Shown here one piece after another: positions 1 through 64,000 of a DNA stretch of 64,000 nt (position 1 is the first letter of the stretch; each line of letters opens with the position of its first letter). Made by a program: the position numbers and the translations under genes. The stretch comes from Xestospongia bergquistia (taxonomy: Eukaryota > Porifera > Demospongiae > Haplosclerida > Petrosiidae). The notes below the pieces were generated by a model. It had not been told where the DNA came from. It made no database searches and saw only the letters and a program-made list of their open reading frames with translations. Location: the NCBI GenBank assembly GCA_963965975.1, contig OZ014415.1, positions 5,151,001-5,215,000 of the forward strand, in the 5' to 3' direction.

Positions 1-1270
1 CATTAATGTCTAATGTCTTTAAGATAAAGACTTTCGAAGGTTTAGACTATTGAGAGATTCTTATAAAGTAAACTGCTCAGTTTATAGGACTTTATGGCAC
101 TAACTAAATAAAGAGCTATTAACAGTTTATTAAGTTAGTTTGCATTAACGCTCTAAAGTCTTTAAGTTAAAGACTTTAGACGGTTTAGACTATTGAGAGA
201 AGTTTATAAAGTAAACTGCTCAGTCTAAAGGACTTTATGGCACTAAATAAATAAACAGCTATTAACAGTTTAGTAAGTTAGTTTGCATTAACGCTCTAAA
301 GTCTTTACGATAAAGACTTTAGAAGTTTTAGACTATTGAGATAAAGTAAACTGTTCAGTCAAAAGGACTTTATGGCACTAACTAAATAAACAGCTATTAA
401 CAGTTTAGTAAGCTAGTTTGCATTAATGCTCTAAAGTCTTTAAGTTAAAAACTTTAGAAGGTTTAGACTATTGAGAGAAGTTTATAAAGTAAATTGCTCA
501 GTCTAAAGGACTTTATGGCACTAACTAAATAAACAGCTATTAACAGTTTAGTAAGTTAGTTTGCATTAATTCTATAATGTCTTTAAGATCAAGACTTTCG
601 AAGGGTTAGACTATTGAGAGATTTTTATAAAGTAAACAGCTCAGTCTATAGGACTTTATGGCACTAACTAAATAAACAGCTATTAACAGTTTATTAACTT
701 AGTTTGCATTAACGCTCTAAAGTCTTTAAGTTAAAGACTTTAGACGATTTAGACTATTGAGAGAAGTTTATAAAGTAAACTGCTCAGTCTAAAGGACTTT
801 ATGGCACTAACTAAATAAACAGCTATTAACAGTTTAGTAAGTTAGTTTGCATTAACGCTCTAAAGTCTTTAAGATAAAGACTTTAGAAGTTTTAGACTAT
901 TGAGATAAAGTAAACTGTTCAGTCCAAAGGACTTTATGGCACTAACTAAATAAACAGCTATTAACAGTTTAATAAGCTAGTTTACATTAATGCTCTAAAG
1001 TATTTAAGTTAAAAACTTTAGAAGGTTTAGACTATTGAGAGAAGTTTATAAAGTAAATTGCTCAGTCTAAAGGACTTTATGGCACTAACTAAATAAACAG
1101 CTATTAACAGTTTAGTAAGTTAGTTTGCATTAATTCTATAATGTCTTTAAGATAAAGACTTTCGAAGGTTTAGACTATTGAGAGATTTTTATAAAGTAAA
1201 CTGTTCAGTCTAAAGGACTTTTTGGCACTAACTAAATAAACAGCTATTAACAGTTTAGTAAGTTAGTTTG
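1..1270 (+). repeat. Satellite HOR block A: 4-monomer, about 564-bp unit
   Basis: Monomers repeat in a fixed order of subtypes. The first has ATGTCTTTAAGATA with CTTTCGAAGG; the second has TTTAGACGG or TTTAGACGA; the third is a 135-bp monomer with GTTCAGTC; the fourth has TTAAAAACTTTAG and AAATTGCTCAG. Starts at 563 and 1127 are 564 bp apart (143+143+135+143). The same order recurs near 2850-4815. Confidence 0.85.
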
Positions 1271-2849
1271 TATTAACGCTCTTAAGTCTTTAAGTTAAAG
1301 ACTTTAGAAGGTTTAGACTATTGAGAGAAGTTTATAAAGTAAACTGCTCAGTCTAAAGGACTTTATGGCAGTAACTAAATAAACAGCTATTAACAGTTTA
1401 GTAAGTTAGTTTGCATTAAAACTCTAAAGTCTTTAAGTTAAAGACTTTAGAAGGTTTAGACTACTGAGAGATGTTTAAAAAGTAAACTGCTCAGTCTAAA
1501 GGACATTATGGCACTAACTAAATAAACAGCTATTAACAGTTTAGTAAGTTAGTTTGCATTAACGCTTTAAAGTCTTTAAGATAAAGACTTTACAGCGTTT
1601 AGACTATTGAGAGATTTTTATAAAGTAAACTGCTCAGTTTATAGGACTTTTTGGCACTAAGTAAATAAGCAGCTATTAACAGTTTAGTAAGTTTGTTTGC
1701 ATTAACGCTCTAAAGTCTTTAAGTTAAAGACTTTAGAAGGTTTAGACTATTGACAGACGTTTTTAAAGTAAACTGCTCAGTCTAAAGGACTTTATGGCAC
1801 TAACTAAACAAACAGCTATTAACAGTTTAGTAAGTTAGTTTGCATTAACGCTCTAAAGTCTTTAAGTTAAAGACTTTAGAAGGTTTAGACTATTGAGAGA
1901 AGTTTATAAAGTAAACTGCTCAGTCTAATGGACTTTATGGCACTAACTAAATAAACAGCTTTTCACAGTTTAGTAAGTTAGTTTGCATTAACGCTCTAAA
2001 TTCTTTAAAATAAAGACTTTAGTAGGTTTAGACTATTGAGAGAAGTTTATAAAGTAAACTGCTCAGTCTAAAGGACTTTATGGCACTAAATAAATAAACA
2101 GCTATTAACAGTTTAGGAAGTTAGTTTGCATTAACGCTCTAAAGCGTTTAAGTTAAAGACTTTAGAAGGTTTAGACTATTGAGAGAAGTTTATAGAATAA
2201 ACTGCTCAGTCTAAAGGACTTTATGGCACTAACTAAATAAAGAGCTATTAACAGTTTAGTAAGTTAGTTTGCATTAACGCTCTAAAGTCTTTAAGTTAAA
2301 GACTTTAGAAGGTTCAGACTATTGAGAGAATTTTGTAATGTAAACTGCTCAGTCTAAAGGACTTTATGGCACTAACTAAATAAACAGCTATTAACAGTTT
2401 AGTAAGTTAGTTTGCATTAACGCTCTAAAGTCTTTAAGTTAAATACTTTAGAAGCTTTAGACTATTGAGAGAAGTTTATAAAGTAAACTGCTCAGTCTAA
2501 AGGACTTTATGGCACTGACTAAATAATCACCTATTAACGGTTTAGTAAGTTTGTTTGCATTAACGCTCTGAAGTCTTTAAGTTAAAGACTTTAGAAGTTT
2601 TAGACTATTGAGAGGAGTTCATAAAGTAAACTTCTCTGTCTAAAGGATTTTATGGCAGTAACTAAATAAATAGCTATTAACAGTTTAGTAAGATAGTTTG
2701 CATTATCCCTTTAAAGTCTTTAAATTAAAGACTTTAGTGGGTATAGACTATAGATAGAAGTTTATAATGTAAACTGCTCAGTCTAATGGACTTTATGGCA
2801 CTAACTAAGTAAACAGCTCTTAACAGTTTAGTAAGTTACTTTGCATTAA

Positions 2850-4815
2850 CGCTCTAAAGTGTTTAACTTAAAGACTTTAGACGGTTTAGACTATTGAGAG
2901 AATTTTATAAAGTAAACTGCTCAGTTTATAGGACTTTATGGCACTAAATAAATAAACAGCTATTAACAGTTTAGTAAGTTAGTTTGCATTAACAGTCTAA
3001 TGTCTTTAAGATAAAGACTTTAGAAGTTTTAGACTATAGAGATAAAGTAACCTGTTCAGTCAAAAGGACTTTATGGCACTAACTAAATAAACAGCTATTA
3101 ACAGTTTAGTAAGCTAGTTTGCATTAACGCTCTAAAGTTTTAAGTTAAAAACTTTAGAAGGTTTAGACTATTGAGAGAAGTTTATAAAGTAAATTGCTCA
3201 GTCTAAAGGACTTTATGGCACTAACTAAATAAACAGCTATTAACAGTTTTGTAAGTTAGTTTGCATGAATGCCTAATGTCTTTAAGATAAAGACTTTCGA
3301 AGGTTTAGACTATTGAGAGATTCTTGTAAAGTAAACTGCTCAGTCTATAGGACTTTATGGCACTAACTTAATAAAGAGCTATTAACAGTTTATTAAGTTA
3401 GTTTGCATTAACGCTCTAAAGTCTTTAAGTTAAAGACTTTAGACGGTTTAGACTATTGAGAGAAGTTTATAAAGTAAACTGCTCAGTCTAAAGGACTTTA
3501 TGGCACTAAATAAATAAACAGCTATTAACAGTTTAGTAAGTTAGTTTGCATTAACGCTCTAAAGTCTTTAAGATAAAGACTTTAGAAGTTTTAGACTATT
3601 GAGATAAAGTAAACTGTTCAGTCAAAAGGACTTTATGGCACTAACTAAATAAACAGCTATTAACAGTTTAGTAAGCTAGTTTGCATTAATGCTCTAAAGT
3701 CTTTAAGTTAAAAACTTTAGAAGGTTTAGACTATTGAGGGAAGTTTATAAAGTAAATTGCTCAGTCTAAAGGACTTTATGGCACTAACTAAATAAACAGC
3801 TATTAACAGTTTAGTAAGTTAGTTTGCATTAATTCTATAATGTCTTTAAGGTAAAGACTTTCGAAGGGTTAGACTATTGAGAGATTTTTATAAAGTAAAC
3901 AGCTCAGTCTATAGGACTTTATGGCACTAACTAAATAAACAGCTATTAACAGTTTATTAAGTTAGTTTGCATTAACGCTCTAAAGTCTTTAAGTTAAAGA
4001 CTTTAGACGATTTAGACTATTGAGAGAAGTTTATAAAGTAAACTGCTCAGTCTAAAGGACTTTATGGCCCTAACTAAATAAACAGCTATTAACAGTTTAG
4101 TAAGTTAGTTTGCATTAACGCTCTAAAGTCTTTAAGATAAAGACTTTAGAAGTTTTAGACTATTGAGATAAAGTGAACTGTTCAGTAAAAAGGACTTTAT
4201 GGCACTAACTAAAATAACAGCTATTAACAGTTTAGTAAGCTAGTTTGCATTAATGCTCTAAAGTCTTTAAGTTAAAAACTTTAGAAGGTTTAGACTATTG
4301 AGAGAAGTTTATAAAGTAAATTGCTCAGTCTAAAGGACTTTATGGCACTAACTAAATAAACAGCTATTAACAGTTTAGTAAGTTAGTTTGCATTAATTCT
4401 ATAATGTCTTTAAGATAAAGACTTTCGAAGGGTTAGACTATTGAGAGATTTTTATAAAGTAAACAGCTCAGTCTATAGGACTTTATGGCACTAACTAAAT
4501 AAACAGCTATTAACAGTTTATTAAGTTAGTTTGCATTAATGCTCTAATGTCTTTAAGTTAAAGACTTTAGACGGTTTAGACTATTGAGAGAAGATTATAA
4601 AGTAAACTGCTCAGTCTAAAGCACTTTATGGCACTAACTAAATAAACAGCTATTAACAGTTTAGTAAGTTTGTTTGCATTAACCCTCTAAAGTCTTTAAG
4701 ATAAAGACTTTAGAAGTTTTAGACTATTCAGAGAAAGTAAACTGCTCAGTCTAAAGGACTTTATGGCACTAACTAAATAAACAGCTATTAACAGTTTAGT
4801 AAGATAGTTTGCATT
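2850..4815 (+). repeat. Satellite HOR block B, second copy of the 4-monomer pattern
   Basis: The four-subtype order of block A returns here, with the CTTTCGAAGG-type monomers starting at 3263, 3826 and 4390 (steps of 563 and 564 bp). The block is displaced by about 3263 bp from block A and is separated from it by less ordered monomers. This suggests segmental duplication within the array by unequal exchange. Confidence 0.85.
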
Positions 4816-7800
4816 AACGCTCTAAAGTCTTTAAGTTAAAGACTTTAGAAGGGTTAGACTAATGAGAGAATGTTATAAAGTAAACTGCACAGTCTAAAGG
4901 ACTTTATGGCACTAACTAAATAAACAGCTATTAACAGTTTAGTAAGTTAGTTTGCATTAACGCTCTAGCCTTTAATATACACACTCTAGAAGGTTAAGAC
5001 TATTGAGAGAATTTTATAAACTAAACTGTTCAGTCTAAAGGACTTTATGGCACTAACTAAATAAACAGGTATTAACAGTTTAGTAAGTTAGTTTGCATGA
5101 ACGCTCTAAAGTCTTTAAGTTAAAGCCTTTAGAAGGTTTACACTAATGAGAGAGGTTATAAAGTAAAGTGCACAGTCTAAAGGACTTGATGGCACTAACT
5201 AAATAAACAGGTATTAACAGTTTAGTAAGTTAGTTTGCATGAACGCTATAAAGTCTTTAAGTTAAAGACTTTAGAATGTTTAGACTATTGAGAGTTTTTT
5301 ATAAAGTAAACTGCTCAGTCTAAAGGACTTTATGGCACTAACTAAATAAACAGCTATTAACAGTTTAGTAAGTTAGTTTGCATTAACGCTCTAGTCTTTA
5401 ATATACACACCTTAGAAGGTTTAGACTATTGAGAGAATTTTATAAAGTAAACTGTTCAGTCAAAAGGACTTTATGGCACTAACTAAATAAACAGCTATTA
5501 ACAGTTTAGTAAGTTAGTTTGCATTAACGCTCTAAAGTGTTTAAGATAAAGTCTTTAGAAGGTTTAGACTATTGAGAGAAGTTTATAAAGTAAACTGCTC
5601 AGTCTAAAGGACTTTATCGCACTAACTAAATAAACAGGTATTAACAGTTTAGTAAGTTAGTTTGCATTAACGCTCTAAAGTCTTTAAGTTAAAGACTTCA
5701 GTTAGTTTAGACTATTGAGAGAAGTTTATAAAGTAAACTGCTGAGTCTAAAGGACTTTATGGCACTAACTAAATAAACAGCTATTAACAGTTTAGTAAGT
5801 TAGTTTGCATTAACGCTCTAAAGTCTTTAAGTTAAGACTTTAGAAGGTTTAGACTAATTAGAGAAGTTTATAAAGTAAACTGCTCAGTCTAAAGGACTTT
5901 ATGGCGCAAACTAATTAAACAGCTATTAACAGCTTTGTAAGTTAGTTTGCATTAACGCTCTAAAGTGTTTAAGTTAAAGACTTTAGAAGGTTTAGACTGT
6001 TGAGAGAAGTTTGTAAAATAAACTGCTCAGTCTAAAGGACTTTGTGGCACTAACTAAATAAACAGCTATTAACAGTTTAGTAAGTTAGTTTGCATTAACG
6101 CTCTAAAGCCTTTAAGTTAAAGACTTTAGAAGGTTTAGACTATTGAGAGATGTTTATAAAATAAACGGCTCAATCTAAAGGACTTTATGGCACTAACTAA
6201 ATAAAGAGCTATTAACAGTTTAGTAAGTTTGTTTGCATTAACGCTCTAAAGTCTTTAAGTTAAAGACTTTAGTAGGTTTACACTAGTGGGACAAGTTTAT
6301 AAAGTAAACTGTTCAGTCTAAAGGACTTTAAGGCACTAACTAATGAAACAGCTATTAACAGTTTAGTAAATTAGTTTGCATTAACGCTCTAAAGTCTTTA
6401 AGTTAAAGACTTTAGAAGGTTTAGACTATTGAGAGAAGTTTAAAAAGTTAACTGCTCAGTCTAAAGGACTTTATGGCACTTACTAAATAAACAGCTATTA
6501 ACAATTTAGTAAGTTAGTTTGCATTAACGCTCCAAAGTCTTTAAGTAAAACACTTTACAGAGTTTAGACTATTGAGAGATTTTTATAAAGTAAACTGCTC
6601 AGTTTATAGGACTTTATGGCACTAACTAAATAAGCAGCTATTAAGAGATTAGTAAGTTAGTTTGCATTAACGCTCTAAAGTCATTAAGATAAAGACTTTA
6701 GAAGGTTTAGACTATTGAGAGACGTTTATAAAGTAAACTGCTCAGTCTAAAGGACTTTATGGCACTAACTGAATAAAAAGCTATTAACAGTTTAGTAAGT
6801 TAGTTTGCATTAACGCTCTAAAGTCTTTAAGATAAAGACTTTAGAATTTTTAGACTATTGAGATAAAGTAAACTGTTCAGTCAAGAGGACTTTATGGCAC
6901 TAACTAGATAAACAGCTATTAACAGTTTAGTGAGCTAGTTTGCATTAACGGTCTAAAGTCTTTAAGTTAAAAACTTTAGAAGGTTTAGACTATTTGGAGA
7001 AGTTTATGGAGTAAACTGCTCAGTCTATACGACTTTATGGGACTAACTAAATAAACAGCTATTAACAGTTTATTAAGTTAGTTTGCATTAACGCTCTAAA
7101 GTCTTTAAGTTAAAGACTTTAGACGGTTTAGACTATTGAGAGAAGTTTATAAAGTAAACTGCTCAGTCTAAAGGACTTTATGGCACTAACTAAATAAACA
7201 GCTATTAACAGTTTAGTAAGTTAGTTTGCATTAACGCTCTAAAGTCTTTAAGAAAAAGACATTAGAATTTTTAGACTATTGAGATAAGGAAACTGTTCAG
7301 TCAAAAGGACTTTATGGCACTAAATATATAAACAGCTATTAACAGTTTAGTAAGCTAGTTTGCATTAACGCTCTAAAGTCTTTAAGTTAAAGACTTTAGA
7401 AGGGTTAGACTAATGAGAGAAGGTTATAAAGTAAACTGCACAGTCTAAAGGACTTTATGGCACTAACTAAATAAACAGCTATTAACAGTTTAGTAAGTTA
7501 GTTTGCATTAACGCTCTAAAGTCTTTAAGTTAAAGACTTTAGAATGTTTAGACTATTGAGAGATTTTTATAAAGTAAACTGCTCAGTCTAAAGGACTTTA
7601 TGGCACTAACTAAAGAAACAGCTATTAACAGTTTAGTAAGTTAGTTTGCATTAACGCTCTAGCCTTTAATATACACACTTCAGAAGGTTTAGACTATTGA
7701 GAGAATTTCATAAAGTAAACTGTTCAGTCTAAAGGACTTTATGGCACTAACTAAATAAACAGCTATTAACAGTTTAGTAAGTTAGTTTGCATTAACACTC

Positions 7801-8229
7801 TAAAGTCTTTAAGTTAAAGACTTTAGATGGTTTACACTAATGAGAGAAGGTTATAAAGTAAACTGCACAGTCTAAAGGACTTTATGGCACTAACTAAATA
7901 AACAGCTATTAACAGTTTAGTAAGTTAGTTTGCATGAACGCTCTAAAGTCTTTAACGTAAAGACTTTAGAATGTTTAGACTATTGAGAGATTTTTATAAA
8001 GTAAACTGCTCAGTCTAAAGGACTTTATGGCACTAACTAAATAAACAGCTATTAACAGTTTAGTAAGTAAGTTTGCATTAACGCTCTAAAGTCTTTAAGA
8101 TAAAGACTTTAGAAGTTTTAGACTATTGAGATAAAGTAAACTGTTCAGTCAAAAGGACTTTATGGCACTAACTAAATAAACAGCTATTAACAGTTTAGTA
8201 AGTTAGTTTGCATTAACGCTCTAAAGTCT

Positions 8230-10220
8230 TTAAGTTAAAGACTTTAGAATGTTTAGACTATTGAGACAAGTTTAAAAAGTAAACTGCTCAGTCTAAAGGA
8301 CTTTATGGCACTAACTAAATAAACAGCTATTAAAATTTAGTAAGTTTGTTTGCATGAACGCTCTAAAGTCTTTAAGTTAAACACTTTAGAGAGTTTAGAC
8401 TATTGAGAGATTTTTATAAAGTAAACTGCTCAGTTTATAGGACTTTATGGCACTAACTAAATAAGCAGCTATTAACAGATTAGTAAGTTAGTTTGCATTA
8501 ATGTTCTAAAGTCATTAAGTTAAAGACTTTAGAAGGTTTAGACTATTGAGAGACGTTTATAATGTCAACTGCTCAGTCTAAAGGACTTTATGGCACTAAC
8601 TAAATAAACAGCAATTAACTCTTTAGTAAGTTAGTTTGCATTAACGCTCTAAAGTCTTTAACTTAAAGACTTTAGAATCTTTAGGCTATTGAAAGTAGTT
8701 TATAAAGTAAACTGCTCAGTCTAAAAGACTTTATGGCACTAACGAAATAAAGAGCTATTAACAGTTTAGTAAGTTAGTTTGCATTAACGCTCTAAAGTCT
8801 TTAAGTTAAAGACTTTAGAAGGTTTAGACTATTGAGAGAAGTTTATAAAGTAAACTGCTCAGTCTAAAGGACTTTATGGCACTAACTAAATAAACAGCTA
8901 TTAACAGTTTAGTAATTTAGTTTGCATTAACGCTCTAAAGTCTTTAAGTTAAAGACTTTAGAAGGCTTAGACTATTGAGAGAAGTTTATAAAATAAACTG
9001 CTCAGTCTAAAGGACTTCATGGCACTAACTAAATAAACAGCTATTAACAGTTGAGTAAGATTGTTTGCATTAACGCTCTAAAGTCTTTAAGTTAAAGACT
9101 TTAGTAGGTTTGCACTAGTGAGACAAGTTTATAAAGTAAACTGTTCAGTCTAAAGGACTTTATGGCACGAACTAAATAAAAAGCTATTAACAGTTTAGTA
9201 AGTTAGTTTGCATTAACGCTCTAAATTCTTTAAGTTAAAGACTTTAGAAGGTTTAGACTATTGAGACAAGTTTAAAAAGTAAACTGCTCAGTCTAAAGGA
9301 CTTTATGGCACTAACTAAATAAACAGCTATTAAAATTTAGTAAGTTTGTTTGCTTGAACGCTCTAAAGTCTTTAAGTTAAACACTTTAGAGAGTTTAGAC
9401 TATTGAGAGATTTTTATAAAGTAAACTGCTCATTTTATAGGACTTTATGGCACTAACTAAATAAGCAGCTATTAACAGATTAGTAAGTTAGTTTGCATTA
9501 ACGCTCTAAAGTCATTAAGTTAAAGACTTTAGAAGGTATAGACTATTGAGAGACGTTTATAATGTAAACTGCTCAGTCTAAAGGACTTTATGGCACTAAC
9601 TAAATAAACAGCAATTAACTGTTTAGCAAGTTAGTTTGCATTAACGCTCTAAAGTCTTTAACTTAAAGACTTTAGAATTTTAGGCTATTGAAAGAAGTTT
9701 ATAAAGTAAACTGCTCAGTCTAAAAGACTTTATGGCACTAACGAAATAAAGAGCTATTAACAGTTTAGTAAGTTAGTTTGCATTAACGCTCTAAAGTCTT
9801 TAAGTTATAGACTTTAGAAGGTTTAGACTATTGAGAGTAGTTTATAAAGTAAACTGCTCAGTCTAAAGGACTTTATGGCACTAACTAAATAAACAGCTAT
9901 TAACATTTTAGTAAGTTAGTTTGCATTAACGCTCTAAAGTCTTTAAGTTAAAGACTTTAGAAGGCTTAGACTATTGAGAGATTTTTATAAAATAAACTGC
10001 TCAGTCTAAAGGACTTTATGGCACTAACTAAATAAACAGCTATTAACAGTTGAGTAAGATTGTCTGCATTAACGCGCTAAAGTCTTTAAGTTAAAGACTT
10101 TAGAAGGTTTAGACTATTTAGAGAAGGTCATAAAGTAAACAGCTCAGTCTAAAGGACTTTATATCACTAACTAAATAAACAGCTAATAACAGTTTAGTAA
10201 GTTAGTTTGCATTAACGCTC
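8230..10220 (+). repeat. Satellite HOR: two copies of a 1000-bp, 7-monomer unit
   Basis: Rare variants recur exactly 1000 bp apart: TTGAGACAAGTTTAAAAAG at 8261 and 9261, GCAATTAACT at 8611 and 9611, and ACTTAAAGACTTTAGAAT at 8661 and 9661. Seven monomers of 143 bp less one base equals 1000. The last of these variants appears again at 11090. Confidence 0.88.
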
Positions 10221-12240
10221 TAAAGTATGTAAGTTAAAGACTTTAGAAGGTTTAGACTATTTAGAGAAGGTTATAAAGTAAACAGCTCAGTCTAAAGGAC
10301 TTTATATCACTAACTAAATGAACAGCTAATAACAGTTTAGTAAGTTAGTTTGCATTAACGCTCTAAAGTATGTAAGTTAAAGACTTTAGAAGGTTTCAAC
10401 TATTGACAGAAGTTTATAAAGTAAACTGCCCAGTCTAAATGACTTTATGGCAGTAACTAAATAAACAGCAATTAACAGTTTAGTAAGTTAGTTTGCATTA
10501 ACGCTCTAAGGTCTTTAGGTTAAAGACTTCAGTAGGTTTAGACTATTGAGAGATGTTCATAAAGTAATCTGCTCAGTCTAAAGGACTTTATGGCACTAAC
10601 TAAATAAACAGCTATTAACAGTTTAGTAAGTTAGTCTGCATTAACGCTCTAAAGTCTTTAAGTTAAAGACTTTAGAAGATTTAGACTATTAAGACAAGTT
10701 TATAAAGTAAACTGCTCAGTCTAAAGGACTTTATATCACTAACTAAATGAACAGCTATTAACGGTTTAGTAAGTTTGTTTGCATTAACGCTCTAAAGTCT
10801 CTATGTTAAAGACTTTACAAGGTTTAGACTAATCAGAGAATTTCATATAGTAAACTGCTCAGTCTAAAGGACTTTATGGCACTAACTAAATAAACATCTA
10901 TTAACAGTTTAGAAAGTTTGTTTGCATTAACGCTCTAAAGTCTTTAAGTTAAAGACTTTAGAAGTTTTAGACTATTGAGAGGAGTTCATAAAGTAAACTT
11001 CTCTGTCTAAAGGATTTTATGGCAGTAACTAAATAAACAGCTATTAACTGTTTAGTAAGTTAGTTTGCATTAACGCTCTAAAGTCTTTAACTTAAAGACT
11101 TTAGAATCTTTAGGCTATTGAAAGAAGTTTATAAAGTAAACTGCTCAGTCTAAAAGACTTTATGGCACTAACGAAATAAAGAGCTATTAACAGTTTAGTA
11201 AGTTAGTTTGCATTAACGCTCTAAAGTCTTTAAGTTATAGACTTTAGAAGGTTTAGACTATTGAGAGAAGTTTATAAAGTAAACTGCTCAGTCTAAAGGA
11301 CTTTATGGCACTAACTAAATAAACAGCTATTAACAGTTTAGTAAGTTAGTTTGCATTAACGCTCTAAAGTCTTTAAGTTAAAGACTTTAGAAGGCTTAGA
11401 CTATTGAGAGAAGTTTATAAAATAAACTGCTCAGTCTAAAGGACTTTATGGCACTAACTAAATAAACAGCTATTAACAGTTGAGTAAGATTGTCTGCATT
11501 AACGCGCTAAAGTCTTTAAGTTAAAGACTTTAGAAGGTTTAGACTATTTAGAGAAGGTTATAAAGTAAACAGCTCAGTCTAAAGGACTTTATATCACTAA
11601 CTAATTAAACAGCTAATAACAGTTTAGTAAGTTAGTTTGCATTAACGCTCTAAAGTATGTAAGTTAAAGACTTTAGAAGGTTTCCACTATTGACAGAAGT
11701 TTATAAAGTAAACTGCTCAGTCTAAATGACTTTATGGCAGTAACTAGATAAGCAGCAATTAACAGTTTAGTAAGTTAGTTTGCATTAACGCTCTAAGGTC
11801 TTTAAGTTAAAGACTTCAGTAGGTTTAGACTATTGAGAGATGTTGATAAAGTAAACTGCTCAGTCTAAAGGACTTTATGGCACTAACTAAATAAACAGCT
11901 ATTAACAGTTTAGTAAGTTAGTCTGCATTAACGCTCTAAAGTCTTTAAGTTAAAGACTTTAGAAGATTTAGACTATTGAGACAAGTTTATAAAGTAAACT
12001 GCTCAGTCTAAAGGACTTTATATCACTAACTAAATGAACAGCTATTAACAGTTTAGTAAGTTAGTTTGCATTAACGCTCTAAAGTCTCTATGTTAAAGAC
12101 TTTATAAGGTTTAGACTAATCAGAGAATTTCATATAGTAAACTGCTCAGTCTAAAGGACTTTATGGCACTAACTAAATAAACATCTATTAACAGTTTAGA
12201 AAGTTTGTTTGCATTAACGCTCTAAAGTCTTTAAGTTAAA
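10100..12240 (+). repeat. Satellite HOR: 1287-bp, 9-monomer offset
   Basis: The rare variant AGGTTTCAAC/AGGTTTCCAC occurs at 10391 and 11678, exactly 1287 bp (9 x 143) apart. It is followed in both places by monomers carrying GACTTCAGTAGG and then by units with ATATCACTAAC. Subtype order, not only sequence, is shared. Confidence 0.82.
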
Positions 12241-15200
12241 GACTTTAGAAGGTTTACACTATTGAGAGAAGTTTATAAAGTAAACTGCTCAGTCTAAAGG
12301 ACTTTATGGCACTAACAAAATAAACAGCTATTAACAGTTTAGTAAGTTAGTTTGCATTAACACTCTAATGTCTTTAAGTTAAAGATTTTAGAAGGTTTAG
12401 ACTATTGAGAGAAGTTTAAAAAGTAAACTGCTCAGTCTAGAGGATTTCATGGCACTAACTAAACAAACAGCTATTAACAGTTTAGTAAGTTAGTTTGCAT
12501 TAACGCTCTAAAGTCTTTAAGTTAAAGACTTTAGAGAGTTTAGACTATCGAGAGATTTTTATAAAGTAAACTGCTCAGTTTATAGGACTTTTTGGCACTA
12601 ACAAATTTAGCAGCTATTAACACTTTAGTAAGTTAGTTTGCAATAACGCTCTAAAGTCTTTAAGTTAAAGACTTTAAAAGGTTGAGACTATCAAGAGACG
12701 TTTATAAAGTAAACCGCTCAGTCTAAAGGTCTTTTTGGCACTAACTAAAGAAAGAGCTATTAATAGTTTAGTAAGTTAGTTTGCATTAACACTCTAAACT
12801 CTTTAAGTTAAAGACTTTAGAAGGTTTAGACTATTGAGAGAAGTTTATAAAGTAAACTGCTCAGTCTAAAGGACTTTATGGCGCTTACTAAATAAACCGC
12901 TTTTCAAAGTTTAGTAAGTTAGTATGCATTAACGCTCTAAAGTCTTTAAAATAAAGACTTTAGTAGGTTAGACTATTGAGAGAAATTTATAAAGTAAACT
13001 GCTCAGTCTAAAGGACTTTATGCACTAACTAAATAAACAGCTATTAACAGTTTAGTAAGTTAGTATGCATTAACGCTCTAAAGTCTTTATGTTAAAGACT
13101 TTAGTAGGTTTAGACGATTGAGAGAAGTTTATAAAGTAAACTGCTCAGTCTAAAGGACTTTATGGCACTAACTAAATAAACAGCTATTAACAGTTTAGTA
13201 AGTTAGTTTGCATTAACTCTCTAAAGTCTTTAAGTTAACGACTTTAGAAGGTTTAGACTATAGATAGAAGTTTATAAAGTAAACTGCTCAGTCTAAAGGA
13301 CTTTATGGCACTAACTAAACAAACAGCTATTAACAGTTTAGTAAGTTAGTTTGCATTAACAATCTAAAGTCTTTAAGTTAAAGACTTTAGAAGGTTTAGA
13401 CTATTGAGAGAAGATTATAAAGTAAACTGCTCAGTCTAAAGGACTTTATGGCGCAAACTAATTAAACAGCTATTAACAGCTTAGGAAGTTAGTTTGCATT
13501 AAAGCTCTAAAGTCTTTAAGTTAAAGACTTTAGAAGGTTTAGACTGTTGAGAGAAGTTAATAAAGTAAACTGCTCAGTCTAAATGACTTTATGGCACTAA
13601 CTAAATAAACAGCTATTAACAGTTTAGTAAGTTAGTCTACATTAACGCTCTAAAGTCTTTAAGTTATAGACTTTAGAAGGTTTAGACTACAGAGAGAAGT
13701 AAGTTAAAGACTTTAGAAGTTTAGACTATTGAGAGAAGTTTATAAAGTAAACTGCTCAGTCTAAAGGACTTTATGGCACTAACTAAATAAACAGCTATTA
13801 ACAGTTTAGTAAGTTAGTTTGCATTAACGCTCTAAAGTCTTTAAGTTAAAGACTTTAGAAGGTTTAGACTATTCAGAGTTTATAAAGTAAACTGCTCAGT
13901 CTAAAAGACTTTATGGCACTTACTAAATAAACAGCTATTAACAGTTTAGCAAGTTGGTTTCCATTAACGCTCTAAAGTCTTTAAGTTAAAGACTTTAGAA
14001 GGTTTAGACTATTGAGAGAAGTTTATAAAATAAACTGCTCAGTCTAAAGGACTTTATGGCACTAACTAAATAAACAGCTATTAACAGTTTAGTAAGATTG
14101 TCTGCATTAACGCTCTAAAGTCTTTAAGTTAAAGACTTTAGAAGGTTTAGACTATTGAGAGTATTTTATGAAGTAAACTGCTCAGTCTAAAGGACTTTAT
14201 ATCACTAATTAAGTGAACAGTTATTAACAGTTTAGTAAGTTAGTTTGCATTGACGCACTAAAGTCTTTAAGTTCAGGACTTTAGAAGGTTTAGACTAATC
14301 AGAGAATTTAATAAAGTAAACTGCTCAGTCTAAAGATCTTTATGGCAATAACTAAATAAACAGCAATTAACAGTTTAGTAAGTTAGTTTGCATTAACGCT
14401 CTAAAGTCTTTAAGTTAAAGACTTTAGAAGGTTTAGACTATTGAGAGTAGTTTGTAAAGTAAACTGCTCAGTCTAAAGGACTTTATGGCTCTAACTAAAT
14501 AAACAGCTATTAACAGTTTAGTAAGTGAGTTTGCATTAACGCTCTAAAGTCTTTAAGTTAAAGACTTTAGACAGTTTAGACTATTGAGAGATATTTATAA
14601 AGTAAACTTCTCAGTTTATAGGACTTTTTTGCACTAACTAAATAAGCAGCTATTAACAGTTTAGTAAGTTAGTTTGTATTAACGCTCTAAACTCTTTAAG
14701 TTAAAGACTTTAGAAGGTTTAGACTATTGAGAGACGTTTATAAAGTAAACTGCTCAGTCTAAAGGACTTTATGGCACTAACTAAATAAACAGCTATTAAC
14801 AGTTTAGGGTGTTAGTTTGCATTAACGCTCTAAAGTCTTTAAGTTAAAGACTTTAGAATGTTTAGACTATTGAGAGAAGTTTGTAAAGTAAACTGCTCAG
14901 TCTAAAGGACTTTATCGCTCTAACTAAATAAACTGCTATTAACAGTTTAGTAAGTTAGTTTGCATTAACGCTCTAAAGTCTTTAAGTTAAAGACTTTACA
15001 AGGTTTAGACTACTGAGAGAAGTTTATAAAATAAACTGTCAGTCAAAAGGACTTTATGGCACTAACTAAATAAACAGCTGTTAACAGTTTAGTAAGATTG
15101 TCTGCATTAACGCTCTAAAGTCTTTAAGTTAAAGACTTTAGAAGGTTTAGACTATTGAGAGAATTGTATAAAGTAAACTGCTCAGTCTAAAGGACTTTAT

Positions 15201-17269
15201 GGCACTAACTAAATAAACAGCTATTAACAGTTTAGTAAGTTAGTTTGCACTAACGCTCTAAAGTCTTTAAGTTAAAGACTTTAGAGAGTTTAGACTATTG
15301 ACAGATTTTTATAAAGTAAACTGCTCAGTTTATAGCACTTTTTGGCACTAACTAAACAAGCAGCTATTAACAGTTTAGTAAGTTATTTTGCATTAACGCT
15401 CTAAAGTCTTTAAGTTAAAGAGTTTAGTAGGTTTAGACTAATCAGAGAATTTCATAAAGTAAACAGCTCAGTCTAAAGGACTTTATGGCACTAACTAAAT
15501 AAACAGCTATTAACAGTTTAGTAAGTTTGTTTGCATTAACGCTCTAAAGTCTTTAAGTTAAAGACTTCAGTAGTTTTAGACTATTGAGAGAAGGTTATAA
15601 AATAAACTGCTCAGTCTAAAGGACTTTATGGCACTAACTAAATAAACAGCTATTAACAGTTTAGTAAGTCAGTTTGCAGTAACGCTATAAAGTCTTTAAG
15701 TTAAAGACTTTATGGAGTTTAGACTATTGAGAGATTTTCATAAAGTAAACTGCTCAGTCTAAAGGACTTTATGGCACTAACTAAATAAGCAGCTATTAAC
15801 AGTTTAGTAAATTAGAAGGCATTAACGCTCTAAAGTCTTTAAGTTAAAGACTTTAGAAGGTTTAGACTATTGAGAGAAGTTTATAAAGTAAACTGCTCAG
15901 TCTAAAGGACTTTATGGCACTAACTAAATAAACAGCTATTAACAGTTTAGTAAGTTAGTTTGCATTAACGCTCTAAAGTCTTTAAGTTAAAGACATTAGA
16001 AGGTTTAGACTATTGAGAGAAGTTTATAAAATAAACTGCTCAGTCTAAAGGACTTTATGGCACTAACTAAATAAACAGCTATTAACACTTTAGTAAGATT
16101 GTCTGCATTAACGCTCTAAAGTCTTTAAGTTAAAGACTTTAGAAGGTTTAGCCTGTTGAGAGTATTTTATAAAGTAAACTGCTCAGTCTAAAGGACTTTA
16201 TATCACTAATTAAGTGAACAGTTATTAACAGTTTAGTAAGTTAGTTTGCATTGACGCTCTAAAGTCTTTAAGTTAAGGACTTTAGAAGGTTTAGACTAAT
16301 CAGAGAATTTCATAAAGTAAACTGCTCAGTCTAAAGATCTTTATGGCACTAACTAAATAAACAGCTATTAACAGTTTAGTAAGTTAGTTTGCATGAACGC
16401 TCTAAAGTCTTTAAGTTAAAGACTTTAGAAGGTTTAGACTATTGAGAGACGTTTAGAAAGTAAACAGCTCAGTTTAAAGGACTTTATGGCACTAACTAAA
16501 TAAACAGCTATTAACAGTTTAGTAAGTTAGTTTGCATTAACGCTCTAAAGTCTTTAAGTTAAAGACTTTAGAGAGTTTAGACTATTGAGTGATTTTTATA
16601 AAGTAAACTGCTCAGTTTATAGGACTTTTTGGCACTAACTAAATAAGCAGCTATTAACAGTTTAGTAAGTTAGTTTGCATTAACGCTCTAAAGTCTTTAA
16701 GTTACAGACTTTAGAAGGTTTAGACTGTGGAGAGACGTTTATAAAGTAAACTGCTCAGTCTAAAGGACTCTATGGCACCAACTGAATAAACAGCTGTTAA
16801 CAGTTTAGTAAGTTAGTTTGCATTAACGCTCTAAAGTCTTTAAGTTAAAGACTTCAGTAGATTTAGACTATTGACAGAAGTTTATAAAGTAAACTGCTCC
16901 GTCTAAGGACTTGATGGCACTAACTAAATAAACAGCTATTAACAGTTTAGTAAGTTAGTTTGCATTAACGCTCTAAAGTCTTTAAGTTAAAGACTTTAGA
17001 AGGTTTAGACTATTGAGAGAAGTTTATAAAGTAAACTGCTCAGTCAAAAAGACTTTATGGCACTAACTAAATAAACAGCTATTAACAGTTTACTAAGTTA
17101 GTTTCCATTAACGCTCTAAAGTCTTTAAGTTAAAGACTTTAGAAGGTTTAGACTATTGAGAGATGTTTATAAAGTAAACTGCTCAGTCTAAAGGACTTTA
17201 TGGCACTAACGAAATAAACAGCTATTAACAGTTTAGTAAGTTAGTTTGCATTAACGCTCTAAAGTCTTT

Positions 17270-20200
17270 AAGTTAAAGACTTTAGAACGTTTAGACTATT
17301 GAGAGAAGTTTATAAAATAAACTGCTCAGTCTAAAGGACTTTATGGCACTAACTAAATAAACAGCTGTTAACAGTTTAGTAAGTTAGTTTGCATTAACGC
17401 TCTAAAGTCTTTACGTTAAAGACTTTAGAAGTGTTAGACTATTGAGAGTAGTTTATAAAATAAACTGCTCATTCTAAAGGACTTTATTGCACTAACTAAA
17501 TAAACAGTTATTAACAGTTCAGTAAGATTGTCTCCATTAACGCTCTAAAGTCTTTAAGTTAAAGTCTTTAGAATGTTTAGACTATGGAGAGATATTTATA
17601 AAGTAAACTGCTCACTCTAAAGGACTTTATATCACTAACTAAATAAACAGCTACTAACAGTTTAGTAAGTTAGTTTGCATTAACGCTCTAAAGTCTTTAG
17701 GTTAAAGATTTCAGTAGGTTTAGACTATTGAGAGAGGTTTATAAAGTAAACTGCTCAGTCTAAAGGACTTTATGGCACTAACTAAATAAACAGCTATTAA
17801 CAGTTTAGTAAGATTGTCTGCATTAACGCTCTAAAGTCTTTAAGTTAAAGACTTTAGAAGGTTTAGACTATTGAGAGAATTGTATAAAGTAAACTGCTCA
17901 GTCTAAAGGACTTTATATCACTAAAAAAATGAACAGCTATTAACAGTTTAGTAAGTTAGTTTGCATTAACGCTATAAAGTCTTTAAGTTAAAGAGTTTAG
18001 TAGGTTTAGACTAATCAGAGAATTTCATAAAGTAAACAGCTCAGTCTAAAGGACTTTATGGCACTAACTAAATAAGCAGCTATTAACAGTTTAGTAAGTT
18101 AGTTTGCATTATCGGTCTAAAGTCTTTAAGTTAAAGACTTCAGTAGTTTTAGACTATTGAGAGAAGTTTATAAAGTAAACTGCTCAGTCTAAAGGACTTT
18201 ATGGCACTAACTAAATAAAAAGCTATTAACAGTTTAGTAAGTCAGTTTGCATTAACGCTATAAAGTCTTTAAGTTAAAGACTTTATGGAGTTTAGACTAT
18301 TGAGAGATTTTTATAAAGTAAACTGCTCAGTCTAAAGGACTTTATGGCACTAACTAAATAAGCAGCTATTAACAGTTTAGTAAATTAGTTTGCATTAACG
18401 TTCTAAAGTCTTTAAGTTAAAGACTTCAGTAGTTTTAGACTATTGAGAGAAGTTTATAAAGTAAACTGCTCAGTCTAAAGGACTTTATGGCACTAACTAA
18501 ATAAACAGCTATTAACAGTTTAGTAACTTAGTTTGCATTAACGCTCTAAAGTCTTTACGTTAAAGACTTTAGAAGTGTTAGACTATTGAGAGTAGTTTAT
18601 AAAATAAACTGCTCATTCTAAAGGACTTTATTGCACTAACTAAATAAACAGTTATTAACAGTTCAGTAAGATTGTCTGCATTAACGCTCTAAAGTCTTTA
18701 AGTTAAAGTCTTTAGAATGTTTAGACTATTGAGAGATGTTTATAAAGTGAACTGCTCACTCTAAAGGACTTTATATCACTAACTAAATAAACAGCTACTA
18801 ACAGTTTAGTAAGTTAGTTTGCATTAACGCTCTAAAGTCTTTAGGTTAAAGACTTCAGTAGGTTTAGACTATTGAGAGAAGTTTCTAAAGTAAACTGCTC
18901 AGTCTAAAGGACTTTATGGCACTAACTAAATAAACAGCTATTAACAGTTTAGTAAGTTAGTTTGCATTAACGCTCTAAAGTCTTTAAGTTAAAGACTTTA
19001 GAAGGTTAAGACTATTGAGAGATGTTTATAAAGTAAACTGCTCAGTCTAAAAGACTTTATGGCACTAACTAAATAAACAGCTATTAACAGTTTAGTAAGT
19101 TAGTTTGCATTAACCCTCTATAGTCTTTAAGTTAAAGACTTTAGAAGGTTTAGACTATAGACAGAAGTTTATAAAGTAAACTGCTCAGTCTAAAGGACTT
19201 TATGGCACTAACTAAATAAACAGCTATTAACAGTTTAGTAAGTTAGTTTGCACTAACACTCTAAAGTCTTTAAGTTAAAGACTTTAGAGAGTTTAGACTA
19301 TTGACAGATTTTTATAAAGTAAACTGCTCAGTTTATAGCACTTTTTGGCACTAACTAAACAAGCAGCTATTAACAGTTTAGTAAATTAGTTTGCATTAAC
19401 GCTCTAAAGTCTTTAAGTTAAAGACTTTAGAAGGTTTAGACTATTGAGAGACGTTTATAAAGTAAACTGCACAGTCTAAAGGACTTTATGGCACTAACTA
19501 AATAAACAGCTATTAACAGTTTAGTAAGTTAGTTTGCATTAACGCTCTAAAGTCTTTAAGTTAAAGACTTCAGTAGTCTTAGACTATTGAGAGAAGTTTA
19601 TAAAGTAAACTGGTCAGTCTAAAGGACTTTATGGCACTAACTAAAAAAACAGCTATTATCAGTTTAGTAAGTTAGCTTGCATTAACGCTCTAAAGTCTTT
19701 AAGTTAAAGACTTTACAAGGTTTAGACTATTGAGAGAAGTTTATAAATTAAACTGCTCAGTCTAAAGGACTTTATGGCACTAACTAAATAAACAGCTATT
19801 AACAGGTTAGTAAGATTATCTGCATTAACGCTCTAAAGTCTTTAAGTTAAAGACTTTAGAAGGTTTAGACTATTGAGAGAATTGTATAAAGTAAACTGCT
19901 CAGTCTAAAGGACTTTATATCACTAACTAAATGAACAGCTATTAACAGTTTAGTAAGTTAGTTTGCATTAACGCTCTAAAGTCTTTAAGTTAAAGAGTTT
20001 AGTAGATTTAGAATAATCAGAGAATTTCATAAAGTAAACTGCTCAGTCTAAAGGACTTTATGGCACTAACTAAATAAACAGCTATTAACTGTTTCGATAG
20101 TTTGTTTGCATTAACGCTCTAAAGTCTTTAAGTTAAAGACTTTAGAAGGTTTAGACTATTGAGAGAAGTTTATAAAGTAAACTGCTCAGTCTAAAGGACT

Positions 20201-22700
20201 TTATTGCACTAACTAAATAAACAGCTATTAACAGTTTAGTAAGTTAGTTTTCATTAACGCTCTAAAGTCTTTAAGTTAAAGACTTTAGAAGGTTTAGACT
20301 ATTGAGAGAAGTTTAAAAAGTAAACTGCTCAGTCTAAAGGACATTATGGCACTAACTAAATAAACAGCTATTAACAGTTTAGTAAGTCAGTTTGCATTAA
20401 TGCTCTAAAGTCTTTAAGTTATGACTTTAGAGAGTTTAGACTATTGAGAGACGTTTATAAAGTAAACTGCTCAGTCTAAAGGACTTTATGGCACTAACTA
20501 AATAAGCAGCTATTAACAGTTTAGTAAGTTAGTTTGCATTAACGCTCTAAAGTCTTTAAGTTAAAGAATTCAGTAGTTTTAGATTATTGAGACAAGTTTA
20601 TAAAGTAAACTGCTCAGTCTAAAGGACTTTATGGCACTAACTAAATAAACAGCTATTAACAGTTTAGTAAGTTAGTTTGCATTAACGCTCTAAAGTCTTT
20701 AAGTTAAAGACTTTAGAAGGTTGAGACTATTGAGAGAATTTTATAAAGTAAACTGCTCAGTCTAAAGGACTTTATCGCACTAACTAAATAAACAGCTACT
20801 AACAGTTTAGTAAGTTAGTTTGCATTAACGCTCTAAAGTCTTTAAGTTAAAGACTTTACAAAGTTTAGACTACTGAGAGAAGTTTATAAAATAAACTGGT
20901 CAGTCTAAAGAACTTTATGGCACTAACTAAATAAACAGCTATTAACATTTTAGTAAGATTGTCTGCATTAACGCTTTAAAGTCTTTAAGTTAAAGACTTT
21001 AGAAGGTTTAGAGTATTGAGACAAATGTATAAAGTAAACTGCTCAGTCTAAAGGACTTTATATCACTAAATAAATGAACAGCTATTAACAGTTTAGTAAG
21101 TTAGTTTGCATTAACGCTCTAAAGTCTTTAAGTTAAAGACTTCAGTAGTCTTAGACTAGTGAGAGAAGTTTATAAAGTAAACTGCTCAGTCTAAAGGACT
21201 TTATGGCACTAACTAAATAAACAGCTATTAACAGTTTAGTAAGACAGTTTGCATTAACGCTATAAAGTCTTTAAGTTAAAGACTTTATGGAGTTTGGACT
21301 ATTGAGAGATTTTTATAAGGTAAACTGCTCAGTCTAAAGGACTTTATGGCACTAACTAAATAAGCAGCTATTAACATTTTAGTAAGTTAGTTTGCATTAA
21401 CGCTCTAAAGTCTTTAAGTTAAAGACTTCAGTAGTTTTAGACTATTGAGAGAAGTTTATAAAGTAAACTGCTCAGTCTAAAGGACTTTATGGCACTAACT
21501 AAATAAACAGCTATTAACAGTTTAGTAAGTTAGTTTGCATTAACGCTCTAAAGTCTTTACGTTAAAGACTTTAGAAGTATTAGACTATTGAGAGTAGTTT
21601 ATAAAATAAACTGCTCAGTCTAAAGGGCTTTATTGCACTAACTAAATAAACAGTTATTAACAGTTTAGTAAGATTGTCTGCATTAACGCTCTAAAGTCTT
21701 TAAGTTAAAGTCTTTAGAATGTTTAGACTATTGAGAGATGTTTATAAAGTAAACTGCTCACTCTAAAGGACTTTATATCACTAACTAAATAAACAGCTAT
21801 TAACAGTTTAGTAAGTTAGTTTGCATTAACGCTCTAAAGTCTTTAGGTTAAAGACTTCAGTAGGTTTAGACTAATGAGAGAAGTTTATAAAGTAAACTGC
21901 TCAGTCTAAAGGACTTTATGGCACTAACTAAATAAACAGCTATTAACAGTTTAGTAAGTTATTTTGCATTAACGCTCTAAAGTCTTTAAGTTAAAGACTT
22001 TAGAAGGTTTAGACTATTGAGAGACGTTGATAAAGTAAACTGCACAGTCTAAAGGACTTTATGGCACTAACTAAATAAACGGCTATTAACAGTTTAGTAA
22101 GTTAGTTTGCATTAACACTCTAAAGTCTTTAAGTTAAAGACTTCAGTAGTCTTAGACTATTGAGAGAAGTTTATAAAGTAAACTGGTCAGTCTAAAGGAC
22201 TTTATGGCACTAACTAAATAAACAGCTATTAACAGTTTAGTAAGTTAGCTTGCATTAACGCTCTAAAGTCTTTAAGTTAAAGACTTTACAAGGTTTAGAC
22301 TATTGAGAGAAGTTTATAAAATAAACTGCTCAGTCTAAAGGACTTTATGGCACTAACTAAATAAACAGCTATTAACAGTTTAGTAAGATTGTCTGCATTA
22401 ACGCTCTAAAGTCTTTAAGTTAAAGACTTTAGAAGGTTTAGACTATTGAAAGAATTGTATAAAGTAAACTGCTCAGTCTAAAGGACTTTATATCACTAAC
22501 TAAATGAACAGCTATTAACAGTTTAGTAAGTGAGTTTGCATTAACGCTCTAAAGTCTTTAAGTTAAAGAGTTTAGTAGGTTTAGACTAATCAGAGAATTT
22601 CATAAAGAAAACTGCTCAGTCTAAAGGACTTTATGGCACTAACTAAATAAACAGCTATTAACAGTTTTGAAAGTTTGTTTGCATTAACGCTCTAAAGTCT
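17270..22700 (+). repeat. Satellite HOR zone with 8- and 21-monomer offsets
   Basis: A monomer with TTACGTTAAAGACTTTAGAA followed by ATTGTCTGCATTAAC units occurs at about 17411, 18555 and 21557. The offsets are 1144 bp (8 monomers) and 3002 bp (21 monomers less one base). Another rare variant, TATAGCACTTTTTGGCAC, lies at 15331 and 19334 (28 monomers) and, as a close match, near 23908. Repeated rounds of amplification of different lengths are implied. Confidence 0.8.
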
Positions 22701-25700
22701 TTAAGTTAAACACTTTAGAAGGTTTAGACTATTGAGAGAAGTTTATAAAGTAAACTGCTCAGTCTAAAGGACTTTATGGCACTAACTAAATAAATAGCCA
22801 TTAACAGTTTAGTAAGTTAGTTTGTACTAACGTTCTAAAGTGTTTAAGTTAAAGACTTTAGAAGGTTTAGACTATTGAGAGAAGTTTAAAAAGTAAACTG
22901 CTCAGTCTAAAGGACTTTATGGCACTAACAAAATAAACAGCTATTGACAGTTTAGTAAGTCAGTTTGCATTAACGCTCTAAAGTCTTTAAGTTATGACTT
23001 TAGAGAATTTAGACTATTGAGAGATTTTATAAAGTAAACTGCTCAGTTTATAGCACTTTTTCGCACTAACTAAACAAGCAGCTATTAACAGTTTAGTAAG
23101 TTAGTTTGCATTAACGCCCTAAAGTCTTTAAGTTAAAGACTTTAGAATGTTTAGACTATTGAGAGTAGTTTATAAAATAAACTGCTCAGTCTAAAGTACT
23201 TTATGGCACTAAGTAAATAAACAGTTATTAACAGTTTAGTAAGATTGTACTGCATTAACGCTCTAAAGTGTTTAAGTTAATGACTTTAGAATGTTTAGAC
23301 TATTGAGAGAAGTTTATAAAGTAAACTGCTCAGTCTAAAGGACTTTATATCACTAACTAAAAAAACAGCTATTAACAGTTTAGTAAGTTAGTTTGCATTA
23401 ACGCTCTAAAGTCTTTAGGTTAAAGACTTGAGTAGGTTTAGACTAATGAGAGAAGTTTATAAAGTAAACTGCTCAGTCTAAAGGACTTTATGGCACTAAC
23501 TAAATAAACAGCTATTAACAGTTTAGTAAGTTAGTTTGCATTAACGCTCTAAAGTCTTTAAGTTAAAGACTTTAGAAGGTTTAGACTATTGAGAGAATTT
23601 TATAAAATAAACCGCTCAGTCTAAAAGACTTTATGGCACTAACTAAATAAACAGCTATTAACAGTTTAGTAAGTTAGTTAGCATTAACGCTCTAAAGTCT
23701 TTAAGTTAAAGACTTTAGAAGGTTTAGACTATTGAGAGAAGTTTATAAAGTAAACTGCTCAGTCTAAAAGACTTTATGGCACTAACTAAATAAACAGCTA
23801 TTAACAGTTTAGTAAGTTAGTTTGCATTAACGCTCTAAAGTCTTTAAGTTAAACACTTTAGAGAGTTTAGACTATTGACAGATTTTTATAAAGTAAACTG
23901 CTCAGTTTATAGCACTTTTTGGCACTAACTAAACAAGCAGCTATTAACAGTTTAGTAAGTTATTTTGCATTAACGCTCTAAAGTCTTTAAGTTAAAGACT
24001 TTAGAAGGTTTAGACTATTGAGAGACGTTTATAAAGTAAACTGCTCAGTCTAAAGGACTTTATTGCACTAACTAAATAAACAGCTATTAACAGTTTCGTA
24101 AGTTAGTTTGCATTATCGCTCTAACGTCTTTAAGTTAAAGACTCTAGAAGGTTTAGACTATTGGGAGTAGTTTACAAAATAATCTGCTCAGTCTAAAGGA
24201 CTTTATGGTACTAACTAAATAAACAGTTATTAACAGTTTAGTAAGATTGTGTGCATTAACGCTCTAAAGTCTTTAAGTTAAAGTCTTTCGAATGTTAGAC
24301 TATTTAGAGAAGTTTATAAAGTAAACTGCTCAGTCTAAAGGACTTTATGGCACTAACTAAATAAACAGCTATTAACAGTTTAGTAAGTTAGTTTGCATTA
24401 ACGCTCTAAAGTCTTTAAGTTAAAGACTTTAGAAGGTTTAGACTATTGAGAGAAGTTTACAAAATAAACTGCTCAGTCTGAAGGACTTTATGGCACTAAC
24501 TAAATAAACAGCTATTAACGGTTTAGTAAGTTAGTTTGCATTAACGCTCTAAAGTCTTTAAGTTAAAGACTTTAGTAGGTTTAAACTATTGAGACAAGTT
24601 TATAAAGTAAACTGTTCAATCTAAAGGACTTAATGGCACTAAATAAATAAACAGCCATTAACAGTTTAGTATGTTAGTTTGCATTAACGCTCTAAAGTCT
24701 TTACGTTGAAGAATTTAGAAGGTTTAAACTATTGAGAGAAGTTTAAAAAGTAAACTGCTCAGTCTAAAGGACTTTATGGCACTAACTAAATAAGCAGCAA
24801 TTAACAGTATAGTAAGTTAGTTTGCATTAACGCTCTAAAGTCTTTAAGTTAAACACTTTAGAGAGTTTATACTATTGAGAGTTTTTTATAAAGTAAACTG
24901 CTCAGTTTATAGGACTTTATGGCACTAACTGAATAAGTAGCTATTAACAGTGTAGTAAGTTAGTTTGCATTAACGCTCTAAAGTCATTAAGTTAAAGACT
25001 TTAGAAGGTTTAGACTATTGAGAGACGTTTATAAAGTAAACTGCTTAATCTAAAGGACTTTATGGAACTAACTAAATAAAGAGCTATTAACAGTTTAGTA
25101 AGTTAGTTTGCATTAACGCTCTAAAATCTTTAAGTTAAAGACTTTAGAGAGTTTAGACTATTGAGAGATTTTTATAAAGTAAACTGCTCAGTTTATAGGA
25201 CTTTATGGCACTAACTAAATAAACAGCTATTAGCAGTTTAGTAAGTTAGTTTGCATTAACGCACTAAAGTTTTTAAGTTAAAGACTTTAGAAGGTTTAGA
25301 CTATTGAGAGACGTTTATAAAGTAAACTGCACAGTCTAAAGCACTTTATCGCACTAACTAAATAAACAGCTATTAACAGTTTGGTAAGTTTGTTTGCATT
25401 AACGCTCTAAAGTCTTTAAGTTAAAGACTTTAGAAGGTTTAGACTATTGAGAGTAGTTTATAAAGTAAACTGCTCAGTCTAAAGGACTTTATGGCACTAA
25501 ATAAATAAACTCCTATTAACAGTTTAGTAAGTTAGTTTGCTTTAACGCTCCAAAGTCTTTAAGATAAAGACTTTAGAAGGCCTAGACTATTGAGAGAAGT
25601 TTATAAAGTAAACTGCTCAGTCTAAAGGACTTTATGGCACTAAATAAATAAACAGCTATTAACACTTTAGTAAGTTGGTTTGCATTAACGCTGTAAAGTC

Positions 25701-28700
25701 TTTAAGTTAAAGACTTCAGTAGGTTTAGACTATTGAGAGATATTTATAAAGTAAACTGGTCAGTCTAAAGGACTTCATGGCACTAACTAAATAAACAGCT
25801 ATTAACAGTTTAGTATGTTAGTTTGCATTAACGCTCTAAAGTCTTTAAGATAAAGACTTTAGAAGGCTTAGACTATTGAGAGAAGTTTTTAAAGTAAACT
25901 GCACAGTCTAAATGACTTTATGGCACTAACTAAATAAACAGCTATTAACAGTTTAGTAAGTTAGTTTGCATTAACGCTCTAAAGTCTTTAAGTTAAAGAC
26001 TTTAGAAGGTTTAGACTATTGAGAGAAGTTTATAAAGTAAACTGCTCAGTCTAAAGCACTTTATGGCACTAAGTAAATAAACAGCTTTTAACAGTTTAGT
26101 AAGTTTGTTTGCAATAACGCTCTAAAGTCTTTAAGTTAAAACTTTAGAAGGTTTAGACTATTGACAGAATTTTATAAAATAAACTGCTCAGTCTAAAGGA
26201 CTTAATGGCACTAACTAAATAAACAACTATTAACAGTTTAGTAAGTTAGTTGCCATTAACGCTCTAAAGTCTTTAAGTTAAAGACTTTAGTAGGTTTAGA
26301 CTTTTGAGACAAATTTATAAAGTAAACTGTTCAGTCTAAATGACTTTATGGCACTAACTAAATAAACAGCTATTAACAGTTTAGTAAGTTAGTTTGCATT
26401 AACGCTCTAAAGTCTTTAAGTTAAAGACTTTAGTAGGTTTAGACTATGGAGACAAATTTATGAAGTAAACTGGTCAGTCTAAAGCACTTTATGGCACGAA
26501 GTAAATAAGCAGCTATTAACAGTTTAGTAAGTTTGTTTGCAATAACGCTCTAAAGTCTTTAAGTTAAAACTTTAGAAGGTTTAGACTATTGAGAGAAGTT
26601 TATAAAATAAACTGCTCAGTCTAAAGGACTTAATGGCACTAACTAAATAAACAGCTATTAACAGTTTAGTAAGTTAGTTGCCATTAACGCTCTAAAGTCT
26701 TTAAGTTAAAGACTTTAGTAGGTTTAGACTATTGAGACAAATTTATAAAGTAAACTGCTCAGTCTAAAGGACTTAATGGCACTAACTAAATAAACAGCTA
26801 TTAACAGTTTAGTAAGTTAGTTGCCATTAACGCTCTAAAGTGTTTAAGATAAAGTCTTTAGAAGGTTTGGACTATTGAGAGAAGTTATAAAGTAAACTGC
26901 TCAGTCTAAAGGACTTTATGGCACTAACTAAATAAACAGATATTAACAGTTGAGTAAGTTAGTTTACATTAACGCTCTAAAGTCTTTAAGTTAAAGACTT
27001 TAGTAGGTTTAGACTATTGAGTGAAGTTTCAAAAGTAAACTGCTCAGTCTAAAGGACTTTATGGCACTATCTAAATAAACAGCTATTAACAGATTAGTAA
27101 GTTTGTTTGCATTAACGCTCTAAAGTCTTTAAGTTAAAGACTTTAGAAGGTTTAGACTACTGAGAGTATTTTATAAAATAAACTGCTCAGTCTGAAGGAC
27201 TTTATGGCACTAACTAAATAAACAGCTATTAACAGTTTAGTAAGTTAGTTTGCATTAACGCTCTAAAGTCTTTAAGTTAAAGACTTTAGTAGGTTTAGAC
27301 TATTGAGACAAGTTTATAAAGTAAACTGTCAGTCTAAAGGACTTTATGGCACTAACTAAATAAACAGCTATTAACAGTTTAGTAAGTTAGTTTGCATATA
27401 AGTTAAAGACTTTAGAAGGTTTAGACTGTTGAGAGAAGATTATAAAGTAAACTGCTCAGTCTAAAGGACTTTATGGCACTAACTGAATAAACAGCTATTA
27501 ACAGTTTAGTAAGTTCGTTTGCATTAACACTCTAAAGTCTTTAAGTTAAAGACTTTGGAAGATTTAGACTATTGAGAGATGGTTATAAAGTAAACTGCCC
27601 AGTCTAAAGGACTTTATGGCACTAACTATATAAACAGCTATTAACAGTTTAGTAAGTTAGTTTGCATTAACGGTCTAAAGTCTTTAAGAGAAAGAGTCTA
27701 GAATGTTTACACTGTTGAGAGATTTCTATAAAGTAAACTGCTCAATCCATAGGACTTTATGGCACTAACTAAATAAACAGCTACTAACAGTTTAGTAAGT
27801 TAGTTTGCATTAACGCTCTAAAGTCTTTAAGTTAAAGACTTTAGAAGGTTTAGACTATTGAGAGAAGTTTATAAAGTAAACTGCTCACTCTAAAGAACTT
27901 TATGGCTCTAACTAAATAAACAGCTATTAACAGTTTAGTAACTTAGGTTGCATTAATGCTCTAAAGCCTTTAAGATAAAGACTTTAGAAAGTTTAGACTA
28001 TTGAGAGATTTTAATAAAGTAAACTGCTCAGTTTATAGGACTATATGGCACTAACTAAATAAACAGCTATTAACAGTTTAGTAAAGTTAGTTTGCATTAA
28101 CGCTCTAAAGTCTTTAGTTTAAAGACTTCAGAAGGTTTAGACTATTGAGAGAAGCTTATAAAGTTATCAGCTCAGTCTAAAGGACTTTATGGCACTAACT
28201 AAATAAACAGCTATTAACAGTTTAGTAAGATAGTTTGCATTAACGCTCTAAAGTCTTTAAGTTAAAGACCTTAGAAGGTTTAGACTATTGAGAGAAGTTT
28301 ATAAAGTAAACTGCTCAGTCTAAAGGACTTTATGGCACTAACTAAATAAACAGCTATTAACAGTTTAGTAAGTTAGTTTGCATTAACGCTCTAAAGTCTT
28401 TAAGTTAAAGACTTTAGTAGGTTTAGACTATTGAGTGAAATTTATAAAGTAAACTGCTCAGTCTAAAGGACTTTATGGTACTAACTAAATAAACAGCTAT
28501 TAACAGTTTAGTAAGTTAGTTTGCATTAAGACTCTAAAGTCTTTAAGTTAAAGACTTTAGAAGGTTTAGACTATTGAGAGAAGTTGATAAAGTAAACTGC
28601 TCAGTCTAAAGGACTTTATGGCACTAACTAAATAAATAGCTATTGACAGTTTAGTAAGTTTGTTTGCATTAACGCTCTAAAGTCTTTAAGTTAAAGACTT

Positions 28701-29099
28701 TAGAAGGTTTAGACTATTGAGAGAAGTTTATAAATAAAATTGCTCAGTCTAAAGGACTTTATGGCACTAACTAAATAAACAGCTATTAACAGTTTAGTAA
28801 GTTAGTTTGCATTAACGCTCTAAAGTCTTTAAGTTAAAGACTTTAGAAGGTTTAGACTATTGAGAGATGTTTATAAAGTAAACTGGTCAGTCTAAAGGAC
28901 TCTATGGCACTAACTAAATAAACAACTATTAACATTTTAGTAAGTTAGATTGCATTAACACTCTAAAGTCTTTAAATTAAAGACTTTAGTAGGTTTAGAC
29001 TTTTGAGAGAAGTTTAAGAAGTAAACTGCTCAATCTAAAGGACTTTATGGCGCTAACTAAATAAACAGCTATTAACAGTTTAGTAAGTTACTTTGCATT

Positions 29100-32000
29100 A
29101 ACTCAGTCTAAAGGAGTTAATGGGACTAACTAATAAAACTTCTATTAACAGTTTAGTAACTTTGTTTTGATGATGCTCTAAAGTCTTTAAGTTAATGACT
29201 TTAGAAAGTTTAGACTTTTGAGTGAATTTTATAAAGTAAACTGCTCAATCTAAACGACCTTATGGCACTAACTAAATAAACAGCTATTAACAGTTCAGTA
29301 ACTTAATTTGCATTAACGATCGAAAGTCTTTAAGTTAAAGACTTTATAAAGTTTAGACTATTTAGCGAAGTTTATAAAGTAAACTGCTCTGTCTAAAGGA
29401 CTTTATGGTACTAAGTAAATAAACAGCTATTAACAGTTTAGTAAGTAAGTTTGAATTAACGATCTAAAGTATTTAAGTTGAAGAATTTAGAAGGTTTAGA
29501 CTGTTTAGTGAAGTGTATAAAGTAAACTGCTCAGCCTAAAGGACTTAATGGGACTAAGTAAATAAACTGCTACTGACAGTTTAATAAGTTATTTTGCATT
29601 AACGCTCCAAAGTCTTTAAGTTAAAGACTTTATAAGGTTTAGATTATTGACTGAAGTTTATAAAGTAAAATGCTCAATATAAAGGTCTTTTTGGCACTAA
29701 CTAAAGCAACAGCTATTACAACTTCAGTAAGTTGGTTTGCATTAACGCTCTAAAGTCTTTAAGTTAAAGACTTTAGAAAGTTTAGACTATTGAATGAATT
29801 TTATAAAGTAAACTGCTCAGTCTAAAGGACTTTATGGCACTAACTAAATAAACAGCTATTAACAGTTTAGTAAGTTAATTTGCATTAACGCTCTAAAGTC
29901 TTTAAGTTAAGGACTTTAGAAGGTTTAGACTATTGAGTGAAGTTTATAAAGTAAACTGCTCAGTATAAAGGTCTTTATGGCACTAACTAAGTAAACAGCT
30001 ATTAAAAGTTTAGTAAGAGTTTTTGCATTAACGCTCTAAAGTCTTTAAGTTAAAGACTTTAGAAGTTTTAGACAATTGAGTGAAGATTATAAAGTAAACT
30101 GCTAAGTGTAAAGGACTTTATGGCACTAACTAAATAAGCTTCTATTAACAGTTTAGTAAGTTAGTTTGCATTAACGCTCTAAAGTCTTTAATTTAAAGAC
30201 TTTAAAAGGTTTAGACTATTGAGTGAAGTGTATAATGTAAGGTGCTCTGTTTGAAGGACTTAATGGGACTAACTAAAGAAACTGCTACTAACATTTTAGT
30301 AAGTTTGTTTGCATTAACGCTCTAAAGTCTTTAATTTAAAGACTTTAGAAGGTTTACACTATTTATTCATGGTGATAGAGTAAACTGCACAGTCTAAGGG
30401 ACTTTATGGCACTAATTAAATAAACAGCTATAACAGTTTAGGAAGTTTTTTGCATTAACGCTCTGGAGTTTTAAGTTAAAGACTTTAGAAGGTTTAGACT
30501 ATTGAGTGAATTTTATAAAGTAAACACTCAGTCTAAAGGTTTTAATGGGACTATCTAAGCACACTGCTATTAACAGTTTAGAAAGTTTGTTTGCACTAAC
30601 GCTATAAAGTCTTTAAGTTAAAGACTTTAGAAAGTTTAGACTGTTGAGTGAATTTTACAAAGTAATCTGCTCAGTCTAAAAGACTTAATTGGACTAACTA
30701 AACAAACTGCTACTAACAGTTTAGTAAGTTTTTTTGCATTAACGCTCTAAAGTCTTTAAGTTAAACACTTTATAAGGTTTTGGCTATTGACTGAAGTTTA
30801 TAAAGTAAAATGTTCACTATAAAGGTCTTTATAGCACTAACTAAATAAACAGCTATTAACAGTTTAGTAAGTTGGTTTGCATTAACGCTCTAAAGTCTTT
30901 AAGTTAAAGACTTTAGAAGGTTTAGACTATTGAGTGAAGTTTATAAAGTAAACTGCTCGGTGTAAAGGTCTTTATGGCACTAACTAAATAAACAGCTATT
31001 AAATGTTTAGCAAGTTTGTTTGCATTAACGGTCTAAAGTCTTTAAGTTAAAGACTTTAGAAGGTTTAGACTATTGAGTGAAGTTTATAAAGAAAACTGCT
31101 CAGTCTAAAGGAATTAATGGTACTAACTAAATAAACTGCTACTAACATTTTAGTAAGTTGGTTTGCATTAACACTCTAAAGTCTTTAAGTTAAAGACTTT
31201 AGAAGTTTTAGACTTTTGAGTGAAGTGTATAAAGTAAGCTGCTCAGTGTAACGGCCTTAATGGGACTAATAAGAAACTGCTACTAACAGTTTAGTAAGTT
31301 TGTTTGCATTAATGCTCTAAAGTGTTTTAGTTAAAGACTTAAAAAGGTTTAGACTATTGAGTGAATTTTATAAAGTAAACTGCTCAGTATAAAGGTCTTT
31401 ATGGCACTAACTAAATAAACAGCTATTAAATGTTTAGTTAGTTTTTTGCATTAACGCTTTAAAGTCTTTTAAGTTAAAGACTTTAGGAGGTTTAGACTTT
31501 TGAGTGAAGTTTATAAAGAAAACTGCTCAGTCTAAAGGACTTAATGGGACTAACTATACAAACTGCTACTAACAGTTTAGTAAGTTGGTTTACGTTAACT
31601 GTCGAAAGTCTTTAATTGAAAGTCTTTAAAGGTTTAGACTATTGAGTGAATTTTATAAAGTAATTTGCTAAGTCTAACGGACTTACTGCAACTAACTAAA
31701 TAACCTGCAATTAACAGTTTAGTAAGGTGGCTTGCATTAAGTGTCTAAAGTCTTTAATTTAAAGACTTTAGAAGGTTTAGACTATTGAGTGAATTTTATG
31801 AAGTAAATTGCTCCGTCGAAAGGACTAATAGGACTAACTCATCAAGCTGCTACTAACAGTTTAGTAAGTTGTTTGCATTAACGCTCTAAAGTCTTTAATT
31901 TAAAGACTTTAGAAGGTTTAGACTATTGAGGGATTTTTATAAAGTAAACTGTTCAGTCTAAAGGACTTAATGGCACTAAATAAATAAACTGCAATGAACA

Positions 32001-32397
32001 GTTTAGTAAATTGGTTTGCATTAACGCTCTAAAGCCTTTAATTTAAAGACCTTAGAAGGTGTAGACTATTGAGAGAAGTTTATAAAGTAAACTGCTAGGT
32101 GTAATGGTGTTAATGGGACTAACTCAAGAAGCTGCTACTAACAGTTCAGTAAGTTGGTTTGTATTAACGCTCTAAAGTCTTTAATTTAAAGACTTTAGAA
32201 TGTTTACACTATTGAGTGAAGTTTATAAAGTAAACTGCTCAGTCCAAAGGACTTAATAGGACTAACTAAATAATCTGCAATTAACAGTTTAGTAAGTTTG
32301 TTTGCATTAACGCTCTAAAGTCTTTAATTTAAAAGTTTATAAGGTTTAGACTATTGAGTGAAATTTATAAAGTAAACTGCTCAGTCTAAAGGACTTA
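29100..32397 (+). repeat. Diverged edge zone of the satellite array
   Basis: From about 29100 the monomers change character. GAGTGAA replaces GAGAGAA, TGGGACTAAC often replaces TGGCACTAAC, and the centre of dyad 1 is often AATTTAAAG. Unit-length deletions become common; the first, at about 29101, loses most of one monomer. The same edge subtype occurs at 37134-37859 and in the inverted block at 38827-40138, so these segments belong to one original array margin. Divergent edges are usual for satellites homogenised mainly in the centre. Confidence 0.85.
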
Positions 32398-32421
32398 AAG
32401 TCGAAAATCAATGGACGGACA
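32398..32421 (+). repeat. Left terminal inverted repeat of the pogo element
   Basis: The first 24 bases after the duplicated TA (32396-32397) partly match the complement of 37108-37131. The shared core is TCAATG, two mismatches, CGGACA. The match is degenerate, so the exact ends rest more on the satellite boundary than on the repeat itself. Confidence 0.65.
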
Positions 32422-33685
32422 AATCTATTTTCAGACACTTTTTCTTCTAAAAATTTGAAGATAGCTTATTGCTTCCGTACAATGTGGCTCTTGGTTATGC
32501 TCAATGAATACACTTTCCTTGCACAGTTTCCTAACTAAACTCCGTGTTGTGAACGAGCTCCGTTTTTGGTGCTTTTACAGACTTGAATGTATTCGTGGTA
32601 TGATTTGGCGGACAACACAACCTCAAGTCTAAACGTTAACTAGGAGTTTTCTGTCAGTTTCTGAGTCTTTCTCTTTCTGTCAACTAAATCTACCTCAAGT
32701 TAAACCTTAGGCAGGACTCTCTTGTATTAACTATCGTGGAAAGAATCAAACATGGTAATTTGTGATAATTTATAGATGTCAATGTGGAAGACTTGATGGC
32801 TTGAGCTATGTGTTTGTAATACCTTAGTCAACCCTGGCCATTTTAGTGATTAGTAAATATGTCTGTAATAACAGAGTCAGTTCACTTTTTTAATAATAAG
32901 AGTGTTGTACTAAGGCTTAATAGCTGCTTGACTTTATGACTAACTTTACTGTAAGTAGGTAAACATGTGATAGATATTTGATTTATAATAATCTGAGTGA
33001 AATAAATTTTTAAATGATAATCAATTAACTATATGACAATATTATTGGTTTTAATACCTTTGAGAAAAAAAGATAAAGTCATCACATAAACTAAAATATG
33101 TCATAGACCATCTATTATACTATAGGTATGATGTCATAGTCACAAAAATAGGAGGAAGGGTAGGCAGATAACATGTTAAAGTCACTAGTCACTATTTTGA
33201 TAGAGAAATGAGTTCTAATGAGTTGCTTATTCAAAATTCATGATATGATCAAAGGCTCTAAATAATTGCAGTATATAGTTATATCACATGTAGTCATTGG
33301 TGCAATGTATAGTCTTTGTTATGAAGTAGAGAAGAGATGTATACCTTCAAGCATACTAGTAGACATATCTGCCTTACTTATTTGTTTTCATCTGGTCTTA
33401 TTGAATCTTCAGAATGCAATAGTCCACTACAATGAGCTAGAGTCTTTCTATGTTTTATACATAACAAGGAGTCTCTCTACAAAGCTATGACAATTAGTAT
33501 AAGATTGTGAAAAACCTTTGTACAAATGACTTATTGCAAACCATAAAGTTTATGTGCTTAATTGGGTGCTGAGACAATTAATTGTTTGAAAACATGCAAG
33601 TCCGTTTTTAAGTGCTCCTGACATGAGTCTATTTTTCTTTGTTTATATATGATTTATTATGTTATAGTTACATCTTCTTTAATAG
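32422..33685 (+). other. 5' non-coding part of the pogo element
   Basis: No convincing exon is visible here. A 74-codon open stretch at 33266-33490 lacks an ATG at its start and resembles no domain I know. The 3' end of this interval has features of a splice acceptor (a T-rich tract ending in TTCTTTAATAG at 33685), suggesting a 5' intron and an upstream exon that I could not place. Confidence 0.5.
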
Positions 33686-35566
33686 CCTAGGTTATCCTCT
33701 GGAGGAAAAAAGCCAAGGAATAGGGACTACAAGCGGTGGAGTGAGACCCAGTTACATATAGCAGCAAAGGACGTGGCTAAAGGACGATTTACTCTTAGAA
33801 AAGCTGCTGAAATGTATAATGTGCCAAAGTCAAGATTATGGGACCGAGTGTCTGGTAATGTCTCTTTTGGTGCTCACAGTGGACCCCCTCGATACTTAAA
33901 TGACATTGAAGAAGAAGAACTAGTAACATTTTTGGTAGGTTCAGCTAAGATTGGCTTCGCTCGGACAAAGGAACAAGTTCTTTGTATTGTTAGAGCAGCA
34001 CTAGCAAAGAAACGTCAATGTGAAGTTGAAGATGTCAATGTGATTACTGGTTGGTGGGGCTCATTTGTGAAGCGGCATCCAAAACTACGATTAAGATATG
34101 GATCCAAATTAGCATATCGTAGAGCTATTGCAGCTAACCCAGATGTCATAAATCGATATTTTGACTTGCTTGAAGAAACATTGAAGTCTAATAATTTGCT
34201 TGAATGACCAATGCTGATTTTTAACTGTGATTAGAGCGGGTTCCCATTGGAACATAAACCTGGCAAAATAATTGGAGTACAAGGTCAGAGAGATATTTCC
34301 TGTATTACTAGTGGTGATAAAGCCCAAATTACTGTTTTGTCAGCATGCAGTGCTTCTGGTTACCTTTTGCCTCCGATGATAATTTTTGATCGGAAAAAAC
34401 TCAAGGCCAATTTCACAAAAGGAGAAATCTCAGGTACTGCATAAGGGGTGTCTAAAAATGGATGGATAGATTTCGAATTGATTCAGGAATGGCTTACTAA
34501 TCACTTCTTACTTCACATCCTTCCACAGCGACCCATCTTGTTACTCCTGGATGGACATTCTTCACATTACCAACCTCAATTGATCAGGACAGCTGCTGCA
34601 AATCAGATCATCTTATTTTGCTTGCCACCTCATACAACTCATTTGTGTCAACCGTTGGACAGGTCATGTTTTAGCCCCTTAAAAAAGGCATACAGTAATG
34701 AGTGTCATCTCTACATGTCCTGTAATCCTGGGAAAGCTGTTAATAGATTTAATTTCACCGAAACGTTTAGTCGAGCCTGGACAAAGGCGATGACACCAGC
34801 TAATATTGTTGCTGGGTTTAGATCCACTGGTATATACCCCCTCAACAGGTATGCAGTATTACGTTACTTGCAACTTGAGGAGGATGGGAAAATAGATATG
34901 ATAACCTCCAAGATGAGACTGTTTCTTCCTCTGTATAGCCCAGCTAAATCTCATCCTCATACCTGTATTACTTCCGATAGTGAAAGCATTGATTATAATG
35001 AGAAAGACACTTGTAGTGAAGACAGTACCTGTGGTTACTATGGTAACTTTTCTGAAGACGAAGATTACATTACAAAAGTTCAGCCATCTACTCTTCATGA
35101 TTTTCTTACTTTACCTCAGCTACCAAGTAATGAGAAAAAGACAAACCACAGTGCTCGTGTTTTAACAAGTTCTGAAAATCTTCAGTTGATAAGAGAAAAA
35201 GAAATGAAGAAAGCAGATGAATTAAAAGCTAAAGATCTTAGAAAGCAACAGCGAGAAAAGAAGGCAATGGAACGAGAACAGAAAAAGAAGATGGTAGAGG
35301 AGAGAAAGCTTAAAAGAGCAGTGGAAAAAGCCGAGAAAGAGAGACAAAAGAAATAAAAAAAACAAAGTGAACAGAGTACATCAAAATTTGATTTTACAGA
35401 AGAAAGCACAGTCGGTTTTCTAGGAAGTATGAGAATGGTTATGATCTACCTGACATCAGATATGAAAATTGGAAAAAAATATTCCATCCTGAAGAATTAT
35501 CTTTAGATGCTACAGCATGTAAATCCAGTGATGGAGACATCAGTGTCAGTGAAGTAGATGAGAATA

Positions 35567-36306
35567 GTAAGTGATACAGCCTGAGGTTAATTATACTTTG
35601 AATTTATGGCTTGCTATTTTAGAAAGTGCACTAGAACAGTCACCAAAAGTTCTCAAATTTCCAGTATGTGTAATGTATATATATATTTTAGTATTTTTGA
35701 GTTAATTATCCTTGTTACAGGGAGGAAGAGATGTACCAGAAGTACTAGCAAGAGAAGTGAAGAAGAGATAGGACTCTATGAATATGACAAGAATGGACTC
35801 AGTGATAATGGTATGTGACATTATATTATAATTAACCCTTTAATAGTGGCTTGCCATTTTAGAAACTACACTAGAGCAGTCAAAGACATTACCTAAAAAT
35901 TCTCAAATTTCCAGTATGTGTAATGTATATATATTGAAGTATTTTAAAGTTAATTATCCTTGTTACAGGGAGGAAGAGATGTACCAGAAATACTAGCAAG
36001 AGAAGTGAAGAAGAGGTAGGACTCTACGAATATGACAAGAATGGACTCAGTGATAATGGTATGTGACATTATGTTATAATTAACCCTTTAATAGTGGCTT
36101 GCCATGTTAGAAACTACACTAGAGCAGTCAAAGACATTACCTAAAAATTCTCAAATTTCCAGTATGTGTAATGTATATATATTGAAGTATTTTAAAGTTA
36201 ATTATCCTTGTTACAGGGAGGAAGAGATGTACCAAAAGTACTAGCAAGAGAAGTTAAAAAAAGATAGGACTCAGTGAATATGACAAGAATGGACTCAGTG
36301 ATAATG
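35567..36306 (+). repeat. Three tandem copies of a 248-bp exon-plus-intron unit in the transposase gene
   Basis: A 90-nt exon starts at 35721, 35969 and 36217, exactly 248 bp apart each time. Each copy follows a TTATCCTTGTTACAG acceptor and precedes a GTATGTGACATTAT donor. The exon is phase 1 on both sides, so extra copies add 30 residues (beginning RRKRCTRSTSKRS, ending YDKNGLSDN) without shifting the frame. The upstream intron (donor GTAAGT at 35567) and the downstream one are related to the repeated intron. Copies one and two are open; copy three has a GAA-to-TAA change. This is exon shuffling by tandem duplication, seen directly; a role for the added basic peptide is unknown. Confidence 0.9.
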
Positions 36307-36447
36307 GTATGTGACATTATACTATAATTAACCCTTTAATAGTGGCTTGCCATTTTAGAAACTACACTAGAGCAGTCAAAGAATAACCTGACAACCAGTA
36401 TGAAAATATTCACAATATAATAATACAATTCATGTATTTCATTACAG

Positions 36448-36602
36448 AAAAACTATCAGCATGTTCTAATAATTTATGTTTTCACACTAAAGCGACTAAT
36501 TGGGTGGAATGTGAAAAATGCTTCCAGTGGTACCACATGGTATGTGTTGGGATCAAGAAAGAAAAATCACTAAATTTTGTTTGTTTTATGTGTGACATAT
36601 AA
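36448..36602 (+). CDS. Terminal exon: PHD-type zinc finger of the pogo transposase
   Basis: After the acceptor TTTCATTACAG (ending 36447), 155 nt are open to TAA at 36600-36602. Joined in phase to the preceding 30-residue exon, it reads KLSACSNNLCFHTKATNWVE, then CEKCFQWYHMVCVG, then FVCFMC. The Cys/His spacing (C..C, C-E-K-C, W-Y-H, C, then C-F-M-C) fits a C4HC3 PHD finger, including the W before the zinc-binding His. PHD fingers usually read histone tail methylation, and such fingers are known at the C-terminus of some pogo-like transposases. Here it could steer insertion to particular chromatin; that is inference. This exon itself has no visible lesion. Confidence 0.85.
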
Positions 36603-37131
36603 TAATTAACTACTAGACTTTTTGTAGTAAAATTATTTTTTCATGCACAGTGAATTTGAATAATTAATAAACAGTATTTGTGATTGTGAAATTTGAGTTA
36701 ATAAATATCAAGAACTTATCACCTACTTTAGAAAAGAACTTCTCTTAAATGTCCGTTTATTCGTCCATGAGTTCATGTTTTCAAAGAGATGTATATTCAG
36801 AACTGTACGTAGAAATTTCTCCAAATTTTGACAGTTAATTCTTTACATATTATATACTGTTCAAAAGCAGAGATAACGTTCAAGCTATAATTGTTATCAA
36901 GATATGGTCATCGTTCAAATCTACATAAGAATGTCCGTTTTATCATGATCTCAAGTGTACAGGATATATGCTTGTAAATTGTGCAAAAAGATTTCTTTTT
37001 CAGTATATTCTTTGCAATAACTATATGATGGATTGGGGCACTCGAAGCTGGTGTTGAAAGTCAGCTTCGAATGCTCTGTTTATTTAAAAACAGTAAAAAC
37101 ACCAGAGTGTCCGATCATTGAGCCACGCCTC
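36603..37131 (+). other. 3' non-coding part of the pogo element, with a hairpin
   Basis: No coding region is visible. TCGAAGCTG at 37042-37050 and CAGCTTCGA at 37062-37070 form a 9-bp stem with an 11-nt loop, extended by a GCA/TGC pair around one mismatch. Two GTCCGTTT stretches (near 36750 and 36932) resemble terminal-repeat words and may be decayed subterminal motifs. The right terminal repeat occupies about 37108-37131. Confidence 0.5.
36666..36671 (+). terminator. Likely polyadenylation signal of the transposase gene
   Basis: AATAAA lies 64 nt after the stop codon of the PHD exon, with AATAAA again near 36700. Position and spacing suit a 3' end signal for this gene. Confidence 0.5.
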
Positions 37132-37859
37132 TAATGGGACTAACTAAATAAACTGCAATTAACAGTTCAGTAAGTTGGTTTGCATTAATGCTCTAAAGTC
37201 TTTAAGTTGAAGACTTTAGAAGGTTTAGACTATTGAGTGAAGTTTATAAAGTAAACTGCACAGTCTAAAGGACTTAATGTGACTAACTAAATAAACGGCT
37301 ATTAACAGTTTAGTAAGTTGGTTTGCGTTAACGCTCTAAACTCATTAATTTAAAGACTTTAGAAGGTTTAGACTATTGAGTGAAGTTTATAAAGTAAACT
37401 GCTCAGTCTAAAGGACTAAATGGGACTAACTAAATAAAGTGCAATTTACAGTTTAGTAAGTTGGTTTGCTTTAACGCTTTAAAGTCTTTACTTTTAAGAC
37501 TTTAGAAGGTTTAGACTATTGCGTGAAGATTATAAAGTAAATTGTTCAGTCTAAAGGACTTAATGGGACTAACTAAATAAACTGCTATTAACAGTTTAGT
37601 AAGTTGGTTTGCATTAAGGGTCTAAAGTCTTTAATTTAAAGACTTTAGAAGGTTTAGACTATTGACTGAAGTTTATAAAGTAAACTGCTCAGTCTAAAAG
37701 AGTTAACGTTACTAACTAAATAAACTGCAATTAACATTTTAGTAAGTTGGTTTGAATTAACGCTCTAAAGTCTTTAATTTAAAGACTTTAGAAGGTTTAG
37801 ACTATTGAGTGAAGTTTATAAAGTAAACTGCTCAGTCTAAAGGATTTAATGGTACTAAC
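37132..37859 (+). repeat. 143-bp satellite, about 5 edge-type monomers
   Basis: This is the continuation of the main array after the pogo insertion, in the same orientation. Monomers carry the edge marks TGGGACTAAC, GAGTGAAG and AATTTAAAG. The first 15 bases complete the monomer interrupted at 32397. Confidence 0.95.
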
Positions 37860-37861
37860 TA

Positions 37862-38655
37862 TACTCTGTCTGAGTTGAGAAAAGCCCTTTATTAAAAAAA
37901 AGGTGTTTTATGCATGGAATGTAACATGAGGTATTTCCTCGCCTGTTAGCGCTGAAGTACGTGTTAAGTGTTTTCATTATTTGTTCACGTGGATGTCATG
38001 CGAACACACCACGTTTTTTCTCGTGCTTGTAAGTGGAAAAAGATTGCGATCACAAACAAAGGAGGTTGCTGTGAATGTCTATGAATATTTCGAGGAACTT
38101 GGCAGGCGCAAACGGACTGAAGGATCTCTGAAACAAACCTGTGATGCCCCAGGACTTTCACGTTCCAGTATCAATCTGACAGTTCTGATGACGAATGATT
38201 TTAGACATTTTCAGTTTTCCTTATTTGTCAAAAGGTTTTTTTCAAAACCATGTTGGCTTTATAGCTGCCCAAAATTGCAAAAGACGATACCTGGTTATCA
38301 TTTTAATAGTATAATTGATACAAAGGCATTTACTTTTATAATTAGAATTGTAATTTTGACTTGCCATGTGATAGTCGGCTGGCTTCTCGGTGATAGTTGG
38401 CTGACTTTTCGAGGTGAAAATCGATTTTTGTTATCTGCTCGAAGGTGTGCAATTTAAAGTATGCAAAAGGGATGCCATTCAAAATGTATGGAGTTTTATA
38501 GTTTGATACTTTATCGTAGCGCTAGAGAGCCAAATTTTATATATAAAATGCGCGTTTGCAAGCTGAATCGATTGGTGCAAGTCCCATGTGGATAGCACGT
38601 AAAACGGCAAAGTTATTCACACGTCTGGGTGGCTTTTCTCAACTCGGACAGAGTA
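37862..38655 (+). mobile_element. 794-bp TA-flanked mariner-like element, internally deleted
   Basis: The ends are inverted repeats of about 25 bp: TACTCTGTCTGAGTTGAGAA on the left (37862 on) and, read inward from 38655, TACTCTGTCCGAGTTGAGAA, with one mismatch in those 20 bases. A TA flanks each side (37860-37861 and 38656-38657). Removing the element and one TA restores a normal satellite phrase ACTAACTAAATAAACTG. TA target use places it in the IS630-Tc1-mariner superfamily. A short N-terminal transposase-like exon remains and the catalytic part is missing, so it depends on a partner element. Confidence 0.88.
37993..38175 (+). pseudogene. N-terminal helix-turn-helix remnant of a mariner-like transposase
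   Basis: An open frame from ATG 37993 to about 38175 contains SGKRLRSQTKEVAVNVYEYF followed by a helical stretch ending in APGLSRSSIN. This pattern (basic start, VYEYF helix, then a short helix ending in SRSS) resembles the DNA-binding N-terminus seen in some IS630-like transposases. The frame stays open to 38457, but residues after 38180 look non-coding (FFSKPCWLYS and similar). No DDE residues are present. The family is supported mainly by the element ends, so the domain call is moderate. Confidence 0.5.
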
Positions 38656-38826
38656 TAAATAAACTGCTATTAACAGTTTAGTAAGTTTGTTTGTGTTAAC
38701 GCTCTGAAGTCTTTAATTTAAAGACTTTAGAAGGTTTAGACTGTTGATTGAAGTTTATAAAGTAAATTGCTCAGTCTAAAAGACTTAAAGGGACTAAATA
38801 TATAAAGGGACTATTGGGTGTACTTT
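38656..38826 (+). repeat. 143-bp satellite, last forward monomer before fold-back
   Basis: About one edge-type monomer continues after the mariner-like element, then runs via a short disordered stretch (AAATATATAAAGGGACTATT) into the inverted block. The joint is centred near 38826, where GGGTGTACTTT meets AAAGTAGTCTAAACC. Confidence 0.9.
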
Positions 38827-40138
38827 TTAAAGTAGTCTAAACCTTCTAAAGTCTTTAAATTAAAGACTTTAGAGCGTTAATGGAAAGAAACTTAATAAAC
38901 TGTTAATGGCAGTTTATTTAGTTAGTCCCTTTCAGTCCTTTAGTCTGAGCAGTTTACTTTATAAAGTTAACTCTACAGTCTCAGCCTTCTAAAGTCATTG
39001 AATTAAAAACTTTAGAACGTTAATGAAACAAAGTTAATAAGCTTTTAATGGCAGTTTATTTACTTAGTCCCTTTAAGTCCCTTAGTCTAAGCAGTTTATT
39101 TTATAAACTAAACTCAATAGTCGAAATCTTATAAAGTCTTTAAATTAAAGACTTTAGAGCGTTAATGCAAACAAACTTAATAAACTGTACACACCAACTT
39201 AGTAAACTGTTAAATGCAGCTTATTTAGTTGGTCCCTTTAAGTCCTTTAGTCTGAACAGATTACTTTAGAAAGTTCACTCAATAGTCTAAACCTTCTAAA
39301 GTTTTTAAATTAAAGACTTTAGTGCTTTAATACAAACCAACTTAATAAACCGTTAATTGATGTTTATTTAGTTAGTCCATTTAAGTACTTTAGTCTGATC
39401 AGTTTCCTTTTTAAAGTACACCCAATAGTCTAAACCTTATAAAGTCTTTAAATTAAAGACTTTAAAGCGTTAATGCAAACAAACTTAATAAACTGTTAAT
39501 GGTAGTTTATTTAGTTAGTCGTTTTAAGGCCTTTAGTCTCAGCAGTTTATTTTATAACCTTAAGTCAATAGTCTAAACTTCTAAAGTCTTTAAATTAAAG
39601 ACATTAGAGCGTTATTGGAAACAAACTTGATAAAATGTTAATTCCAGTTTATTTAGTTAGTCCCTTTAAGTCTTTTATTTTGAGCAGTTTACTTTATAAA
39701 ATTCACTCAATAATCTAAACCTTCTAAAGTCTTTAATTAAAGACTTTAGAGCATTAATGCAAACAAACTTAATAAACTGTTAATGGCAGTTTATTTAGTT
39801 AGTCGGTTTAAGTCCTTTAGTCTTTGCAGTTTACTTAATAAACTGAAATCAATAGCCTAACCCTCTTAAAGTCTTTAAATTAAAGACTTGAATGTTTTAA
39901 TACACACCAACTTAGTAAACAATTAATTGCAGCTTATTTGGTTGGTCCCTTTAACTTCTTTAGTCTGAACAGATTACTTTAGAAAGTTCACTCACTAGTC
40001 TAAACCTTCTAAAGTCTTTAAATTAAAGACTTTAGAGCATTAATGCAAACAAACTCGACAAACTGTTAATGGCAGTTTACTTAGTCAGTCCCTTTAAGTC
40101 CTTCAGTCTGAGCAGTTTACTTTTTAAAATGTACTCCA
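38827..40138 (-). repeat. 143-bp satellite in inverted orientation, about 9 monomers
   Basis: The sequence reads as the complement of the satellite: GGTTTAGAC becomes GTCTAAACC, and CTAAAGTCTTTAA...TTAAAGACTTTAG recurs, being its own complement. Linkers read GCGTTAATGCAAACAAACTT. Subtype marks (AAATTAAAG, AGTCCCTTTAAGTCC) are those of the edge zone, so this is an inverted piece of the margin and not an independent array. The last monomer ends near 40138, where R2 begins directly. Confidence 0.95.
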
Positions 40139-40463
40139 CAGTGAGATATTATGTTTTAAAATGACTAGTTAATAACTTGTATAAACACATTCACATATGA
40201 TACAGCACACAACTCAAGACTAAATAACACAATATTCATATTTTATAAAGTATGTTGCATAGATAACTTATGGTACACATATGATAATAATATTCATAAC
40301 TATATGCAACACAATAACCAAATAATAATACAGTACCCATTAGTACAAACCTCTAGTACCAACCATTACAAGCTCATACTGAAACAAAAGTTGAGACAAT
40401 GGAGGTAAATAGGCTTGTACTAAATAGAAAAACTTGACTAATGTTATTCAGACATTGTATTAA
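40139..40463 (+). repeat. R2 composite repeat, fragment left of piggyBac
   Basis: It begins GTGAGATATTATGTTTTAAA and holds the roughly 190-bp block with CATTCACATATGATA, GCATAGATAACTTATG and CAATACAATAACC-type words. That block is also found near 44940, 54590, 56330 and 58030. It then continues with CATTACAAGCTCATACTGA. This shows that the piggyBac copy sits inside R2 and that satellite and R2 abut with no unique DNA between them. Confidence 0.85.
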
Positions 40464-40640
40464 ATGATTTTGACGTGGAAGAGGAAGAAGAGATTGTTGT
40501 TATATAGTATAATATATAATAGTTATTATTGTATATATAATATGTATAATAATGTGTATGCAGTAACAATATTATTGCATTATAATTAGAAAAACAAACT
40601 AAACACTAAGTACTTTTCATTCCATTTTCTTTTACACAGA

Positions 40641-42525
40641 ATGGACACCGACGAAAATCTGGAAAGGTAAGATCAAAAGAAAGAATTATTATAACCATGT
40701 CTACTGCTTCTGTTATTATACCAACACTCCAAATAATTCTTTGATGCTTGTCTTTTCTAATTCTATAGTTGTCATGCTATGGAGATTGATGAACCATTTG
40801 AATTTGAGTCAGGTGAATCCTTTATGAGTCAACTAAAACTGGCCTTACTACTGACAGGCCTACTACTGTCCTTCCCTGTACTATTCCTTGTGAACCTACA
40901 GTTCCCCTCTCTCATACCCTACTTGGTATCTTCCATTTACTTTTCACTCCTGCTCTAATCAATATGATTGCTGAGCAAACTAATGTATACGCTCGAGAAG
41001 TGGTATCAACTGATGCCTACGAGAGATTTGACCAAGTAACACCGCTTGAAATTCAAGCGTATTTTGGATTCATGATTCTAATGGGAATCAATCAATTACC
41101 ATGCCTTTATGATTACTGGAAATTAGATCCAACTTACTATTACTCCCCAGTAGCAGACAGGATATCTCTGAGACGATTCTTGGAAATCTCTCGGTTTCTC
41201 CATTTCATGCAGAATGAATCCTATTCAGTTCAGTGAACAGATCTTAGCTATGATCGTCTTTGGAAAATCCGACCGGTGATAACTTCCATATCAGAGAGGT
41301 TTTTGGAGATATATAATCCTCACAGTGCCAGCTCAATTGATGAGGCCATGATCCCCTTCAATTGAAGATCCTCTCTCAAGCAATATCTTCCCAAAAAACC
41401 TACAAAGAGAGGGATAAAAGTCTGGATGAGAGCATATGCTATAAATGGCTATGTTTCTCAATTTCAGGTGTACCTTGGCAAAGTGGGAGGCAGGTCGGAA
41501 ACACATATACATGAACGGGTTGTGAAAGATCTAACCAGGAATCATGTTGGCAAACACTATACAGTGTACTGCGATAACTTTTTCACCAGTGTACAGCTCT
41601 TCAATGACCTTCTAAAGGACTCGATCTATGCATGCGGCACCATTCGATCAAATCGANNNNNNNNNNNNNNNNNNNNNNNNNNNNNNNNNNNNNNNNNNNN
41701 NNNNNNNNNNNNNNNNNNNNNNNNNNNNNNNNNNNNNNNNNNNNNNNNNNNNNNNNNNNNNNNNNNNNNNNNNNNNNNNNNNNNNNNNNNNNNNNNNNNN
41801 NNNNNNNNNNNNNNNNNNNNNNNNNNNNNNNNNNNNNNNNNNNNNNNNNNNNNNNNGTAGGCTATCCTGATGAATTTAAGCCTTTTCTTAAGAAGGGACT
41901 ACCAGAGAGGGGAGATTACAAGACAATTGAAAAAGAAAATTGCATTTTCTCATTGTGGCAAGACAACAAAACAGTAAGTGTTCTCTCTACCAACTGCAGA
42001 AATGAAGAAGACACAGTAACCAGAAAACAAAAGGATGGCACAAGAAAAACTTTCACCTGCCCCTTGAATGTTATTGACTACAACAAGTATATGGGAGGGG
42101 TTGATTGCAATGACCAGCTACGACACTACTACTGTGTACGACTGAAAAGCCACAAATTCTACAAATACATCTTTTGGTTTTTATTTGAACTCACTTTGGC
42201 AAATGCCTACATCCTTCACAGGTATGTACCATCAACAGGGCATGTATACCATCAATACGTTGACTTCAGGTCAGAGTTGGCAAAACAGCTAATTGGGAAT
42301 TATAACGGTCGAAAAGTTAGAGGTCGCCCTTCCTCTGCTATTCATCCCTCAGTACCAACTCTACACTTCCCAATGAAGGCAGCAAAGCGAAGCAAATGCT
42401 CTCATTGCTACAGGAAGGGAAAACAATTGAAGTGGACACAGTGGGAATGCCAAATGTGCAAAAAAAACCTATGCCACACAGGAAAACCAGATAGTGACTG
42501 TTTCCTAGCATTTCACAATTATTAG
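40641..42525 (+). pseudogene. piggyBac-like transposase (DDE_Tnp_1_7), decayed
   Basis: A small first exon, MDTDENLE, runs from ATG 40641 to donor AAAG|GTAAG at 40666. The acceptor TTCTATAG ends at 40768, and exon 2 opens with CHAMEIDEPFEFESGES. A frame change near 40825 links to STKTGLTTDRP and the main domain from 40964. Catalytic Asp 1 is in SSIDEAMIPF (41339), Asp 2 in YCDNFFTS (41573) and Asp 3 in MGGVDCNDQ (42103). The C-terminal cysteine-rich finger (CSHC ... CQMCKKNLC ... CFLAFH) ends at 42525. In-frame TGA codons lie at 41234 and 41363; the second falls in the motif usually FKGR. The gap at 41657-41856 hides part of the domain, so frame across it is unknown. Cut-and-paste transposition at TTAA is established for the family. 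Confidence 0.92.
41657..41856. other. Assembly gap, 200 N
   Basis: Exactly 200 N interrupt the piggyBac gene between CGATCAAATCGA and GTAGGCTATCC. The round number suggests a placeholder of unknown true size. The family normally has about 60-90 residues here, which is compatible with a gap near this size but does not measure it. Confidence 0.99.
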
Positions 42526-43942
42526 TATTATGTAGTCTACACACACACACACTCATAGTATCATATCCTCATGCTATTTACGTACTAAATTATGTTATAC
42601 ACATTTTACTCTACAAATGCATTTCAAAGCGTTTCTTTGTTCTATACAAATACAAGTAATATATGAAACTAACTTTCAATCATAAAGTAGCCCTAGAATA
42701 GAACACAATCAAACGCTGTCAGTAAACAAAGAAATGTAAACGTAGCCCTTGATCGCGAATTTTGCTACCAACTTCCCTTTATGATGACAAGATCTTGGAC
42801 AACGTTTCACTATCCTTTTGACTCTTCGTAGAACACAACATGCTAACTTTACTTTGAGCAAAGGCAAAAGCGTTCACATCACTAACCTTACATTTCTTTC
42901 CCTCTACAAACCACAGAAATAATTTGGTCACAGTGTGCGTTTGCGCATGCCAAACCACCTAGTAATAAAGATAAAATATTTAATGATAATTATTGCTGTG
43001 TCACTCACAAATATCACAGTTTTAGCACCTTCATTTAGTAAAGCTCATTGAATTTAAAGTCAAGCTATATATACTAACACACTTCACTGTATTTACTTAC
43101 CCTTGGGCTATAGCGAGTAACATTATTGTCTTGGATTTACTGCAGAGAACACTGTCAAATGATTTGGCTGAATGGAATCTGGTTCCTTTTTCTATCTTGC
43201 TAAACAGCCCTGTGGAAATAAAGTCATGAATCTTTGGCTGCTAAAACGAAGTAACGATGAACTAAACAAAGGGCTAAAGCTCATTGAATTTAAAGTCAAG
43301 CTATATATACTAATATGCTTGACTGTATTTACTTGCCCTTGGGCTATAGCATGGAACATTATTGTCTTGGATTTACTGCAGAGAACACTGTCAAATGACC
43401 TGGCTGAATGAAATCCAGCTCCTTCTTATGTCTTGCTAAACAACCCTGCTAAAATAAAGTCATGACTCCATGTTTGCTAAAACAAAGTAATACTGTCTAA
43501 GATTTCTAGCACAAAATATTACAACGTGATTACAAATGCACTAAACTAAGGGCTAAAGCTCATTGAATTTAAACTCAAGCTATATATACTAACACACTTC
43601 ACTGTATTTACTTGCCCTTGGGCTATAGTGAGGAACATTATTGTCTTGGATTTACTGCAGAGAACACCGTCAAATGATTTGGCTGAATGGAAACTAGTTC
43701 CTTCTTCTGTTTTGGTAAACAGACCTGTAGAAATGAAGTTGTGAATGATTGGTTGCTAAAACGAAGTAATGCTGTCTAGGATTTCTAGTACAAACCTTTA
43801 CAAGCTGATACTGATACCAAACAAGACACAATGGGGGTTAAAAGCCCTGCAGAAATAAAGTCGTACTCATTGGTTGCGAAAACGCTAAGATTTCTAGTAC
43901 ACATCGTGACAAGCTTACTGATGTTATCTTTAGTCTTATATG

Positions 43943-44070
43943 AGGCTCCAACTGTATAATATCCTTCAGCAACAGCTGGTACAAGAATTACATCTGCTTT
44001 TGCTCTTCCAATAATTGAAATGCCTCCTCTACGATCTCAACTGAAATACTAGGTATATCAGAACCCACCT
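43943..44070 (-). pseudogene. Coding-like reverse-strand fragment in R2, copy 1
   Basis: Read on the minus strand, one frame gives GSDIPSISVEIVEEAFQLLE followed by EQKQM and a stop. An overlapping frame gives GGISIIGRAKADVILVPAVA followed by EGYYTVGA. Both look protein-like. A TATTTCAG before TTGAGATC resembles a splice acceptor. I do not recognise the family. The segment is absent from most R2 units, so it was probably captured by one unit and then duplicated with it. Confidence 0.4.
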
Positions 44071-45773
44071 AATAATAAAGATAAAATATTTAATGATAAT
44101 TATTGCTGTGTCACTCACAAATATCACAATTTTAGCAGCTTCATTTAGTAAAGCTCATTGAATTTAAAGTCAAGCTATATATACTAACACATTTCACTGT
44201 ATTTACTTGCCCCTAGGCTATAGCAAGGAACATTATTGTCTTGGATTTACTGCAGAGAACACCGTCAAATGTTTTGGCTGAATGGAATCCAGTTCCTTCT
44301 TCTGTCTTGCTAAACAGCCTGTAGAAATAAAGTCGTGACTCATTGGTTGCTACTAAAGAAGTAATGCTTCTAAGATTTCTAGTACAAACATTTACAAGCT
44401 GATACTGATACCAGACAAGACACAATGGGGGGGAAAAGACTTTTATACTGGTTATTAAAGTGTATATATTACAGAGACAAGGAAACGTGATATATGTTTT
44501 AAAATGACTTATTACAGGCTTAGTTAAGATAACAAATGCACTAGAACTAAGGACTAAAGCTCATTGAATTTAAAGTCAAGCTAGATATATTGACACAAAT
44601 GAAGTATTGATACACTGACTGTATTTACTTGCCCATGGGCTGTAGCGAGGAACATTATTGTCTTGGATTTACTGCAGAGACCACTGTCAAATGATTTGGC
44701 TGAATGGAATCTGGTTCCTTCTTCTATCTTGCTAAACAGCCCTGTAGAAAGAAAGTCATGAATCTTTGGTGGCTAAAACGAAGTAAAGATGCACTAAACT
44801 AAAGGCTAAAGCTCATTGAATTTAAAGTCAAGCTATATATACTAACACACTTGACTGTATTTACTTGCCCTTTGGCTATAGCGAGGAACATTATTGCTAA
44901 AATGAAGTAATGCAGTCTAAGATTTCTAGTATAACCATTACAAACACATTCACATATGATATCGGACAATACTCAAGACTCAATAAAATCTCTACAATAT
45001 GCACATTTTATAATATAAAGTGCATAGATAACTTATGGGACAGGAAGTCTACACATGATAATCATATTCATAAGTATACACAATACAATAACCAACCAAT
45101 AATACAGCACAAGCTGATACTGACACAAACGTAGAGACAGTCAGGGTAAACAGCCCTGCAGAAATAAAGTTGTGACAAAACATTACAAGCTAATACTGAT
45201 ACAAAAGTAGACACAATAGGTTTAAAAGGGCTTGTACTAAATAAAAACACTTGACTAACTACTCATATAATGGTAGACATAATGGGGCTAAATATGCTTG
45301 TAGTGATAAAACAATTGACTAATATTATTCAGACTTCCTACATTGTACTAAATATACTGGTTACTAAAGTTTATATATTAGAGAAAAGGAATAGTCAGAT
45401 ATGTTTCCAAATGACTTATCAGATGCACTAAAACTAAGGGCTAAAACTGACTCAATTTCTTTTGTTCTAGCGAGTAACATCATCGTCTAAGATTTATTGC
45501 AGACAAGACTGTCAAATCACTTGGCTGCATGTAATACAGTTCCTTCTTCTGTCTTGCTCCACAGCTCTGCAGACGTAAAGTCCTGACAGATTGGTTGCTA
45601 AAATGAAGTAATGCTGTCTAAGATTTTTAGTACAAACCTTTACAAGCTGATACTGATACCAAAGCAGACACAATCAGGGTAAAAATCCTTTTAAAAACAC
45701 TTGAACATTATTATTGAGACTTGCTACATTGACTGGCAGTACTTGTTACTACTGTTTTTTCCTTCTGTTCTAG

Positions 45774-45875
45774 CAAGGAATTTCATTGTCTCGGATTTAC
45801 TGCAGAGAACACTGTCAAATGCTTGCCTGTTGGAATCCAGTTCCTTCTTTTATCTTGTTAAACAGCCCTGCAGAA
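45774..45875 (+). other. Example of the R2 splice-like cassette
   Basis: This is the best preserved R2 block, about 102-104 bp, found in most units. In several copies (here, and near 52385, 58870 and 59189) it is preceded by a pyrimidine-rich stretch such as TTTTTTCCTTCTGTTCTAG, like a 3' splice site, and followed by GCAGAA|GTAAAG, like a 5' splice site. Here it reads ARNFIVSDLLQRTLSN... on the plus strand; the minus strand is also often open. The length is not a multiple of three. Whether it is an exon, a relic of one, or chance is not decided by the sequence. Confidence 0.35.
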
Positions 45876-45940
45876 GTAAAGTCCTGACACATTGATTGCT
45901 AAAATGAAGTAATGCAGTCTATGATTTCTAGTACAAACCA

Positions 45941-46564
45941 CTGTACTTTAGATTATTGGTGATAGCTACTTGTAGTAACTTTTCTGCTGCTCTATTATAT
46001 GCTATAAATCAGCTAGGAAAGCCAAATCTATCTTTTAAAAAAGAGCAGATCTTTTCTATTGTAGCTATACATAACGGAAAAGATGTCTTCGTGTGGTTAC
46101 CAACTGGTTTTGCAAAGAGTTTGTGTTTCAAAATCCTCCCTTTCATGATGGATTACAAGCTAGGTTATGAACCAACTGCTTGAATTCCTCTAGGTCTACA
46201 ACAGATTTCTCTTGAGACACAATTCGAAGTTTGCACTTCATAAAACTATATGAAGAGAGACTATCATATCATGTCCAGAAACAATAACATCAAGTAAAGC
46301 AGTTATTCACGAACCCCAATTATTTCACATTCCAACAGCACTGAACAAATTTGTTGCTCTTTCGGCTTCCACTAAATAAATCTCTGCATTACTGACAAAC
46401 TCGTGCTTAAACTCGTGTAGTGAAAAAAACGTCATCAATATAAACCCGACCCATCAATTCGTCATTTAATTTAAAATGTGTCATTATGATGTCAATAATT
46501 ATGTGCATGCGCAAGCAGTAATGACCAGGCTCTTTTCTACCGCGAAAGTCTGGGTACGAGGCTA
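45941..46564 (+). mobile_element. Truncated TIR transposon fragment carrying a helicase exon, copy 1
   Basis: R2 homology breaks at about 45940 (after GTACAAACCA) and resumes at 46565 with GTACTAAATAAAAAC. The right end, GTCTGGGTACGAGGCTA, and about 85 bp inside it match the right end of the MITE at 52023-52165. The left inverted repeat is missing, so this is a truncated copy. The interior includes the RecQ-type helicase fragment at 45956-46183. Confidence 0.7.
45956..46183 (+). pseudogene. RecQ-like helicase N-terminal fragment, copy 1
   Basis: A 75-codon open stretch reads LSFKKEQIFSIVAIHNGKDV, then FVWLPTGFAKSLCFKILPFM and MDYKLGYE. This matches the start of RecQ-family (SF2) helicases: a Q-motif-like KKEQ, then GKDVFVWLPTGFGKS as Walker A. 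Here the Walker A has GFAKS, a Gly-to-Ala change that would impair ATP binding. There is no ATG at the start; the frame ends at TGA 46181, and motifs Ia to VI are absent. A possible donor (CTAG|GTTATG) lies just after DYKL. Multi-copy RecQ-like genes are known in sponge and cnidarian genomes. This is a fragment, not a working helicase. Confidence 0.8.
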
Positions 46565-47141
46565 GTACTAAATAAAAACATTCGACTAATTTTATTGAGA
46601 CTTGCTACATTGTACAAAATATATTGGTTACTAAAGTCTTTATATTACAGAGAAAAGGACTAGTGAGATATTATATTTCAAAAAGACTTACAATAGGCTT
46701 AGTTAAGATAACAAATGCACTAAAACTAAGGACTAAAGCTCATTGAATTTAAAAGTCATGCTACATATACTACAGCACATGGAGTACTGCTTCTCTGACT
46801 GTATTTGTTACTACTATCTTTCCATTTCTAGTACAAACCTTTACAAGCTGATACTGATACCAAAGCAGACACAATCAGGGTAAAAAGCCTTTTAAAAACA
46901 CTTGAATATTATTATTGAGACTTGCTACATTGACTGGCAGTACTTGTTACTACTGTTTTTTCCTTCTGTTCTAGCAAGGAATTTCATTGTCTCGGATTTA
47001 CTGCAGAGAACACTGTCAAATGCTTGCCTGTTGGAATCCAGTTCCTTCTTTTGTCTTGTTAAACAGCCCTGCAGAAGTAAAGTCCTGACACATTGATTGC
47101 TAAAATGAAGTAATGCAGTCTATGATTTCTAGTACAAACCA

Positions 47142-47765
47142 CTGTACTTTAGATTATTGGTGATAGCTACTTGTAGTAACTTTTCTGCTGCTCTATTATA
47201 TGCTATAAATCAGCTAGGAAAGCCAAATCTATCTTTTAAAAAAGAGCAGATCTTTTCTATTGTAGCTATACATAACGGAAAAGATGTCTTCGTGTGGTTA
47301 CCAACTGGTTTTGCAAAGAGTTTGTGTTTCAAAATCCTCCCTTTCATGATGGATTACAAGCTAGGTTATGAACAAACTGCTTGAATTCCTCTAGGTCTAC
47401 AACAGATTTCTCTTGAGACACAATTCGAAGTTTGCACTTCATAAAACTATATGAAGAGAGACTATCATATCATGTCCAGAAACAATAACATCAAGTAAAG
47501 CAGTTATTCACGAACCCCAATTATTTCACATTCCAACAGCACTGAACAAATTTGTTGCTCTTTCGGCTTCCACTAAATAAATCTCTGCATTACTGACAAA
47601 CTCGTGCTTAAACTCGTGTAGTGAAAAAAACGTCATCAATATAAACCCGAACCATCAATTCATCATTTAATTTAAAATGTGTCATTATGATGTCAATAAT
47701 TATGTGCATGCGCAAGCAGTAATGACCAGGCTCTTTTCTACCGCGAAAGTCTGGGTACGAGGCTA
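47142..47765 (+). mobile_element. Truncated TIR transposon fragment carrying a helicase exon, copy 2
   Basis: This is the duplicate of 45941-46564 within the 1201-bp tandem repeat. The right end GTACGAGGCTA finishes at 47765 and is followed by GTACTAAATAAAAAC. Confidence 0.7.
47157..47384 (+). pseudogene. RecQ-like helicase N-terminal fragment, copy 2
   Basis: Same 75-codon fragment as copy 1, with one visible residue difference (GYEQTA for GYEPTA). It has the same LPTGFAKS change in Walker A, so the change predates the duplication. It ends at TGA 47382 and lacks the downstream helicase motifs. Confidence 0.8.
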
Positions 47766-49630
47766 GTACTAAATAAAAACATTCGACTAATTTTATTGAG
47801 ACTTGCTACATTGTACAAAATATATTGGTTACTAAAGTCTTTATATTACAGAGAAAAGGACTAGTGAGATATTATATTTCAAAAAGACTTACAATAGGCT
47901 TAGTTAAGATAACAAATGCACTAAAACTAAGGACTAAAGCTCACTGAATTTAAAAGTCATGCTACATATACTACAGCACATGGAGTACTACTTCTCTGAC
48001 TGTATTTGTTACTACTATCTTTCCATTTTTAGTACAAACCTTTTCAAGCTGATACTGATACCAAAGCAGACACAATGGGGGTAAAAAGCCTTTTAAAAAC
48101 ACTTGATTAATATTATTCAGACTTCCTATATTGTACTAAATATACTGGTTATAGGTGCGATATTACATTATAAAATGACATATTACAGGTTTAGTTAAGA
48201 TAACAAATGCACTAAAACTAAGGGCTAAAGCTCATTGAATTTAAAGTCAAGCTAGATATACTAATGCACAATGGAACAATGACACAATGGGAGTAAAAAG
48301 CCTTTCAAATACACTTTACTAATATTATTCAGATTTCCTACATTGCACTAAATATACTGGTTACTAAAGTATATATTAGAGAGAAAAGAAACAGTCAGAT
48401 ATGTTTTCAAATGACAGGCTTAGTTTTTGTGTGTCTGACTGAATTTGAAATCAAGCTACATATACTAACTCACATGGAGTACTACTTACGTGAACGTATT
48501 TCTTACTACTGTCTTTCACTTTCGTTGTAGCGTTTACTACACAGGAGACAGTCAAATGACTTGGCTGCATGGAATCCAGTTCCTTCTTCTGTCTTGCTAA
48601 ACAGCCCTGCAGAAGTAATGTCCTGACCCATTTGCTACTAAAGAAGTAATGCTGTCTAAGATTTCTAGTACAAACCTTTACAAGCTGATACTGAAACCAA
48701 AGAAGACACAATGGGGGTAAAAAGCCTTTTATACTGGTTATTAAAGTGTATATATTACAGAGACAAGGAAACGTGACATATGTTTTAAAATGACTTATTA
48801 CAGGCTTAGTTAAGATAACAAATGCACTAAAACTAAGGACTAAAGCTCATTGAATTTAAGGTCAAGCTAGATATACTAACACAAATGAAGTATTGATACA
48901 CTGACTGTATTTATTTCCTAATGGGCTGTAGCGAGGAACATTAGTGTCTCGGATTTACTGCAGAGAACACTGTCAAATGATTTGGCTGGATGGAATCTGG
49001 TTCCTTCTTCTATCTTGCTAAACAGCCCTGTAGAAAGAAAGTCATGAATCTTTGGTTGCTAAAACGAAGTAACGATGCGCTGAACTAAGGGCTAAAGCTC
49101 ACTGAATTTGAATTTAAAGTCAAGCTATATATACTAACACACTTGACTGTATTTACTTGCCCTTGGGCTATATCAAGGAACATTATTGTCTTGGATTTAC
49201 TGCAGAGAACACTGTCAAGTGACTTGGCTGAATGGAATCTAGTTCCTTCTTCTGTTTTGCTAAACAGCCCTGTGGAAATAAAGTTGTGAATGATTCGTTG
49301 CTAAAATAAAGTAATGCTATTTAAGATTTCTTGTACAAACATTTACAAGCTGATACTAATACCAAAGAAGACACGATGGGGGTAAAAATCTTTTAAAAAC
49401 ACTTGACTAATATTATTCAGACTTGCTACATTGTACTAAATATACTGGTTATTAAAGTGTATATATTACAGAGACAAGGATAGGTGACATATATGTTTTA
49501 AAATGACTTATTACAGGCTTAGTTAAGATAACAAATGCACTAAACTAACCGCTAAAGCTCATTAAATTTAAAGTCAACCTATATATACTAACACCCTTGA
49601 CTGTATTTACTTGCCCTTGGGCTATAGCGA

Positions 49631-49756
49631 GGCTCCAACTGTATAATAACCTCCGGCAACAGCTGGTACAAGAATTACATCTGCTTTTGCTCTTCCAATA
49701 ATTGAAATGCCTCCTCTACGATCTCAACTGAAATACCAGGTATATCAGAACCCACC
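49631..49756 (-). pseudogene. Coding-like reverse-strand fragment in R2, copy 2
   Basis: Same fragment as at 43943. It reads GSDIPGISVEIVEEAFQLLE on the minus strand (Ser to Gly relative to copy 1), with the same stop after EQKQM. It sits in the first member of the 732-bp tandem duplication. Confidence 0.4.
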
Positions 49757-50361
49757 TAATAATAAAGAATATTTAATGATAATTATTGCTGTGTCACTCA
49801 CAAATATCACAGTTTTAGCACCTTCATTTAGTAAAGCTCATTGAATTTAAAGTCAAGCTATACATACTAACACACTTCACTGTATTTACTTGCCCTTGGG
49901 CTATAGCGAGTAACATTATTGTTTTGGATTTACTGCAGAGACACTGTCAAATGATTTGGCTGAATGGAATCTAGTTCCTTCTTCTGTTTTGCTAAACAGC
50001 CCTGTGGAAATAAAGTTGTGAATGATTCGTTGCTAAAACAAAGTAATGCTGTTTAAGATTTCCTGTACAAACATTTACAAGCTGATACTAATACCAAAAA
50101 GACACGATGGGAGTAAAAATCTTTTAAAAACACTTGACTAATATTATTCAGACTTGCTACATTGTACTAAATATACTGGTTATTAAAGTGTATATATTAC
50201 AGAGACAAGGATAGGTGACATATATGTTTTAAAATGACTTATTACAGGCTTAGTTAAGATAACAAATGCACTAAACTAAGGGCTAAAGCTCATTAAATTT
50301 AAAGTCAACCTATATATACTAACACCCTTGACTGTATTTACTTGCCCTTGGGCTATAGCGA

Positions 50362-50487
50362 GGCTCCAACTGTATAATATCCTCCGGCAACAGCTGGTAC
50401 AAGAATTACATCTGCTTTTGCTCTTCCAGTAATTGAAATGCCTCCTCTACAATCTCAACTGAAATACCAGGTATCTCAGAACCCACC
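50362..50487 (-). pseudogene. Coding-like reverse-strand fragment in R2, copy 3
   Basis: This is the duplicate of copy 2 at an offset of 731 bp. In the first frame it reads GSEIPGISVEIVEEAFQLLE. It differs from copy 2 by a GAT-to-GAG replacement plus silent changes (ATC/ATT and TTG/CTG), a small and not significant excess of silent changes. Family unknown. Confidence 0.4.
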
Positions 50488-52022
50488 TAATAATAAAGAA
50501 TATTTAATGATAATTATTGTTGTGTCACTCACAAATATCACAGTTTTAGCACCTTCATTTAGTAAAGCTCATTGAATTTAAAGTCAAGCTATACATACTA
50601 ACACACTTCACTGTATTTACTTGCCCTTGGGCTATAGCGAGTAACATTATTGGTTTGGATTTACTGCAGAGAACACTGCCAAGTGATTTGGCTGAATGGA
50701 ATCTGGTTCCTTCTTCTATTTTGCTTAACAGCCCTGTGAAATAAAGTCATGAATCTTTGGCTGCTAAAACGAAGTAACGATGAACTAAACTAAGGGCTAA
50801 AGCTCCTTGAATTTAAAGTCAAGCTATATATACTAACACACTTCACTGTATTTACTTGCCCTTAGGCTATAGCGAGGAACATTATTGTCTTGGATTTACT
50901 GCAGAGAACACTGTCAAATGGTTTGGCTAAATGGAATCTGGTTTCTTCTTCTATCTTGCTAAACAGCCCTGTAGAAATAAAGTCATGAATCTTTGGTTGC
51001 TAAAACGAAGTAACGATGCACTAACACACTTGACTGTATTTACTTGCCCTTGGGCTATAGCGAGGAACATTATTGTCTTGGATTTACTACAGAGAACACT
51101 GTCAAATGATTTGGCTGAATAGAATCTGGTTCCTTCTTCAATCTTGCTAAAAGCCCTGTAGAAATAAAGTCATGAATCTTTGGTTGCTAAAACAAAGTAA
51201 TGCTGTCTAAGATTTCTAGTACAAACCTTTACAAGCTGATACTGATACAAAAGCAGACACAATGGGGGTAAAAAGCCTTTTAAAAACACTTGACTAATAT
51301 TATTCAGACTTGCTACATTGTACTAAATATACTGGTTATCAAAGTGTATATATTACACAGACAAGGAAAGGTGAGATATATATTTTAAAATGACTTATTA
51401 CAGGCTTAGTTAGAGATAACAAATGCACTAAAACTAAGGGCTAAAGCTCATTCAATTTAAAGTCAAGCTAGATATACTAACACAAACGAAGTATTGATAC
51501 TCTGACTGTATTTATTGGCCCATGGGCTGTAGCAAGAAAAATTAGTGTCTTGGATTTACTGCAGAGAACACTGTCAAATGACTTCCCTGCATGGAATACA
51601 GTTCCTTCTTCAGTCTTGCTCCACAGCCCTGCAGAAGTAAAGTCCTGACACATTGATTGCTAAAATGAAATAAACCAATGCAGTCTAAGATTTCTAGTAG
51701 AAACCATTACAAGCTGATACTGATACAAAAGTAGACACAATAAGTTTAAAGTCAAGCTAGATATACTAACACACATGAAGTATTGACACTTGACTGTATT
51801 TATTTATTTACCCTTGGGCTGTACCGAGGAACATCATTGTCTCGGATTTACTGTCAAATGACTTCCCTGCATGGAATACAGTTCCTTCTTCTAAAAAGCC
51901 CTGCAGAATAATCGTTGCTTGCTAAAAGGAAGTAATGCTGTCTAAGATTTCTAGTACAAACTATTACATGCTCATACTGATACAAAAGTAAAGACAATGG
52001 GGTAAAATGGCTTGTACTAAAT

Positions 52023-52165
52023 TAGCCTTGTAGCCAAGCTTTCGCAATAGAAAAGAGCCTGGTAACTACTGTTTGCGTGTCATTGTGATGTCAATAATTA
52101 CGCGAATGCGCAAGCAGTAATGACCAGGGTTTCTTTTCTATCGCAAAAGTCTGGGTACGAGGCTA
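52023..52165 (+). mobile_element. 143-bp MITE with about 55-bp terminal inverted repeats
   Basis: The left end TAGCCTTGTAGCCAAGCTTT and the right end (read inward) TAGCCTCGTACCCAGACTTT continue as matching arms through AATAGAAAAGA, CTGGT and TTGCG. GTACTAAAT flanks both sides (52014-52022 and 52166-52174), a 9-bp (possibly 8-bp) target duplication. An 8-9 bp duplication fits hAT-like or related superfamilies. The length equals the satellite period only by coincidence; the sequences are unrelated. Its right half matches the end of the helicase-bearing fragment at 45941-46564, so it looks like a short derivative of that element. Confidence 0.88.
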
Positions 52166-53742
52166 GTACTAAATAAAAACAATCGTCCAATTTATTGAGA
52201 CTTGCTACAAAATATACCGGTTACTAAATTTCAAGAAGACTTACGATAGGTTAGTTAAGATACAAATGCACTAAAACTAAGGGCTAAAGCTCACTGAATT
52301 TAAAAGTCATGTTAGATATACTACAGCACATGGAGTACTGCTTCTCTGACTGTATTTGTTACTACTGTCTTTCCTTTTTGTTGTAACGAGGAATTTCATT
52401 GTCTTGGAATTACTGCAGAGAACACTGTCAAATGACTTCCCTCATGGAATACAGTTCCTTCTTCAGTTTTGATCCACAGCCCTGCAGAAGTAAAGTCCTT
52501 ACACATTGATTGCTAAAAGCAATGCAGTCTAAGGTTTCTAGTACAAACCATTACTAGATATAATAACGCAAATGAAGTATTGAGACTTGACTGTATTTAT
52601 TTACCCTTGTGCTGTAGCGAGGAACATTATTGTCTTGGATTTACTTCAGAGAACACTGTCAAATGACTTTCCTGCATGGAATACAGTTCCTTCTTCTGTC
52701 TTGCTCCACAGCCCTGCAGAAGTAAAGTCCTGACACATTGATTGCTAAAATGAAATGAAGCAATGCAGTCTAAGATTTCTAGTACAAACCATTACAAGCT
52801 GATACTGATACAAAAGTAGAGTTTAAAGTCAAGCTAGATATACTAACGCACATGAAGTATTGACACTTGACTGTATTTATTTACCCTTGGGCTGTAGCGA
52901 GGAATATTATTGTCTTGGATTTACTGCAGAGAACACTGTCAAATGACTTCCCTGTATGGAATACAGTTCCCTCTTCTGTCTTGCTCCACACCCCTGCAGA
53001 AGTAAAGTCCTGACACATTGATTGCTAAAATGAAATGAAGCAATGCAGTCTAAGGTTTCTAGTACAAACCATTACAAGCTGATACTGGTACAAAAGTACA
53101 CACAATAGTTTAAAGTCAAGCTAGATATACTAACAAACATGAAGTATTGACACTTGACTGTATTTATTTACCCTTGGGCTGTAGTGAGGAACATTATTGT
53201 CTCGGATTTATTGCAGAGAACACTGTCAAATGATTTGGCTGAATGAAATCCAGTTCCTTCTTCTGTCTTGCTAAATAAAGTCATGATTCATTGCTTGCTA
53301 AAACGAAGTAATGCTGTCTAGCACAAACTATTACAAGCTGATACTACAAAAGCACTAAACTAAGGGCTAAAGCTCATTGAATTTTTAAGTCAAGGTAGAT
53401 AAGGCTAAAGCTCATTGAATTTAAAGTCAAGGTAGATAGGGCTAAAGCTCATTATTGATACTGATACAAAAGTAGACACAATAGTTTAAACTCAAGCTAG
53501 AGATACTAACGCATATGAAGTATTGACACTTGACTGTATTTATTTACCCTTGGGCTGTACCAAGGAACATTATTGTCTCGGATTTACTGCAGAGAACACT
53601 GTCGAATGATTTGGCTGAATGAAATCCAGTTCCTTCTTCTGTCTTGCTAAATAAAGTCATGATTCATTGCTTGCTAAAACGAAGTAATGCTGTCTAGCAC
53701 AAACTATTACAAGCTGATACTACAAAAGCACTAAACTAAGGG

Positions 53743-53930
53743 CTAAAGCTCATTGAATTTAAAGTCAAGGTAGACAAGACTAAAGCTCATTGAATTTTAA
53801 GTCAAGGTAGATAGGGATAAAGCTCATTGAATTTAAAGTCAAGGTAGAGAAGGATAAAGCTCATTGAATTTAAAGTCAAGGTAGATAGGGCTAAAGCTCA
53901 TTGAATTTAAAGTGAAGGTAGATATACTAA
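53743..53930 (+). repeat. 37-bp minisatellite in 1.7-kb copy 1
   Basis: Successive units contain AAAGCTCATTGAATTTAAAG followed by TCAAGGTAGATAGGG or TCAAGGTAGAGAGGG. This is a 37-bp amplification of one corner of the R2 unit. A shorter precursor run is seen at 53362-53455. Confidence 0.85.
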
Positions 53931-55430
53931 TGCACATGAAGTATTGACACTATTTATTTGCCTTAGGGCTGTAGTGAGGAACGTTATTTACTGCAGAACA
54001 CTGTTAAATGACTTGGCAAAACGGAATTCAGTTCCTTCTTCTTTCTTGCTAAATGGCCCTGCAGAAGTAATGTCCTAAGTTTTCTAGTATAAACCATTAC
54101 AAAGTCATACTCATACAAAAGTAAACACTATGGGGGTAAAAAGGCTTGTACTAAATAAAAACGCTCGACTAATTTTATTGAGACTCGCTATATATATTTT
54201 ACAAAATATACCAGTTACTGAAGTCTTTATATCACGGACTAGTGAGATATTATATTTCAAAAAGACTTACGATAAGCTTAGTTAAGATAACAAAACACTA
54301 AAACTAAGGGTTAAAGCTCACTGAATTTAAAAGTCATATACTACAGCACATGGAGTACTGCTTCTCTGACCGTGTTTGTTACTACTGTCTTTCCCTTTCT
54401 TGTAGCGAGGAATTGCCTTCATGGAATACAGTTCCTTCTTCTGTCTTGCTCCACAGCCCTGTAGAAGTGAAGTCCTAACACATTAGTTGCTAAAATGTCT
54501 TGCTCCACAGCCCTGTAGAAGTGAAGTCCTAACACATTAGTTGCTAAAATGAAGTAATGCATTTCTAATGATTTGTAGTACAACCATTACAAACACATTC
54601 ACGTATGATATAGGACAATACTCAAGACTCAAAAAACTCTCCACAATATGCACATTTTATAATACATAGTGAATAGATAACTTACGGGACAGGAGGTCTA
54701 CACATGATAATCATATTCATAAGTATACACAATACAACAACCAACCAATAATAATGCAGCACAAGCTGATACTGACACAAACGTAGAGACAGTGAGGGTA
54801 AATAGCGCTGCAAAAAAAATTGTGACAAACCATTACAAGCTGATACTGATACAAAAGTAGACACAATAGATTTAAATGGGCTACATTGTACTAAATATAC
54901 TGGAAAAGGACTAGTCAGATATGTTTCCAAAAGACTTACGACAGGCTTAGTTCAGATAACAGATGCGCTAAACCTAGGGGCTAAAGATCACTGAATATAC
55001 TAACACACATGGAACTGCATGGAATACAGTTCCTTCTTATGTCTTGTTAAACAGCCCTGCAGAAATAAAGTCCTGACACATTGATTGCTAAAATGAAGTA
55101 ATGCAGTCCATGATTTCTAGTACAAACCATTACAAGCTGATACTGGTACAAAAGTAGACACAATAGTTTAAACTCAAGCTAGATATACTAACAAACATGA
55201 AGTATTGACACTTGACTGTATTTATTTACCCTTAGGCTGTACCAAGGAACATTATTGTCTCGGATTTACTGCAGAGAACACTGTCGAATGATTTGGCTGA
55301 ATGAAATCCAGTTCCTTCTTCTGTCTTGCTAAATAAAGTCATGATTCATTGCTTGCTAAAACGAAGTAATGCTGTCTAGCACAAACTATTACAAACTGAT
55401 ACTACAAAAGCACTAAACTAAGGGCTAAAG

Positions 55431-55662
55431 CTCATTGAATTTAAAGTCAAGGTAGACAAGACTAAAGCTCATTGAATTTTAAGTCAAGGTAGATAGGGCT
55501 AAAGTCAAGGTAGATAGGGATAAAGCTCATTGAATTTAAAGTCAAGGTAGAGAGGGATAAAGCTCATTGAATTTAAAGTCAAGGTAGAGAGGGATAAAGC
55601 TCATTGAATTTAAAGTCAAGGTAGATAGGGCTAAAGCTCATTGAATTTAAAGTGAAGGTAGA
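55431..55662 (+). repeat. 37-bp minisatellite in 1.7-kb copy 2
   Basis: Same minisatellite with one more GAGAGGG-type unit than copy 3. The 1740-bp and 1703-bp offsets differ by exactly 37 bp. Confidence 0.88.
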
Positions 55663-57170
55663 TATACTAATGCACATGAAGTATTGACACTATTTATTTG
55701 CCTTAGGGCTGTAGCGAGGAACGTTATTTACTGCAGAACACTGTTAAATGACTTGGCAAAACGGAATTCAGTTCCTTCTTCTTTCTTGCTAAATGGCCCT
55801 GCAGAAGTAATGTCCTAAGTTTTCTAGTATAAACCATTACAAAGTCATACTCATACAAAAGTAAACACTATGGGGGTAAAAAGGCTTGTACTAAATAAAA
55901 ACGCTCGACTAATTTTATTGAGACTCGCTATATATATTTTACAAAATATACCAGTTACTGAAGTCTTTATATTACGGACTAGTGAGATATTATATTTCAA
56001 AAAGACTTACGATAAGCTTAGTTAAGATAACAAAACACTAAAACTAAGGGTTAAAGCTCACTGAATTTAAAAGTCATATACTACAGCACATGGAGTACTG
56101 CTTCTCTGACCGTGTTTGTTACTACTGTCTTTCCCTTTCTTGTAGCGAGGAATTGCCTTCATGGAATACAGTTCCTTCTTCTGTCTTGCTCCACAGCCCT
56201 GTAGAAGTGAAGTCCTAACACATTAGTTGCTAAAATGTCTTGCTCCACAGCCCTGTAGAAGTGAAGTCCTAACACATTAGTTGCTAAAATGAAGTAATGC
56301 ATTTCTAATGATTTGTAGTACAACCATTACAAACACATTCACGTATGATATAGGACAATACTCAAGACTCAAAAAACTCTCCACAATATGCACATTTTAT
56401 AATACATAGTGCATAGATAACTTACGGGACAGGAAGTCTACACATGATAATCATATTCATAAGTATACACAATACAACAACCAACCAATAATAATGCAGC
56501 ACAAGCTGATACTGACACAAACGTAGAGACAGTGAGGGTAAATAGCGCTGCAAAAAAAATTGTGACAAACCATTACAAGCTGATACTGATACAAAAGTAG
56601 ACACAATAGATTTAAATGGGCTACATTGTACTAAATATGCTGGAAAAGGACTAGTCAGATATGTTTCCAAAAGACTTACGACAGGCTTAGTTCAGATAAC
56701 AGATGCGCTAAACCTAGGGGCTAAAGATCACTGAATATACTAACACACATGGAACTGCATGGAATACAGTTCCTTCTTATGTCTTGTTAAACAGCCCTGC
56801 AGAAATAAAGTCCTGACACATTGATTGCTAAAATGAAGTAATGCAGTCCATGATTTCTAGTACAAACCATTACAAGCTGATACTGGTACAAAAGTAGACA
56901 CAATAGTTTAAACTCAAGCTAGATATACTAACAAACATGAAGTATTGACACTTGACTGTATTTATTTACCCTTAGGCTGTACCAAGGAACATTATTGTCT
57001 CGGATTTACTGCAGAGAACACTGTCGAATGATTTGGCTGAATGAAATCCAGTTCCTTCTTCTGTCTTGCTAAATAAAGTCATGATTCATTGCTTGCTAAA
57101 ACGAAGTAATGCTGTCTAGCACAAACTATTACAAACTGATACTACAAAAGCACTAAACTAAGGGCTAAAG

Positions 57171-57365
57171 CTCATTGAATTTAAAGTCAAGGTAGACAAG
57201 ACTAAAGCTCATTGAATTTTAAGTCAAGGTAGATAGGGCTAAAGTCAAGGTAGATAGGGATAAAGCTCATTGAATTTAAAGTCAAGGTAGAGAGGGATAA
57301 AGCTCATTGAATTTAAAGTCAAGGTAGATAGGGCTAAAGCTCATTGAATTTAAAGTGAAGGTAGA
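57171..57365 (+). repeat. 37-bp minisatellite in 1.7-kb copy 3
   Basis: Same minisatellite, one unit shorter than copy 2. The flanks are otherwise collinear. Confidence 0.88.
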
Positions 57366-59400
57366 TATACTAATGCACATGAAGTATTGACACTATTTAT
57401 TTGCCTTAGGGCTGTAGCGAGGAACGTTATTTACTGCAGAACACTGTTAAATGACTTGGCAAAACGGAATTCAGTTCCTTCTTCTTTCTTGCTAAATGGC
57501 CCTGCAGAAGTAATGTCCTAAGTTTTCTAGTATAAACCATTACAAAGTCATACTCATACAAAAGTAAACACTATGGGGGTAAAAAGGCTTGTACTAAATA
57601 AAAACGCTCGACTAATTTTATTGAGACTCGCTATATATACTTTACAAAATATACCAGTTACTGAAGTCTTTATATTACGGACTAGTGAGATATTATATTT
57701 CAAAAAGACTTACGATAAGCTTAGTTAAGATAACAAAACACTAAAACTAAGGGTTAAAGCTCACTGAATTTAAAAGTCATATACTACAGCACATGGAGTA
57801 CTGCTTCTCTGACCGTGTTTGTTACTACTGTCTTTCCCTTTCTTGTAGCGAGGAATTGCCTTCATGGAATACAGTTCCTTCTTCTGTCTTGCTCCACAGC
57901 CCTGTAGAAGTGAAGTCCTAACACATTAGTTGCTAAAATGTCTTGCTCCACAGCCCTGTAGAAGTGAAGTCCTAACACATTAGTTGCTAAAATGAAGTAA
58001 TGCATTTCTAATGATTTGTAGTACAACCATTACAAACACATTCACGTATGATATAGGACAATACTCAAGACTCAAAAAACTCTCCACAATATGCACATTT
58101 TATAATACATAGTGAATAGATAACTTACGGGACAGGAAGTCTACACATGATAATCATATTCATAAGTATACACAATACAACAACCAACCAATAATAATGC
58201 AGCACAAGCTGATACTGACACAAACGTAGAGACAGTGAGGGTAAATAGCGCTGCAAAAGAAATTGTGACAAACCATTACAAGCTGATACTGATACAAAAG
58301 TAGACACAATAGATTTAAATGGGCTACATTGTACTAAATATACTGGAAAAGGACTAGTCAGATATGTTTCCAAAAGACTTACGACAGGCTTAGTTCAGAT
58401 AACAGATGCGCTAAACCTAGGGGCTAAAGATCACTGAATATACTAACACACATGGAACTGCATGGAATACAGTTCCTTCTTATGTCTTGTTAAACAGCCC
58501 TGCAGAAATAAAGTCCTGACACATTGATTGCTAAAATGAAGTAATGCAGTCCATGATTTCTAGTACAAACCATTACAAGCTGATACTGATACCACAGCAG
58601 ACACAATGGTGGTAAAAAGCCTGTAAAAACACGTGACTTGCTACATTATACTAAATATACTGGTTACCAAAGTGTATATATTATATAGACAAGGACAGGT
58701 AAGATATTATGTTTTAAAATGACTTATTACAGGCTTAGTTAAGGTAATAAATGCACTAAAACTAAGAGCTAAATCTCACTGAATTAAAAGTCAAGCTAGA
58801 TATACTAACATACATGAGTACTGCTACTCTGACCATATTTGTTACTACTGTCTTTCCCTTTTGTTGCAGTGAGGAACATCATTATCAAACAAGCTGATAC
58901 TGATACAAAAGTAGATGCAATGGGGGTAAATAGGCTTGTAGTAAATAAAACATGTGACTAATATTATTCAGACTTGCTACATTGTGCTAAATATACTGAT
59001 TACTAAAGTGTATATATTACAGAGAAAAGACTAGTGAGATATTTTTGACTTATCACAGGGTTAGTTCAGATAACAGATGCACTAAAAGTACTGAATTTAA
59101 AACTTAAGTTGGGCAAGCTAGATATACACACACACGTGGAGTACTGCTACTCTGACCGTATTTGACTACTGTCTTTCCCTTTTGTTGTAGCGAGGAACAT
59201 CACTGTCAAATGACTCGTCTGTATGGAATCCAGTTCCTTCTTCTGTCTTGCTAAGCAGCCCTGCAGAAGTAAAGTCGAGACACACGGTTGCTAAAATGAA
59301 GGAATGGCATCTAAATTTATTAATTTCTAGTACAAATTTGGTGCCAGTAGTCTTGCTAAACAGCCCTGCAGAAGTAAAATGCTGACACACTGTAGAAATG

Positions 59401-61325
59401 TGGCACCACTATTGTGAACTGAGAATGTTCAGTTGATGATGGATATTGCGCCATGATAATAACAACTATATAACTCCGTATATCTTATCTATAGTACACA
59501 ATGAACATTGTCTGTCTGAATATACGTTTATTAATCAGTTGTAGAGAACTAGGGGGCAGGGGATGGAGCCCCCCCACTTTTGAAATTGGGGGGGGGGCTC
59601 TGCCCCCTTACTGTTTGCTTTTTGACTGTGTGATATACAAGTATGCATGATGAATTCCACTCCTCACTAACAAACTGGGTGAAAAATAATTTGATTATTC
59701 AAACAATCAACCACCTGTATATGAATCAATGACATTCACGAATTGGTATGCTAAAGTTAATTGCTCAAAGAAGCTAAGTGTGAAAATAATCGTTTCACCA
59801 AAGTGTCTGGAGTGATCAAAGCTTTTGGTACAAATATGAGTACTTATAGAGGAGAGGTCAACTGTGTTGTCACTACTGCTAAGGTATAATAATATTATTA
59901 AAGGTGCATATTGTCACATTTGAATGCAGCTTAACAACAAATTATACTATTATGAAATCGCGAATGCCAAGGTTTAGTTGGAGTCCATATAAATGGAGAC
60001 AATGATTTAACTGACATATTAGACAAGATGAGAAAAAGAGTGAGTGAGCTAGAGTGAGTGCATGAGAGAGGAGGAAAGAGCTTTAGTATGTAAGATACTG
60101 TCTTATAAAGTCTCAGTATATTGAATTAAAGAATACTTAATAGAGCAGTTTACAACAAATACTATCGAATCAGCCACAGTCCCATTCTAGTAAACAACAA
60201 CAGCACAACGTCTTGTAATGGTGGCTTTCAAAAAGCCATTTAGTAGAGCAGAGCAGGAGTAATTTTGCTGCAATCGCAGTTAACATTAAGGGTGTCTGTT
60301 GTTTCCTTTACAGGAAACACATTAAAAGAGGTAAAACAAATTTTAATTTCTCTGATATAAAGTACATTATATGCGTTATCTAATATAAAGTGCTGATGAT
60401 GAGTGATTTGGTATGGTAGTCCACCTCCCAGTAGGTCAAGGCACTGCAATTCTTTGGGTACTTGTTCTTCCTAGCATAGTTGAGTACAATCAAACTTGAT
60501 AAAATTCATGAGAGGAGTAGTTTCGAAAACCAGCTACAGTACAAAGATATGCAAGTGCATATATTACAAAAAATAATGGATTATTAGGGCAATAAGCTGA
60601 TAATAAAACACACACCAGAAGTGTCCAAGAAAAAAAGCACAAGAAGATGCCAGTAACAAAGATCTTATAATATCCTGTCCACACATTAACTATCTGTCTA
60701 GATAATGAGAACAAAGAAAACTCATAAAATATTCATTATTTAAAAGTAGTATTACTGGCACTATTTGATGTCTGAGTTTGCTGTACATAGTATATCCAAA
60801 ATATCTTTATAATATAATGTAGTGATACATTAGAACATCCCAGACAATTACAAAAATAGATGACTGTGAAGACAAATGACAGAAATGACTAAAGAATCTT
60901 GACTTATGACTTGTTATTTCTCAAATGTTATACTTGAAAACAGAGAAACCTAAAAATATAAAATTCTATTTATCAACTCTTATAATTCCCAATTGTAACA
61001 ATGACCTGATATGAACATAACAGACTATACACTTTAGATATATGAAGTACTTCACAGCAATACTTGGGATAAATCTGATATTCAACAGTATAATTACCAC
61101 TAGTTATATGTACAGATTGCAATTGCAAATTTATTTTTACTGAAAATAAGCGTAACCTATTGCTTTTACTAATTCTAGCTATATCACCTTCACTTTCGTA
61201 ATACATTAGTAATTAATAGTATTATATGTAGATATTTTTCATAACTATGCAACCTGTATACACTGTATTTAAAATTAAATCAATTTGCAATGAATTATCT
61301 TTTACAGTTTTGTTACATAATTTAT
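59401..61325. other. Single-copy AT-rich DNA after R2, no gene established
   Basis: R2 similarity ends near 59400. A weak coding-like stretch at about 59761-59883 reads ENNRFTKVSGVIKAFGTNMS then TYRGEVNCVVTTAK and ends at AAG|GTATAAT, a possible donor. Another at about 59968-60056 reads GVHINGDNDLTDILDKMRKR then VSELE and a stop. They could be exons of one gene, but the phases do not join with the obvious splice sites. Minus-strand frames at 60240-60449, 60490-60714 and 60973-61206 show no recognisable domain. Confidence 0.4.
59551..59608. repeat. GC-rich hairpin with a 10-G run
   Basis: AGGGGGCAG (59551-59559) and AGCCCCCCCA (59567-59576) face TGGGGGGGGGGCT and CTGCCCCCT (59587-59608) around a 10-nt loop, CTTTTGAAAT. 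This is the only strongly GC-rich feature in the window. It could be a decayed transposon end or a folded-back insertion; no target duplication is clear. Confidence 0.7.
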
Positions 61326-61333
61326 ATGTATAG

Positions 61334-61815
61334 CAGGCATGGGGTCAAATACATTGAATAGTATTTAAATACAAATACAAATACTCTCAAAACATGAAAT
61401 ACAATATACAAATACAAATACTTCTAGCAGGAATGTATTTCAAATACAAATACAAATACTTTGAAAAGTATTTAAATGCTTTCCAAATACTTCTTTATAC
61501 TATCCCAGCAGGAAAATCCCCATTATTTGCTTTACATATAATGAACTAATCATTACCAGTTATTGATAATCTCTTCAAATGTTTTGTCAGTTAGGCAACA
61601 TTGATCAGGGCAGGAAAAACTTTTCCTACTATGCTGAATAGTCTTTCCACAGAAACAAACAATTTAAAAAGGAGTATTTAAAGATTTCATGAAGTATTTC
61701 AAATACAAATACAAATACTTCCTGTTTCAAAATTTCAAAATACAAATACAAATACTCAAAAAAAGTATTTAAATACAGCTAAATACAAATACTCATATAT
61801 TTGACCCCAAGCCTG
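61334..61815 (+). mobile_element. 482-bp hAT-type MITE with 8-bp target duplications
   Basis: The element starts CAGGCATGGGGTCAAATA and ends with the complement of CAGGCTTGGGGTCAAATA. ATGTATAG is duplicated perfectly at 61326-61333 and 61816-61823. The 8-bp duplication and CAGG-type ends fit the hAT superfamily. The subterminal regions hold many CAAATACAAATAC and GTATTTAAATAC motifs in both orientations, as in hAT ends that bind transposase repeatedly. There is no transposase coding region, so it is non-autonomous. Confidence 0.9.
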
Positions 61816-61823
61816 ATGTATAG

Positions 61824-62851
61824 TATATAATAATGGATCACATATGATCTGTTTTGTAATAATGAACCACTTCTGTCAACCTGTTTCTATATGAGATACA
61901 ACTATTTGAGACTCATGCAAGGTATTTGTGTGTAATTTAGTCTATCTTTAAATCTATAACCACATTTTCTTTGAATCATTTAAGTGTTAATTAAGTGTGT
62001 GTAAGCCTGCCTCATTCCTGATTTCTGTAATAGTTCTTATCTTTGTTCATTGTCCTTCCATTTAGTTTGATCTTTGTTCTTTATTCAATTTCAGATAAAT
62101 ACCTGATTTTGTTTGTTCCTGACTGTATCAATTTCGTTTAAATACAACTTCTACTTAAACTTAGTTGTGACGAGAACAGAGCTGCATATTCAACTGCAGT
62201 CTTGCCATAGAACTATACAAAAACTTTCAACAGTTACTAGTGACACTGATAGTCTAAAAGGCTATATAGAAAAGATTCTCCATATTTTCAAATGTAATGT
62301 CAAAGTTTATGTCACAAAGAGTGTGACATAATTCTTTTACAACTTACTAAAGTGTATTGTATAGGCTTATTTAACTAAACTCACCATTGCCACTTTCTTA
62401 TTTGTAGAATTTATTTTTTCAAGAGATTAGAAGTATTTGATAAGGTGCTATTTTTGCACATTACGAACGTTTTAGCGCTATATTCAATATTGTCCAGTAA
62501 AGATGGTACTTTTATTTGGCTAATGGTTGATTAACGCATTACAAACATTTGTTGATCATTTGTCTTTTGTGCATATTGCTAAAAATAGAGAAAAGGGAGC
62601 TTCATTACTGTATTGTCAAAATAACTTAAATCCCAACTTATGTATTGTTAGTACTCATCAATAGACCTGATTTAATAACATTATTTAATATATTTGGGTT
62701 GATGTAGCCAGCACTTTACCATGACTGTTTGATTTTATAGAGATAAGGTGAGCTTGTATTCACTTCTTAACTTTTTTCTGGAGCAGAAGAAATTCCTCCC
62801 ATGGGATTTCCATGTGATCCTGTAATGTGTTTTAATGCTTAGTGATTTTTT
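61824..62851. other. AT-rich DNA, nothing recognised
   Basis: A 72-codon frame at 62113-62331 shows no known domain and has no supporting splice or promoter context. I see no repeat or RNA gene here. Confidence 0.4.
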
Positions 62852-63187
62852 TGTTAGTAGGTATATTGTGTAGTGGTTGCTAGTCGATAAACTGTAGACG
62901 TTGTTAGTAGATAGACTATAGAGGTTGCTAGTAAGTAGGCTACATTGTAGAGGTTGCTAGTAGATAGACTGTATAGGCTGCTAGTGGTTATGTATACATT
63001 GCCTGCAGAAGTCTCTTGTAAGTAGACTGTAGTGGTTGCTAGTAGAAAATTTGTTGAGGCTTTTAGTAGAAAGACTGTAGAAGTTGCTAGTAGGTAGGTT
63101 TATAAAGGCAAGTAGTAGATAGACTTTAGAAACTGCTATAGTAGATGGACTGTAGAGGTTGCCAGTAGATAGATTGTAAATGTAGAG
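62852..63187 (+). repeat. Degenerate 24-bp minisatellite, about 12 copies
   Basis: GGTTGCTAGTAGATAGACTG and close variants repeat roughly every 24 bp (GTTGCTAGTCGATAAACTGT, GTTGTTAGTAGATAGACTAT, GTTGCCAGTAGATAGATTGT), with one break near 62985-63015. The minus-strand frames at 62981-63334 are translations of this repeat, not genes. Confidence 0.85.
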
Positions 63188-64000
63188 GAACCATAAGCTT
63201 AGACGTTGATTCAGGAAAGTTAGAAAGAAATGTGGTTGTAAAATCCACAGTGGCCATAATATTTGTGCCAATAGCGGCAATACTGTGTTCATGATATTTG
63301 ATATACACATACAATACAGGTAGAAGTTACACATATCTTATTGTCTTGTAATTTTTATGTTTTACTGAAGAATGAAGTGTTCTGATATAATTACATTTTC
63401 TTAACTACAGTAATTGATCAATAAATGTATAGGGTTGATTTTGCTAAAGATAAATGTCTTCATGATTTTGGTATAAAATTAAATCAGGAGATAACATAAA
63501 TTGTCGGAGTCCTGGTTGCAGTAAAACTAGAGTATAGAGACAAAAAATGTTACTCCAGAAAAAAAATTTGAGAGAGAATCAATTCTTTGAAGGAATTAAG
63601 AATGTTGAGTGTTGGGGAATTATCAAATAGATATTTTTTGAAAGTGTAGTCTAGTAAGAATAATACTATAATATATATCATTCCACCTGGCATGTTTGCA
63701 TCTTATAACTAGGTAGTACTAAATTTGCTTTGAATTATTTTTATGTACATACACATGTATTGCATATGTTAGCTTTGCATCATATTCTGCAACAATTTGT
63801 AATCTTGTGAAGACTTTGACAAGTACTATCTAGAAAGGCCATCTTCAATTGTAAAGATTATTTGGGATGGTGCTATTGGAATTGGGTAATTGACTTTGAA
63901 CACACAAAGACCATAGCTGATCAAATATACATGAAAAGCACATACTTCTGCTATGAAAAACTTTCAAAATTAACTTAAATTAGGTGGCACAAATTCATTC
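63188..64000. other. AT-rich DNA, nothing recognised
   Basis: No repeat, domain or RNA gene could be supported by eye in this last stretch. Confidence 0.4.

Follow-up and report, generated by a model that had tools for sequence, protein, structure and literature searches.

The satellite array and adjoining island

The window (the whole stretch of 64,000 nucleotides that was analysed, C5:5151001-5215000 of the Xestospongia bergquistia assembly GCA_963965975.1) contains a long satellite array followed by a transposon-rich island. Its features are listed below, with satellite monomers assigned to types A and R as described later.

1..32397, plus strand: head-to-tail 143-bp satellite (TRF), type A to about 28 kb and then shifting towards R at the right edge
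29103..29176, plus strand: partial monomer of 74 nt at a register slip, the TRF array being split at 29102
32398..37131, no strand: left part of the island, with pogo/Tigger-type remains, a 248-bp tandem repeat and a PHD-finger-like frame
33686-34207 (HTH_psq) and 34445-35356 (DDE_1): remains of a pogo/Tigger-type element, two open pieces in the same frame
35645-36389: 248-bp tandem repeat
36387-36602: PHD-finger-like short open frame
37132..37861, plus strand: small satellite block of R-like monomers (TRF, BLAST, monomer typing)
38656..38873, plus strand: short satellite match adjoining the inverted block (BLAST with the consensus)
38834..40142, minus strand: inverted satellite block, R-like and diverged (TRF, typing; 38833-40128 by BLAST)
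40817..42525, plus strand: fragmented remnants of a piggyBac transposase (DDE_Tnp_1_7); 41657-41856 are 200 N
42526..64000, no strand: rest of the island in the window, repeat-rich DNA

The period of 143 was found by TRF over 1-29102 and 29102-32396, and the satellite has a GC content of about 30%. Wrap-around alignment of 1-32397 gave 227 monomers spanning all consensus columns, with a mean identity of 0.941 and an exact length of 143 nt in 184 of them. Per-monomer typing gave an A-state fraction of 0.91-0.96 in bins up to 28 kb, followed by 0.79, 0.61 and 0.55. A sequence-only reading of the window had placed the satellite at 1..32397; these coordinates are right and the extent incomplete, given the further satellite at 37134-37861, 38656-38873 and 38833-40128 (BLAST) and the continuation of the array beyond the left end of the window. 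The inverted block has a mean identity of 0.846 to the A consensus (8 full monomers). Neighbouring monomers share an average mutual identity of 0.87-0.94, and identity between monomers is nearly flat with lag in most samples, with a weak 4-monomer signal in the first 40 window monomers (0.925 at lag 4 versus 0.892-0.898 at lags 1-3). No second satellite of similar size is present within the window. The right part of the island, 42526-64000, contains 236-280-bp and 37-bp tandem repeats and a repeated block of approximately 1.7 kb at 54-58 kb, and no gene was recognised in the pieces tested.

The monomer is composed of three consecutive dyads

The sequence-only reading had described the monomer as three consecutive inverted repeats, and the 143-nt consensus partitions exactly in this way, as 29+3+46+12+41+12. 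Dyad 1 occupies columns 1-29, dyad 2 columns 33-78 and dyad 3 columns 91-131, separated by linkers of 3, 12 and 12 nt. The internal structure given for each dyad is likewise exact: arms of 14 bp in dyad 1, 8+3+6 pairs and a 5-nt loop in dyad 2, and 13 of 15 pairs with an 11-nt loop in dyad 3. The statement that 116 of 143 nt can pair holds for the span of the dyads, whereas 88 nt (44 pairs) form Watson-Crick pairs.

Minimum-energy folding of the consensus as a single strand with DNA parameters yields three hairpins at -26.4 kcal/mol. The comparison with shuffled sequence proposed in the sequence-only reading bears the structure out: 2000 dinucleotide shuffles have a mean of -12.0 (z -5.9) and none reaches that value; under RNA parameters one of the 2000 shuffles is as stable as the consensus (z -3.9). 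The coverage by perfect inverted repeats (arms of 10 or more, gap of 20 or less) is 12-18% in five satellite samples of 5 kb; it is 0.2-0.4% in shuffles of these samples, two per sample, and 0-0.8% in three non-satellite samples of 5 kb from the window. The three-hairpin architecture is real and AT content does not produce it. A common derivation of all three from a single repeated subunit was also considered and set aside as weak at best (P 0.032 for the best of six comparisons), and no known RNA family matched at gathering score.

The satellite falls into two chromosomal types and a putative ancestral form

The assembly comprises 146.46 Mb in 21 contigs: C1-C15 are 5.4-28.2 Mb long, C16-C20 are at most 98 kb, and C21 carries mitochondrial COX1, which is open with TGA read as Trp and is neighboured by nad4L-like, trnS, trnD, trnC and nad1-like sequences. 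The COX1 protein and the order of these genes resemble those of demosponges. C14 begins with CCCTAAA repeats. Fifteen chromosomes are also reported for Xestospongia muta (PMC12398682).

Monomers were collected from the array in the window and from 20 samples of 10 kb each, covering 11 of the 15 chromosomes (all but C8, C9, C12 and C14). Those with identity below 0.70, more than 6 gaps, more than 6 insertions or any N were dropped, and the window blocks at 37-40 kb were left out, giving 1490 monomers; sample L023 contributed its minus-strand block only, and L029, L032 and L039 their array part only. An identical consensus, type A, was obtained on C4, C5, C6, C7, C10, C11, C13 and C15. C1 and C2 carry type B, which differs from A at 10 sites, and C3 differs at 8 of these. 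C9 possesses three exact B monomers, and four satellite probes from C8, C12 and C14 are nearer B. The chromosomes thus split into eight with A and seven with B or a type nearer B.

A third consensus, R, was built from 26 monomers (partial ones included) towards the right end of the array in the window; it differs from A by 6 changes and from B by 7. Among the 1490 monomers, 26 agree with R at 9 or more of 11 sites and count as R-like; the window holds 10 of them, C6 7, C4 5, C3 3 and C1 1. The 16 found elsewhere reproduce the R consensus except at one site, an agreement that at the 11 sites used for selection is partly by construction. A looser set of 116 outside monomers with T at the centre of dyad 1 mixes R and B states. 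Fold energy is lowest in R (-29.0), followed by A (-26.4) and B (-24.2). R is intermediate between A and B and looks ancestral; A and B would then derive from R, in which the dyads would already have been present and from which they would have been inherited with the monomer.

Dyad 1 appears constrained by sequence rather than by pairing

Covariation between paired arm positions was counted on distinct monomers within types A and B. Double Watson-Crick changes number 35 in A against 32.1 expected and 14 in B against 15.7 expected, and covariation was accordingly rejected as support for the structure. The sequence-only reading had itself taken a lack of excess compensatory pairs to speak against selected structure, and this is the result that was obtained.

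Folding was compared in gap-free distinct monomers, at most 400 per set and at most 250 for the rare-variant comparison. When rare variants were moved at random, the energy of real minus random monomers was +0.30 ± 0.19 in A (74 monomers kept) and -0.22 ± 0.18 in B (177 monomers kept), no clear effect in either type. Within types, conservation is no higher at paired sites, since 53 of 142 circular shifts in A and 30 of 142 in B are as high; a signal seen when types were pooled (1 of 142 shifts as high) vanished within types and is attributable to the A/B diagnostic sites. The stability of type-B folds was similarly discarded as a sign of selection. Type-B monomers are more stable than randomised ones by -1.26 ± 0.18 kcal/mol (n=330), and the excess is -1.12 ± 0.20 with diagnostic sites fixed and -0.78 ± 0.19 without the diverged C3 sample L027. 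It shrinks to -0.22 ± 0.18 with rare variants only (-0.29 ± 0.18 without L027), suggesting that the extra stability reflects shared ancestry. In type B the inner stem of dyad 2 is broken by two uncompensated changes, and dyad 3 is extended. Dyads 2 and 3 drift.

Dyad 1 behaves differently. Its 28 arm bases are identical in the A, B and R consensus, where only the centre has changed, and its arms are the best-conserved stretch of type B, with none of 142 circular shifts of the arm mask as high. The full arms do not stand out in type A, where 38 of 142 shifts are as high, and the constraint is limited there to a core, defined after inspection of the data, that ranks high (3 of 142 shifts, or 9 of 142 after base correction). 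Perfect dyad-1 palindromes occur in 309 of 884 A monomers and 188 of 394 B monomers and all of them have the consensus arms, which suggests that dyad 1 is kept as a sequence and not as mere pairing. Only the arms of dyad 1 look constrained, by sequence rather than by pairing. The binding site for a dimeric protein raised in the sequence-only reading is therefore possible for dyad 1, on the evidence of the B arms and the A core, while the full A arms do not add to it. With modest confidence, a symmetric (dimeric) protein site is favoured over a selected cruciform, and the dyads may extrude passively as cruciforms under torsion.

Two other explanations of the dyads were weighed. The first is that they are a functionless, neutral accident of the founding monomer that was spread by array amplification. 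This agrees with the missing covariation, with pairing that is unconstrained within types, and with R being the most palindromic form and A and B less so. It does not explain why the dyad-1 arms are constant in all three forms and the best-conserved stretch in B, and z values of -5.5 to -7.7 make an uncaused accident improbable, leaving a neutral origin a possible but doubtful account.

The second is that the hairpins are themselves selected, as in the Kasinathan-Henikoff model described in PMC9070824, with a cruciform or other non-B DNA aiding CENP-A loading. The strong enrichment of dyads over shuffles and non-satellite DNA is in its favour, as is the absence of a CENP-B box (0 of 1490 monomers contain TTCGNNNNANNCGGG, the mammalian motif). 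Both lineages also retain folds that are more stable than random changes of R (P 0.085 and 0.078), and just 3 of the 10 sites that distinguish A from B are paired (P 0.044), which together point weakly to structure. Against these stand the lack of covariation, rare variants that bear no mark of folding selection, paired sites that are no better conserved within types, the two uncompensated changes in the type-B inner stem of dyad 2, and the fact that no perfect dyad-1 palindrome has altered arms. Cruciforms were also suggested in the sequence-only reading; as selected structures they are not supported and are considered unlikely.

The satellite is present on all chromosomes and is probably a centromere repeat

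The 25-base core of dyad 1 has 8653 matches in the genome (5916 + 2737), compared to none for a reversed-pattern control, and five longer, rarer satellite patterns have 121, 56, 184, 29 and 186. All places were examined for the patterns with 56 and 29 matches, and the first 100 matches for each of the other four. Among the matches listed, the six exact patterns fall in one domain per chromosome, at the following positions (Mb).

C1 18.37-18.72; C2 12.28-12.83; C3 4.15-4.70; C4 4.19-4.75
C5 4.44-5.26; C6 3.37-4.22; C7 4.70-5.27
C8 one match at 4.50; C9 4.76-5.02; C10 2.44-2.92
C11 3.37-3.88; C13 3.21-3.67; C15 2.48-2.97

Twenty probes of 300 bases on C8, C12 and C14 returned four with satellite (C8 4.90; C12 4.25 and 4.70; C14 2.95) and 16 without. 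Of twelve probes placed further out, satellite was found at C13 3.90 and 4.10, C15 2.46, 3.00, 3.12 and 3.14, C6 4.23 and C4 4.745 Mb, and four lacked it (C13 3.85, 4.05 and 4.26; C10 2.437 Mb). The satellite is thus present on 15 of 15 chromosomes, for C8, C12 and C14 mainly by probes; at this coverage some chromosome may carry another, small array. Given this distribution, with one domain each among the matches listed, the domains are read as centromeric and the 143-bp satellite is probably the centromere repeat, a role at the kinetochore being deduced from its genomic placement.

The same domains could instead be pericentromeric or other heterochromatin lying away from the kinetochore site. 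The islands are rich in transposons, and the C1 and C2 domains are off-centre, at approximately 66% and 78% of chromosome length. A CENP-C_C profile search was also empty, a weak test that ignores introns. The presence of one domain on every chromosome speaks against this alternative, as does the absence from the window of a competing satellite of comparable size, and it appears rather unlikely.

It is less probable still that the monomer descends from a palindromic mobile element (a MITE or fold-back element) turned tandem, an origin that the sequence-only reading had raised and for which no positive evidence was found. Three consecutive dyads, fuller in R, and the transposons in the island would suit such a descent, but the exact-pattern places, among the matches listed and for exact copies only, all lie inside the one domain per chromosome. 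A search around the pogo-type element for terminal repeats related to the satellite found none; within 32300-37300 the only pair resembling the satellite is the satellite itself.

Satellite and island form giant tandem units

Three 45-base island markers, designated 36523, 42255 (piggyBac) and 62166, were searched genome-wide with at most 3 mismatches. Marker 36523 has 59 matches, of which 37 lie in or beside the satellite domains of C4, C5, C6, C7, C10, C13 and C15 and 22 are dispersed. One base is common to all 22 dispersed copies and absent from the 37 domain copies, the pattern that would result from amplification of a single dispersed-element copy together with the unit. Marker 62166 has 46 matches. 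On C4-C7, C10 and C13-C15, 40 of them lie within or next to the satellite domains; the other six are elsewhere, with 1-3 mismatches (C1, C6, C8, C11 and twice on C9). Of the 42 matches to the piggyBac marker, 41 are on exactly the eight A-type chromosomes (C4 6, C5 6, C6 8, C7 4, C10 4, C11 3, C13 5, C15 5), and the remaining one, with 3 mismatches, is at 18.13 Mb of C1. Of the 41 copies, 33 fall within the span of the satellite matches listed, or 36 once the spans were widened by probes, and the other five lie 17-74 kb beyond the widened spans.

The markers recur at large intervals. Neighbouring copies of 36523 are 109-224 kb apart in 28 of 30 cases (the others 16.0 and 64.9 kb), and those of 62166 are 110-223 kb apart in 32 of 32. 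The two markers are mostly 37-56 kb from each other and 25.6 kb in the window copy, which, compared to other C5 copies, is without approximately 14 kb between marker 36523 and piggyBac. The R pattern occurs five times on C5 as plus/minus pairs 6957-6958 bases apart, the last being window positions 31876/38834. The A satellite and the transposon-rich island therefore constitute tandem units, mostly of 109-224 kb.

Twelve 400-base probes were compared to the window island. Six, from C5, C7 and C13, match at 98.8-99.8%; of the remaining six, two are satellite-like only, one matches only the last 34 bases of the window, one from C14 matches at 88% and two match nothing. A further probe from C10 matches at 98.0%. 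This identity of approximately 99% is above the average of 0.87-0.94 between neighbouring monomers, and recent unit amplification and interchromosomal exchange are the simplest account. That the units are an artefact of assembly, in which the same reads were placed several times, would fit the very high identity of the island copies and the N stretches in the assembly, one of them inside the island, but is highly improbable given that unit lengths vary within one chromosome and that markers carry chromosome-specific variants (piggyBac in all 4 copies on C7; 62166 in all 5 on C13 and all 4 on C4).

A model for the evolution of the satellite

Taken together, the sequence evidence makes it likely that the 143-bp repeat is a demosponge centromeric satellite, bearing the kinetochore or adjacent to it, whose A units were amplified and exchanged and whose dyad 1 was kept as a protein site. 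Whole A units would have multiplied within chromosomes, recombination would have carried copies from one chromosome to other, non-homologous ones, and A may have replaced an older satellite type, the direction and the replacement itself both being part of the proposal. Dyads 2 and 3 would have drifted while dyad 1 was retained, more plausibly as a site for a dimeric protein than as a selected cruciform. A bolder form of this model, for and against which the case is evenly balanced, is that a centromere cassette, consisting of an island of approximately 40 kb and tens of kb of palindromic satellite and repeated in tandem several times per chromosome, is sweeping through the karyotype and has gone partway, having recently been copied among 8 of 15 non-homologous chromosomes, with the older type on 7.

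If the domains are centromeres, an early-branching animal possesses two centromere types split 8/7, a recognisable ancestral monomer and a marker island, and the turnover and interchromosomal spread of centromere DNA become testable among close relatives. A strongly dyad-rich satellite without covariation also weighs against interpreting any dyad at a centromere automatically as a selected cruciform.

Comparison with known centromeric repeats

A limited literature search found no description of a sponge centromere satellite and showed no evident counterpart for tandem units of satellite plus island, the latter being thin evidence of novelty. Primate alpha satellite has monomers of nucleosome scale, types common to sets of chromosomes, and older monomers at array edges. 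The sponge satellite shares all three of these features; unlike alpha satellite, it shows no clear kilobase-scale higher-order repeat in most samples, and its large period is instead the unit of more than 100 kb that includes the island. Drosophila centromeres consist of retroelement islands within satellite, and transposon-rich islands in satellite are common to both systems, but in the sponge each of several non-homologous chromosomes holds 3-8 similar islands, whose probes show approximately 99% identity.

Dyads at three levels, including macro-dyads, are described for TmSat1 and TmSat2 of Tribolium madens (PMC13081366). Dyads within the monomer and inverted blocks are found in both species, and according to that account the Tribolium blocks lie in putative centromeric domains on all chromosomes. 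The sponge satellite differs from the repeats described there in lacking a large intra-monomer palindrome, and, in the window and short samples, its inverted block of approximately 1.3 kb beside an array of more than 32 kb is unbalanced compared to the Tribolium macro-dyad. Dyad-rich centromeres without CENP-B boxes are described in African green monkey, chicken and fission yeast (PMC9070824). The sponge satellite resembles this class, as presented there, in its enrichment for short dyads and its absence of a CENP-B box, and differs from it in that three dyads take up nearly the whole monomer and that the tests for selected structure were negative.

The probable centromeric island and its repeating unit

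The non-satellite DNA to the right of the array in the window (32398-64000) is a probably centromeric island, and together with the satellite it forms a repeating tandem unit, mostly 109-224 kb in length, on several chromosomes. The island recurs in the satellite domains, the single stretch per chromosome that holds the listed 143-bp satellite matches, of chromosomes C4-C7, C10, C11, and C13-C15. Two features lie within it:

33686-35356, remains of a Pogo/Tigger-type transposase, inside the repeated, putatively centromeric unit
54442-58000, block of ~1.7 kb in three tandem copies, which contain 37-bp and 54-bp repeats

CENP-B originated from the Pogo/Tigger-type transposase family. A connection between the transposase remains and the dyads, the three inverted repeats inside the satellite monomer, was looked for and none was found.

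Observations elsewhere in the genome

In this animal-like genome, the start of C14 carries telomere-like CCCTAAA repeats, the plant-type motif. Mitochondrial COX1 has also been copied into the nuclear genome, where stop codons interrupt it, at C6:3154917-3155898 and C6:3199148-3200446, both ~0.17-0.21 Mb to the left of the C6 satellite domain. Among the matches listed, the satellite strand flips several times across tens of kilobases in the type-B domain of C2 (12.28-12.83 Mb), whereas on chromosomes with the type-A monomer the satellite runs mostly in one direction.
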